Positions 1 through 64,000 of a DNA stretch of 64,000 nt are shown one piece after another (position 1 is the first letter of the stretch; each line of letters begins with the position of its first letter). The notes beneath the pieces are model-generated. The model worked only from the letters and a program-made list of their open reading frames with translations. It did no database searches and was not told the DNA's origin. The position numbers and the translations under genes were made by a program. Source of the DNA: Mesostigma viride (taxonomy: Eukaryota; Streptophyta; Mesostigmatophyceae; Mesostigmatales; Mesostigmataceae); contig RPFO01000034.1 of the NCBI GenBank assembly GCA_009746045.1, positions 3,384,681 through 3,448,680 on the forward strand, given 5' to 3'.

Positions 1-438
1 TCCCGGTTGCAGCGCTCCGTCACCGCCACCTACTACAGCACTCCTGTGGGTGATGAGCCTAGTCTGGTGAGCCCATGCTGCAGCTATGCCTTGCTTGTTA
101 GATTCTTCGCCTGTGCTGTTCAAGTCTTGGCAACCCTTTGTACCCTGATCACACTTAAAATGTTGGACTTTAGTAGGTCGAATGGCTACTAAAGGCAGGC
201 AGGGGGTGCATGGTCTCCATGTGCACGGCAAGCATGTGCCTTGAACGCATTTGCCAGCATTAAGCAGAGCGCCCTGCCCCTCCGCTGCATAGCCCTGCCC
301 CACGACCATGCGATTCTTTAGGAGCCATTGAAGCAAGGGGTGGATCACCTCCGCTAGCGCAAGTTTGTTTTATTACCAACGCCACAACAGAATTGGGGCG
401 CTTGGTGCCTTATATATTTCCCGACATCTCGTCAGCGC
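1..438. other. Upstream region, no gene recognised
   Basis: I see no convincing coding exon here. The short open frames have no recognisable content. An AT-rich TTATATATTT stretch at about 410-419 lies just ahead of the first ATG of the candidate gene that follows and could act as a TATA-like element, but that is only position-based inference. Confidence 0.3.
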
Positions 439-2863
439 ATGGGGCCACCGCCATGCAGTGCCGTGCCTGACAGGGTGTCCGCGCTACGGACAACATCTGA
501 CTCTATGCCATCTGCTCCCATCCGCCCCCCCTCGTGTTCCACTGGCTTTGCCCCGTGCCCCCCTGCGCCCTTACCCCTTGCCCCCCTGCACGAGCAGAGG
601 GCGGGCGACCCTGCGGAAGGGCTGGCATCCGTAACAAGTGCTCCCATGGCGATGCGAGAGGGGACCAACGGTGCGGATGGCAGGAGCCAAGTCCACCGGT
701 TCCGCGGCAAGTACTGGGGACTTCACCGCCCTCGACCCGGCCGGGGCCACCACAAGGGCTCCAAGCATGGATCCAGCCATGGGCGTGGGCGGGGCGAATC
801 GGTGGGCCGAGAGCGGTCAAAGGACGCCGACAAGCCGCTGCCTAGTGGCGGCGGCGAGCCCATCCACTTTACAGTGAACGGGGAGCAGGACCCCTTTACA
901 ATGAACGGGGATGGCCATCAGGTGGCGATCCCCGTGGACGCAAAGGGGCTACTGGATCCTGTCACCATTGCGGCGTTCCGGGCCCCCCTGCCCATGATGA
1001 CGTCTCCCGCGATACCGGTGCATGCGGTGGGTTGTCCCGTGGGGGTGGGGAAACAGGCCCAGGGACCGCCCGCGGGCCATCCGCGCCTCTGGTGCTCGCT
1101 CATGAACGGCCGACACCTGGCGCCTCCCGGCGTCACGCAGCCCAACACGCTGTTTGTACCTCCCGCGGGGGGTATGTCTGGGATGGTACGTGCGCACGGG
1201 CAGGGCTGTTGTGTGTTGCGGCCGAGGGGGTGGGAGCTCGCTTTGCCGTGCCTTGTTGAGGATCAGGAGACGTAGCTGAGGGGATGCCACAGGGAGGCAC
1301 TGTGAGACAGCGTTATTGCGAGTAAGCGAGTGGGTGGCTGGGAGAGTGGTTGCGAGGGTGCTTGGGGTGGTGGTGGGGGGGTTGGGTTGGGCGGGTGGGC
1401 AGGGCTGACCGAGCTACGGTGGGTGGGCCTGTGTTTCTGGAAAGAAAAATACAAGAGGGGTCCGTGAGGGGAAGTATGTAGAAGAGAGCATGTGCTGGTT
1501 TTTACGAGTCAGCAAAGTGCCCTAGCCAGGATGCTCTCCAAGGATTTCATGCAGCTTTTGCATCGATGAATTAGCCTAGTTTTACGGGAACTGCCACCGC
1601 CAAGATCGCAGAATCAGACCCTGGTGCCACGTTGCATGGGAGCCCATCTAACCTTGACTGTGTTGGGAGCAGCTGCAGTTGGTTGGTAGCAAATACTGGC
1701 AGCTGCTGATTACCGGAGCTGGGATGGGTACGCCCAGACGCCCGTAATGGTTATTCGTCTTATCTTCTCTTTGGTGATGTACTACTAGGTTATATACTAC
1801 TAGTTTATATACTACTAGTTTATATACTAGGTTATATACTACTAGTTCATATACTACTAGTTTATATACTACTAGTTTATATACTACTAGTTTATATACT
1901 ACTAGGTTATATACTACTAGGTTATGTACTGCTAGGTTATATACTACTAGGTTATATACTACTAGGTTATGTACTGCTAGGTTATATACTACTAGGTTAT
2001 ATACTACTAGGTTATGTACTGCTAGTTTATATACTACTAGGTTATGTACTGCTAGGTTATATACTACTAGTTTATATACTACTAGGTTATATACTACTAG
2101 TTTATATACTACTAGGTTATGTACTGCTAGGTTATATACTACTAGGTTATATACTACTAGGCAATGTACTGCTAGGTTATATACTACTAGGTTATGTACT
2201 GCTAGGTTATATAATACTAGGTTATATACAACAAGGTTATGTACTGCTAGGTTATATACTACTAGGTTATATACTACTAGGTTATGTACTGCTAGGTTAT
2301 ATACTACTAGTTTATATACTACTAGTTTATGTACTGCTAGGTTATATACTGCTAGGTTATATACTTGGTTAGTGTAGGGTTGGCTGGGTTTCACTTGAGG
2401 TGTGGATGACTCTCTGGGGGGGCAATGCGGGGGCTCCCCTCATCGCCCCTTGGGCTTTGGGTGGTTTAGTAAACTTGAAGACTCTATGTTGATCTCTGTC
2501 CTGGGTACTAGAGGCTTCGCGCATAATTTTTCGAAGCTTCTTTATATCTTTTATGGTCATCAGCTAGTAACCCTCCTGCCGGCCTCGGAACCCTGGCGGT
2601 GCCTTCTCCCCTCCCTGATTCTGTAACATCCTGCTCCTGCCCTCATGCAGAATGTCATCAAAGTAAACGACGTGGAGTCTGCAGCGCAGCCGATGGTGGG
2701 GAACCGCCTTGGCAACGGGGTGGGCCATGATGTGGCCACCACTCACCCACCCGACCATCGCAGGACGCGGCGCCGCTGCCTTAGCTTGCTCCTGGCGGGG
2801 CTGGTGGGGGTGGGCCTGCTGATCATCGCTGGCACCGTCACTGTCCTCGTGGTCGTGCTGTGA
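439..2863 (+). CDS. Putative two-exon protein with C-terminal membrane anchor
   Basis: Proposed exons are 439-1185 and 2651-2863. The first exon is an open frame rich in Pro, Gly and Arg with no family I recognise; it ends at a strong donor (ATG|GTACGT, phase 0). The second exon follows a CTCATGCAG acceptor, keeps the frame and ends with TGA. It encodes a polar stretch, a basic cluster (RRTRRR) and then a single hydrophobic segment of about 28 residues (start CLSLLLAGLVGVGLL) up to the C-terminus, which is the layout of a tail-anchored or type I membrane protein with no cytoplasmic tail. The terminal exon is fairly convincing. The link to the first exon and the ATG at 439 are weaker, and more 5' exons may lie outside the window. 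The intron holds a large minisatellite. No function can be proposed. Confidence 0.4.
1779..2372. repeat. 15-bp minisatellite (about 39 copies)
   Basis: This is a tandem array of a 15-bp unit in two main versions, GTTATATACTACTAG and GTTATGTACTGCTAG, with GTTTAT variants. It lies inside the proposed intron of the preceding gene. Because 15 is a multiple of three it stays open on the minus strand and gives a spurious Leu/Val/Tyr-rich frame. Confidence 0.95.
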
Positions 2864-3383
2864 GGGACGCGTGACTGCGTACCTGCACCTGCCCCGTAAA
2901 TGGGGACTACGCTCGAGGCTACTTTGAAACGCTTGCGCTTGGTCTTCGGCATTCTGTGCACAGGAGTACATTAATGCTGGGCTATGGGCGGCCCTCTAGC
3001 TTTGTCTCATTCCCATTCACGGCTATTGTATGTACTTGAGAAGGAATGGCACGTCCATGGCTGAACCAACTTTGGAGGATTGGCCATCGTCATTGCCATG
3101 CCTGATATTTATAATTCTTTGTAGCCTGCCTTAGGAGCCGTCCGGGCGTTTATCAAGGAGACAACCTGGTCAGGTTTATGGTTGCTTCATTGTTTTCTGA
3201 TGCAGGCGCACGCAAGGCAATGTCTATAGCAATTCCAGGCATACCTTGTTCCCCTGCATAAATTTTATTGCCTTTTGTAAATTATGTTCGAGGGAAGTTT
3301 ACAAGTTGAGCTACCTGACAGATCATGGCTTATGTTCCACCGATGATACTTGTACTAAGTAAGACATCTATTCCTCCAGACGC
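2864..3383. other. Downstream non-coding stretch
   Basis: AT-richer sequence following the candidate gene. A TTTGTAAATT at about 3275 contains TGTAA, the poly(A) signal used by many green algae, but it is 400 bases past the stop and may be chance. No coding exon or repeat family is visible. Confidence 0.3.
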
Positions 3384-3408
3384 ATGGCGATCCAACGCTG
3401 TGGAAGGA
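3384..3408 (+). repeat. 25-bp dispersed repeat, copy 1
   Basis: A 25-bp stretch (ATGGCGATCCAACGCTGTGG then AAGGA) recurs with one mismatch at 8946-8970. Both copies lie next to retroelement tail fragments, so this is probably part of an unrecognised transposable element. Confidence 0.6.
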
Positions 3409-3559
3409 CAGGTGATTCTTGTACGTTTGGATTGGGGCAAAGTGGATTCATTGTAATCTTGAAATTGCATAAATGAAAGCTGGTTTGACGTATTGTTCAT
3501 TACGCTGTCACCTAATTCACTTAATAAGTTCGCGATATAAAGCATGCCCGTGTATTCCA

Positions 3560-3610
3560 TTAATTAATTAATTAGACTCGTGCTCCCGTTGGGGAGTCAC
3601 GGAGCATTAA
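3560..3610 (-). mobile_element. Tail-only retroelement insertion, copy 1 (about 51 bp)
   Basis: A block beginning with four TTAA units and continuing through GACTCGTGCTCCCGTTGG to GGAGCATTAA is repeated almost identically at 8641-8696. Read on the minus strand it resembles the shared LINE/SINE tail of this window (CTCCCAACGG core followed by an AATT-type microsatellite). The core contains short inverted repeats (GACTC/GAGTC and TGCTCC/GGAGCA). No body of an element is attached. Confidence 0.6.
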
Positions 3611-3624
3611 CCCCGATGGATGGA

Positions 3625-3800
3625 TGGATTAATGAATGAATTAATTAATTAATTAGGAACATAACTCCGTTGGGAGTATCTGTAGCACATAGCCCAGAGA
3701 AGGGGCATATGGCCTATAATACATTCTAAGCTACTTCCTGCAAGGGTGGGAATGTAAACAACACTTGCTCTAGGTGCACCAGGGCACCTGCACCCGCATG
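3625..3800 (-). mobile_element. SINE-like element, copy 1
   Basis: On the minus strand this stretch aligns over its full length with the element at 25699-25859. Shared landmarks are GTGCAGGTGC near the 5' end, TTGCAGGAAGTAG in the middle, CCATATGCCCCTTCTC, and the tail ACTCCCAACGGAG followed by an AATT-type microsatellite. It has no open frame. The last 40 or so bases match the 3' end of the LINE family at 32507-32945, as expected for a SINE mobilised by that LINE. Confidence 0.75.
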
Positions 3801-4275
3801 ATCTATCACGCTATGCCCAGATGGATGGATGGATGGGTGCAAACAGTCCTACTACCGGTCTAATCTAGCTACATCAGCTACCTACAACATCTATCTAATA
3901 GCATCACTAACTACAACATCTATCTAAGCAGCATCATGCTACCCTATCTTTCCACGCATAGGTCTCTAGAATCTTTGTACCAGGGCACATGCCTCGCATT
4001 TCGGACGAGATTAGACAGCGTAGGATAGCATTTGTAGGACACCTTGCTCGACACCGCCCTTGGTCTGGCAGGCCCCCAGCGGCTTGGCCAGCCAGGGCGG
4101 CATATTCTGACCTGGCCGGGCCCCAAGGGCATTCCCAAAAGGGTAGGGAAACATGTCACGAACTACGTACAGATGTTGCTGGATGACCTACTGGTCCCAG
4201 CCCAGTTTGAATCCGCATCCACTCTCTCTCCCTTCTTTGGACTGCCATGCAGAACAAGACACGGTGGCAGAAGAT

Positions 4276-4468
4276 CAAGGAGACAACCAGCGCAGGCCAG
4301 AAATCGGGAGAATCCGGACCATGGTAGCTCGAGCCTGCCGTTATCTTGTCCGCGTGTTCGAGTCGTTCAGGATTAATTAATTAATTAATAGACACGTGAC
4401 TGCGTCGTTCAGGATGATGAAGATGAATGGTGATGGAAATGTGTATCCTTGTGCATTGAAATTATGGC
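4276..4468. mobile_element. 193-bp insertion inside LINE A with 11-bp target duplication
   Basis: The direct repeat TGGCAGAAGAT flanks this block (4265-4275 and 4469-4479), and the uninterrupted LINE copy at 32507-32945 reads straight through the same point. The core around GAATCCGGACCATGG and CCTGCCGTTATCTTGTCCGC matches the minus strand of 34777-34880, so it is a dispersed repeat. It is itself interrupted by a 32-bp insertion at 4372-4403. Confidence 0.8.
4372..4403 (-). mobile_element. 32-bp tail-only insertion with 10-12-bp target duplication
   Basis: The block is flanked by GTCGTTCAGGAT at 4362-4373 and 4404-4415. The insert is AATT microsatellite plus AGACACGTGACTGC. The paralogous copy of the host repeat near 34790 lacks it, which gives an empty site. 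A sister insertion lies at 43621-43651. Confidence 0.8.
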
Positions 4469-4697
4469 TGGCAGAAGATTGTCAAAGCTCACACGCCCGA
4501 CCCTGTGGGCAAGCCACCTCCCCCCAAGAGGAGGCGTTTTGATGAGTAGGGTAGTTAGGATTTTTCTAGACTAGATAGATTAGCGTTAGGATAGTCCGAT
4601 TACGCGGCTCTCCCCACTCCACCATCCATCAAGGAATATGTGCTACATGATCTCCCAACGGAGGCATGTTATAATTTAATTTAATTTAATTTAATGC

Positions 4698-6387
4698 TAC
4701 CCTAGGGGAGCTGTCTGGCGTGCCACCGACCCGCGGGTTTGCACACGCGGGCGCTTCCCCACAGGGGGGGGCTCGTTGTCCTCTATGACCTGGGCCCACT
4801 TGGCCTTGTCCATCATCTTCTTCCAAATCACGGAGAGGCCTAGGCCCCCCATGTCCTCTACTAGCTGTTCTTTGAAGGTGCGGGCCTTGCGGCGTCTAAC
4901 ATATCACGGGGCCCGGCCCACGTCAGGAGGTGCCGGCCAGGCTGAGCTGGTCGCAGTCCCGCGGGGGGCCGGGCCACGTGAGGTGTCTACCTGGTTAGTG
5001 CGAGCTAGGTGCCCTACAAGCTGCAGGCGCCGCTGCTTAATGGTGCTGGTGATATATGGCATGCCCTGGTGCAGGTCCTCATATTGCGGACATGAGCAGC
5101 ATATCCTACTCTGAAAATGGATCGCAGCATGTTGGTGACCGCGCCGTCCAGCTTGCGGGCCAGGTCGGCGGTGAGGGTCCACGTCTCGGCCCCATACGTG
5201 AGAACAGGAAGGACGAGGACCTTGAACAGGTCCTGTTTCTCGATCGAGATCAGTTGCCCAGCTAGGGGCTTGCGCCACACTGGGCCCGGTACTGGCGTAA
5301 AGCGTGCCAGGCGAGGGAGATGCGATGGTCCACATCAACCTCGCAGCTGGGAAGCAGGCTTCCCAGCAGCTTGACGCGGTCCCGATACAGGACTCGAGAG
5401 CCGTCGAGGAGATAGAGGGGTGGCGGTTCATCTAGTGGGTAAGCCCAACCGCCAGGGCCTCTGTCTTCTTGCTGACCTCAAGCCCTACTGCACGGGCCTC
5501 GATAGCCAGGCAGTCAAGCCATGTCTGCACGTGCCCAGAGTCCTCGAAGAGGGTGGCCGGTGTCGTCTGCGTAGATGATGTCAGCCAGCCGAACTAATGC
5601 AATATCTCCGTGTCCGCTCCGCCATGCCAGAAATCGTTGCAGACCTGCACCCCTGGTTCCCTACCCACGATGCGGGCAAATCGCTTGCGCGCCTGAATCA
5701 TTACGTATTCGACCACAATAATAAACAGGTAGGGCGACAGCACGCAGCCCTGCCACACACCCTTCTGTAGAGGGCATGGGGGCGTGGTCCCGTAAGAAGT
5801 GCGCACCGAAGTGGTGGACCCTTCATACAGGTTGCGGATGACAGCGATAAGGGGGCGGGGGATCCGGAACAGCTCGAGGATGTCCCAAAGCGCAGGCCAG
5901 AAAACCGAATCGAAGGCTTTGATGAAGTCCACCAGCACAAGGTGCAAAGGGGACTCACCAGGCTGAAGGCGTTGCAGTGGCCTCCACCAGTCGGCGAGTA
6001 GCGAAGAGCGCCTGTACGTACTGTGTTGCGACCTGAACGGAAGCCGTGCTGAGTCTCGCTGAGGTGACCGTCCAGGGCCGTGCGTAGGCGGTTCAGGATG
6101 AGCCGCATAAGAAGCTTGAGGGGTGCACTTTGAATGCACACCCCTCTGTAGTTGCCGGGGTCGGCTGGCGACCCAGGGCTTGTTAACTTGTACAGCCTCG
6201 TGCGAAAACTGTACGTGTTGCCAGGCTGCTGGAGGCGGTTGCGACGACAGCAGAAGGCGGTTGCAGATGTCCCGGAAGAGCAGCATAACACCGGTGTCCT
6301 CGAATTCGGCTGCAAGTTTCACAACTGCTGCAGGAATCTCGTCGGAGCCGGTGGCTGCGTCATAACGCAGTGTCCATCTTCCCAGTA
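4698..6387 (-). pseudogene. RTE-like LINE reverse transcriptase (family B), broken
   Basis: On the minus strand this region encodes reverse transcriptase blocks in the expected order: GSDEIPAAVVKLA near 6340; LVDFIKAFDSVFWPALW (motif A with catalytic Asp) near 5920; GVWQGCVLSPYLF (motif B) near 5750; IIYADD (motif C) near 5570; then KVLVLPVLTYGAETWTL near 5210, typical of the C-terminal part of these polymerases; and finally KAKWAQVIED near 4790. The blocks lie in different frames, so several frameshifts and stops disable it. The upstream part continues at 8129-8640 beyond a 1.74-kb insertion. Its own 3' UTR and tail are missing; the next element abuts it directly. The clade call (RTE/BovB-like) rests on motif resemblance only. 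Confidence 0.85.
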
Positions 6388-8128
6388 AAAGTCCTAAATT
6401 TAGGACCAAGTGGAATTAAAAAATATATATGCAAACATTAAAATTTGACCCTGGCATTCGTGCCCATGACAGATAACACACTTTTTTAGTTTCTATCAAA
6501 AACCTGGGGTCAAATAATTACATTTAGTGCATGAATGGGCCCTGCCACCTGCCAGACCTCAAAGCGCGAATTTGGCCAAAATGTGGGTTTTAGGACCATT
6601 AGGACCAATTATTGTCAACGCATGACCATGCTATCCACACGGTCCCTTGAGCATCTTACAAGCGCTAGGGGACCCTACGAGGCCTTGGGATGGCGGGGCA
6701 GCGTATAACAAGGCCATACCCTGCTGTGGCTGCCTCTATATATACGCGTGATTAACGGTGTCACAGATGGTGCAGGTAATGCAATATAGGGTTGCATGGT
6801 TGCTGAGGTTGCCCGGCTTGAACATGGCCCACCCCTTGCGGTAAACTTTCTCTAAGCATATGCCAAACCTTCTTTGACATCACGGACATGCTGGCCACCA
6901 CCCAGCGATGAAAAAACATTGCATTTGCATTGCAACTAACACATGAATGCAGCCAAATCAAGTTACAAAACAACGTTGTGCTAACATGCAACGCTTTGTG
7001 AGCGAATTCAGGGTGCATGTAACACGTAAACCATACTGTATATACTGTCTGAGAACACCCTGAACGACTGCAGGCCATAGGACCATGGTTTATAACTAAC
7101 ACATGAGTAAAACTGCTCTTACGCATGTGTGTTTTAGCTGCAGCGGACGACGAAGATAGAGACGTAAAAAATTGTATGACGTAAACCAACTATGTGTGAC
7201 AGTTATGTGCACAGAGAGCGTCCCCTCTTTTTAGGCATAGCTGGCTGACTCAAAACACCACGACAGCGTTGCCAGTTACACTCATGATCTAGGACAACCC
7301 GGCACTTACCTGCTACTTACGTCGCCTCATTCCAGATGGTTGCAAAAAAGTCGCTGAAATCCGCAGCGAGGTCAGCTTTCCGAGAGCTGAGCGCACCAAA
7401 GCTGGCCAACCGGTTCGACAATGATATAAACCACGCTTGTGCTGCGTTCTAGGTCCAAGAAATACCGAAAGTTAAGACCTATAAGGTGCGCTCGCTGCCC
7501 AGCCTGAACGTCCCTAAAACATGGTCGACAATGGAAATCGGGCAAGAATATCACGGCCCAGGCGCTCCCATGTCAAATACTCCGTTTCTAAACTCCAGAC
7601 TATAATAAAAATCGTCCACAAAAATTTCCTGGCTTGATTCGCACCACCATTGCTAATACACTAACATGTTTGTGCCAAAATCGACCCTCCGCGAGCAGGC
7701 GATCTGCGACCCATTTGTGTTGTGCCGCTGTGATACAGCGCTACACATAAAAACTTGCGCAGAAAATATTCACAGCCTTTAAGCATAACTAACAACCTTT
7801 CGTTTTTGCTACTGGGCGCCCGAAATGATAAACGCACGTGAAAACGCCGGCCACGATTGTCAGGTCGCCATATCCACCTCACTTCATTCCCGCACCCACT
7901 TTTTCGCTCCAAAATCGGTTATATTTTTGGTCGAGGTACCTACTTTCCCGCCATTATACCCGGTACCCGGGTACGGAATCCGGGTACCATGTGCCGGTAC
8001 CACGGGTCGGGTACATCATGCCGGGTACGGTCCACATGGGGTACGGTCCATATAGTGACCCCCCCCCCCGGTACCTCGGTTATAGTGACCACTAGGACGA
8101 TTTAGGACAAAGTCCTAAATTTAGGACC
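6388..8128. mobile_element. 1.74-kb insertion bounded by a 16-bp palindrome
   Basis: The perfect palindrome GTCCTAAATTTAGGAC occurs at 6391-6406 and again at 8112-8127, with matching flanking AAA and C. The LINE B reading frame runs up to both edges, so the block was inserted into it. The interior is AT-rich at the left and contains further TTAGGACC fragments near 6590 and 8095 and a run of GGTACC/GGGTAC words at 7960-8085. The longest open frames (for example minus 6761-7189, 142 aa) show no family I recognise. I do not see a clear target duplication. It could be a non-autonomous DNA element or a Helitron-like insertion; the class is unknown. Confidence 0.65.
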
Positions 8129-8640
8129 GTGGGATGATTAACAGCAGGCACTGGACTGCCTCGGTGACCTCGCGAGAGGTGAAAGGAGGCATGCATGTCT
8201 GACGGGTCGCCAAGTGGGATGATCAGCGGGGGGACTAGGTAGTCCGCCGCTGACCTAGGCGGGGCCGGGGGCCCGGCGGGGCCGGCCAGGGCGGCCGGGC
8301 GCGGGCTGCGGCGGCTGGGAGCAGGGGCGGGGGCGGCGCAGCTGTCCCCACGACCTCGGCCGTGGCCGCGGCCCACGTACCGGAAGCCGCTTGGCTGGGG
8401 CACCAGGGACGTCGTGGCGGTGGGGCCGGCCGAGGCCGTCCGGGTGCCCGAGGCGCTTGTACCAGAACCAGGCCCCCTTGCCGTCGTGCTTCTGCTGGCA
8501 GCTGCGCAGGTCCTTGACCATCTGCTGAGCATCTGCCTTAAGCTTAAACATGTGCTCCCATTCAGTGGGGAGTCACAAAGCATCATAGTGTCTGAGTGTG
8601 CACAGTGGGCAGGGGGGCAGAGACCGTCCCCCCTTCCCTG
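8129..8640 (-). pseudogene. LINE B upstream segment (before reverse transcriptase)
   Basis: The minus strand reads EWEHMFKLKADAQQMVKDLR and KGAWFWYKRLGHPDG, resembling the linker between endonuclease and reverse transcriptase of non-LTR elements; the linker at 63540-64000 has an equivalent stretch (HGKYAWTRLRHAQRP). It then becomes Pro/Arg-rich and reaches PPFTSREVTEAVQCL at about 8170, where the 1.74-kb insertion interrupts the frame. It continues at 4698-6387. The endonuclease domain is absent, so the copy is probably 5'-truncated. Confidence 0.65.
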
Positions 8641-8696
8641 ATTAATTAATTAATTAATTAGACTCGTGCTCCCGTTGGGGAGTCACGGAGCATTAA
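8641..8696 (-). mobile_element. Tail-only retroelement insertion, copy 2
   Basis: Nearly identical to 3560-3610: TTAA units, then GACTCGTGCTCCCGTTGG through GGAGCATTAA. It abuts the truncated end of the LINE B segment. Confidence 0.6.
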
Positions 8697-9199
8697 GGGG
8701 ACATGACACCCGGGAGTTTTTTGGCGCCAAAAAAGTCGGGACGGTACCGACGGACCGTGAAATTGTGGTGCACAGTGCGCGCACCGTGCGGAGGTGGCCA
8801 TGGCGACGTGCGTTCCGTTAAAATATGGCTAATCCGGCGGGCGACAGGCGAAAAAATTAAGCCGATGGTTAAAAGTGATGTTCTATTATGATGTTTCATA
8901 GCCATGTTATAATTTAATTTTTTTAAATTAAATAAATCGCCATTAATGGCGATCCAACGCCGTGGAAGGACTAGGGTAGTTGTCTGAGAGGAAAGACGCC
9001 AAGGCCGCGGAAGCGGCGTGGCTATCTCTACCGGAAGACCTGCATGCAAAATGTGCAATATGTGGAAATGTTGCATTACTATACATTGATGTGAGCAAAC
9101 ATGCAGTGCTAGCTAGGCGAGGCAGTGTATTCCATGGTCAGTTGCGTAATATACTAAGTGCATGGGACAACTACGTCGTGGAGGCAGTGTACTTCATGA
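8697..9199. other. Retroelement debris, no gene recognised
   Basis: Holds a LINE/SINE-type tail at about 8903-8925 (CATGTTATAATTTAATTT) and the second copy of the 25-bp dispersed repeat at 8946-8970. A 74-codon open frame at 8980-9204 has no recognisable content. Confidence 0.4.
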
Positions 9200-9505
9200 A
9201 TTAGCTCGAGAGTTACATGCATAGACTGCAATATCTCCTTGCCAGACCCCCGTTCCCGCAAAGGCCGGGCATGGCCGTGGGGGTGTCGTGCCGTATGAGG
9301 TGAGCGCACCGACGTGGTGGACCATGCACGCCACGCGTACATACAACGCTTGCATGCAAATGACAGCAATAATTGATCATTGCATGGCACCGGATTAACC
9401 CGGAATCGGTCGAATATACATTCCATAGCTAGCGCGCGGGCGCCAGAACACCGAATGAATGCCTAACGCTTGATGAAGTCCGTGGACAAGAGAATTAACG
9501 GGGAA
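9200..9505 (-). pseudogene. Decayed LINE B reverse transcriptase fragment
   Basis: Two stretches align with the reverse transcriptase of the LINE at 4698-6387: about 9255-9330 (GCACCGACGTGGTGGACC matches GCACCGAAGTGGTGGACC near 5805) and about 9435-9490 (GCTTGATGAAGTCC matches the motif A region GCTTTGATGAAGTCC near 5915). The order matches the intact element. No frame is preserved. Confidence 0.6.
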
Positions 9506-9859
9506 CTCGGTTGGATGAAGTCGGCAGATCTCCTCCACGAAGATGTTGTACTAGCGTGGGATTCAATGGTGTATTAGTATGTATTATATTCAGAACCCAG
9601 ACGCTTTATTCAACCACACAAAAAAATGGCAAAATGTCTAAACCCAGCTATGTACCCGGTTTTCCACTCATGACAGCATGCCGGGACTTACAAACCATCA
9701 ACCTGCTCCCTGGCAAAAGATCAACCTCGACTAGAGAATGAACCTGCCATAAGGATTCTCGAAGAACAGTCCAACCACAAAAGAATTGGGATGCTGCTTT
9801 TCAGCATTTATTCGCTCTGAGACTCCCTGCCACACTACTAGTTTAAGTGAGACAACTAA

Positions 9860-12800
9860 TTAGTTGGGCGAGGAATGGAAGTGCCTGAGAGTATCATACG
9901 CGGACTGAGAAATCTCGATCACCGTCGGGTGGCGTGCATCGCCAGGGACCCCCTTCTCCGTGCGGTCGGAAATATCCGTCCACTTCTCCAGCTTCTGTGT
10001 CATCATCCCGCCAAAGCTGTCGTCCTTGTTCTTGTCAAAGTAGAGATACGCGCTGCAGGAGGGCGAGGAATGGATAAAAAGCAGAACCCCGGCAAATGCG
10101 CGAAAGGAAGCCCGAAATCTTTTTACCACGTCACACGATCCGGCTGCATCCAAGCTCTATCCAGGCATCAAGCCTCAAGTCTCAAGTCTCAAGAATCAAG
10201 GAGTATGTTTTTTTTTTAAAAAGGAATAATTTGGCGATTTGCACATCGCATCTGGTAAGCATAAGTCTGCGTCCGAGGTTTTGTTCTGTTCCATTTCAGC
10301 CCCAACCCTACAGAGAACCACCTCCCTTCCCCAAAGCCTTGAACATTATCACTCAGGATGCCAAACAGTATAAAATCACGTGGTCACAAAGTAAGACCCT
10401 GGGGCACCGCATGCCAAGACATGCATACATGTTATCCTGCCTGTTACCAACGAAACCACCAATTAGGATAAAGACCATCCATGACCACATGCAAGCCACA
10501 CAAACATCAGCCCCGCACAACGGTTTCTTATATAACTGCGGTGGCACGCACCTGCCGTCCACGACCACGGTGGTCGGCCCGTTGGCCCAGTAGTGGCGGT
10601 CGGTGATCGGTTCGCCCGGCTCGCTCCACGGTCCAAAGGGGCTGCGCGACGTGGACGCGCGGATGTTCTTCTGGAACGGTTTCACACGGTCGTCCTTGAA
10701 GAAGAGCACTGCCATGGCGCGGGGCAAGGGGCAATGGTGGAGGTTGACGATGATGGCGAAGGCAGCCAGTCGATGATTGATTATAGTAAGAGTGATTGCG
10801 ATGGCTACGGAGACGACAATGCATCACAATTCACACTCAGTCCAGCCACAATGATAGTGTTACTTTGTCCCCAGCAGGCACTGGCAAGGGCTCCAAGACC
10901 TTCTAATGAACGAATGTGGATGTGATAAACCGGCAAGGCAGGAACTGTTACCAACGGGACATGTCATCGCACCCACCATAGCTGCCGTCCATCCAGCGCA
11001 TGAGGTGCGGCTCCATGGCCGCGTACCCCGGGTCAAATAACAGCTTGGCATCTTGAAAGCCGTGGAAGTCCTTGGTGGTCGTGTAGTAGATGCTGGCACG
11101 AACAACAATATCGACCATTAAGGACGAGAGGAGCGGTTTCATAAGACGTACTTTCAAGAGACGTTTCGCAACCACAAGACATTCAGAAGGCCGCACAGTT
11201 GCATTACCATCATGAAAACAGTAAACCAGCATGGACGAGCACGGACACAGAATGCAAGACCTACAAGCATGACATCATGTGCCCTTGTGAACCCGTACAT
11301 GCAGCTAACGACGGGGTGACAGGACCGTGAGGGCGCGGTGCAGAGGGGCGACTACAACCCCAAAATACATGACCGGCCCTTCATGAATTGGTATTGACAC
11401 TGCCCTCGTTCGATTCCCGTACCAAAATAGACCGTAGCAAGCATGCTGCATCCTCTAGCGAATCATTGGTGAGCTCGCTACCTGCCCAGGCCAACCACGC
11501 TGGTGGCTCGGTCAACACCCTCACAGAGAACCCATGGGCACTTCCCCGAGAACTCCAATCCCAAGGTTTGCAAGAGCTGCTGACGAGTACGCTGCCAACG
11601 AGTGCATGCAGCCGATGCGCGCATGCAGCCCATGGGTGCGCTGACCCTCCAGGAGGGTAGACGAGATACGACCCCACAAAGGCACTGCGGCATTTCATAG
11701 CCAGCTCAAAGTAAGCGCCTCCATTATAACTCTACGCTGAAACATGGAAAGCATGTTTCGGCCTATGGTTTCGTCTCGATGCGGCATGCAGAGCCTCCTG
11801 GTTCAGATTTTGAAAGCGTGCAGCGCCGCCTCACCGGTGGTCGTACAAGTGGAAGTTGGTTGGGTCGTTGTCCTACTATACAACATGAAAGCTACAACAT
11901 ATCTCGCCGGCTTACCGGTGGTCGTAGAAGTGGAAGTGGGTCGGGTCCGTGTCTTCATTGACAGAGGCCGCAAACACGATCATGGCCTCCTCGTTGTTCA
12001 GCCAGAAGATCTCGGGGCTCCACACGTTGCGCGTCTTGCCCTTCTGCTTGCGACAAGCACCGCCACGGCCACGACCACGCATGCCACACCACCGGCATTA
12101 GCTCAACACCGCCACGCACACCAAATTGCTGGAAGCAACACCGGCCCGCCACAAGCAACGCCGTTGCCATTAGCGCCGATCCTTTGCTGACACATCATGT
12201 GCTGATAACAGCGTGGCATTCCCAGCAGTACGGTCAGCATTGCCCACATGTTTTCTGGCTAGTTGGCCAAAGGGGGGGAGGGGGGGAGGGGCAGTCCAAT
12301 CCAAGGCACAGTGCCATCGAGTTACCCTCTCATATATTTAACAATCCATAGAAGAAAAAGTGCCAATACATATGCCAGGGACTACACCAGCATCTGCATC
12401 TTTTCATGCTTCTTTTGCCCCCCTCCTGTCTCCCGATTGCTGCTCGTGCCCCCCCAACTGGCTCCCCTCCATCAGCTATCCTCTCCATCGTACCTACATC
12501 CCAAGGAAAACGTGCGCCGCAGGCACATGCATGCACACACAGCTACAATGCCATTCAGGCCGGCGCAACACACACACACACACACACACACAGGCTCATG
12601 CTCGCACATGCCAGCTCCTGTACTTCCACACAGACCAGGCCCTTTGTATCCATCCAGCACCTTTGCTCCATACAACACAGACCTACACTGACCAGACCGC
12701 GTGGTTCACACAGCCTAACCCTGTTGCTTGCACACAGGCTATACCCTGTGCTTATCTATGTAGACCCGCCCCAGTGAAAATTTTAGTACCTACTGGATTC

Positions 12801-15223
12801 AAACACATAGACTCGCCCCGGTGTGCTCCTACTGGATGCAAACACATAGACTCGCCCCGGTGTGCTCCTACTGGATTCAAACACATAGACTCGCCCCGGT
12901 GTGCTCCTACTGGATTCAAACACATAGACTCGCCCCGGTGTGCTCCTACTGGATGCAAACACATAGACTCGCCCCGGTGTGCTCCTACTGGATTCAAACA
13001 CATAGACTCGCCCCGGTGTGCTCCTACTGGATTCAAACACATAGGCTCGCCCCGGTGTGCTCCCAGGCACACACGCCCCCTGCACGCCCCTCGCACGCCC
13101 CACGCACGTCCCGCGCACGCCGCACGCACGCGCCCACCAACGGTCACCCATCCCCCCCATGCCCATGCGCAGACGCCCCACCCACCAGTGAGCCCATGAT
13201 GTCCAGCTCGCGCGGCTTCTGCCAGTGGATCAGGTCCTTGGACGTGGCGTAGCCGATGGTGGTGCCGCGCTGTTATCCGCAACCGTGGGTTTAGGGGGGC
13301 GCGCAGGCCATGGGTCATGCAGCCACACGGGCCATGTTCCGAGGATGTGGGCCATGCCGTGACGAGGTGGCCATGCACGCCATCAAGCAGCAACCCCGCC
13401 CAAAAAACACATGCCATTCAGCACCCCGCCAAGGAGCGACCAGCCGTGCAGCAAGCAGCCGCGCAGCAGAGGACCATCCAACGCGTCGCCCCAATGGCCA
13501 ACATGCCGACCCACACACACGCAGCAAACAGGTACGAAGGCCAGCATGAACGTTAGTGAGCAGCCAGCAACGAAATGGGGCCGAGCAAGGATCTCACGAG
13601 AAGGTGCGACATCCAAACTCAAAATTGAGTATCCACAGCCATTATAACCACTCGCAGGCATACAGCACCTACCCAGCTGGACATCCACACGAGGTGGTAC
13701 CGGCCGTCGGGCGCGCGCGAGATGGCTGGGTCTCGCATGATGGGTTCGTCCAGCATGGACGTGCGGCGCACGGGCAGGATGCCGTTGCCAGGCTTCGGGG
13801 ACATCTGCAATTGGGCAGGGGAGAGGGGGATGGGTGGGGAGATGCATGGGCGGGGCGGTTTCATGCATGGGTGTTTCAGGATACTGCCACGAGGCATGAG
13901 GGGCAAAGGTGCATGTCACTGGGAGCACTGGTAGGCTACCATTAGGCGAGGCTAGCATTAGGCGAGGCTAGTATTAGGCGAGGCTAGTATTAGGCGAGCC
14001 TAGTATTAGGCAAGGCTAACATTAGGCGAGGCTGGCACTAGGCGAGGCTAGCATGAGGCAAGGCTAGCATCAGGCGAAGACTGTGAGGTCAGCTTGCTTG
14101 GGCATAGGGACTGAGAGCAGGAAGGAAGAGGGGCATTGCACTTGGATGATTCTAACAAAGGTGGGCGATGCGGGGGGGGATGGGGGATCAGTGGCGGCAA
14201 CAGGCAGGGGGTAGCGGGGGGGCCATTGGTGGGGTTTTTAGGGGGGGAGGAGGGAGTTTCATGGGGGGTCAGTTGTGACAAGGGTGACAGCATACCCTGA
14301 GTGCGTACAGAGCCGGCCAGCACATATAGTGTCCCTGAATGCAGGGTATGATTGTGGGCAGTGCCTCAGTATGGCAGCGGCATCAACGACAGCCTATGTG
14401 ACGTCAAAAGTCTGATGGCTTCAAGGCTGTCAAACATCCCACTTTGCAACATTTGACATTGAGAATGAAGTGATTAACCACAAACGTGTCTATTACGATG
14501 TTGAACCACGGGGATTCGACTGTTGGAGTACAGGATCAGAATGTTGGACCTCTACCTGTACAGAGACTACAGGGCGCGGCAACGAAGGTGGAGCAAAGGC
14601 AGGCAGTGAATATTGAACTTGGAGGAATAAGAGTAATAATTAGCGCTAACAGCAAGACGAAGCGTTGCTGGCATGGACAGGTGGAGTTGGGACGAAAAAA
14701 GCTTCATGCAACAAGCAATAAATCATGCACGTTTCGTTACGGCTCTCGTGCGTAAAGCCACAGCTACTCGAGGATGTGCGGGGGCTGCCATCGCGACGAG
14801 GCTGAAACCGATACGAGCGAAGCGCCGCGCTTCCAAGATGCTTACCCGAGAGCCCGGAATGAGCAGCCCCTTGCCATCGTCAACCTTGCGAAAGTTAATG
14901 CCGTCGTCACTTACGGCCAAATGCAGGCCGTCCGTAGCCTTTCCTATGTGATAGGACATTGCGAAGTAATGCCGCGGCCGGGTAGTAGGCATCTCCACGG
15001 CCCTAGATTCGCCCAATGCGGCAATGCTACCTCCTCCAGTGTGGTGCGGGGTGTGCACATCATGGATCTGAAATACGTGGGGGCCATGATGCAAATGGGA
15101 ATGATGGTATTCGTGGTGATGATGCAGGTGGCTGATCTCATCCAGCCACGCCCAGTTGTAGATCCCCATTGCCACCACGAGAAAGGCAGAAAGGGCCCCA
15201 ATTACGACTTTCCTGCGCACCAT
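9860..15223 (-). CDS. GH43-like glycosidase, type II membrane protein
   Basis: Seven exons on the minus strand: 15223-14846, 13804-13673, 13269-13186, 12043-11916, 11092-10977, 10708-10552 and 10052-9860. All introns are GT-AG, the phases agree, and the product is 395 aa. Residues 6-26 are hydrophobic after MVRRK, giving a signal anchor, so the enzyme domain should face the Golgi lumen or cell exterior. Residues 32-61 are extraordinarily His-rich (about 15 His). The remainder has the look of a five-bladed beta-propeller of glycoside hydrolase family 43: MLDEPIMRDPAIS (Asp about 151), GYATSKDLIHWQKPREL, NVWSPEIFWL, YAAMEPHLMRWMDGSYVLFF (Glu about 268), WANGPTTVVVDG and RHPTVIEIS. The Asp in RDPAI and the Glu in MEPHL are candidate catalytic residues, but I cannot place the full triad. 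The substrate is unknown; family members cleave arabinose- or xylose-containing polysaccharides. An in-frame upstream ATG at 15274 would add 17 residues. Introns 1, 3 and 4 carry tandem repeats. Confidence 0.9.
11822..11916 (-). repeat. Duplicated exon-4 end and 5' splice site, GH43 intron 4
   Basis: The end of exon 4 with its donor (ACTTCTACGACCACCG|GTAAGC, boundary 11916) is repeated 81 bp into the intron as ACTTGTACGACCACCG|GTGAGG (boundary 11835). About 50 bases align on either side of the junction with a few mismatches. 81 bp is 27 codons. Confidence 0.85.
12788..13062. repeat. 39-bp minisatellite (7 copies) in GH43 intron 3
   Basis: Seven copies of a 39-bp unit containing CTACTGGATTCAAACACATA and GACTCGCCCCGGTGTGCTC. 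The period is a multiple of three, so several frames stay open and give spurious ORFs. On the minus strand each unit has TGTGTTTGAATCCAGTA, close to the tRNA-like stretch at 50690-50770. A short CA microsatellite lies at about 12570-12592. Confidence 0.95.
13941..14078. repeat. 16-bp minisatellite in GH43 intron 1
   Basis: About nine imperfect copies of ATTAGGCGAGGCTAGC or variants, ending roughly 140 bases upstream, in the transcribed direction, of the exon 2 acceptor. Confidence 0.9.
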
Positions 15224-15709
15224 TCTAATATCTGCTAGCCAACTCGTAAGAACTACAAAGCAGTGGCCAGACACTCGCCAGCGCTAAGGGGAGACTCGGT
15301 GTAACAAGAAAAATGCATGAGAAAGCCTACGTGAAAAATGTAGCATAGCTTGGAATTCTCATCGTGCAAAACCCTAAAAGGTCAAATGCACCACGTATGC
15401 TTCTGTTTCTTATGCAGTACTCTACACGTGTTTTCCTTCTCAGCAATCTGCCGCTTTTTATTAATGCGAAGAAGAAATTCTTGCAGACGAGCCAGGACGA
15501 GCTTGCATTTATGTATGTACCAACAAGCGGGGGTCAGGGCCTCGGGGGTCGGGTGCCGTATCGCTAGCCTTCGCTATGTATGTAGCCATTCGCCAGTCGC
15601 CTGTTTCGCGGCGTATTCAACTGCCAGCACGTCAGTCAGTCGGTTGTGATTTGGATCCCACGCCGGTCATAGCCAGACAGAGATTGTACGTACAGACGGT
15701 ACAGTAAGA

Positions 15710-15806
15710 AGAGACAACAACAACAAGTAACAACAACAACATCGACAACAACAACAACAACAACAACAAAAACAACAACAACAAAAACAACAAAAACAAC
15801 AACAAG
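15710..15806. repeat. AAC microsatellite
   Basis: Imperfect (AAC)n array immediately left of the Harbinger-type element. A short similar run lies at about 19606-19628, on the far side of the element. Confidence 0.9.
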
Positions 15807-16106
15807 GTACAGTAAGAGCCTTTCCACATATGGTGACGAATTAGTGCGAATTAGGAGGACTCGGATTGGTCCGGACCGCAGTTCCAGGCTCGAGGTCTAA
15901 TTCGGCGCGGCGAATTAGAATGAATTAGCGGTGAATTAGTCGGGACGGGGTTTCCACATTCAGTTCCGATCCAACGGCGGCGAACAAGTTCCCGCCTTTT
16001 TGTGTGCATCATGGCACGTGCTTGACCCTAAAAGTGAAAACTGCACCCCGTCGCCCAGCATTACACGCCATAACCATCTGGCATCGCTGTGATTTTAAGC
16101 CTTGCA

Positions 16107-16271
16107 ATGGCTGAGCCGCCGCCTGCGGCGCTGACGTTTAAGACGCAAGAAGATGTTCTTGAGGCCGAGGTGCGCGGCCAGATCACAGCGGCCTATGCCA
16201 TACATTGGATTAGGCGCCTTAACGAACTGAGTCGAGGGAAGCGAGGAGGGGACGCGATGAGCGCCATCTAA
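16107..16271 (+). CDS. Small ORF within Harbinger-type element
   Basis: A 54-residue frame begins MAEPPPAALTFKTQEDVLEA and contains a Trp-Ile-Arg-Arg stretch. It lies near the left terminal repeat and is divergent from the transposase-like frame, the position of the second (DNA-binding) protein in Harbinger elements. The sequence itself is too short for me to assign; it may be a first exon or a remnant. Confidence 0.35.
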   Translation: MAEPPPAALTFKTQEDVLEAEVRGQITAAYAIHWIRRLNELSRGKRGGDAMSAI

Positions 16272-16991
16272 GCAGTTGCTTGTCATGTCTATACGCCCGG
16301 GCATCTCATGATCTGTCTACCATGCACGCATTTTCCTTGGATGAATCGAACAGCTTTTGACATTTTAATGGCGACAATGAAGTCCGGCCACGACAATATA
16401 GCGCTGCTCAGAGCTTCGTTGCCGAGAAATGTTTAAGAGGTGCTTTTTCCGGGCAGATAATGTAACTCTGCCTAGACCCCGGTAGCTTTCAGCACGCGCA
16501 TATTGCTTGAGGTAAGCGAGCCACGACGCCTGCAGGTGCTCCTGCCGAGGTGGAGACCTCCGAGAGCACGTGGATTAGGCTCATGCGTCACAGCAGCATC
16601 GACCTTCATTCTCCTGGTGTACGTGGAAGGTCACTTTTCAGGATTAACATATCTGAATGTTGATTGCCTGTTCATTTTCCGTCAATTGAGCAGCGATTGA
16701 AACCATGAGCCATGCAAGTGTAAGGTGCAGAATTCAGTTGATGAACCCAAGCAGGTAATGTGCAAAATAGATGAACCCAAGTAATATGTGCAGATGTTTC
16801 GTCCCACTGGCTGTGTGCTATTGCATGAACCGTGTAGGCCCTTGGCGTGTACTCACTTGCTGCAACCGTGCCCACAGCTGCTTGTCAATACACACGGCAG
16901 GCACAACGACTTTTGCCGCGAGGTGAAACATTTAACTCCCCCACACCTTGCATTTTTCACTCTTTCTTTTCCCTATCCATCCTACCCCCCA

Positions 16992-17545
16992 GCACACACA
17001 CACGCCCACATACATACACATGCACATAAATGTTCACACACACATGCACACACGCACGCATACACACACGCACACATACACACATGCACACATACACACA
17101 TGCACACACGCACACATGCACACACGCACACATGCACACATACACACATGCACACACGCACACATGCACACATGCACACACGCACGCATACACACATGCA
17201 CACATACACACATGCACACACGCACGCATACACACATGCACACATACACACACGCACACACGCACACACGCACACACGCACACACGCACACACGCACACA
17301 CGCACACACGCACACACGCACACTCGCACACTCGCACACTCGCACACTCGCACACACGCACACACACACACGCACACACGCACACACATGCACACACATG
17401 CACACTGTGACATACACATGTATGCACACAATATCACACACATGCACACACCCACGTGCGCACATGCACGCTAACACATGCACACAAACATGTGCACACA
17501 CCCACGAGCACACGTGCACATGCATACAAACGCACACAAACACAG
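16992..17545. repeat. CA-rich microsatellite (CACACG/CACATG/CACATA)
   Basis: About 550 bases of mixed hexanucleotide repeats inside the Harbinger-type element, including a pure CACACG run and a CACTCG sub-run. All long ORFs here are artefacts (alternating Thr-His or Val-Cys). Confidence 0.97.
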
Positions 17546-18744
17546 GCCGACTTGCACACATGCGCCACACACATCAATCCATCACCAATAAACGGGTTGC
17601 TTGGACCCAACGACCTTCTTACTCGCCTGTCCACCCAATGTTCTGCCCATCCTCCCGCCTGCCCGCCTGCAAGTCTGCCACCCGCCTATCTGCCCACCCA
17701 TCTGTCAACCTGCCTGCCTGCCTGCTTGTGTGCATGCCTGCGGGCCTGCATGTGCACCTGCGCCCATGCACCTATTATGCCCCCATGGCACATACATGCA
17801 GCCTAGCTAGTTGAGTGTCTCTAGGCACGCGCACATGGGTGGCTACATGGGCATTTGCCTGTGTCTTGGGCTGGGGCGTTGGGCTGATTAGTTCAAGAGT
17901 GGGCGGGAAGACGGTGGTATAATTGGGTGGGTAGGGACGGAGTGGATGGATGATTGGGGGGGTTGGATGCGGGTGGGACTCAAGTTAGTGTTAAGTCCAA
18001 TGTTGCCTATAGCATCAACAAAAATAAGCGAGAAAGCAGCCTAAATTCAAGGAGCCTACTTTTTGTAACATGTGCCAAACTGCAATTAATGGTTGCAGGC
18101 TCACAAGCTGCCAGATTCATAACGCACATGGAATGAATTGCATGGTTACAGGACAAGCGTGTGGTTGGAAATCTTACAATGCCTGGCAACGTCTCTTTCA
18201 TGTGCCCACTGAGAACCGCTGTTCTTCGACACAAGAAGGCTTTGGCAAGCAACGAGCTTCGGCCAGGGCCTTCATTTCAAGGAACCGTGTGTAAAGCAAG
18301 AACTCAGGATTTACAAACAGAAACTATACCTAACTTTGCGACCTTCATGCAGTATGTCATGTGCATGGCTATGTAGTATGTGCCAACAATCACAACGAAA
18401 ACGTGCGAAATTGCAAACATTGCCATGGAAGGGCAGGAGCCACGCACGCAGCAAATTAAAACGGTTCGTGAACCAGTCTGTCGGGCATAAAGGCAGCAAA
18501 GTCTGGCCAGCAATAATGCAGTGCGATGCGAGACAAACTCGGTAAATATGGGCAGGCAGGCGCAGCTCGTCCTCAGCAGTGCTATCTAACGTGACGGCGC
18601 CTTATTTCCGCGTGCACGGTGCCGAACATGGCACTGGCCTGATTCCAGTTGCAGCAACGCCAGATGCCTTCCCGTCATAGAGCAGAGGCTTCACGTACGT
18701 CGCCATCGTTGGCTACCAATCGCTATGCTTCCCGTGATAATGCA

Positions 18745-19224
18745 CTACGCGTCCGAACAAAATGTCGAGAAAGCAAACAATCTACACGCGAGAGAACTGG
18801 GCTGATAGCTTTTCAGTACTGGTTTTACCGTGCCTTCAAATTCCATTAGCTTACTTAACCATGGCTGACTAATTTTAGCTAACGCGATCAACATACACAC
18901 TACACGATCAAAGGAATCACGGGTCATGTGAAATGTTGCACGGAAGTCCGCGTCCGTCATGACACCCCCTCGCTTTGCTGATTCCCAAAATCCACGTCCT
19001 GCGGCCCTATCATATGCCCGCGGGCGACCGGGCTGCCACCCGCCTCGTCGGTCGTCTGGCTTGTCGTCCATTGCCATCCCCATCATCACTTGTGTGGCGG
19101 TTGCCATGTATTCCGCCTCGCGAGCCGCATTTTCCTGAATAATGCGGATCGCGGCCTGCTTCCTGCGTAGCTGCAGGTAGCGCACCAGCACGATGAGAAA
19201 TATAACTATTAGTCTCGCTATCAT
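18745..19224 (-). pseudogene. Harbinger transposase N-terminal fragment
   Basis: A 159-codon minus-strand frame. After a hydrophobic start it has a basic/amphipathic region and then WESAKRGGVMTDADFRATF followed by HMTRDSFDRVV. That pattern, an aromatic/basic segment followed by F-x-M-(T/S)-R-x-(S/T)-F-D, marks the region just before the nuclease domain in PIF/Harbinger transposases. A possible donor (GTGTATG) follows FDRVV near 18893; the remainder of the frame is probably intronic. No downstream DDE exon could be found. Confidence 0.6.
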
Positions 19225-19545
19225 GGCTACGCACTTTCATCCACTAACGCGCGGCAGCGATGGTGGCCGCACTGTCTTCCCGGCGTGCACGTGTTCCCCG
19301 CCCTTTTCACGTCGTGTTCCCCGCCCTTTTCGTGCATCGACCAAAAAAAAAAAAATAATTCTGACTGGAACTGGCCGGAACTGCTTTTTTCGAGTTCCAG
19401 GAGTTCCACCCCAGTTCCGGTCGAATTAGCGGTTAATTAGAATTACATTTCTAACTGGACGGCCCAATGTGGAAACCTCTAGTTCCGGAACCGACTGAAT
19501 TAGGACCCTAACTCCCCGGAACTGACGAATGTGGAAAGGGCCTAA

Positions 19546-20303
19546 ACAACAGGTTGGTACTCGAAAAAATGGGACTCATCAATGGACAATGGACACCTTG
19601 GTCTCGACAACAACAACAACAACAACAAAACTCGGAGATGGCCGGCTGGGAGATCTTGCAAAACTGCAGTGTCACGAAAAGGTGCGCCACTTGCTTTTCT
19701 CGTGTTCAAAGGGCCCTGCGATGTAACCGTATACTACTGTATACTGTACCGTACATAACCAAGCAGAACATTGGAACAACAGGGGTTCCGAATGCAAGCA
19801 TACTGGCAGCGGGGTCTCCGTGATGCGCGACGCGAGCCTGGGCGCAGCCTGGGCGCGGGATGAACGTAGTTTTCAGCTGCCAAGTTAGCAATTTTGTCGT
19901 TGGCATTTATTTAAAGGGTGTTCTGACCTTCTGGGTATGGTGCAAGCGAGCATCGAGGGCGTTTTGTCCCCCAACACCATGCATGTCTTCAGCAAGATAG
20001 GTTCAAGAGAATTTATGTATAGGTAAGTATGGCAATTAGTTGGTTTCATTATCACCATATGCCTGCAACGAACAATTCAAGGCGCGACTCTATCTCCCGG
20101 CTAAATTTAGCATTTGGCAGCTGCCACACCGTCTCCCAACCACATGGAGGATTCCTTACGATTTAGCAAGACAATCGCGAGAGAAGGGTCCACCATTCCC
20201 TGGGAAACAGGTATTCTGGGGAACAACGGCCTAGGCAAAGCAGACGGGGAACCATGAATGTATTTTTGGCTGGCCGCGAGCTCCTGTACTCAGCTCAGAA
20301 TAG
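19546..20303. other. Intergenic stretch upstream of the CTL gene
   Basis: Apart from the short AAC run at about 19606-19628 I see no repeat or exon. It would contain the CTL promoter and 5' UTR; no clear core promoter motif is visible. Confidence 0.3.
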
Positions 20304-23300
20304 ATGAAGGCCAAGACGAAAGGAGACGCTGCTGAGCCTGAGTCGCCGCAGAAAAAGGTGTGTTCTCTCGCAGCAGATGAGCAGTAACTTAGATGTTATT
20401 GGTCAGTATCGTAGTGGCCAACGTGTGGTATCGGCATCCTGTAACCTACAGAAGGTCGCCCCTGTCCTGGCATGGCAACGTGCAGTGGCGCATTTGTTGG
20501 CTGCCGGGTACACCAGGGCCCGACTTACCGTGTTCTGTGCAGAGCTTGCCGTCGGATGCAGGCTATGTGACCATTGGTGTTATGATGAGGCTCATTGTAG
20601 CGATGTTAACATGTGGTTGGCAGCACCAACGCGCCCCGCGTCGTCGAGCTACCTGCTGCCATCCGTATCTTACGTGGGAATTCATAGGAGCATGGTACTC
20701 CCATGCAAAAAGTACTCGTGCGGTCCATAGAACATGTACAGGCTCTCTCTGGTCCAGAATCCTTGGGATGTGAATCACAGCAACTGGTGTCATGATTACA
20801 TAATACCAAAACTATATCATAAAACATGTGACGACAACTCGTTTGTGTGCATGCGGCCTGGCGTACAATAGAAGCGTAATACAAGTCAGTGCAAATTGCC
20901 CCCTCATGTTATTAATAGCAATTGAGTAACATCAGTGCATGCTAAGTGCATGTGCATGCATGTAATTTATGGCAAAGATATCATTTTTGCCACAAATTAT
21001 TCCATTTTTGCTCAACTCGCAGATGCTGCACCGAATAGGCCTCTGTGCGTTTCTGCCCCTCATTCCCGGCCTTGAAATTGTCCAGCCATTCTTTCCCTGC
21101 CCCCCCTCTCTCTCTCCCTTCCCCCCGGCCCTCTCCCTTTCCTCTCCCTTCCCCCGCCTGGCCCTCCCCCTGCCCGCCGCGGCAGCCTGCGAGCAAGATC
21201 GAGGAGAACCGCAAATGCCAGGACATCTTGTTCCTCCTCCTCTTCATAGCGTTCTGGGTGAGTGGCTTGGCCGCAGTGTACGATTGTGTATTACCATGAC
21301 TGTTTACTGTTGATCATAGTAGTATGTGGGAGGGGATTACCTAGGCAGGGCAAAACACGCAAGCGAGGCGCTCATGGTGTCGATGCATGAATGATGAAGT
21401 CAGTCGAGACAGACAAGTTAACTGGTGACCTGATTGGCGGGCGGGGGGGCGGGCGGGCGGGCGGGCGGGCGGGCGGGCGGGCGGGCGGGCGGGCGGGCGG
21501 GCGGGCCGGACTGACGGCAAAGTGGGCAGTGCCAGATGTGTGCCAGCAGGCCGTGGTGGCTCTGGCGATGTCTAGGTGTACTCAGCTGCCTCAACCTGAA
21601 CGTCCAGGACCTTGGCTGTTGCCTCCTTACGTGGCCCTGCGGGGTGTGCGCAGGTCGGCATGATCGCTGTGGCTGCTACCGCGATTAAAGAAGGAAACGT
21701 AAAGCGGTGAGCGCTGGTGTATACTTGGGTGGTGCATGTGTTGCAATTTGTTTGAAGAGCAGGTTAGAAACTTCTTAGAAATAAACACTACTATGTATGA
21801 TATCTACTGACCAGCATACTCATGTGGATTTGGAGCCGGCAATGTAGGTGTTCTGTGGCTTGCTAGCTTGTGTGCACTAGGTCAACATGGCTGAGCGGCT
21901 GATGTGGCCTTACATAAGCCTCGTGCCGCAAGATGATCGCAGCCTGCCTTTCCTTTTCTATCCTGCCATCCTCTCGCAGCCTGCCTTTCCTTTTCTATTC
22001 TGCTATCCTCTCGCAGCCTGCCTTTCCTTTTCTATTCTGCCATCCTCTCGCAGCCTGCCTTTCCTTTTCTATTCTGCCATCCTCTCGCAGTCTGCCTTTC
22101 CTTTTCTATTCTGCGTGTGAATCCTCTCGTTTCTTGCCTGTGTGCCCTGTATGGCCCCTTTCCTTTTCTACTCTGCCATCCTCTCTTGTATTGCCTGTGC
22201 ACCCTGTATGGCCCCTACCTTGTGCCTTGTGGCCCATGATAGCATTTCTTTTGCTGCAACCCCTCTTAAGATAGCTGGCTCTCCTTGAATGTGCGCAAAA
22301 CCTTGCTGTGTGCTTTTTCGGGTTTCACTTCTAGCCAGGGTACCTATCCCACTGCAATGTGTGATCCTATTTTTGGCCGGATGCAGGCTGTAGGATGGTG
22401 GCTTGTGTTGACTGAACAGCTTCCCCCTCGCAAAAATAAACAGAGCGATAATTAGTGATGGCCTCGTGCTCATAGACCAAAGCTCACATCTATCTTGTCC
22501 TGCATGCATGCCACCGCGTTTCTGGTTGGCGGCTATGTTCACGTTTCATGTACTGTCTTGCATCATCAGGATTATATATGGCCTCGACTATCAAGGCAAC
22601 CTGTGCGGCGATTCTAACAACGGCACTAATGGGCCGGACTTCAGGCATCGAACCAAGCTGTACTGGTAAGAACCAGCCCGCCATGCACCCCATTTGCGTC
22701 GCCCAGCATGCCCGTGTGTGCCTGCCTGTGCATGGTGTGCATTAACTTTACCAATTCGTGGGCGCTAGTTCTGCATGGTGGTACAATCGGACTCATGCTG
22801 CCAACAAGGGTTGCCCATTTTGCTGCAGCCATGCTGTATGCGAGTGTTTATCAGATTCGCTGCATGGGAGCCTCGTGAGTGCATGGGTTCGTTGAACGTA
22901 TGAATCTGTCCTGTCCTGTATGTAAATGTGCTGTGTGAAGCTGTCCTGTCCCGTATGTAAATGTGCTGTGTGAAGCTGTCCTGTCCTGTATGTAAATGTG
23001 CTGTGTGAAGCTGTCCTGTCCTGTATGTAAATGTGCTGTGTGAAGCTGTCCCGTCCTGTATGTAAATGTGCTGTGTGAAGCTGTCCTGTCCTGTATGTAA
23101 ATGTGCTGTGTGAAGCTGTCCTGGCCTGTATGTAAATGCGCTGTGTGAAGCTGTCCTGTCCTGTATGTAAATGCTTACTGTACGAAACCTGGCACGGCCA
23201 CCTGCATGTACCCTTCCTGTGCCAACACATGACACCATGTCTGTAAAACGGTGGTGCAGGACGGGCTTCAACAACGCGTTCGCTGGGGACTTGAGTGCGG

Positions 23301-26300
23301 TGAAGGCCGTGTGCCTCGAGGAGTGCAAGACAGACGTATGTGTGGGCGGCGGTATCTGGACCTTGAGGACCTGGCACACACCCCGTTACGACCTAGCCCG
23401 CCATGTCTCCTCCAGATTGTCTCTCTTCCCTCCCTTGGGACGCAAGCATGGGACCCAAGTGTGACGAGTCTCGGGGGGGAGACCTGGCGCCCTCTCTTGA
23501 AAACGAGATTTACCTACAGTAATAGAGCCAAGTAGGGACCATTCTCCTTCTTTACCCAACGTTGCTCTGTGCCGTCGCTGCCGCCATGCTGCTATTCTGG
23601 AGGTGCTGGTCTGATCTGGTAGTAGAGCCCGATGAGGAGGCTTTTGTTTGCACCCTACCAAAACTCTCCTGTTCTGTTATAGCAAGGACTCGCCCAAGTA
23701 GTGAAGCCAGATAGAAACACTTCTCCTTTCTTCTTACCCAAGTAAATCCAACCCTACTTTTCTATTCAAAGCAGGTAGCAGAAAATCGGTGCAGGGATAT
23801 AGGAAGTACAGAGTGCAGCCATTGGTTGGTTGCCTTGCCGATACATACCAAAGTTGGCCAGATTTTCTTCCATTCTGGACAACAATAATAACAAAGGATC
23901 AGCCGTGCGTGCCTGTGTCCGTGCCCTCCTCTCGTCCCCCGCCCCCACCAGTACTGCGACATGGGTCTATGCACAAGCACGGACCAGCTCGTCTGCCTGT
24001 ATGATGACGCATACAACACCGACTATGCGAGTGTGCGCGACCTGCTTGGCATACTGGACCCCTTGGTGAGGAGACATATAGGGCCCCATGGTGGGAACAA
24101 GGAATACGGGACCCCTTGGTGAGGAGACATATAGGGCCCCATGGTGGGAACAAGGAATACGGGACCCCTTGGTGAGGAGACATATAGGGCCCCATGGTGG
24201 GAACAAGGAATACAGGACCCCTTGGTGAGGAGACATATAGGGCCCCATGGTGGGAACAAGGAATACGGGACCCCTTGGTGAGGAGACATATAGGGCCCCA
24301 TGGTGGGAACAAGGAATACGGGACCCCTTGGTGAGAAGGGATGATGTCGGACCTCTTGATCAGAAGCTGGGAAACTGGATCCTTGACTGAAAGTGTCGCT
24401 GAGCCCTTTGAGAATAGGCGAAAGCATCATCACGTGGGGGGGGGGAGGCACAGACACCGCTGCGAGGATGGTGGTTTTGCCGTGGCTCTTGTTGTTCCTG
24501 TTAGAGTGTGGTGGTTACTGTCACAGTTGGCCAGCTGGCTAGCTTTACTGCCTTTTGTTTCACCAGGCAACCTCCTTCATTCGGGCAGGCCACCCCCATG
24601 GTCTTGCAAGGCAACCCCCCTTGGCTTGCCATGCGTAAAGTGCCACCCTGGGGGGTAGACAAGTTGGTGTACATAGCTCGTACATAGATACATATATTGC
24701 CTACTGTACCTCTATAAAATGCACATGTAAACTTCGGCATGAAGAAAGTACAAGCGAGGGCGATGGCATCATGCAGGCAAAACTAATTGCCACGTTTGTG
24801 CATCTGATTGGCAGCAATAGGTTGGCTGGGGGCGAAAGCCCAGAGGTGGCTAGCAGTGGCAATAGGTGAGCGGCAAGCCGTGGCAGGCTATCGGCACACA
24901 TCAAGGCAGATACGCTCATTTTCATTGGCATCGGCTGTCTACCATGCCAGGGCCTGTCTTGGTGCTCTAGTCGCCACCCCTCTGTGCTTGTCTGTACTTT
25001 TGCCGACTGATATCCGTTCCACTCAAGAGGCCGTTTCTGATTATAGATTTGCCTACTTTTGTCTCATGCTCCCCTCCTTGGTCCCGCGTCCAGTACGACG
25101 GCCCCTGCTCGCCCGCGCTGTTTGCGACGACCAGCATCGTCAACAAGTGCTTCCCCACGGTGCCCGACTTCCTGACCGAGATCGTGCAGGACCTGCCCGA
25201 CAACAACAACTACACAAACCCAGTACGTGGCATGTGCTGCGCCTGCTGCGGTGGCGTCACATGTGATAGCGGTGATAGCGGTGATAGCGGTGGCAGCGGT
25301 GACAGCGGTGATGCTGCTAATTCCAGTGAACAGCTCTAGTCTATGATGGCAGTCTAGCGTCTATGCCCCTGACGCACGCGGGGGCAGACACTCATCCTCC
25401 TTGGCAGTGGGCCGGTCGATGCCTATCCCTGGGATGGGGTTGCAAGCAAGCTTGGTGAGTGGCACTAGGCAGCTAGATGCACAATTCCAAGCTCGGCTTG
25501 TCAATGCCCGGGGTGTACAGGGTCTGGCATAGATTCTGCCACGATCTTATGCATTCGTCCGCAAAGCTGAACTGCAGCATACAGTTCTTCTCATACGTCC
25601 CGCTCCTGTTTTCTTCTCACTCAGTCTCCTTTTTCTCTTTCTCTATTTCACTCCGTTACGCAAGTGATGCCCTCGTAAACTCCTGGTTTACGCCCACTAG
25701 TGCAGGTGCACTTTGTGCGCCCAGAGCAGGTGTAGTTTACACCCTACTCCTGCAGGAAGTAGCCCAGACTGTATTAAAAGCCATATGCCCCTTCTCAGGG
25801 ATGTGTGCTACATGTACTCCCAACGGAGACATGTTCCAATTTAATTTAGTTTAGTTTAATACGCCCACTCCCACTAGCAAATAGGGCCAATGTTCTCACA
25901 CGAGCCTGCGTTGGTGAGCCGCTGCCATGCGGTATGCACTTCTGAAATCCAACCACTCCATGGGTGGCTGTCTTGTGAGGCTTCTGACTCCCTTGCATGG
26001 ATGGTTGTAAGACGTTGCTGAAACCAAAACCAGCACCACCGCTTGGCCTACTCCCCGCCCCCCCCCCCTTTCCCCATCTCCAACTTCCGTCCCCTCTCTC
26101 TCCCCCCTCCCTTCCTCCTCATTTCCCCCCATTCCCTCGCCCTCCCCCCATCTTCCCAACCGCAGAACAGCACGCTGGGCCAGGCTGTGCGCTACAAGAC
26201 GGCGGTCGCCACGCTCAAGGACGCGTTCACAAAGGAGCGCATGCAGCGCTACATGGCGGACCTGTACAAGGGGTGGATGATCATCGTGGGGGCGGGCCTG

Positions 26301-29300
26301 ATCGGCTCCATGATCATCTCCCTCCTCTACATGGGAGCGCTGCGCTTCTTTGCAGGCCTGCTCTGCTGGCTGGTCCTCATCGGCATCAACCTACTGTTCA
26401 TCATGCTGACCATCTTCTGTTACATGAAGGGAGGCACGATAAAGCACAACCAGCTGGCCGACGAGTACGGTGTGGTGCGTGCAACGCACACGGTGGCTTC
26501 ATGAACCTGTCAAGCCATTGTGGCAATTGTGGCTTTTTTTTCCCACATGGACCTCCGACCAAGGGTTACCATTCAGGTACTAGCCTTGCCAAGTATCATT
26601 CCCAAATCGTAACCCACAGCCCAACCCATGATACAAGTGCGCAACCCCCCCACCCCGCCCGCTCCCGCTTCCCACTTCTCTTCTTATTCAAGCTCGTGTC
26701 TTTCCGTGACCCATTGATCACCCATGTTCTGCCCACAACCCTCCCCCCACTGCTTCTATCTTCTTCCCTGCTATCTAAATCTCCCTGGTATTGTTTTCCC
26801 TGCTGTCTTCTACCTTCTTCCCTGCTATCTAAATCTCCCTGGTATTGTTTTCCCTGCTGTCTTCTATCATATTCCCTCTCCCCTTTCTCCTTGCCCTGCG
26901 TGCAGACACTGCCCAGTGCGTTTGACCCCTCGGTGGAGGACCGCGACACGTTCGTAAAGCTGGCGTACGCGATGACGGCGTTCTCTGTGCTGCTGCTGCT
27001 GCTGACCATTGCGATTGCGTCGCGCGTCCGCGTGGCCGTGGGGGTCATCAAGGTGGCGTCGCAGGTACGAGACGTTAGCATCCCATAATAGTAGGTGGCG
27101 TCGCAGGTACGCGACGTTAGCATCCCATTATAGTAGGTGGCGTCGCAGGTACGCGACGTTAGCATCCCATTATAGTAGGTGGCGTCGCAGGTACGCGACG
27201 TTAGCATCCCATAATAGTAGGTGGCGTCGCAGGTACGCGACCTTAGCATCCCATAATAGAATGTGGCGTCGCAGGTACGCGACGTTAGCATCCCATAATA
27301 GTAGGTGGCGTCGCAGGTACGCGACGTTAGCAACACATATATGTAGGTGGGGTCGCAGGTACGCGACGTTAGCATCCCATAATAATAGGTGGCGTCGCCA
27401 GTATGCTACAGTAGCAACACATATAAGTAGGTGGGGTCGCAGGTATGCTACTGTAGCAACACATATGGCAGTCTCATGTATAGCAGTATATAAATAAAGC
27501 CACAGCAGGTACATTAAGTACCGTCTACGCAGGCGATGGTCCGATAGCTGGCGGTGCACTGTGGATTCAGCAGGCACGCGGTCATACGGCGGTGGATCTT
27601 TCCCGTGAACAAGCCCCCCGTGAGCAAGGGCAGTGCTTGACCCCGCAGGTCCGCTACAACTACCTTGGATGTAGAAGATATAGATGCAGCAGGCGCGCAT
27701 TATGTGCAGCACCATATCTCGCAGGTGCGTGGTTGGCCCAAGCCCAGTACAACGTCCATGAAAACGAATGGACATGGACGGTGTACTTAATCTTGAACTT
27801 TCTTTCCGCTCAACTGCCGGATGCATTTCTATGGCTAAGCAGTTTTGGTCTGGCCATTGCACATCGCAGCATGTGACAGCATTGGCAGTAAACCGGTTTA
27901 CCACCAGTGCTTTCATGTGTCCCTCCCTTTGGCATCGCCCAAGCACCCAGCCACCCATGTGCCCCTCTCGCGTTATAATGCCCACTAAGCTGCTTTGCAT
28001 CCATCTCCCTTTCTCTACCAGCCATCTACACCTACAGCGTTTTTGTTGTGCACGTGGAAGTCTGCGGGTAGGTCCGAATGCTGGCATCTCTGTGTGCCTA
28101 CCCGTGGCAGTTTCTCCTAGAGCTCGCGATTTCAAGAGGATGGCTGCTTGTTGACAAGCCTTGCAATCTATGTGTTATCTACATTACCCCTCTGCGTCAG
28201 GCCTCGTGATCTTGGAGCCATCCTCTGACCCATCGCCCCAGTGTAAGGGCGTTTGACCGCTTGTTACCACCAGCGCTCGTCACGTTCTCTTCTTCTGTTG
28301 ATCACCTGCAGGCGGTGGGCTCCATGCCCCAGATCCTCTTCCTCCCCCTCTTCCCCTTTGGCCTGAACGTGCTGCTCGTGCTCTACTGGGTCTTCATCGG
28401 CGCGCTGCTGTACAGCGCAGGAGATGTAAGTCAACACTCGTGCTGCCTGTGCAAGTGGGGGGATGTGTACGCCAGCAGAAGTGCGACAAGGGGGCATGCT
28501 CCAGCAGTAGCACGGAAAGGGGCGTAAGCTAGCAGCAGCATTAAACTGGCCGTAGCATGAGGGGGGGAGGGGGGGGGCATGAGCCAGCAGCAGCACGAGC
28601 CAGCGCACACATGGTTACTCAGCTCTTTATTTTCTGTTTATTGTCTCTTAACCCATGGGCTTACATTTCCATTGGGCTTGTAGCAAAAAACTGGATTGTG
28701 TCTTGATAGTGTCTTCAGTACCTGCGGACTTTGTTTGCAGCTCTCTCTTCTTTTCGTGTTGAGCATGCCCTTCCCAAGCTCGTACGCTGAGATGTAAATC
28801 CCATGCACGGCACGTGTTTGCTGCCAACGTCTCCTTTTGTTGCCAGACTGCTCGTGGCTGCCCCTTTTGTGTCAAACCATCATTGTCTTATTTATTTCCA
28901 TGCCCTATTACACACACCCTGTCGTCCTTCCCTCGACCCCCATCACGGGCACACGTGCGCAGGTGGTCAAGGACAAAGAGCTGGAGAGCTACGAGCTGGT
29001 CTGGCGCAACGAGCTGCGCTACATGTTCCTGTACCACGTGTTTGGCCTGCTGTGGTCACACCAGTTCATCGTGGGGTTGAGCCACACCATCACTGCGGGC
29101 GCTGTCGCATCCTACTACTGGTGCCGGTGAGAGCAACCCCCCACCCCACCCCCCCTCTTCTTCTTCTTCTTCTCCTCCTCCTCCTCCTCCTCCTCCTCCT
29201 CCTCCTCCTCCTCCTCCTCCTCCTCCTCCTCCTCCTCCTCCTCCTCCTCCTCCTCCTCCTCCTCCTCCTCCTCCTCCTCCTCCTCCTCCTCCTCCTCCTC

Positions 29301-32208
29301 CTCCTCCTCCTCCTCCTCCTCCTCCTCCTCCTCCTCCTCCTGCTCCTCCTCCCCCCCTCCCCCCCCCCTCCCCCCCCCCCCCCCCCCCCCCCTCCCCCCC
29401 CCTCCCCCCCCCCTCCCCCCCCTCCCCCCCCTTCCCACCCCACCCCCTTCACCTGAATCTCTGCCCAACCACCGAAGCCTTAAGCCTCTCACCCCTCGCC
29501 CTCATGAGACACGTGCCATACCCGTGTCTCAATCTCCCATGGCTCTCATCGCCATCCTTTCTAGGTTGAAAGTCTAGCATGGCGTACTATTCGAAGAACC
29601 CAGATTCAGAGGTGTCACGGTACAAACTTGTGAATGCCCATACCGTCACTGCTTAAATATCCGTAAGTTGTGCATGTGCACCAGGCTTTATCAAGGCATG
29701 ATAACCCCCCTGGCATGTGCATGTGGTCATCCCTGAACTCGCCCACGACGGATCCTCGCGTATCATCTCGCCTCCCCCACCCCTCCCTTCCACCCCCCAT
29801 TATTCCATTATTCCATTCTCCGAAACCCCTACTCATCAATACTGCCATTTCCCAAAACCTTCCGCATGACCTATGCTTTTTGCGGTACCTATGCTAAGAG
29901 AGAAGCCTAAGCTAAGAGAGCAGCTAAGAGAGCAGCTAAGAGAGCTGCTAAGAGAGCAGCTAAGAGAGCGAGAGAAGCATGTGGTCTGCTTCTGCATGGG
30001 CTGTGGTTTCTGCTCTAATGCACTGGACCCTTATCAACCCCATTCACATGTAAAAAAAACATCACTCGGTGGCTTGCAGCGGCGACATGGACGGCGTGGG
30101 CTCGCCGGTCACCTCCTCTGTGTGGCGCACAATCCGCTACCACCTCGGCTCAGTCGCGTTCGGCGCCTTCATTCTCGCCATTATCCAGTTTGTGCGGCTC
30201 ATCATCGAGTACTTGGACCGCAAGTCCAAGGCCGCGCAGAACAACTCGCCGCTGCTCAAGTAAGCTGTGTGTGTGTCTGGCGGACGTGGGGGACATGCGC
30301 CAGGGGGGGGAAAGTGCAGTACTTGTCAAACATGTGAAACATGTCCCTGCAATCCAAAGGGAAGCGACCGTCACGTATCACGTTCAGCGCTACAAAAAAT
30401 GTCTACAAACCGAACATACGTACAGCACCTATGCACGAAAGTCATGCCGTACATTCATAACAAACATATGTGTTGTGCCCGCGGCGGATGTGATATGCGG
30501 GCAGATGGTCTGCCACCTGGTGCCTATCCCACCTCTTTCCTTGGCTCCGCACAGCTGCTGAAGCACAAGGCTTTGGGGTGAGTAAGAAGCCCTGTTGTTG
30601 TACTACTACCTTTTGGTAACAGCCAGGAGCCCCGATGACCCCATCTGGATGGTTATTTACACCATCATGACCTTGCATGCCACGCCCTGCACACCCGTTC
30701 TCTTCTCGGCTTGCCCCCTCCACAGGCACATAATGTACTGCATCCGCTACTTCCTGTGGTACGTGGAGCAAGTGATGAAGTTCATCAACCGGAACACCTA
30801 CATCATCATCGCCGTCAAGGGGACCAGCTACTGCCAGTCGGCACAGAGGTGGGTCATTGGGTTGCGGTGAACCACCTTACTCACATCTTCGTCAGAAACA
30901 TAAACATAAATGACGTGCTGTCGTAAACGGAGGTATAGGGCGGTTCAGGCTCATTTTAAGGGTTCCGTTTCAGGTCAGGACAGTGGACAAGTGGGAGTCC
31001 CGGCTGGGAAAAACCTTCTAATACTGAAGAACTCCAGGCTTATTACTTCCATGTGATCTTCAGATACTCATCTGTTGCAGGCCCTATTTGCCTAAAACTG
31101 ACTACCATGGCAAAGGTGCAAATAGGACCATGCACCGTTTTCTTCACTGTCTCGATATACAAGGCAAGGACCGAGGTTACGGACTTTGTCATCAGGCTGG
31201 TGTTGTGTTATCTACGCTGGCACTCTCTTCATGAGGGCGGAAATGGCTGCTTGTCATGGAATAAGGTTGTACTGAACTGCTACAGTATGCTTTGCCATGC
31301 TCTGAATGGTATAAAGCCCTTTTGTGCTCAGAAACCATCACTTGTGTTCGTGGAGTCACTTTTCCTGCTCATAACTGCAACGTTGGGAGGAGAAAAGTTG
31401 CGCGGAGTCCCGCACCTGTCACTGGGTCGGCTTTTCCGGATCGGCCAGCCAGCCCCCCTACTCATCACCCCTGTTTCCCTTGCCCTTGTTGGTGCGTGCG
31501 TGCGGGTGCGTGTATGCGCAGGGCGGTCAAGCTGCTGGTCGGGAACGTACTCCGGGTGGCAGCGGTGAATGTGGTGGGTGATCTACTTCTCTTCCTGGGC
31601 AAGATCGCCATCGCCAGCGCGTGCGGCTGCATCGCCTTCAAGCTGTGCGACATGGACCGCTACTCCAACCCGGGACGGGACACATACCTGTCGAGCCCGC
31701 TCTTCCCGATTCTGGCAACGTTTCTGATTGCCTACTTTGTGGCCTCCATTTTCTTGCAGGTGAGCATCCTGGGGTACTGATGCATGTGCGGCACTGGTTA
31801 CTGTCTTTGGTCTCACTTGGGCCATTCTTTGTGTGCTGGCGTACTGGTGTTTGCTCCTCGCTCTCCCTCATTCCCCATGCATAGCAGTGGAAGGCGTTGG
31901 GCGACCATTTATAGCAGCCCCCAAATTGGCTGGGACATACTTGTGTGCCCACTTGGGATTCTCTTTTCTTTTGGCTACTCACCTGCCTTCATGTGTAATT
32001 GTGGTGGTTGTCCTCTACGCAGACGTACGAGATGACGATCGACACCATCCTTCTCTGCTTCTGTGAAGACTGCGAGCAAACAGACGGGAACCCTCAATAT
32101 GCACCGCCCCTGCTGATGGATGCTATTGGGAAGGCACGGCAAGCCCAGAATAAGGGTACCGTGGCCCCCACAACATCTGGGGAGGCAAAACAAACCCCAA
32201 CCAAGTAG
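20304..32208 (+). CDS. Choline transporter-like protein (SLC44/CTL family)
   Basis: Fifteen exons: 20304-20357, 21186-21257, 21654-21706, 22570-22665, 23260-23335, 23952-24065, 25094-25222, 26166-26474, 26906-27064, 28312-28425, 28963-29126, 30080-30259, 30726-30848, 31522-31759 and 32023-32208. All are GT-AG with consistent phases, 2067 bases, 688 aa, the usual size for SLC44. The order of features fits the family: a short Lys-rich N-terminus; a first membrane segment (ILFLLLFIAFW); an IIYGLDYQGNLCG motif; a Cys-containing extracellular loop; then about nine membrane segments from MIIVGAGLIGSMIISLLY onward. Late hallmarks are KFINRNTYIIIAVKG with SYCQSAQR, and TILLCFCEDCEQTDG near the C-terminus. 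Family members are multipass plasma- or organelle-membrane proteins linked to choline and related solute transport; the substrate here is inferred. The start follows an in-frame TAG. A TGTAA lies about 75 bases past the stop. Introns 6 and 9 hold splice-donor arrays. Confidence 0.95.
21437..21506. repeat. GGGC microsatellite in CTL intron 2
   Basis: About 17 copies of GGGC/GGCG, strongly G-rich on the coding strand and able to form G-quadruplexes. Confidence 0.95.
21940..22118. repeat. 37-bp minisatellite in CTL intron 3
   Basis: About 4.5 copies of a unit containing CTCTCGCAGCCTGCCTTTCC and TTTTCTATTCTGCCATC. Pyrimidine-rich; unrelated to the flanking splice sites. Confidence 0.95.
22903..23168. 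repeat. 35-bp minisatellite in CTL intron 4
   Basis: About 7.5 copies of a unit containing GAAGCTGTCCTGTCCTGTAT and GTAAATGTGCTGTGT, ending about 90 bases before the exon 5 acceptor. Confidence 0.95.
24056..24336 (+). repeat. 53-bp array of exon-6 end plus 5' splice site
   Basis: The true exon 6/intron 6 junction (GGACCCCTTG|GTGAGGAG, boundary 24065) is the first unit of a 53-bp tandem array with starts at 24056, 24109, 24162, 24215, 24268 and a partial unit at 24321. Every unit repeats the last ten exon bases and the same donor, so at least five identical donors lie in series. Confidence 0.95.
25690..25868 (+). mobile_element. SINE-like element, copy 2, with target duplication
   Basis: A 161-bp element at 25699-25859 flanked by a perfect 9-bp duplication, ACGCCCACT (25690-25698 and 25860-25868). 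It matches the minus-strand element at 3625-3800 throughout. It ends GTGCTACATGTACTCCCAAC then GGAGACATGTTCC and a TTTAA-type tail, nearly the same 3' end as the LINE at 32507-32945. It sits in CTL intron 7, in sense orientation. Confidence 0.9.
27051..27470 (+). repeat. 42-bp array of exon-9 end plus 5' splice site
   Basis: The exon 9/intron 9 junction (GTGGCGTCGCAG|GTACGA, boundary 27064) starts a 42-bp array of about ten units. The repeated junction lies at 27106, 27148, 27190, 27232, 27274, 27316 and 27358, then in degraded form at about 27400 and 27442. Each unit keeps CAG|GTACGC, usable in principle as a donor and, through the CAG, as an acceptor. 42 bp is 14 codons, but read-through from exon 9 meets TAA in the first unit. 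Confidence 0.95.
29155..29438. repeat. TCC microsatellite and C tracts in CTL intron 11
   Basis: About 190 bases of pure (TCC)n preceded by TTC units and followed by roughly 90 bases of C runs broken by T. One strand is entirely pyrimidine. A short 12-bp repeat (CTAAGAGAGCAG) follows at about 29895-29975 in the same intron. Confidence 0.97.
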
Positions 32209-32506
32209 GTTGTCCAGATGCAGATGTTGCTTTGATTGCATGGAGACGAATGCATGCATCTTTGACTAGTGTGGATTTGGCCATGGTGTAACAAAGACGT
32301 GTCCAATGACCATGAACGCTGCCAAAACAAGAATCGTCAATTGTTTAGTATGTGATAATTTGGTTGCAACATCTCACAATTCCAAGCAGTTTATCCTGAA
32401 ACTAGCAGAGGTGCACACTTTGGTCACAATGAACATAGATCGATCCGTTTTTTCCGCGTACCGGCACTCGCAGCAGCATTTATAAAGCAGCATACTGTAG
32501 TCTGGC
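32209..32506. other. CTL 3' flank
   Basis: Non-coding. ATGGTGTAACAAAG at about 32283 contains TGTAA and is the likely poly(A) signal of the CTL gene if the organism is a green alga. Confidence 0.4.
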
Positions 32507-32945
32507 CGGCCCCCAGCGGCTTGGCCAGCCAGGGCGGCACATTCTGACCTGGCCTGGCCCCGAGGACATTCCCAAAAGGGTAGGGAAACCTGTCACGAAC
32601 TACGTTCAGATGTTGCTGGACGACCTAGTGGTCCCAGCCCAGTTTGAGCACCGCATCCACTCTCTCTCCCGTCTTTGGACTGCCATGCAGGACAAGACGC
32701 GGTGGAAGAAGATTGTCAAGGCGCACACGCCCGACCCTGTGGGCAAGCCACCTCCCCCCAAGCGGAGGAGGCGTTTTGATGAGTAGTGTAGTTAGGATTT
32801 TCTAGATAGCTTAGAGTTAGGATAGTTCGATCACGCGGCTTCCTCCACCCCATCCATCATGGAATATGTGCTACATGACCTCCCCACGGACGCATGTTAT
32901 AATTTAATTTAATTTAATTTAATTTAATTTAATTTAATTTAATTG
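32507..32945 (+). mobile_element. LINE 3' end (family A), 5'-truncated copy 2
   Basis: An uninterrupted frame from about 32507 to a TAG near 32786 encodes the LINE C-terminus: HILTWPGPEDIPKRVGKP, NYVQMLLDDLVVPAQF, HSLSRLWTAMQDKTRW and a basic end KRRRRFDE. A 3' UTR follows with CTCCCCACGGACGCATG and about eight copies of AATTT/TTTAA. It is better preserved than 3962-4697 and shows the uninterrupted sequence at that copy's 193-bp insertion point. Confidence 0.85.
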
Positions 32946-33302
32946 TAGTTTAGTATGTGTGTACTGTAGTGAGTAGTGACTAAACATGTATCAGCCATGA
33001 GCCACGAGGTAGCCATGGCTGACGGCGGTGCTCATAACTTTCACATTTGTGCACCAAATTCGGCTGTGAATATCACAATCGCTCCGTCTTTCTAAGACGC
33101 ACACGCTGATATATTTCCCCGAACTAAAGCGCAATATTATGACGAGCAAACGCTCGACTACGCAACGCAGCCTGGCGGCTGCGACTGAGCCAACAAAATT
33201 CGCCTGCAGCTCTGGCTGTTGTTCCGCCCGGCCTGCCTGGCAGCGGGGATCGACACTACTCAAGCGTTAGTACTAGAGTAGCTACTTAGTGCACTCGGCT
33301 CC
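32946..33302. other. Short spacer, nothing recognised
   Basis: No convincing gene or repeat. A 90-codon minus-strand frame has no recognisable content. Confidence 0.3.
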
Positions 33303-34527
33303 TGCATGCGGTATCGCCTGATCCCAAACGCAGTCGCCCGGCAGAATCACACCCAACAGAACTGCGCTTTCGGCCCCAACCTTTCGAGGTCGACGATCAC
33401 GACTGGACCAACATGTCCCCGAGCACTGCCCTGCACTGCCTCTTCTTCGGGGACTACGCCTCGCTTTACGACCGGTGCATCCATCTCGACAGCATCAACC
33501 GCCTCATCACCCTGGACGGTGCTTGGTTTAACCCTGGGCAGGTCTCTGTTCTGGTGTGCCCGCCCCCAACTCCAGCACACCATCCTCAACTCTCTTCTCA
33601 TGCGCTCTGATGGCGAGATCTGGGCTCCATCCATTTCCGCACCCACCCTCCGCTTCATCCTCATGGAAGCCCTCCAGCAGCACGCGACTCCCCTCGCCTG
33701 CAGATGTGGCAGCATTGGAAGGCACGCTGGCTTCTGAGCTCCCTCACCTTAACTCCACCGTCACCTCCACCTCAACCCTCCTCGTCTCTACCTCCACTGC
33801 CGCCCCCACCTCCACCGCCGACATCAAAGCCCAGCTCCTCGACATCAACCGGCGCCTCAAGGACAATGCCATCGCCATTGAGTGCCTGCAAAACACAGCA
33901 GGCCTCACCGCCTAGGCGGTGAAGGACATTGCCGCCCCGGCCGGCATCCGCTGGCCCAGCCAGCGATGCTCCTCCCACCCAGACCTGGGCGGACCACACC
34001 ACCTCCACTGCCTCCACCATCGAGCATAGCTCAAGCAACAAACGCTCGACCTCCGCGAGGAGGCCGACCTCACCCAGCGCAGCCACAATGTCATCGTCAA
34101 GCACTTTGACCAGCCGGCAGGTGAGATCGACCTCGGAGACTCTTGCTGATAGCGTGACATTCTTGCCCCCATGCAACTCACTGGTGAGCTGCGGATGTCG
34201 GCTGTCCGCCTTCCCCGCGCGCGGGGTAAGGCTTGCCCGGCGGTTCCGTGCTCCTCACCTTTAAGTACATGGCGGATAAGCTGTTGTTTCTTAAATGCGG
34301 CAATAAGCTCTCGGGGACTTCCTACACGCTGGACGACAACTTGACCGGCCGCCCTGGCACAGCAACAGCGGCGACGGAAGCTATGGCCGACCTACCTCCA
34401 GCTCCGGCATGCAGAGCGCACGGGGGGGCGCCGGAAACCGGTATACTGGCGGGGGGCCGGTCATCCACTGACGTCGACCACAAGCCCTGGCAGGCGCCCC
34501 TTGCCACCCCAGCAAAACCAGTCTAGG
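33303..34527 (+). pseudogene. LINE ORF1-like (coiled coil plus RRM-like) relic
   Basis: Plus-strand fragments in changing frames resemble ORF1 of a non-LTR element. 33416-33610 is an open N-terminal stretch. 33820-33900 reads DIKAQLLDINRRLKDNAIAI, a likely coiled coil. 34040-34140 reads EADLTQRSHNVIVKHFDQPA, like the start of the ORF1 RNA-binding domain. 34205-34350 ends with VLLTFKYMADKLLFLKCGNK and LSGTSYTLDDNLT, close to the end of such domains. Stops at 33915 and near 34145 and at least two frameshifts disable it. No reverse transcriptase follows. Confidence 0.6.
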
Positions 34528-34872
34528 GAATGTATAACAGTAGTGTAGATTAGTCAGTCTTAGCCTAGCTAGCATATTGCACCCACAGGGGATGCCCCGG
34601 ATCGTTTAGTTGGATGGGTCCGATTGAGCACCCTGTGGCATCATTGCCTGCAGGCATGTGGCGTGAGGGAAGGGGGGCGTCTCTGGCACCCTACCCATTG
34701 TGCACACTCAAGGATTAAAAGCACTTAGGTGCTCCGTGACTCGATCCCCAACGGGACCACGTGTTTAATTCATATCCATCATCCTGGACAACTCAAAAAC
34801 GCGGATAAGATAACGGCAGGCTTGAGCTAACATGGATCCGGATTCTCCATATTTCTGGCCGGCCTGCGCTGA
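34528..34872. mobile_element. LINE-type 3' UTR/tail and copy of the dispersed repeat
   Basis: 34528-34770 continues from the ORF1 relic into a 3' UTR-like stretch ending GTGCTCCGTGACTCGATCCC then CAACGGGACCACGTG, a variant of the shared retroelement tail. Its 90-base upstream part also matches the minus strand of 8551-8640. From 34777 the sequence matches the minus strand of the 193-bp insertion at 4276-4468 (ACGCGGATAAGATAACGGCA), without the 32-bp insertion present there. Confidence 0.6.
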
Positions 34873-35094
34873 CCTACCTACCTACCTACCTACCTACCTA
34901 CCTACCTACCTACCTACCTACCTACCTACCTACCTACCTACCTACCTACCTACCTACCTACCTACCTACCTACCTACCTACCTACCTACCTACCTACCTA
35001 CCTACCTACCTACCTACCTACCTACCTACCTACCTACCTACCTACCTACCTACCTACCTACCTACCTACCTACCTACCTACCTACCTACCTACC
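34873..35094. repeat. TACC microsatellite
   Basis: About 55 uninterrupted copies of CTAC/TACC. Confidence 0.98.
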
Positions 35095-36540
35095 TGTACC
35101 TACCGGGTTGCGGACGTACCCCACATGTCGGACCACCCACTATATTACCATATTTCGTCACATGCACGTGTCTTCCCTAGCTGCATGCATACTTGGGGGT
35201 CCGGGTTGTGGCTAGCTAAGATGGCCATACGCCATTGCTCTAGTTGCAGATCATCTGCCCCAAGATGAGGGATTAGTCCAAGAGGCACTGGTTATTGTAT
35301 ATAAGTTGCAGCTTACAGTGCTCAACATTTTTCTTACAGACCCCAAATGAGCCACATTTGTTGATTGAATAATAAAATAATGGAAAAAGAATGGAATATT
35401 TTCAAGCTGACTACCCAACCCCCAAAAGGTCCCCTCGGGGCACCAGTAAATGATCAATCACATTGATCAATCCACTAAACATAGCAAACATGCAAGCAAC
35501 ATCCAAGCAAAATTAATGGCAAAGCTGTACATTCAAAAGCATCGCAGAGAAAGCACTAGTAGCTCCATAGAATATCATATAGTACTGGTGGGGTATAGCA
35601 GCATGGCTGCCGACCCCTTTACACGCCCTTCTCCACGTCCACAACTTGTCTTGATCCCCATAAGCACATCGGAAGCCACTCATAGAATGTCATGCTGATA
35701 TACAAGGTAAAACATGGTTGCAACAGCTGCCATGCTCTCCCTCAGTGGCTGGCCCGCAAAAGCCTGGTCAGACTGCTTGTGCTCTTCTGGGACTGAGCTC
35801 ACATGGCAGAACCGGCATGGCCGCGCAGTGCACGCAGCTCACCATTTTGAGCTCTCACGACATTGTCTCTGTGGTGAGGCAAGCCTGCTCAAGAGAAGAA
35901 CCTGGCACCCCTTACAAGGGGCAAACCACCAGATGCACAATGGCCCTGAGAACATGGTGAGCCCGTTTGATCTCACCAAGACACACACAACCTCCAGTTA
36001 TGCCACCGATCCAGTGTCAATTTTTCCATGATATCTTGCGGGTCGGATAGAGGATGCACGCCTGTATAAAACAAGTCAAAGACCGCATGTTTTCTCTGCA
36101 ACCCTTCCCTTGCCAAGCGATCCCATCTTTCTCCTTTCCTTCTTTGCCGTTCAAGTCCCCTTTCTCTCCCTGTTGCCCGGCCCCTCTTGCTGTCTCTGCC
36201 ACAAAGAAAGCCCCTCGCCCCTCTTCACAGGCGATCCTAGACAACCAGGCAATGACTGCAACCACGACCGCCATAACACACCCATGCCTCTAGCCGGCCC
36301 TGTCACCCCACATCCACAACAGCCGGCCGGTAAAATACACAAACCCCAACGTTCGATTCTTACGCCACCCCAATATTCCGTCGAAGGGAATGCCACCCTC
36401 GTAGCAAAGGAATCCTGAGAGGTCGACGCCCTAGACGGGTTCCATCATGGGCACGCCAACCCACGCGCGTGCTCCCCCTCCAAAGGCCGCGGGGAGCAGA
36501 AGGATGCGGGGGGTCGATCAAGGGTCGCGGAACGGAGGGT
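35095..36540. other. Convergent intergenic region, no gene recognised
   Basis: The space between the retroelement cluster and the 3' end of the protease gene. Several short ORFs exist, none with recognisable content. On the minus strand a TGTAA lies near 35911, about 770 bases beyond the protease stop, too far to assign with confidence. Confidence 0.3.
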
Positions 36541-36700
36541 CGATCAAGGGTCGCCGGCCTACGGGGTCTGCTCACTGGTCCCAGACCAGAGGCTCGATCA
36601 AGGGTAGCGGAACGGAGGGTCGATCAAGGGTCGCTGGCCCACGGGGTCTGCTCACTGGTCCCAGACCAGAGGCTCGTTCAAGGGTAGCGGAACGGGGCGG
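36541..36700 (-). repeat. 80-bp tandem duplication across the protease stop codon
   Basis: The final codons and stop of the protease gene (CGTTCCGCTACCCTTGA on the minus strand, stop 36680-36678) and the following 3' UTR are repeated 80 bp downstream, where CCGCTACCCTTGA recurs at 36610-36598. A further partial copy lies near 36525-36545. Confidence 0.85.
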
Positions 36701-39700
36701 AGAAGGCGACGTAGTTGACCGCCTCGCGAGGGTGCGTGCGGACGCCATCCCCCGCGCGCCCCTCCTCGTCCACCGCGGCTGTGAAGTAGGTAGGGTCCGC
36801 CGTGGACAGCACGTGCAGCCAGCCACCCCTGGGTCCGTTCTGGGTGGCCACGTTCGCGAGCAGGACACCTGGCGGCCCGTTGCGGAAGCTTGCCCGCAGC
36901 AGATATTGGAACTCTCCCGCGCGGTCGCCCATGCCCATGATGGTGACCGGTCCCCTGGCCGCCTCGTACTCCACCAAGTTGATCTGGCCGTGGGCCCTCG
37001 CGGTGGTTTCCATGATGATGTAGCCGAGGGTCTCCGGCACACATCCCGTGCAGGTGGACGCCGCCGACACGTGGGCCCCAAGAACCAGGGGCGAGGACAC
37101 GCTGGGCGCGCCGCCGAATAGACCCTTCATCCAGGGAGCCGACCACTGGCCCGCATTGTTGCTGGTCATCACGGACGCCAGCACAACTGGCGAGCGGTAG
37201 CTCTGGCGGTAGGGGAGGGACGTGCCGTCCCAGCCAAGGAGCGTGCTGTCAAAGCGGGAGGTTTGGACCCTGCAGGGACACAAGACATGGGAGCAGATGA
37301 CGGTCAAGGCAGGGATTTGACAACCGACATTCGCATTGACAGGCCGATATGCGGAAAGGGCGCACGATACACAGTTAAATGAGTATCCAAAGGTGCAGAC
37401 AGCTGCTACTGGTAATTGCTCGTGATGATAACCACTGGCATCATTACAACAATGTCGCGCCTGCGCAAGGACATTCACCATTCCAACAAGCCGATCCGCA
37501 CCCTCCACCTTGCGCTACGGTTTACTCATCAACGCTTGCAGCTTGCACACACTCCACACAACACTAAACAACGCCTGTGAGATACAAGCATTACATACAT
37601 AATGCGCCCAAGATAGCTCACTGCCACATGGCCGGGAAAAGCAGAGTCAATAGATCTACTTCTATTTAGTTGCCCTATCCATCTCCCTCACCGGTACGCC
37701 TCCAGCTTGGCTCCTCCCACCGTCCAGGTGCCCTCCTCCACCACCAGGAAGTGCACGGTGTCGGCCACAGGGGTGGGGCCGGTCGCGCGCACGGAACGTA
37801 GCGTGAGGCGGAAGGAGTTGGTGGTCACGTCGCGCATGCGCACCAGCACGGGCGCGCCGCGGTTGTTCTGGTTGATGAGGGTGACCACGATCACTGGCAC
37901 CTGGGGGGATACCTCACACGAGCAACAAGAGAAATCCAGCCATAAAGCATAGCGTGAGCGAGCCGTAATACATTGTGTGAGCGAGTGAAGGTTATTGGAA
38001 TCGCCAAGGGTGAATGGCTGTTAGGTCATAGGTGAGGGCGGACCCTGGCACAGGTAACAGCCGTCAGGGCATGGCCGGGATTCAAGGGATACAACCGCTG
38101 ACATTGGCTTGTGACATGTAGCAGCTTTCCCCCCCCAAAGAGGCCAAACTACCCCCCATCAGGCAGCCAAGGTGGAGACCAGGCCCGGAATGGCTGCCAT
38201 TGCCTACGGTTGGAAGATTGGTTGAAACTTGATGGAATTCCCTTGCTGGAATCCCAACTTGACGGCCCCTTCCCGTCTACATTTCATTAGATATGTAGCA
38301 GCAACAACAGCACCCCACCCAACCATACATCGCCCCGGTGCGGTGGCCCACCTTGGACATGTTCATTATTTATTGTCATTGTTAAACCCACATGGATGTA
38401 AGGCGGCGAAAAATGAGCCCCGCACCAAGCATGCGCGCGGACCTTCACCTTTTCCCTGCTCATCACTAGTAGAACCGCACTGATGGAAGGCAGCAGCAAC
38501 CGTCCTCACCCTGTATGTGTTCTGCAGCGCCACCACCGTGCCGTCGGCGCCGCCAGCCACATTCACCACGCCCGCCTCCATGTAAGGGGTGCACTTGTCC
38601 AGCCCCTCATCGCACACCTGGCCCGGGCAGGGGTTGGTGCCGGGGTAGCAAACGCCGTCTGCGCGGACAAGGGGGGGGGGCAGTCAGGGTCAGAGATGCG
38701 GGGTAGAAACAAATGAGATCGGTCAAGGTGTTCTGCAGGGGTAAGACGCGCCGAGAGAGCGGCAAATGGGAGGGAAGGGGGGGGGGGTTCAACCGCGGGG
38801 TAGAGTCGCGGGGTGGATTAGGACAACATGGCCTTCTGCCGGGACAGCATACGCCGTGATTTGAATAATGAAGAAACAAGAGCGGGGCCAAGAACAGGCT
38901 GGAAGGGGACCCAAGGTTTGGGGTTTGGTGGAGGGAGACAGGCAGGGGGGGGGGGGGGGGCAGAAGGAAAGGGATGGGGGGGATGGGTAGGGTTGCATAC
39001 GCACGAGCGACAAGGGCGAGGCGGAACGATGGTGGCGTATATCAAGTATGTGCGAGGAGGCGCTGGCTGTCCCCATTGTGTAAGGAGACTCCCAATCATT
39101 TTCACAGTAGCATTGGCGGCGTAAACATTGACATTGATATTCATGCCATTATTGATATTGATTTGGCGGGTGGTGATCCCCCCAGCCGCGCGCCAGTGTG
39201 GCCACTAGCGCAGATGTGCCAGCTCACCCTTGCACGCCTCCTGTCCCGTGCAGAAGCTGCCGTCGTCACAGTCCATGTCCAGCGCGCACGTGGGTGCCCT
39301 GGTGCGCAACAAACACAACGCACACACAAGGTTATACGTAAGAAAAACAAATCTGAGTGTAGACAACGCAAGCATATGCGTGAGCAAGCCAGCTTATACC
39401 GATAGAAGTAGCTGTGAATGGAACCATGGGGGCAGTTGCGTGGGATAGCTAGCCAGTGTCAACCCTCACAGTATGGTCACGCTATTGAGGACACCATCAT
39501 ACCGAAAACATGTTGCTGAGCCATTCCTTGCCGAGCAATTCCTCTGACACCGCGCTACTTGCACATAAATCCCCACTCATAAACCCATCCTCCGTTCTCC
39601 CTTGCTGGCTATGTCAGCCCAGCCCAAGTAGATAGCCTTCAATACGAGAGGGAAGCTCTACTGTATCGTAATAAACATCACAAAAGCTAACTACCATGGA

Positions 39701-42700
39701 ACCCGGAAAACCACCCCCTGGAACCCCCCCCCTCCCCTGCGGCATTCCCTGCGTACCTGCACACGTCGGCCGCGACATCGCAGAGCATGCCGTCCCTGAA
39801 GCATGGGTCCTCACTGCTCGAGTAGCAGAGCCCCGTGGACACCTTGCAGCGCCGGTAGTTGGCGCAGACCGCACCTGTAGGGTTACAGTCCGCGTCCGCC
39901 GCGCAGGGTTGCACGCAGCGGTTGGCGGCATAGTCGCACACGACGCCCGAGGAGCAGGGAGGGGCCACATTCTGGAGGCAAACGCCGGCAGGGGAGCACT
40001 GAGCGATGTTATTGCAGAGGATGCCGTCCAGGTCCGGGCAGTGGGCGTCCAGCGTGCAGGCGACGCACGTGCGCTGCGCCCCGCAGAAAGGTGCCGAGGG
40101 GGAGCTGCGGACACGTGGGTGGTGGGTTGGTCGTGGTGGGTTGTTGGGTTGGGGCGGCAATGGGGGACCGGGGACAGGGTGGGTTGGGGCGAGGACAAGC
40201 AGGGTTGGTTGGAGCGAGAAGGGAGGGCGTGGTGGTGGTGGGGAGGGATGAGGCCAGGGGGGGGCGGGGTGATAAAAAGGGCAGGGAACCAGGTGGCTTG
40301 GGGCGAGAGAGGAGGGGGAGGATGATAGGGTCGGACGGGGCAGGGTGAGGGAGGAGACGGCGGGAAATAGACAGCGAAAACAAGGGATGTCAGGAAAGTT
40401 GCCTTGACGATAGGGGGAAGAAATGGCAAGCTCCGCTCGGTGCTAGGTTAGGAGAAGGCGCGATGACAGGGCCGTGGCATTGTGGATCGACAGCAGGGGC
40501 AGTAGGTTGCCAAAGAACTTGTTGCGTCCAAGGTGATAGGTCGACTTGTTAGTTGAGTGCATCAGTGGGTAGCAGACAAGAGTGTGGCTTAAACACGTGC
40601 ACGTGTAGGCGAAACTCGTGGAGCTGCGAGTGGCATGACGTGATAAGAGATCGGTAGCCGGGGCTGAGAAGAGCCAAGAATGCAAATGGCGACTATCAAT
40701 TCATGCCTCTAATGTTGCAACCATCCGTGTAAAGCACAAAGCAATGCCGCGCGTGCAGCGACCGCCCGCCATCATAAGGTGTGTATGCTGGCGTACCTGC
40801 AGCTACAGCATGCTGGCTTACCTGCAGCTACAGCATGCCATAAGAATGGAGAAATGCTGGCGTATCTACAGCCATGTCTGCACTTGCATACACTCGTGGT
40901 TTGCATTTGTGAAGTCGCTGTCCCCACAGGAAACGTGTGCTCGCCTATCGCTACTATCCGATTGTGCTGGCGTACCTACGGTCACCGTGTTTGCAGTAGC
41001 ATTCTCATAGGGTGCATACCTGCAGTCGCTGTTCTTGAGGCAGCCCACGCATGTGTCCGATGCTTCGTCGCATGCCGGGGTGGAGCCGCCACATGGCGGA
41101 GTGCCGCTTGTGCATGTGCCGCTGGACGTGCATATCTGATTCCAGGCAACAGCCGCAGAGAGCGGGGAGAAGGGACCAAACGGAACGATGACGCATTTAT
41201 TAACTACCAAACACACACAAAAAAAACCTAACAGCTTTGAAAACAAAAAACTTACAGCAGTGCATAGCCTTAGTGACAAGTAAGCCTTGCAACGAACCCG
41301 CCATTCCATGTGCAAGTATAAGAGGCCAAGCTTGCCAGGCGACGAGTGGGTATTAAAATTAAAGAGTGCGTATTCCCTAACGACTACTCCCTACCCCCTG
41401 CCATATCATCAGTGCACTCGTACCTCCTGCCCGTCACAGAAGAGCCCGTTGCTGCAGCCAGCATTATCAACGCACTGCCGGCACTCAAACAGCGTCGGGT
41501 GGCAGCGCAACTTGCCGTCCGCCCGCCCTGCGCAGTGGCTGTCCTCGCTGCACTGGTGGCAGGCGCCGGTGGATGGGTTGCAGTAGGGCAGAGCCGTGCC
41601 CTCACAGGGGTTTCCGGACGACACGCAGGTGCCAGCAGAACAGCTCTGGGTGCCTGGGGGGGGGGGGGGGGAGCAGGGGGTGTGATAAGCAGAGACGACA
41701 ACCCACAGGCAATTAAGGTAGCGGCGCAAAGGACATGAAGGTCCTGTACCAGCACAAATGTAACAGTAGTAGCATACTGTAGGAGACAACCAGCGCAGTG
41801 TCTAGTGGTGAGCACCACTGCTGCGATTGCTAATAGAAGCATATTGTAGGATATTGTAGGATATTGTAGGCTACTGTAGGATAGTAGGATATTGTAGGAT
41901 AGTAGGATATTGTAGGATAGTAGGATATTGTAGGCTACTGTAGGATAGTAGGACATTGTAGGATAGTAGGCTACTGTAGGATAGTAGGATATTGTAGGAT
42001 AGTAGGATATTGTAGGCTAGAATCTGGTGAAGAAAGCTCGGCCCATGAAAGCTCGCTTCATGGAGGCTCGTTCAGATGACGCATGTCCCCCGCATGTTGT
42101 GAATAGAAGACCAAACAGAGTAAAATAGGCGTGAAGTGGGAACCGAGCAGCTGCACACAATGATTCATGCATACGGCAGACACGCGCCGAAGACTGAACA
42201 ATCAGCAGAACATGGGAGAACAAGCAGCCGCAACTCTTGCGCGATGCTAAACAATATGGTAGAATCGCCGAAAGAGACTTTTTCCCTGGCCAGGTTGTTT
42301 GACAGGGTTTCACACATAGAAATGCGACTACCAAACAACAGTTGGGCCGTACCAGCGCAGGACTACCAAACAACAGAGGGCCATACCAGCGCAGAGGCCT
42401 TGCGACGGGCAGTCGGCGACCGTGACACAATCGACGCACACGCGCGCGGTCAGGTCGCACAGCGGGCGGCCCGTCCCTGCGCAGTCGGCCGTGGCCATGC
42501 ACTGCACGCACACGTCACGCTGCTCGTCGCACACCGGGTGGCTGGTGCCGGCACACTGCACCGCGCCGGCCTTGCACTGGCCCGCGTCACACACCTCGAT
42601 GCCTGGGGGGGGGGGGAAGGCCGGAGGTTGGCGCGGTTGGGGCGGGAGGGTGGTGGGGTATAGCAGGAACGTGAGCGGACGAAGCACTCGAAGAGAGTCA

Positions 42701-45700
42701 GGGGGAGGGAGGGACCGCAAGAAAGAATTAGGTAGCATCTGGGTGGGTAAGTGGGTGGTGGTTTGGGTGGGTGGGTGCAAGGGATAAAAGGAGGGGGTAG
42801 GGAATGAATTTTCGACTACCATGGGGTGGCAATGGGGGTAGAGGGTAGCAGCTATTTCCCAATTTTGATTCCTTGATTACATGCCTCGTCTGGGAGGCCA
42901 CAGCGCATCTTACAGGAAGGGGGACATCCCCCCCTAAAATCGCACAGAGCGCGCTCCCTCTTCTAGCCCAGCGCGCTGCCCGGCGCCAGCCCAAGTGGAA
43001 AATGGCTGAGTGCGCTCCGTCAGCAAAAGGGCTGCGCCGGGTCAGAAAACAGGTTCTGTGGGAGTGTGCCACGAGCTTCGTTGCTTGTGAGACCCGTGGC
43101 AATATTAACTAGCATTTCTGACACCTGGCATTCTAAGACGCATCTCTGAGTGGCAGCTCTTAGTATAAGCACTCGGTTGCAGCAGTGCTTCAACGGGGTT
43201 CATCATGTTGTACAATGACCATGATTCGGTTTCCGGTGCGAGGGAAGTCCATTATTGTACGTCCTGCTTACAGAGCAGGGTCAAAGCTGACTACTGAACG
43301 CGCCACGTGTCAGCTATGCCCTGAAACGAACCCAACCTATACACGTGGCACATGTTGGTACACTCCTCGACTCTGCAATATCAAACGCCGGACCAAGCTA
43401 GCGGGAGCACCAGAGCGTAATCCCCTCCGTAAAACCAGGTGCCGGACCGGCAGGAAGAGTGCACTCATGAAACTTTTCTTTGGTGCCGCTCTCAAACATT
43501 TCCACCAGAGCGCGCTCCATCGCCAAAATTTTGGCGCCGGATCCCTTTTTCCCGGTTTTGGGAGCTCGCTCGACGTCCCAAGGTGCCACGCCGGATCAGT
43601 GAGGGAGTGTGCTGTTTTGGCGAGATTAATTAATCAATAAGCACGTGACTGCTGTTTTGGCTGGATGTCCCCCCTCCTGTTAAGAATTACGTATTATACT
43701 ACTATCATTTCCCACAGTAGTCGGCAGGAATGGTAAGCAAACAAACAGCAAGGCCAGAGCCCAGCGCGCATCCTTGTTGCTGCTGAAGAGCAATCTTCCG
43801 TTGGAAGACCGCAATCCCTCACCATTTCATAACAGTCATCCTCACACCTGCAGAACAGTCGTTCACAAAATGTCGAAGTCGCACACGAGCAGATACTCCC
43901 CATTTGGCACATCGCAACCCCTCACCATTGCACATCAGCAACCCTCACCGTTGCAACCATTGAATGCGACCGTAATGAGACAACCATTGAATGCGACCGT
44001 AATGAGACAATATTTAAAAAATGAGCCATGCTTACCGTTGCAGAAGAGGCCGTCCGAGCAGTGGCTGCTGCTGGTGCACGCCACACACGTGTTGGTGACA
44101 GTGTTGCAGTAGTTGCGACCATCGCTGCGGCCGCTGCAGTCACTGTCCGCGCTGCATTCGAAGCACTTGCGCATCGCCTCGCTGCACTGGCTGCTGCCGC
44201 AGGGGGTGGCGTTCAGTGCGGGTACGCAGTCACCGTTCGAACCGCACCGCTCCGCGCCTGCAGGGAGAGGTAGCAATGTGGGAAGAGAGTGTGTGTTATG
44301 GGGGGGGGGGGTAGACGAGCAGAAGACGCGTGGAATGGGGGAGGGGCGGATAAGGGTTTGGTGGGGGAGGCAAGTGAGGAACAGTAACCATGTGTGATTC
44401 AAAAAATGCACTTTTTGCAGAGCATATAGCAGCTATCGGCATCGCAGCCATGCCCATTCTTAATCCCCAGTCAACATTCCAGTACTCAATTCTCTGTTTC
44501 TCTCTGTTTCGATCTCCCACGCGACTGCCCCGTGCATGTTTCATGGCCCCTGCCCGCTCCCTTCTCCCTTCAAAGCATGTCACACATGTTGCATCTATTT
44601 CTCAGTTGCAGTTGCCAGCAACGTCGCACACAAGGGCAGAAGAACAGCTCTCGTCGCTACAGAAGATGCCATCGAAGCATGACAACGCTTGTTCAACAAA
44701 CTACCTAAACGTATCTAAACAAAGGACGTCCAGTGGCATGGCTCGTGCCCTGAGTGCCCTTCCTCATCAAAACAGAAGACACCTTACGAGGCTACGGGCA
44801 CAACTGCGGCTCGCGAGGGAAGGGACACCCTCGCCATCACACAACAGTGCCCCTCATACGAGGGACAGGAGCGAATCCGTGCCGTTACAGAATACACCGC
44901 ACGAGCACAAGCAAGCTCACGAGGGGGGGGAAACCCCTCATGGTTGCAGAACGGCTGCACAATTAGTGCTCATCGCGCAATTATCAAGTCTCACAGCACA
45001 GTCAATTCTCACAGACCCCACGAGCAGACCCTCACCGTTGCAGAAGACGCCGTCGGAGCACTGGCTGTCCTCGGTACAGGCCGGGTAGGCGACCGTGGAC
45101 GAGAAGCACATGTAGCCGACCACCTCCACTTTGTGCGTGCGCTCCGTGTCAAACAGCTGCACGCGTGGTACAGGAGAGGGGCATGAGCACCGATGCGAGC
45201 ACCCACATGATTAGAAACAGGTCACAGAACTCAAGGCCTTGAGCGTGCGCTCCGTGCCAAACAGCTGCGTGGAGCAGAAAAACTCTCTAGACACAGAATA
45301 AATAACAGGACGTAGAAAAAGGAAACAATAAAACAGAGGAGCACCCCGTGCGAAACAGTTGTACACAGTAAAAAAACAAACCAACATGGAATGTATGCAC
45401 GGAACGTTTACGGGGGGGGTCTATCAGCTGCACGCAACAAACGAGGCACGCTGCACACATGGGGCTGCCCATATGATGCAGAGGGAACGGATATGGCCAC
45501 CCAGGGGGGAACGGCATGCAAACAGGGGGAAAGGTGCCGGTGGGGCATGGGAGTGCCAAGTGTCCGAGGCCAGTCCTTGATAACCATAACTAACCAAACA
45601 GATAACAATAACTAACACATCTCAGGCGCAGTATCCGGTGCGAATGCACCTTGGCCGCCCACAATGCACCTGGGCCACCACCCAAGGAGGGAGACATCGC

Positions 45701-48700
45701 CATCTTTGCCATGTAGTCGTAGGCGACGCGTGGTCTTCTGAAACGCTATGGAAACCCGGCGACCGCCATCAGATATTTCTAGAATCTACGGATACCAACA
45801 GTATGTATGAGTCATTAATTAAATTTGCATTAGTAATTAAATTGGTGGGTTACTTACCAAGTCCTCATCCGAAATTAGCACCATGGTGCGGTTGGTGATG
45901 CCGGCCGTGTTATAGCCCCACTGGACGGACCAGCCGCCGTCAAGGCCTGCCATGCCCATCATGGTGGCCACACACGCGGCAGGGGCGGCTGGGAACGCCA
46001 CCTTGTATGTGATTGTGGCGCCCAGGATGCTGTTGCTGACACCCGCCACAACCGGACCCGTCTTGAATATCTCGGCTTCGGCCCCGTTGAAAAACATGTG
46101 GGCGTCCTGGCGGTGGTGGGCAGGGGTGGGGGTGGGGAGGCCGTTGAGTGTGTGGGTTTGCGTCCCGGATGTTATGGTGCTGCCGAGAGAGATACTCACC
46201 ATGTGATAGAATGCAAAGCAGATTTCAACCTCGTCCTTCAATGCGCTGACCACGGGTAGGTATTTTGACTGCTCATAACATTCTGCTTGGATACTGCTAA
46301 CAAATGGTTGGGTTTGTTGCAATTACATGAAAGCAACAGTGGTGAGCACGGCAGACTAGCGGGGCAAAAGGTGAATGCCACTATGACAAATAGCCACAAC
46401 TACAACTATAGAACTATATAACTATGGTACGCGATCGAGTGGGAGGTGACCCTAATTAAGCCTGGTACGGGTGGGGCCACATGACCATGCATGCCATCAT
46501 TGCAACCCATGCAAGGTGGGCGACGGGGTAGGGAGGTTAGTGCTGCAGGAATCGTTCCGCCAAGACCTTGAGACTTTCTAGGGAGGGAGGCACAGGAAGG
46601 ATGCCTGAGGATCAATTCGGATGAACATGTTAATTGGATTTTCTCTAAGGAACAAATCGTACTATGGGAGGAATCCAAGAGGGGAGAAAATTCCTGTAGA
46701 CAGGACCAACGTTAAAGAAGGTAGTTCTGGGACGCGAGCGGCGGATTCTCCAGCACGGGGGGTGGAATGGGGGGTCTGCACAAGCGTCATCCCAAGCGCC
46801 GCGCTCACGCGCTATGCACCAGAAGCAGCGGCGTGCCCCCACCCGCACCTTAGACATGCTCACCTGTTTCTGCGCGATGATGTATCCCAGCATCTCCGTG
46901 ACGCGCACCCGGTCGGGGTCTTCCCCCACGTGCATGCCCGTCCACACGTCCGTCGGCGTGGGTGGCAGTATCGCGGTCGAGCCCCGGCTGAAGAACTGCA
47001 CAAACCTTATGTTGTTCTCCGTCATCACCTGATGGTGGGTGAGGGGAAGGGGCGGGAGGGGGGGAAGAGAAGGGGCGGGAAGAAAGGGGGATGAGGGAAG
47101 GGCAAAAGATACGATGCGAGGAGCAAGAGAGAGGGAAACACGGGGATGGAAGAAAGATATGTAGGGAGAGGAGACAGAAGCAGAAACAGGTTTGGTGAGC
47201 TGTTGCCAAGTCCTTGGTAGTACCCCAGTTCGTGGCACTACATACGTTTCCAGTACGAGACTGCATGTCGCCATCTCACACATATCAGCTCACCACCTCC
47301 TACTGAATCCTATGCCCCCTGCCCCCTAGCAAAAAGTACGCTGTCACTGCGTACCAACCCCCCTATGTCACTCGTCCACCTGGCCAGCAAATGCCCTGTG
47401 CCGGCGGACGGCAGCACCGGCCTGGTCCCCTTCCTCCCGAGCCGTCCCGAAAAGACCTTAAACCCATTCACTCCCAAGAATCACCAGCCTGTATTGAAAC
47501 AATTAGTGGACTGGGCCATCATGAATGAATGGCAAGGCAGGACCGAATAAGAAAACGATTCAGCCCGTACAGCATGCCCCAATCAAAAGAGAAAAATCGG
47601 TGGGTGGTCGGGAGCAGGAACCAACCTAGACAACAAACTACATTTTGCTATATTCCCCTTCGGCCAAGCAGGACAGCCGTTGACAATTGTCACTCAATCT
47701 CTGTGGTACATCACACTGGCGTCACAAATCTCCCTACAAAATACATGACCTTTGAACTATAACTATTCCTACTCCTAGTTCGAAAGCCCCCGAGGGCTTG
47801 CCATGCAAAGTGCTTTTGTCACAATATGTGGCCCACTGACAAGTGGCGACTGTCACGTCACTAACATGTGACGCCCGGTTTTCAGCAATGTCGTACATTC
47901 AGTACCAAAGCCTAACATTAGTGATGCGTGGCCTGACCAAGGGCAGCCGGCCCACGATTTCTCATATTCAATTTTTGACACGTCTAACGCCTTCCATCTG
48001 CGGTGCTGGCGGGACTTCAGGAACCAGGGAATCCGGCCCCTGTAAAGAATGAGCCTTGAGCGGGCGTAACGCCCTCGGTGCTGACCAAGTCCAAGTCCTC
48101 CCCCTGTCAACAGCAGGTCGTCCTCGCAAAGCCTAGGCGGACGGCATGACCCACCTGCCCCAACACCAGAATGTCGGTGTAGTCGCTCCAGAGCAGCGTG
48201 CGCTTGTCGCCCACAAAGACGTTCTTGTAGTCCGCAAACGCCGTCTCGTAGCGCACGGCTTCCATCTTAAGGCTGCCCACCTGCCACCGGCCAGCCTCCA
48301 TCACGATGTAGTGGACTGTGTCGTTGACCACCGCCGCGGTGCCACCTGGCGCCGTCAGGTGAAGCTGGAACGAGGAGGAGGTGGCATTGCGCACGCGCAC
48401 AACGGTGGGCTGGAAGTTGTTCTTCTGGAAGAGGCTGGTCACCACGACCGGGTTGGTGTACCGCTTCCTGCATCGCACGAGAAAAAGAATTAGGCAGGAA
48501 AGGGGGTTGGGAAGAGAGAAAGGAAAGGGGTGGAAGGGAGGGAGAGAGGGAGGGGTAGAGAGGGGGGGGGGGGCATGGGGGAGGGAGGGGAAATGCAAAA
48601 AGTCATATGACAGTTGCAGGCAAACCGGGGTGGAGCGAGGTCATGCACCCCTGGGTTCAGCCCTCCATTCCGAAACTTCTTGTGCGCTCATGCATTCATC

Positions 48701-51700
48701 GACAAGCACGGGCTTTCGAATTGGGTTGGTGCGTAGCACGTGCACCGGTCTTTATGTGGGTGGGCAACTTGACTCCAATGAGGACGATAATGCCCGGCTG
48801 CGTATCTGCATGTGTCAGCAAGAAAGATTTCCTGCAGGCACACACATGCATGCTGCCCGCCTCCAGACCCACCCCAGCACTAGCGTCTGCTGGCCAGTCT
48901 AGTAGGCATTTCCGTCCCTTACCGACAAATGCCTGCCCTGACGAGAACTGTCCTGCTCATGCTGTCTAAGAAAACCACAAACACGAAGCACGCCGGCCTT
49001 GCCTTTATCCAAATGCTGACTCAACCCAACATCCCCGCGTCCTTCGTTCCCTTCCACCACTCCATCCCTGCTCACCTCCTTGGCTCCAAACGAGTAAGTT
49101 CCCTCCCCCCCCTTCCACAAACCCATCTCCATTTCCATAATTCCTCAATCCCCTTCTTCCTCCCCTTCACCTTCTCCTCCCCTCCTTCCCCTTCTCCCCA
49201 TTCTCCTCACCCCTTTCCACCCCTTCAGGTCCACACCCCCGGCTCACCGCAGGTTCACGGTCACATGCGTGGCCCCCACGACGACCGTGCCGACCTCAAA
49301 GCGCACGACCGATGCGCACGTGTCCGTGTTCTCCTGGCAGTCCGACGGGGAGCAAGGGGCCGTGCCGACCACGCAGGTGCCGTTGACGCACGTCTCCGCC
49401 CCGTCGCAGAACAGGCCATTGTCGCAGTTGCTGCATGGGGGCAACGAGGGAGGAGCAGGGGAGGGAGGGAGGGGAGGATCCATTCGCGATGCGCCATGAG
49501 ACATGCAGGGGCACCGAAGCTCACGCCAGCCACAATAAAGGCCATAAAGCTCAAGCCTTACGAGCCAGGAAGCTGAAGAAATGTGTCACTGAGTAAATCC
49601 GGGCACAGGGACAGCAGGGACGATGGCCCCAGCCACTACTACCTGTGGGGCAAGAGTACTCTGCCCATGGAGCTAGAGCGCTGGCTCAACTGCTACCCCT
49701 AGGTCATGTGTGCAGAAGGGCGGGTGTGCAGGATAACGGCTACACCACGTGCACAGGTTATTTCACTGTGTGCGGTGGGCGCGTGCAGCGAAACGGACAC
49801 ATTGATCGTCCGCGATGTGCGTGCGGGATGACGGCTACCTTAAGTGCGAGGCGCCAGCATCACTCACCGGTTCTCCAGGCACTGCACACATCGGTCCAGG
49901 TTCTCATCACAGAAAGAGGATCCGCTGCACGGCAACGGGCCCATCTGGCAAAGCTTGATGGCAGTGTTGCACGTCTCCAGCCCTGAAAGACACAAAGAGG
50001 AAGGGCATGGGAGGCGAGAGGAGGATGCGTCGAACAATAAGGTTGTGCCACGTGGGGTGGGCAGTGGGTGGGGCAATTGTCAACTTGTGTGCGTATGTGG
50101 CAGTGTTGCTACACCTGCAACCTTCAACCAGAACTACAGCACGTCGCATTAGAGCAAAACCGATGATGTCGCCCGCATGACTTCCGGGCTATAGGCGGCA
50201 AAAGCTCTTGGCAGATTTGGAGGCCAACATGGGGTGGCGGGATATGAGCAAGCAGATAGCTGGGCGGGGAACGGCCCTGCCCAGTCTTCTCAAGCCATGG
50301 GCAGTCTTCTCAAGCGATGGGCAGTCTTCTCAAGCGATGGGCAGTCTTCTCAAGCGATGGGCAGTCTTCTCAAGCCATGCGCAGTCTTCTCAAGCCATGG
50401 GAAGTCATCTCAAGCGATGGGCAGTCTTCTCAAGCCATGGGCAGTCTTCTCAAGCATGGGCAGTCTTCTCAAGCCATGCGCAGTCTTCTCAAGCCATGGG
50501 CAGTCTTCTCAAGCGATGGGCAGTCTTCTCAAGCCATGGGAAGTCATCTCAAGCGATGGGCAGTCTTCTCAAGCCATGGGCAGTCTTCTCAAGCCATGGG
50601 CAAACCTGCATCAGCCAAGGGGCACCTATTCTCAGCCAACGTTACCAGGGCCATGCTAGCACCGAGATTCCAAACAGAGAAATTTCTGGTACCATACTGG
50701 ATTCGAACACAGGACCGCTCGCACGATCTCGCGACTACAGAAGTCCCCTGATCCAAAGGCATCCGACACAGCACCCGCGAACGCTGGGATACACAGACAG
50801 CAAGTACAACGCACAAGCGCACCCAGACAAAGCACAAAAGCACAAAGAGACCCCATGACATGGCAACAAGCACGCATGACGACAGAAAAAATAATCCCTG
50901 ACATGACCTGGCTTGGATGAGCCTGAGAGCGGAGCAAGGGGCTCTGATAAGCTCCACGTGCCGCGCCAGCACGGAACAGCCTGCCAGCGGCCAACGGGAT
51001 CCAAACCAGACCTAACAAACTAGCCACCTCACCAAACTAGTAACTTTACCACGCTAGAACGCTTTTTGTGCTAAGAAGCAAGGAGTCATGAGGGGCAGTG
51101 GAGCAGGCAAGGGTTACGTCAGCCCCCGCTTGGCCATCGAACCCATGGTACAGGCCCGCTTGGCCTTGGCACCCACCGTTGCAGAACTGGTTGTCGTTGC
51201 ACTCAGCATCCGTCGCCGCGGGGCACTCGGTGGTCAGCAGGTCCACCGCTGCCTTGACGTCGATCAGCCCGTATCCCGACACCTCGTTGTAGACCGGCTG
51301 GTAGATGGGGGATGCCGTCGAGGCCAGCGTGTTGTACAGCTGGCAGCCGCGAGCCGGGCAGTTGGGGGCGCACCGGGGGCAGAGAGCGGCAGGCATGGGG
51401 GTGGGTGGCGGAGAGCGCGTGTCAGCTTAGTAGAGTGCAGTGACGAATGGGCCACATGCAGTTCCCACGCTACGGCAAGACACGCACGAGACAGATGGGA
51501 AACTTGCATTTGGCACACACAAGAAATTGGTTGACTGGGCGCACACTGCGGCAGGACATGGTGACGTATGTCGGCAGAAACACGCGCCATCACCTCATCC
51601 ACAGCGAAACACAGGCTATGGACTGCTGATAAGTATGCATATAGAAGTGTCTGTCAGCAAACACACCCGGTTTCTTGTATCCCACCTCATCCACCGTAGA

Positions 51701-54700
51701 GACGCCAAGACACACGCTCTCTTCCATTCCACCTCATCCACACCGAAACACAGGTCATGATCTGCTGATAGATACGAGCACATATATAGATATATCTGCC
51801 AGCAAACAGACGCCGTCTTCCGTCTCACCTCATCCACCGTGAGACGTGGGTTGACCTGCCACACGACGGCGGCGGCAGCCGCGGCGTGCGGGGACGCGGC
51901 GCTCGTTCCGTAGAAGCGGGGCCAAGGGAGGCCGGAGCCGAAGAAGGACGTGACGCATCCATCGGGGGCGGCGAAGCGGGGCTGCTGGCGGTTGCTGCGG
52001 AGACGAGATGGCAATCGACGAGGAGAACGAGGGATGGAAGGGAGCAAGGGTGATTAGGCCGGAGGGGAACATGGCCAAGTCGGCCGTTGTGCCAAGGAGA
52101 GCAAGGGCGAATAGGCCTGAGGGGAGAGCGAACATGGGCGGTTGGGCCAGAGGGGGATGTGCGTGCATGGGTTTAGCAGACAGTCCATGGACTTGTGCCT
52201 CCCATTGTGCCCCCCACAGAAAAGGTGAAGCACGTTAGTAGTTAAACACCATTAATTCCCAACACAAACTAGTGCTGCAGTCCGAGGCGAGAGAGGGACG
52301 CGTGACAGCCTACGCAAACAACTGCGGCCACGACCGCAATCCAGACACAAGCAGGCGATCCTTTGGTAGTGAGCAGCCGCCTTTGTCTGCCTCATCAGAA
52401 GGAGAGTACGCAAAGACCCAGGCATCGACATCAGCTGCGCTACACTCCGGCAACCATCATGCATGTGACGGGAACGGCCCAAGCCACAAACGTATTTTCA
52501 GGTGACAACATCAACCCATCGGTTTTGCATTGTCGATCCAACTCACATCGGCGTCGCCAGGCGCGTGCCGTCGGTCGCGAACAAGATGGGCGTGTTGCCC
52601 ACCGAGGAGAAGGCCTCCATCTCAGCGGGTGTCTTACCAAAGGGGGGCGTCTTGGAGTAGAGTGCCGCGCCCACCCCCACCCCCCCCGCTGAGTTGGCGT
52701 GGCCGGTGCACGTGCTGCTGTCGGTGGCCCACTCCATCACCTTGATCTGGTAGTTGTAGCCCACCCACTTGATGACCGTCGGGCGTGGCCCCGCGTAGTG
52801 CTCGATGGTGATGTTATAGCGACCGCCGGTCGCGTAGTTCACCGAGGAGCTCGTGGGCAGGCAGAGGTACTCAAACGGGTCATTGTTCACGTTCACGGAG
52901 ACCCCTTGCGCCACGAGCGCGCCTGTGTAGAAGTTGTAGGCGTAAATGTCCAGGTCAGTGGCCGCACCACCGCGCTGGGTGACCGATTTCCTGCGAGAGG
53001 GACGGAGGTGTAGGGAAAGGGGTGTTGGAGAGAAGGACCCACGGAAAGCGTGGGAGAAGTCACATCAGCAGTCACTCAAATGGCCAAATGAAGAAAGGAC
53101 CACAAGGAGGGAAAATGGACACAGACAACTAGTAACCACATAGGCGGCCCGAGGCTCTGGGGCATTCATACATTGGAATGGGCAAACAGCAACGTTTTAC
53201 TTCGTCTCCCCCAAATTGCCATTGAACTTTCCTGCATATCACGAATCCCCTGCATTAGAAAAGAGGGCATGGATATGATCTTGGAGGCATTTGAAAATTT
53301 GAAAGACTGTAGGCCACACACATGTGTGCTATAGCAACGTCACCCCATCATCTCGCAACGTGCACGAATGTGCACCAAACTGCGCTTCCGTCCGTGCACT
53401 TGTCTACCAAGCATTGTACCAACCAAGTGCATTACCGCCGAGGTGTGTGCAGCATGCAATGGCAGCTATTGGCGCTGCCCCAGCCCTAGGCACCATGCGG
53501 AGGAGTGGTACGTTGCTCCTTGCTTACAACACACTCCCAAAAGACAAGCCATAGAGAACGAGTGACGACTAACAAGAAATACCATCGAGGCTCAACTGCA
53601 ACCGCTACACTCTCCCCCTCCAAGTCCTTCCACCCCCCCCCGCCCCCCTCCCCCTCCTACCCCTATCCCCACCAGGAGCGCATACACGCACCAGCCAGCA
53701 CAAGGCGCAGCGGCAACACCAGCAATACCAACAGGAAAGTTGCAAACACCCACCCGATGTCATACCGATGCCGCATGAGGCAGCAAAACGGTGGGAACAA
53801 AGACAACGAGAAGGAAACATGCATCATATGGAAAACAACAACTTTGTTACAACATTGTCCCAATCCAACCCCACACCCACCAGGGGTCGTCCCACTGCAG
53901 CACAAGGCAGCCCCCGCTGGGGAACTGCATGTACATGCTGGTGGCCACGCCATCGCCCGGGTCATAGTCATGCAGCTCGCCGTGCTCCTTGAACGACCCC
54001 GACGGACGGTACGGCGCCGAGTAGGACAGGCGCGCGAGGTTGCCCGCCGACGAAAAGTAGGCCACGCCCAGGCTGTGCACAAAGGTGACCGCCTGCGCGA
54101 TGGGGCCGTCCATGAAGAAGGGCTCGCTCCTGTGTTGGGTGGGATACCACAGCACGGGGGGAGAGCAAGACGGAGGGAGAGTGATGAGCAAGTAACACAC
54201 GTGTTTGCCTCTGCGGTGCATGGCACGGCAGAGAAACATTTAGCTCGAGTGGGTAAGAAAGGGGGACGGCTCGCCGTGATAGACGCCGACAATGATGAGA
54301 AGGCCCACAACTTCTGGAAATGTGACGCCAGCGTGAGCGCGAAGAAACACGGTAATTTTCACGTGCGGGGGTGTGACAACCTGTTGGAGAAAAGGACTTG
54401 TGTAAGCCAGAGTGAGGGGGTAGGAACCACAGGGACTAGGGAGGAAAGGGATGCCAGCACTAGGGAGTGAGCAAGAAACACGAGGTGAGCAGGCGTCATC
54501 ACAAGCGTGTTACCGACCACAAGGATGCAGCAGACTGCCAGCACAAGGGAGTGGGCACAAAGCTTGACCACGCGATCTGCCGGGCTGGAACATGATGCCA
54601 AGGCAAACAGGACTGCAAAAAACCTCAAGGGCGGTGAATGCCCGGGTACTGCCCCTTCGACACTGGACACAGATTGCCGACCCCTAGCGCACACTACACG

Positions 54701-56622
54701 GCACTAGCGCGCCCCGCTAATGCTCCAACTGGCCAGGCCATGTCGCACGCGGGTCGAGGAGGCATTGAGGCAGAGGCACCGCGATGACCGCAAATGATAC
54801 ATGCCACATGCCACATGGCAGCACACGCACGCCCCCGCCCCCACCCCCGCCCCGCCCCCGCCCCTGCCCCAGCCTATATAGTATATAGTATTAGTATGTA
54901 ATCACACATCTTCTCCATCCCACACCTAACTCACACCCTCTGCCCAGAAACCCCTTGTCGGCTCTCGAGCCACCGCACGCCTTCAAACGCTGCCACGCGG
55001 TACACATCCCGCACGCCGTTCCCACGTACCAGCAAGGCCGAGTCGCGTACCTAGATCTTACGGGTAGAAAAAGCACACCTGTTTACTATGACCCAATGCG
55101 CAGCAGCAACGGCTACCCTTTACGCACAAGTAGCTGAGGCACAGGCACGGCAGCGATGGCTACCCTTTACGCACAAGTAGCTGAGGCACAAGCATGGCAG
55201 CGATGGCTACCCTTTACACAAGTAGCTGAGGCACACAAGCACGGCAGCGATGGCTACCCCACACAAGTAGCTGAGGCACAAGCACGGCAGCGATGGCTAC
55301 CACACACAAGTAGCTGAGGCACAGGCACGGCAGCGATGGCTACCCCACACAAGTAGCTGAGGCACAAGCACGACAGCGATGGCTACCCCACACAAGTAGC
55401 TGAGGCACAAGCACGACAGCGATGGCTACCCTTTACGCACAAGTAGCTGAGGCACAGGCACGGCAGCCATGGCTACCCCACACAAATAGCTGAGGCACAA
55501 GCACGGCAGCGATGGCTACCCTTTACGCACAAGTAGCTGAGGCACAGGCACGGCAGCATGGATTACCCCATCATGGAGGAAGCTTGAGTGCCATGGACAG
55601 AAAACAACTACTTTAGTGACTACAATCACATGTTGTGCTATATGCCGTCAAGAATGGCACAGCACGTACAGGTAGCTGACGTCGTCGCAGATGACCTTGC
55701 AGCCGGCCACCTGCGCAAGCTTCTTGATCGCGTTCGCCATGCCCACTTCGCCCACAAACGCCGTGTGGAACGCGAGGCTGACACCTGGTGCCGCGTCGTA
55801 GATCAGCTGCATCATCGCGCGGCCCTCGTCGGTCTGCGTGGTCGCCGAGTCCTGGAGCACCATCGTGTCCAGTGGTAGCTCGCCGTTCAGGAAGTCGGCC
55901 GCCGCGTCCGGCTCAGACGGGTCCTTGGGCGCCATGTCAAACGAGTCCGAGAGGACACCAACGCGTATGCCAGCACCGTTGAACCCGTACAGGGACCGGA
56001 CGACATCCGTGCGCATCGCCTTGCCGCCCTCGGCCACCGCGACCGCGTTCGTCATGGCCAGAGACGGACGAATGCTCTCGAGATTCGAGAGGCCGGACAG
56101 GAGGGGGACGGTGACCAGGGGCACGAAACACGAGACCGAGAGGCCGGCGCGGGAGACATCCCGGGCGCCCAACGCGATCAGCTCGGCCTCTAGGTTCGCG
56201 CCAGGGTCGGTTTCCCCGGAGGGTTCCCCTATCGCGACGGCATACACACGAACCTCGGCAGCCTCGTTGGATCGGCCAGAACCAGGGGGGTGCCTTACAG
56301 CGCCTTTAACGATCGGGTCGCTCACAGGAATGGCCGGCGCCTCCTCCTTATCTTGAAGCAGCTTGCGGGAGGCCTGGTCCAAGCTTCCCGCGTCCGTTGT
56401 CGCATTCAGTACAATGTATTGACGGTGGTAGTCATACAGATAGGGATGCACCTTTGCATCCACCTCCTTAGGACGCCATGGGGCGAACACCTCACGTCCG
56501 GTACCGTCAGACGCCGTTCCTACCCGCCGATCCACGCCCGCACGCGTGATGGGGGGGGGCGAGCCAGCGGCGAGAATGACAAGCTCGCATACCAGCAAAA
56601 GGATTATCCCCCGGAGAGCCAT
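36678..56622 (-). CDS. Secreted subtilase/S53-like protease with Cys-rich repeats
   Basis: Twenty minus-strand exons: 56622-55670, 54129-53881, 52990-52547, 51994-51829, 51339-51177, 49982-49868, 49430-49248, 48467-48155, 47028-46864, 46106-45858, 45156-45036, 44257-44036, 42602-42387, 41653-41424, 41135-41020, 40104-39757, 39298-39228, 38658-38510, 37900-37692 and 37269-36678; 5274 bases, 1757 aa. Residues 1-20 form a signal peptide. The protease domain spans about 215-640: GIRVGVLSDSFD (Asp 226), TDEGRAMMQ (Glu 266), VICDDVSY, GVAYFSSAGN and YGTSAASPHAAAAAA (Ser 580). There is no HGTHVAG motif; Glu occupies the region of the His, as in S53-like subtilases known mainly from bacteria. Then come CxxDxxCxxGxFCxG-type repeats (about 645-755 and 1015-1460) and two related beta domains (about 758-1000 and 1491-1757) sharing a VRVRNAT/VRMRDVT...DTVHYIV/DTVHFLV pattern reminiscent of H-type lectin-like modules. 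Likely extracellular or wall-acting; the substrate is unknown. Many introns carry splice-site duplications. Confidence 0.93.
40797..41020 (-). repeat. Repeated 5' splice-site copies, protease intron 15
   Basis: The authentic junction is GACTGCAG|GTATGC (boundary 41020). Copies on the minus strand are CCGTAG|GTACGC (40976), GCTGCAG|GTAAGC (40822) and GCTGCAG|GTACGC (40797), with a decayed one near 40865. The copies share CAGCATG/CAGCATAC downstream, which marks them as one family of duplications. Confidence 0.75.
41836..42015. repeat. TAGGATATTG minisatellite in protease intron 13
   Basis: Irregular tandem copies of TAGGATATTG and TAGGATAG/TAGGCTACTG (roughly 8-18-bp periodicity), unrelated to the nearby splice sites. 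Confidence 0.9.
42320..42395 (-). repeat. 34-bp duplication of the 5' splice site, protease intron 13
   Basis: On the minus strand CTGCGCTG|GTATGGCCC (true boundary 42387) is followed 34 bases later by CTGCGCTG|GTACGGCCC (42353), each followed by TGTTGTTTGGTAGTC. The two copies are nearly identical. Confidence 0.9.
42900..43609. other. Distal part of protease intron 12
   Basis: Intronic sequence without coding signal or a repeat family I recognise. Short AGCGCGCTCC words recur (about 42948 and 43510), suggesting old debris. Confidence 0.3.
43610..43660 (-). mobile_element. About 30-bp tail-only insertion with target duplication
   Basis: TGCTGTTTTGG lies on both sides (43610-43620 and 43650-43660) of a 29-31-bp insert. 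On the minus strand the insert reads CAGTCACGTGCTTATT followed by ATTAATTAAT, close to the insert at 4372-4403. It is inside protease intron 12. Confidence 0.8.
43817..44036 (-). repeat. Repeated 5' splice-site copies, protease intron 12
   Basis: The true junction is TTCTGCAACG|GTAAGC (44036). Minus-strand copies are GTTGCAACG|GTGAGG (43949), TGTGCAATG|GTGAGG (43926) and GAAATG|GTGAGG (43823). The 27-base segment ATTGAATGCGACCGTAATGA is also doubled (about 43964-44010). Confidence 0.7.
44600..45036 (-). repeat. Decayed copies of exon 11 end, protease intron 11
   Basis: The end of exon 11 (GGCGTCTTCTGCAACG|GTGAGG, boundary 45036) recurs on the minus strand as TTCTGCAACC|ATGAGG (about 44934), GGTGTATTCTGTAACG|GC (about 44880), GGTGTCTTCTGTTTTG (about 44765) and GGCATCTTCTGTAGCG (about 44655). 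The last sits in a short frame reading CFDGIFCSDESCSSALVCD, like the Cys-rich coding repeats, but it runs into a stop and has no donor. I read these as relics of serial duplication. Confidence 0.65.
45236..45275 (-). repeat. Copy of exon-11 start and acceptor, protease intron 10
   Basis: On the minus strand CACGCAGCTGTTTGGCACGG then AGCGCACG lies about 105 bases upstream, in the transcribed direction, of the true acceptor region GTGCAG|CTGTTTGACACGGAGC (45156). About 25 of 29 positions match. It is a duplicated 3' splice site with the first exon bases. Confidence 0.7.
47029..48154. other. Protease intron 8
   Basis: About 1.1 kb of intron. Purine-rich near the exon 9 end (47037-47160 on the plus strand); otherwise I see no repeat or coding signal. 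Confidence 0.4.
50283..50605. repeat. 20-bp minisatellite (about 16 copies), protease intron 5
   Basis: Units of CAGTCTTCTCAAGCCATGGG with GCGATGGG and CCATGCG variants, several arranged in a higher-order order. Head-to-tail without spacers. Confidence 0.95.
50690..50770 (-). other. tRNA-like stretch (possible SINE head)
   Basis: The minus strand reads TGGATCAGGGGACTTCTGTA, then GCGAGATCGTGCGAGCGG, then TCCTGTGTTCGAATCCAGTA. The TGTTCGAATCC part differs at one position from the box B consensus GGTTCGANTCC, and an anticodon-stem-like GGACTTCTGTAGTC precedes it. The T-stem does not pair well, so a functional tRNA is unlikely; a tRNA-derived SINE head is possible. The 39-bp repeat at 12788-13062 has a related core. 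Confidence 0.3.
51580..51835 (-). repeat. Decayed copies of exon 4 end, protease intron 4
   Basis: The true junction is ACGGTGGATGAG|GTGAGA (boundary 51829). Minus-strand copies are GTGTGGATGAG|GTGGAA (51733), ACGGTGGATGAG|GTGGGA (51686) and GCTGTGGATGAG|GTGATG (51594). Flanking words (CTGCTGATAGATACG / CTGCTGATAAGTATG on the plus strand, and GTCAGCAAAC/CCAGCAAAC) recur in step, showing a higher-order unit of about 140 bases. Confidence 0.8.
54836..54882. repeat. CCCCGCC tract in protease intron 1
   Basis: About 45 bases of CCCCGCC/CCCCCACC units; the complementary strand could form a G-quadruplex. Confidence 0.85.
55085..55565. repeat. 43-47-bp minisatellite in protease intron 1
   Basis: About ten units of CACAAGTAGCTGAGGCACAA then GCACGGCAGCGATGGCTACC, alternating with or without a TTTACG insert. 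On the minus strand each contains TCAGCTACTT|GTGCGT or GTGTGG, resembling the exon 1 donor TCAGCTACCT|GTACGT (boundary 55670), so it may be another splice-junction-derived array. That link is weaker than in the other introns. Confidence 0.9.
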
Positions 56623-57658
56623 GGAGTTTCAGCTAAATAAAAGCAGAGTCGAGGATCTGAGCAGGCGCCAGGAACAACTAAATTACCCACGGACATGCAC
56701 CGCTGTCTTACAATTATTTACCCTGTTAACCTATCCCCATGTGCAATGCATGACATAGCAGCATAACGTGATCTAAAGTAGCAGCTATATTTTTTCCATA
56801 AAGAACCGGGCAGTTGTTGTGATTCTAAGCGGTGTAAACTACGGAGGTTGCCAAATCGATCCAGGCAAGAAAACCAGTACGCCTCCACCAGTCACCACTT
56901 CACCAGTCCGAAGTCCACGATCAGCCCTGCCACAATTGTAATGGTGACCATAATATACGCCTGCGCCAAACCAAGAGTATATCGGAGTTCAGAAGCCGTC
57001 CGTTCATGCAGGGCATACGGCCCAACAAATCTCGAGATTCGGTCACAGCTCGCGAGAAAATCATGCTGACACTACAGGGGTCACTATAGCCTAACCAGCC
57101 TGTAGTGCATTTTCTCCCGTCGTCGACAGTCCCTGGGAAGTGCCGGAGGACCAGCCGGTTGCCAAACACTGTGGGCTGACTTTCTGTGGGGCTCCGGCCG
57201 CTCCGCCGACGAAAGTTACAACGCACGTGACTTGATCACATGTGTCAGGTCATACACAAACTGTAATAATTACCCACAAATTACGGAAGGCAGTGAGGCG
57301 CGTGCGGCCGGTAAACACCGGGTGTCCAGTCAGCACAATCATCCAGCCCGTAAACACCGGATATCCAATCGGACATTCGGCCTGCGGTCCAGAATATGCG
57401 GCGCTTCAGCATCTGATCATCTGATTCACCTCGTCGTCCATCCTTTTTGGCTGACATTTAATATATCTGGCACTATTCAGCGATATTAAGTTGCTTGAAT
57501 GGGAAAGATCCTATGACGTCGGCAAGATACCGTTGACCATTGGACACTTCTGGTTAGATATTTCAAGTGATTGCCTGTTGTTGTTGTTGATTCCCACGCC
57601 GCTCATGGGCAGCAGAGATTTGGAGACGAAAGTGATTGCCTGAGATCAGCTGGGCGTA
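56623..57658. other. Start of the divergent intergenic region
   Basis: The protease gene begins at 56622 going left and the kinase lies to the right, so promoters are expected here. A 101-codon minus-strand frame at 56921-57226 has no recognisable content. The phrase GGTAAACACCGGGTGTCCAG is echoed about 40 bases later as CGTAAACACCGGATATCCAA near 57350. Confidence 0.35.
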
Positions 57659-57848
57659 CAACCCCCCCCCCACGTTTAAGATTGGGGTCCGACCAATCCA
57701 GGGCTCATGATCTTAAAGAATCTTACTACTGTGATTCGATTCTACTAAGTTCTACTACATTCTAATTCAATTATAATACTAGTAGAGGTCAAATCCAGGG
57801 GCTCATGATCTTAAACCTTAGAATCTTAAACGTGGGGGGGGGGGTTAA
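57659..57848. mobile_element. Foldback (MITE-like) element, about 190 bp
   Basis: Terminal inverted repeats AACCCCCCCCCCACGTTTAA / TTAAACGTGGGGGGGGGGTT, with about 24 paired bases, enclose an AT-rich interior. Inside, GGGCTCATGATCTTAAA occurs twice in direct orientation. No open frame. A target duplication is not clear. Confidence 0.7.
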
Positions 57849-57963
57849 TTTATGTTCGAAGGGATAGGGGCGGACTAGCCAGAATCCTGCGGCCAGTTAC
57901 TGCCGGGCTTGCCGGCCAAACTACCATTTAATTGCCGACGACGGAGTGAGGCAGGATTTTTCC

Positions 57964-58245
57964 TTAATTGTGGATGCCCCACGCCTCGACGTCGACAAGT
58001 ACGTTACCTCTGGCAAGCCATATCACTGGCAAGCCGCCACGGGCAAGCCTGCTGACAGCTAGGAGCATGCGAGTCACGGCAGCAGTTTCTTGAGCAGCGA
58101 TGGCTATAGATGATGGCCCGCCGAATTTATCGTTAGGGGCGAAAATTGTCTCAAGGTGCGTTGAATCGCCGTGCATTATAACACTTACCTCGGCATTGTC
58201 TACGTAACGCCCAACGGTGGCGACGCATGCCTGCATGTGCCTCAT
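57964..58245 (-). CDS. Hypothetical ORF, 93 codons
   Basis: A minus-strand frame starting MRHMQACVATVGRYVDNAEV. Its mixed composition looks more protein-like than most chance frames here, but I recognise no family. It overlaps the opposite-strand candidate that follows, so at most one of them is likely to be real. Confidence 0.2.
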   Translation of the reverse strand: MRHMQACVATVGRYVDNAEVSVIMHGDSTHLETIFAPNDKFGGPSSIAIAAQETAAVTRMLLAVSRLARGGLPVIWLARGNVLVDVEAWGIHN

Positions 58246-58946
58246 GCATGTTGCTCTACTTTCCGTCTCTTTACGGCCTGGACGTTTCGTGGACGCAGGA
58301 TTTTCGGAGGATCTGCGGCGAAATCTAACCCCTCTCGCGCAGGGGATGATCCAAATTCCTTACCATGCGCTTCGCCGGCTAGCGGGCCAACTACTGACGG
58401 TAGATCAGGTAAGCCCGATCCAGGAAGCGACAATACCCAGGCCATTCCTAGCTGCCTCCCTGATAGATCGACGCTACTCTATAGACTGCTGGGTAGTGTT
58501 CGCCCTGCCACTTTAAGGGGTTCACGGCACTGTGCACTGTGAGGGTGACGCGCGTGTGGACAGCCCTGGGTAGAGGATGTTCCCGTCGTACTGAAATATC
58601 ATTGTCATGCTGTTGCTTCTCCTTGGGTTTGCATGGTCATGCATTTCGTTGCTTGTGATTGCAGCGCCGGATTGCCAAACTCGTCAGCCCGACAAGCAAG
58701 TGAGTTGCTCTCCAGATGACATCCAAGCCTCGCCTTCCCGTTTACGTAGCCAGAAACCTCGATGCTCGAGGCCTGCACAGGAGACGTTTGTGCGCTTCCT
58801 GGTTTTCCATGCCGTGTGCATCCCTGACTATCCGGTACATGGGATTAAAAGAGCATAGATGGATGGCAGAGCATGTCGTTTTAGCGGAGCATGCTCCTAC
58901 GTCCGCGGCCGGGGCACCGATATACGCGATGTGTAGCAGGGGCTGA
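58217..58946 (+). CDS. Candidate small gene or 5' exons upstream of the kinase
   Basis: A frame from ATG 58217 runs through GFSEDLRRNLTPLAQGMIQI and LAGQLLTVDQ to a strong donor CAG|GTAAGC (boundary 58408). A short exon after GTGATTGCAG (58665) reads RRIAKLVSPTS, then AA|GTGAGT (boundary 58700). It could be followed by an exon after CTGCACAG (about 58782), whose open frame ends at TGA 58944-58946. Splicing instead to an acceptor near 59008 would join these exons in frame to the kinase N-terminus. Both readings are phase-consistent and I cannot choose. No family is recognised. Confidence 0.3.
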
Positions 58947-59077
58947 TTCCGGTGTGGTGGGCGTGGCGATGAGTGTTAGCAAGTGCATCTCGGCGTGTCA
59001 CCACAAGCATGTCGTACTCACCCCACCCCACCCTGCACATACCGCTCTGTGCACCTGCGCGCGATTCCCCTGACCAG

Positions 59078-62000
59078 ATGCACCTGTACGACCCCCCGAT
59101 ATTTGGCCGCTGGCACACGATGGAGGACTTCACCGATTTCGTGGAGGTTGGCCGAGGCATGCTATCGGTTGTCTGGTCGGCCAAGTGCTTGACCACGGGG
59201 GCCCCATACGTGGTCAAGAAGTACAACCGCTGCCAGCTCAAGAACGACACGCTCAAGCACAATGTGCACCGCGAGATCAGCCTGCTCATGTCCCTCAGGT
59301 AAGCGACCGCGCCGTGACCTGCCGAGCGTGGACGTGAGAGGAAGATGTGAAACCATATCAAAAGGTATATGCACCTGCTCATGTCCCTCAGGTAAGCGAC
59401 CGCGCCGTGACCTGCCGAGTGTGGACGTGAGAGGAAGATGTGAAACCATATCAAGAGGTATATGCGCCTGCTCATATCCCTCAGGAGGCGAGCGTGGCCA
59501 TTTCGGCGCCACAAGGCAGCCACTCCTCCCAATAAAGACTGTTGATAATGAAATCTTATGTCCCTCAGGCAAACTGCCAGGATGGAGCAGGGGGGAAATT
59601 CACACCGTGACCTGCAGGAGGATGGGGTAATGGTTGTTCCGCCCACCCAGTAATTAGAAACGCGACGAATATTCTTGAGAATCACATGCATCAGTTGATG
59701 CACCGGGCTGGTCCGTGGAGCTCAACCTGCTGAGTGTGTTCCTCCTAGCTGCTGCCCGGGTTGTTGCCATTGTCCAGGGTGTGGGGGGGGCCTTGGTTTA
59801 GGGGGGCGCTACCTTTCCGGGGGGGTGGAACGGGTGGCACGTTGCAACCATTGTGGATGGGTTAAGTGACCGATATTGGGTGAATGCAAGGGCAGTTATT
59901 TGGTTGATTAACAATTTAATTGTGCCAGTAGAAAGATTTAATAGTTCTCGTGAACCCATGATTGTTTATTCTTCTTCTTCTTGTGTTTTGACCATTTCAA
60001 GAGTTCACTCTTATGCATATATCAGGAATGCAGGCCGTTCTTCAAATATGCAGTTCCTCGCTGGCACCCAGCCGCCTTGGCCCAAGGAGACAAGCTCAGG
60101 CCTGTCCTCCCGTCTCTCCCCCCGCTTCCCCTTGCCCCCACCTGCAGGGACATCCCCTCTGTCTGCCAGCTGTACGGCACCTTCGCTGACGACCGTGGCA
60201 TCTACCTGGTGCTCGAGTACTGCGCTGGCGGCGACCTGCTGGACGTGCGCAACGACTTTGATGGGCAGCTGTCGGAGAAGCTGCTGGTCCCTCTCGTGCT
60301 GATGCCGCTGCTGAAGTGTCTCGCGGAGATTCACCGCCGCAGCATCATGCACCGCGGTGGGTGGTTGGCGATAGCATTATGCACGGGATTGTGGGTGGGT
60401 GGGTGATTGCTGCATCATGCACCGAAGTGGGTGGCCGTTGCTGCGAAGACATTTGAGACAGGCATCCATTGAGGTGTGCTGATAGATCTCTGGCCCTTTG
60501 TGGTCTCTATCCCTATCAAAACCGTGTCCCTATGTGAATCCGGTCTCTATCTAACCCTGCCATTGTGTGGCGGATCACAACAGTTCTACGTCCATCGCTG
60601 AGCTTGGCAACCACCCAAATGCAGCCCTCCCACCCCAACCCTCCCGTTTTACTCTTCGTGGGACCTTATTTCCTGCGGCTCCCCGCCCCCTTGACCCCCA
60701 CCCCCCCACACACACCTCTCCCCAGACATGAAGCCCGAGTCTATCTTTGTTGACACGTAACGCATCATCTCTTCCTCTTTGTGGGGCCTTACTCCTTGCT
60801 CCCTTGCTTCCCTGCCCCCTTGGCGCCCCCCCCCTCCCCAGACGTTAAGCCCGAAAACATCTTTGTGGACGCGGGAGGCATCATCCGGCTGGGAGATTTT
60901 GGCCTCGCGCTTAACTGGTCCGAGGAGGAGGCGGTGCACCGCGTTGGCACGCTTGACTACATGGCGCCCGGTACGGCTGCTAGCACTTTCTTGTTGATAT
61001 CTTTGCCCTGTCACAGCAAACAAAAGCACCCCTTTTTTTGTCTGCATGCAGCAGTGCAAACACCCCGCGATATTGTTACGTGTCAAACGCTGTGCCCGGA
61101 TGTTAGTAAATCGTTTCCTTCACTTCCACAACCTGGCGCATTGGCACTCATGACCTGCCCCCCACCCCCCACCCCATCCACCCCCTGCGCGCCACCTGTC
61201 ACCACCAGAGGTGCTCACGCGCGCGGACGGCCAATCGCAGCACCCCACCGTGTCCTGCAGCCTGCACAAGCGCTCGTACAACTCCAAGGTCGACACATGG
61301 GCGGTCGGCGTGCTTGCGTACGAGATGCTGACAGGGACGCCTCCCTTTGAGGTCGACTCCCAGTCGTCCACCTGCGCGCTCATCCTGTGGACGGATCCGC
61401 CCGTGTCCGGCGTGTGGCCACGCCAGCTGTCCCTGGAAGCCATCTCCTTCATCAAGCAAGCGCTCCACAAGGTCCCCGAGGACCGTCCGGGCGCGGAGGA
61501 GCTGCTCCGCCACCCGTGGGTGGTCAAGCACTGCCCCGAGCTGCTCTGGTTGCCGCCCTTGGCCACCGCCACGACCAAGTCCCACACAGGGGGGGGCACT
61601 GTGGGAAGGCGGTCGTCGGAGCTTCCCGCGGTCGCCGCCCGAGGTGTGGCGGCCGTTGCGGCACCCCACGAGGCACCCGTGCACGCGCCCTCGCGCTGTG
61701 CCACGCCGCCCTCTTCCTCCATGCCGGTGGTGAGCGTGCCAGTGTCGATTCCCCCCGTCCGCACCACCCCTTCCAAGAGCAAGCCCTCGGGGGCCAAGTC
61801 ACTCTCCAACGGGGTAACGTCAACAACCGATGGGGTCAACGCGACACCAAATGGGGCCAACTCGGCGACCCATGGCGTCATGTCGCCACCCAGCCTTGCC
61901 AAGGCCCCCGTGTTCTCCCCGACACCGACGCATGTTCCAGTGGCCAGCGTGCAGCAGAAATCCCCGTCTACATCATCAGCGCGGCCCCTGCGTCCGAGTG

Positions 62001-62530
62001 CCGCACCCCACACCTCCGCACCCCTGGGAAGCCCCGTGTGCAAGTCGCTGTCTTCCAGCAATGTGACGCCTCGCCCAGATCCGTGCGCCGTCCGCGCCGA
62101 CGATGACATCAGCAACGGCATGTCGTCAGCCCCAGTGAGGGTGCAGCGGAGGTCGATGACAGCCATTCGGCCCCCCACACCCTCCTGCCACACGTCTCGG
62201 CCAGACTTGGTCATCATCGTCCAGAAGCCTGCCCGCTCCCTCGCCAACGCCCCACACAGCCAACTGCCTCGCAAGGAGCACAACCACGTGCGGCGGGACA
62301 GCTTTGCAGAGGACTGTGCATCAGAGGAGGCTGAGTACTGCGCGGTGGTCAACCCTTGCAGCGCCAAGCAGGGGGGTGCCCAAGAGAGGGCAAGGCAGCG
62401 GGTCCCACCGCGGCTGAGCACGGGGCTGGACTCTTGTGATAGCTTCTCCAGTGGCTGCTCGTCGGGGCATGAAAGCTTTGATCTGGTACGGGAGTGCAGT
62501 GTGCAGCAACTGCGCACGTGGGTGCAGTGA
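59078..62530 (+). CDS. Ser/Thr protein kinase, Aurora-like, long tail
   Basis: Four exons: 59078-59298, 60148-60356, 60842-60970 and 61209-62530; 626 aa, phases consistent. The kinase domain covers about residues 17-293 with all key residues: Gly loop VEVGRGMLSVVWSA, Lys 47 (YVVKKY), Glu 66 (HREISLL), hinge VLEYCAGGDL, catalytic HRDVKPEN (Asp 144, Asn 149), DFG (Asp 162), activation segment HRVGTLDYMAPE (Glu 187), DTWAVGVLAYEML and a final RHPWVV. The GTLDYMAPE segment and short first lobe resemble Aurora-like kinases, but the subfamily is an inference. Between APE and DTW there is an extra stretch rich in Ser, His and Gln. Residues 294-626 are low-complexity Ser/Pro/Thr/Ala with imperfect repeats around SNGVTSTTDGVNATPNGANS. 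An in-frame ATG at 59009 would add 23 residues. Introns 1 and 2 carry splice-site duplications. TGTAA motifs lie at about 62626-62700. Confidence 0.92.
59281..59485 (+). repeat. 93-bp duplication of exon-1 end and 5' splice site, kinase
   Basis: CCTGCTCATGTCCCTCAG|GTAAGC (true boundary 59298) recurs exactly 93 bases on (boundary 59391) with nearly identical following sequence, and again at 59467 as CCTGCTCATATCCCTCAG followed by GAGGCG, where the donor is lost. A short TATGTCCCTCAGGCAAAC echo lies near 59558. 93 bp is 31 codons. Confidence 0.93.
60340..60435 (+). repeat. 5' splice-site copies, kinase intron 2
   Basis: The true junction is AGCATCATGCACCGCG|GTGGGTGG (60356). Copies follow as AGCATTATGCACGGGATT|GTGGGTGG (60390) and TGCATCATGCACCGAA|GTGGGTGG (60426). 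Confidence 0.85.
60655..60775 (+). pseudogene. Decayed duplicate of kinase exon 3 start
   Basis: TCTCCCCAG|ACATGAAGCCCGAGTCT then ATCTTTGTTGACACGTAA mirrors the true acceptor and exon start TCCCCAG|ACGTTAAGCCCGAAAAC then ATCTTTGTGGACGCGGG (60842). The preceding 70 bases are duplicated too. The copy would give HRD-MKPES-IFVDT and then a stop at 60758-60760, losing the catalytic-loop Asn. It is about 116 bases upstream of the real exon. Confidence 0.9.
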
Positions 62531-63345
62531 GCGGAAGCAGATGGGCAATCAACACAAATGGTGACTGTTCAAAAGTCGTCTCAGCAAGAGTCAGCTGATC
62601 CCAAAGTTGGCCGCGTGAAAGTCGGCCTTGTAATATTGGCCTCGTGAAAGTTGGCCTTGTAAATTTGGCCTTGTGAAAGCTGGCCTATTCCAGCCTGTAA
62701 ATTACAAAGTTGAGCAGTGTGTGGCTCGGCCTGCCGCGTTTGCCTTACTCATAGGAGAGCCCCAGATGCCCCGGTGTTGACCGGCTGGGATCGGCCTGCT
62801 AGGGCTTGTAACGCAAGGTTGAGCGCACTTGCTTGTGGTGCTGCCTCGCTTTAATGGGGGGCGGTTCGTGGGGTTTTGTATTTCGCAGCCTGCTTGGCGC
62901 GATTTCTCTCGCACGGGTCTCAGGATGCGAGGATGATGGGGGTTGGAGGCGAGCCGGGGACTTTTGGAGACCGACTAGCAGGCTGGCTGCCCCAGTACAT
63001 AATAATGGTTTGCTAAGATAGGATCTGACAGGTGCGCCCAGACCACTTGAGGGAAGCACCTGCGGCATAGGAAAGGAATTAAAGGGATTGTCCCTGGGGC
63101 TCCTTGAAGCAGCCACATAGGGCTGCTTACGAGTGGGGTCATTGTAAATAAAACAGAGTTTCATTAGGTGAGATACTATAATGGTGAGGTATATACTGTG
63201 AGCGTTGTCTCTTGTTAGCATTGGCTTTGTTTATGTTTATTGGGTGCCTTCACACTGATGTAAGCAATTATAATTTTTATTATACTACTACTATTATAAG
63301 TTACTCCTTTGCAGGTCAGTTTTACAAACAAACGATTGGCATTCC
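62531..63345. other. Kinase 3' flank with TGTAA-bearing short repeats
   Basis: At 62615-62695 a roughly 20-bp motif (GTGAAAGTTGGCCTTGTAAA) repeats about four times, each copy with GGCCTYGT and most with TGTAA, so potential poly(A) signals occur in series. The remainder shows no coding signal or known repeat. Confidence 0.5.
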
Positions 63346-63425
63346 TATGGGGACAAAGCCAAGTGGGCTCAGGTCATAGAGGACAACAAACCCCCTGCAG
63401 TGGGGTAGCCGCGCGTTTGCACACG
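63346..63425 (+). mobile_element. LINE B C-terminal fragment
   Basis: GACAAAGCCAAGTGGGCTCA and AGGTCATAGAGGACAACA match the minus strand of 4740-4830 (KAKWAQVIEDN in that copy), followed by a recognisable CGCGTTTGCACACG. It is a truncated piece of the same family. Confidence 0.8.
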
Positions 63426-63528
63426 TGGGAAGCATGCTAGAAAAGACCCCTAGGGTCGCGGGCACCATAGATATAGAGTAGACATAGATTGGACACGTGT
63501 GTAGTACTCCTACACACACAGATCTCGC

Positions 63529-64000
63529 ATGATTTATCAAGTACCCACAAGCGCGCCGCAAAGGCGTTCGTCGACGCGCAGGACATCCCGGCCAGCCACG
63601 CCCAGCTGCTCGCTGCCGGCCCGGCATCGGCCCTTCGGCACCTCGCTGACAAGCTGCCCACGGCCGGGGCCCTACTGCCCCCCCGCCGCCCGCCCCGCTT
63701 CACCAGCCTGCACCGGCTCCCCGCCGTCATCCAGGCCCGGCAAGCCCTGCGCGACAACAGCGACCCCGCCCGCTACGCCCGCCTCAAAGCCGATTACCAC
63801 TCGGCCATCCGGCAGGCGACCAAGGAGCAGGAGGACCTTCATGTCCGCGAGTACTTCGCCCACCTCAAGGACCAGCACGGCAAGTACGCCTGGACCCGCC
63901 TGCGTCACGCCCAACGGCCCGCCGGCGGCACGCAGCCGGCGCCGCGGACGCTCTCTGGCTCACCGCAGCAGCAGGTAGATCCATCCATAGATCCATCCAT
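63529..64000 (+). pseudogene. LINE fragment: linker before reverse transcriptase
   Basis: A plus-strand frame from about 63550 to the window end reads HKRAAKAFVDAQD, ALRHLADKLPTAGALLP, RYARLKADYHSAIRQATKEQ and HLKDQHGKYAWTRLRHAQ. Its composition and the K-x-A-W-x-x-L-R pattern match the stretch between endonuclease and reverse transcriptase of non-LTR elements, and it resembles 8129-8640. It continues past the window edge, so whether it is intact is unknown. A copy-specific TAGATCCATCCA repeat starts at the end. Confidence 0.6.

What the first reader, a model, noticed from the sequence alone, without database searches (positions are those of the whole stretch)
11822..60435. Tandem duplications anchored on 5' splice sites in at least ten introns of four unrelated genes
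Once exons are assembled, at least ten of 42 introns in the GH43, CTL, protease and kinase genes carry tandem copies of a segment that includes the last 8-25 exon bases plus that exon's own donor. Arrays range from fresh (CTL introns 6 and 9, kinase intron 1) through moderately diverged (GH43 intron 4, kinase intron 2, protease introns 4 and 13) to decayed (protease introns 11, 12 and 15). Periods differ (34, 42, 53, 81, 93, about 140 bp) and sequences are unrelated, so this is a process, not one repeat family. Other minisatellites here lack the junction. The tandem-duplication model of intron gain (duplication of an AG|GT-containing segment) predicts related products; recurrent slippage or break repair at 5' splice sites, perhaps linked to R-loops, is an alternative. 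The outcome is introns with many competing donors.
Basis: partly seen in the sequence, partly recalled or inferred. Interest (0 to 1): 0.88.

Follow-up and report, generated by a model that had tools for sequence, protein, structure and literature searches.

The report
Tandem repeats straddling algal splice donors
In the green alga Mesostigma viride many introns carry tandem copies of the end of the preceding exon with its splice donor; in the genes sampled this looks like ordinary intronic tandem duplication that is tolerated at the start of introns but largely removed at their ends, rather than a process aimed at the donor.

Summary
The window is from Mesostigma viride, a streptophyte alga. 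Published protein models fix 30 introns exactly (CTL 11, protease 19); a paralog gives 3 more, and I placed 7 donors by reading. Protease intron 2 is an unlisted extra.

A wider set has 149 introns in 20 genes, 110 outside the window. Outside, fresh arrays begin in the last 70 exon bases about as often per kb as inside introns (9 seen, 8.3 expected; 0.8 to 2.4-fold across settings). None ends in the first 70 bases of the next exon (9.4 expected, P=8e-5). Older diverged copies occur at both ends: 34 donors and 15 acceptors of 149. So the donor is not shown to be a strong target. The firmer result is the asymmetry.

Best explanation: frequent local tandem duplication in introns, tolerated at donors because the exon-proximal donor still gives normal mRNA, and filtered at acceptors. 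The signature of intron gain by AGGT duplication is absent. No RNA was available.

The parts
24051..24335 (+). CTL intron 6: 53-bp unit x5.4, starts in the last 15-18 exon bases; donor at 24066
   Evidence: TRF; junction from P0001; one search score 225.5
27051..27445 (+). CTL intron 9: 42-bp unit x9.4, starts in the last 14 exon bases; donor at 27065; 8 copies of CAGGTACG
   Evidence: TRF; junction from P0001
11824..11953 (-). GH43 intron 4: two copies (11953-11905 and 11872-11824), 81 bp apart, 38 exon nt + donor; donor at 11915
   Evidence: 85.7% over 49 nt
59281..59485 (+). Kinase intron 1: 93-bp unit x2.2, 18 exon nt; donor at 59299
   Evidence: TRF
60339..60434 (+). Kinase intron 2: donor-spanning copy at lag 70, 18 exon nt; donor at 60357
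   Evidence: score 18.5
60715..60885 (+). Kinase intron 2: acceptor-spanning copy at lag 116 (11 intron + 44 exon nt); exon starts 60842
   Evidence: score 25
53746..53911 (-).
   Evidence: score 14
51710..51837 (-). Protease intron 4: donor-spanning copy at lag 96; donor at 51828; a further copy of the region lies at 51704-51591
   Evidence: score 17
42326..42394 (-). Protease intron 13: 34-bp unit x2.0, 8 exon nt; donor at 42386
   Evidence: TRF; score 14.5
44935..45045 (-). Protease intron 11: weak copy at lag 94; donor at 45035; borderline
   Evidence: score 12
45131..45271 (-). Protease intron 10: acceptor-spanning copy at lag 108 (26 exon nt); exon starts 45156

Best explanation
Mesostigma introns undergo frequent local head-to-tail duplication, mostly in units of about 25 to 170 bp, and some grow into minisatellites. 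A duplication that begins in the last ~70 bases of an exon and runs through the donor is nearly neutral: the first, exon-proximal donor still yields the normal mRNA and all extra copies fall into the intron. A duplication that runs through the acceptor places a second acceptor plus exon start upstream; if that one is used the mRNA gains extra sequence, so such duplications are mostly removed and none in the sample has grown into a fresh array. What looks like anchoring on donors is mainly what survives this filter. Shown: copies, rates and the donor/acceptor asymmetry in this sample. Inferred: the selective filter and its splicing basis. Borrowed from other organisms: fill-in repair of staggered breaks or slippage as the source.
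For: Outside the window (110 introns, loci not chosen for repeats): array starts in the last 70 exon nt 9 seen vs 8.3 expected from the intron-internal density; array ends in the first 70 nt of the next exon 0 vs 9.4 expected, P=8e-5. The acceptor deficit holds at all 24 combinations of TRF setting and subset tried (P 0.019 or lower). Old copies outside: donors 29/111, acceptors 13/111, McNemar P=0.005; internal points 18-19%. Swapped-intron null 2/1180 and 1/1180. Copies lie in tandem next to their junction, often several. In CTL9 both Mesvir1 models, P0001 and P0053 (384/384 identical), join at the first donor; P0053 takes an acceptor 38 nt upstream (exon start 28274 instead of 28312), which shifts the frame and ends the protein early. 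Staggered breaks give small tandem duplications in mouse and human cells (PMC8355091, passages).
Against: The old-copy excess at donors over internal points is significant (29 vs 19.2 expected, P=0.002). A conserved exon copy should decay half as fast and could explain it (1-exp(-2x) predicts 0.31 against 0.24 seen in 118 introns), but this is a model, not a measurement. Placing each array uniformly gives 9 vs 4.7 expected at donors outside the window (P=0.05) and 1 vs 4.7 at acceptors (P=0.05, the one being a doubtful intron later dropped). For periods of at least 20 and score 80, donors without C1690 show 7 vs 2.9 (P=0.03). In the window alone the acceptor deficit is not significant (0, P=0.11), and without C1690 and the window the donor/acceptor difference in old copies is not (9 vs 4 of 73, P=0.27). 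12 of 15 acceptor copies keep AG, which is odd if upstream acceptors are harmful. Exon parts never exceed 67 nt (donor) or 44 nt (acceptor), unlike uniform placement (KS P=2e-4, 3e-4); I ascribe this to selection without proof. Genes differ strongly (C1690 20/38, C413 0/23).
Confidence: 0.58

Rival explanations
1. The 5' splice site region is a true mutational hotspot for tandem duplication (for example R-loops, pausing or nicks at donors).
For: TRF arrays spanning donors under uniform placement: 13 vs 5.6 expected in all 150 introns, P=0.005, but this includes the window that was picked for them; outside 9 vs 4.7, P=0.05. Outside the window and without C1690, period at least 20 and score 80: 7 vs 2.9, P=0.03. 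Exon parts cluster at 13-67 nt.
Against: Outside the window at the main setting array-start density is 9 vs 8.3 expected, and 9 vs 11.7 at the loosest. Old copies are also frequent across acceptors. Most arrays start inside introns (101 vs 13 in exon ends).
Confidence: 0.22
2. The arrays are traces of intron gain: tandem duplication of an exonic AGGT segment created these introns (Rogers model).
For: Gene C1690 is richer in introns than its paralog C1679 (2 introns over residues 1141-2178 of P0241; 12 accepted ones in C1690 over the same residues). Downstream exons of dynein introns start with GT in 49 of 106 cases vs 5 of 44 in window genes plus CTL2.
Against: The model predicts intron head = downstream exon head and intron tail = upstream exon tail; mean identity at those positions is 0.24-0.27 in four genes, i.e. 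chance. Copies of the upstream exon sit on the donor side and many are followed by donor-like sequence, so they look younger than the intron. Exon-start GT is not associated with copies inside C1690 (P=1).
Confidence: 0.07
3. The repeats are mobile elements (introner-like) inserted near donors.
For: Introners can recruit a donor from a target-site duplication (PMC9860276, passages).
Against: The nine units tested match only their own intron among the window and 54 loci, one 30-nt match apart, and copies contain the neighbouring exon. A whole-genome look for the 42-bp unit was asked for but did not complete.
Confidence: 0.03
4. The extra donor or acceptor copies are kept because they act in splicing regulation (decoys or alternative isoforms).
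For: 25/34 donor copies keep GT and 12/15 acceptor copies keep AG.
Against: Copies are diverged and differ in number, period and presence from intron to intron; no RNA evidence either way.
Confidence: 0.1

Closest known systems
Tandem genomic duplication model of intron gain (Rogers 1989; Hellsten 2011; both seen only as cited in PMC4974935 and PMC3443670)
   Same: Short tandem duplication overlapping splice-site sequence; mRNA can stay unchanged
   Different: Here the intron already exists and its own donor or acceptor side is copied; the AGGT signature is absent
Fission yeast SPOG_01682 and SOCG_00815 (PMC3629103, passages)
   Same: Introns made of several 24-nt tandem copies that reach into exon sequence
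   Different: There the repeats were read as creating the intron in an exon
Potato RdRp intron (PMC4974935, passages)
   Same: A tandem duplication crossing an intron-exon boundary
   Different: It crossed the acceptor and made an additional intron; here acceptor crossings are depleted and I saw no sign of an extra intron
Small tandem duplications from fill-in repair of staggered breaks (PMC8355091, passages; plant work recalled, not read)
   Same: Head-to-tail copies of tens of bp
   Different: Shown in mouse and human cells; no break was observed here, and lags of 100-130 bp exceed the 43-50 bp overhangs used there
Intronic minisatellites
   Same: Head-to-tail arrays, with 2 to 17 copies in the donor-spanning ones
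   Different: Some begin inside the coding exon and include the donor

Membership tests
[quoted passage not shown]
   Mean identity 0.24-0.27 at positions 7-26 in CTL, PRO, C1690, C413
[quoted passage not shown]
   CTL2 and C1679 lack several introns of CTL1 and C1690, but gain and loss cannot be told apart
Introner elements | Similar copies dispersed in many genes | tested here: inconclusive
   None among window and 54 loci for nine units; whole-genome search unanswered
Introner elements | Target-site duplication or terminal repeats | not tested
   -
Intronic minisatellites | Head-to-tail array, period 10 or more | tested here: met
   117 non-overlapping TRF arrays in 150 introns, median period 27
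Intronic minisatellites | Copy number varies between strains | not testable with these tools
   One assembly only
Break-repair small tandem duplication | Adjacent direct copies of local sequence | tested here: met
Break-repair small tandem duplication | Microhomology or strand signature at the duplication ends | not tested
   Not attempted; many copies are diverged

The most novel reading that the evidence does not exclude
Mesostigma introns keep growing from their donors. Tandem duplication starting in exon ends is about twice as frequent as inside introns for units of 20 bp or more, each donor can become a ladder of near-identical donors, and the absence of fresh acceptor arrays records in DNA a rule that the upstream copy of a splice site wins. 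Intron sequence would then be rebuilt continually from exon-derived units.
Probability: 0.22. Interest if true: 0.75.

Novelty: new variant of a known kind. Interest (0 to 1): 0.5.

Why it matters
Junction-crossing duplications are natural experiments on which of two identical splice sites a cell uses. If donors tolerate them and acceptors do not, the pattern measures splice-site competition in living genomes without any assay, and any genome with a long-read assembly and RNA can be used. It also warns that repeats beginning at donors need not mean that donors are fragile, because selection alone could place them there.

Tried and rejected
Rejected: 5'-only anchoring (acceptor copies exist; interior density about equal at the main setting). 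Disfavoured: AGGT intron gain. Rejected hits: CTL11 (CTC microsatellite, 3 exon nt) and the PRO1 hit (1 exon nt). The ungapped scan was replaced by a gapped exon-copy test with swapped-intron and internal-point controls because low-complexity hits passed it (DHCa3, DHCa10).

Rows dropped: dynein introns under 100 nt, with non-GT donors, or backed by fewer than 3 references (of 4, 6 or 7 used); in C1690 the four introns backed by only 2 of 4 references (three at the 5' end and one inside; 42 became 38); two unreliable N-terminal introns of CTL2 (7 predicted, 5 kept); and xC1624a intron 3 (140 nt, 3 of 7 references, inside a 68-bp array), removed after its acceptor hit was seen, so 150 became 149. 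With it kept the counts are 34 and 16 of 150, McNemar P=0.0039, and one acceptor-side array. GH43 intron 4 has no known acceptor and is only.

Led nowhere: in the listings of nine literature searches I saw no report of donor-spanning arrays of this kind in existing introns: 5 of 5 listed; 20 of 1,527; 4 of 4; 13 of 13; 7 of 7; 1 of 1; 12 of 84; 15 of 28; 12 of 24. The library holds open-licence PMC papers only.
Full report
Source. The CTL protein of the window matches two Mesostigma viride (Mesvir1) models, P0001 and P0053, at 100% over the matched part. The held genome has 439.9 Mb in 2243 contigs, close to the 441.8 Mb of the published M. viride assembly, whose mean intron is 1142 bp with repeats in 30.1% of intron space (PMC6947507, abstract and passages). 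That paper's main text has no hit for 'splic', and none of the passages I saw mentions repeats at splice junctions.

Junctions. A spliced protein-to-DNA aligner that I wrote gives 11 CTL introns (507 of 507 residues identical) and 19 protease introns (1747 of 1748), plus 3 CTL introns from a paralog. I placed 7 GH43 and kinase donors and 6 acceptors by reading. So 40 donors and 39 complete introns were tested in the window. Whether RNA supports the Mesvir1 models was not checked.

The observation. Donor-spanning repeats with a score of 11 or more occur at 10 of 40 donors: CTL6, CTL9, GH43-4, KIN1, KIN2, PRO2, PRO4 and PRO13 clearly, PRO11 and PRO1 weakly. The fresh arrays are as described: 53 bp x5.4, 42 bp x9.4 and 93 bp x2.2. 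A stricter gapped test keeps 5 of 39 donors and 3 of 39 acceptors in the window, against 9% of internal points.

A wider sample. From the same genome I took 60 kb of one dynein gene (C1690), 40 kb each of two more (C1324, C413), 10 kb of a fourth (C1690b), 10 kb of the CTL paralog, and the dynein loci already fetched. They were chosen for exon content and not for repeats. Dynein introns were accepted if at least 3 reference proteins agreed on both ends; CTL2 used its own published protein. With the window this gives 150 introns in 20 genes, 149 after one was dropped.

What the wider sample shows. In C1690 both intron ends carry copies. In one 378-nt intron a 46-nt copy of the upstream exon plus donor ends 102 nt in, and a 32-nt copy of the downstream exon with its acceptor starts 110 nt from the end. 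Several introns hold two to six copies. Copies at donors: 34 of 150; at acceptors: 16 of 150; both 7; McNemar P=0.0039; intron-internal points 15.5 and 16.3%. Outside the window: 29 and 13 of 111, P=0.005. Without C1690 and without the window: 9 and 4 of 73, P=0.27, internal 10 to 12%. A bootstrap over genes of the donor-minus-acceptor count gives 3 to 44. Donor and acceptor tests against other introns' sequences gave 2 and 1 of 1180.

Is the donor a target? The measure with the fewest assumptions is the density of array starts. In 110 introns outside the window arrays start in the last 70 exon bases at 1.24/kb and inside introns at 1.15/kb (9 seen, 8.3 expected, P=0.45); in the window 4 vs 19 inside (ratio 2.2, P=0.11). 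Stricter settings raise the outside ratio: period at least 20, score 80 gives 9 vs 5.2 (P=0.08), and without C1690 7 vs 2.9 (P=0.03); looser ones lower it, 9 vs 11.7. A second expectation, placing each array uniformly in its intron, gives 9 vs 4.7 outside (P=0.05) and 13 vs 5.6 in all 150 (P=0.005). So a twofold excess is possible and a large one is not supported. Old copies exceed the internal rate (29 vs 19.2 expected, P=0.002), but one partner there is a conserved exon, which should keep copies recognisable longer; if it doubles their lifetime the expectation rises to 0.31 against 0.24 observed. This correction is a model.

Is the acceptor protected? No fresh array ends in the first 70 bases of a downstream exon: 0 vs 9.4 expected outside the window (P=8e-5), 0 vs 11.6 in all, and 0 in the window alone (P=0.11), with P from 0.019 to 1e-7 across the 24 combinations of setting and subset. 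This excludes one doubtful intron dropped after inspection; with it there is one such array, and uniform placement then gives 1 vs 4.7 outside (P=0.05). Old acceptor copies are fewer than the internal rate (11 vs 19.7 expected in the 106 outside introns long enough for the control, P=0.004).

Reach into exons. Donor copies include 13 to 67 exon bases and acceptor copies 21 to 44, although up to 150 were searched; uniform placement is rejected for both (KS P=2e-4, n=24, and 3e-4, n=10). I read this as selection against copies that bring along more exon-like context, but a duplication mechanism centred on junctions would look similar.

How it works. Inferred: small tandem duplications arise throughout introns. 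If one crosses the donor, the first donor restores the normal transcript. If one crosses the acceptor, the new upstream acceptor can be chosen and adds sequence to the mRNA. The CTL gene gives an example of what an upstream acceptor does: model P0053 joins the same first donor of intron 9 to an acceptor 38 nt upstream of the usual one (exon start 28274 instead of 28312) and is truncated. Against this, 12 of 15 acceptor copies still have AG and 25 of 34 donor copies GT at the projected place, so loss of the decoy dinucleotide is not how most are silenced. The origin of the duplications is not shown; fill-in of staggered breaks makes such duplications in mouse and human cells (PMC8355091, passages), and similar work in plants is recalled only.

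Comparison with the known. The intron-gain model by AGGT duplication requires the intron head to resemble the downstream exon and its tail the upstream exon; both are at chance. The fission yeast and potato cases (PMC3629103, PMC4974935, passages) are the nearest published ones that I saw. In the listings I saw no report of donor-spanning arrays with absent acceptor arrays; these cover open-licence papers only and several listings were partial.

Limits. No RNA was available. Most outside introns belong to one family, the dyneins, and one gene supplies 20 of the 34 donor cases. The window was chosen because of these repeats, so only the outside set is an unbiased test. Significance values treat introns as independent and several settings were tried.

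Noticed in passing
G000:C1690:5703001-5763000 (L051, L039-L042, L052) against L009: A dynein heavy chain gene with about 40 introns, many with exon-end copies at both ends, while its paralog C1679 (identical to P0241 over the stretch held) has only 2 introns over residues 1141-2178. Possible burst of intron gain or loss.
   Followed up: partly
dynein loci: Downstream exons of accepted dynein introns start with GT in 49 of 106 cases, against 5 of 44 in window genes plus CTL2, a proto-splice-site pattern.
   Followed up: no
window 56628-36650, minus strand: The 1751-residue subtilase (P0121) has, apart from Mesostigma itself, listed hits (best 120 of 547) whose named organisms are bacteria, yet it carries at least 19 introns: a candidate for horizontal transfer followed by intron gain.
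   Followed up: no
window 27065-28311: Two Mesvir1 models of CTL differ at intron 9 by an acceptor 38 nt upstream, which truncates the protein (P0053).
   Followed up: partly
window 29172-29447: About 86 CTC units followed by a C-rich run begin 45 bases after the donor of CTL intron 11.
   Followed up: no
window 34872-35095: A perfect ACCT microsatellite of 56 units.
   Followed up: no
window 4038-4376 and 32439-32786; 5594-6415 minus: Two ORFs sharing LAGPQRLGQPGRHILTWPGP, and a reverse-transcriptase-like ORF (label by eye), perhaps parts of mobile elements.
   Followed up: no
window 60715-60885: The duplicated acceptor side of kinase intron 2 carries a decayed copy of the exon start encoding DVKPENIFVD.
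   Followed up: partly
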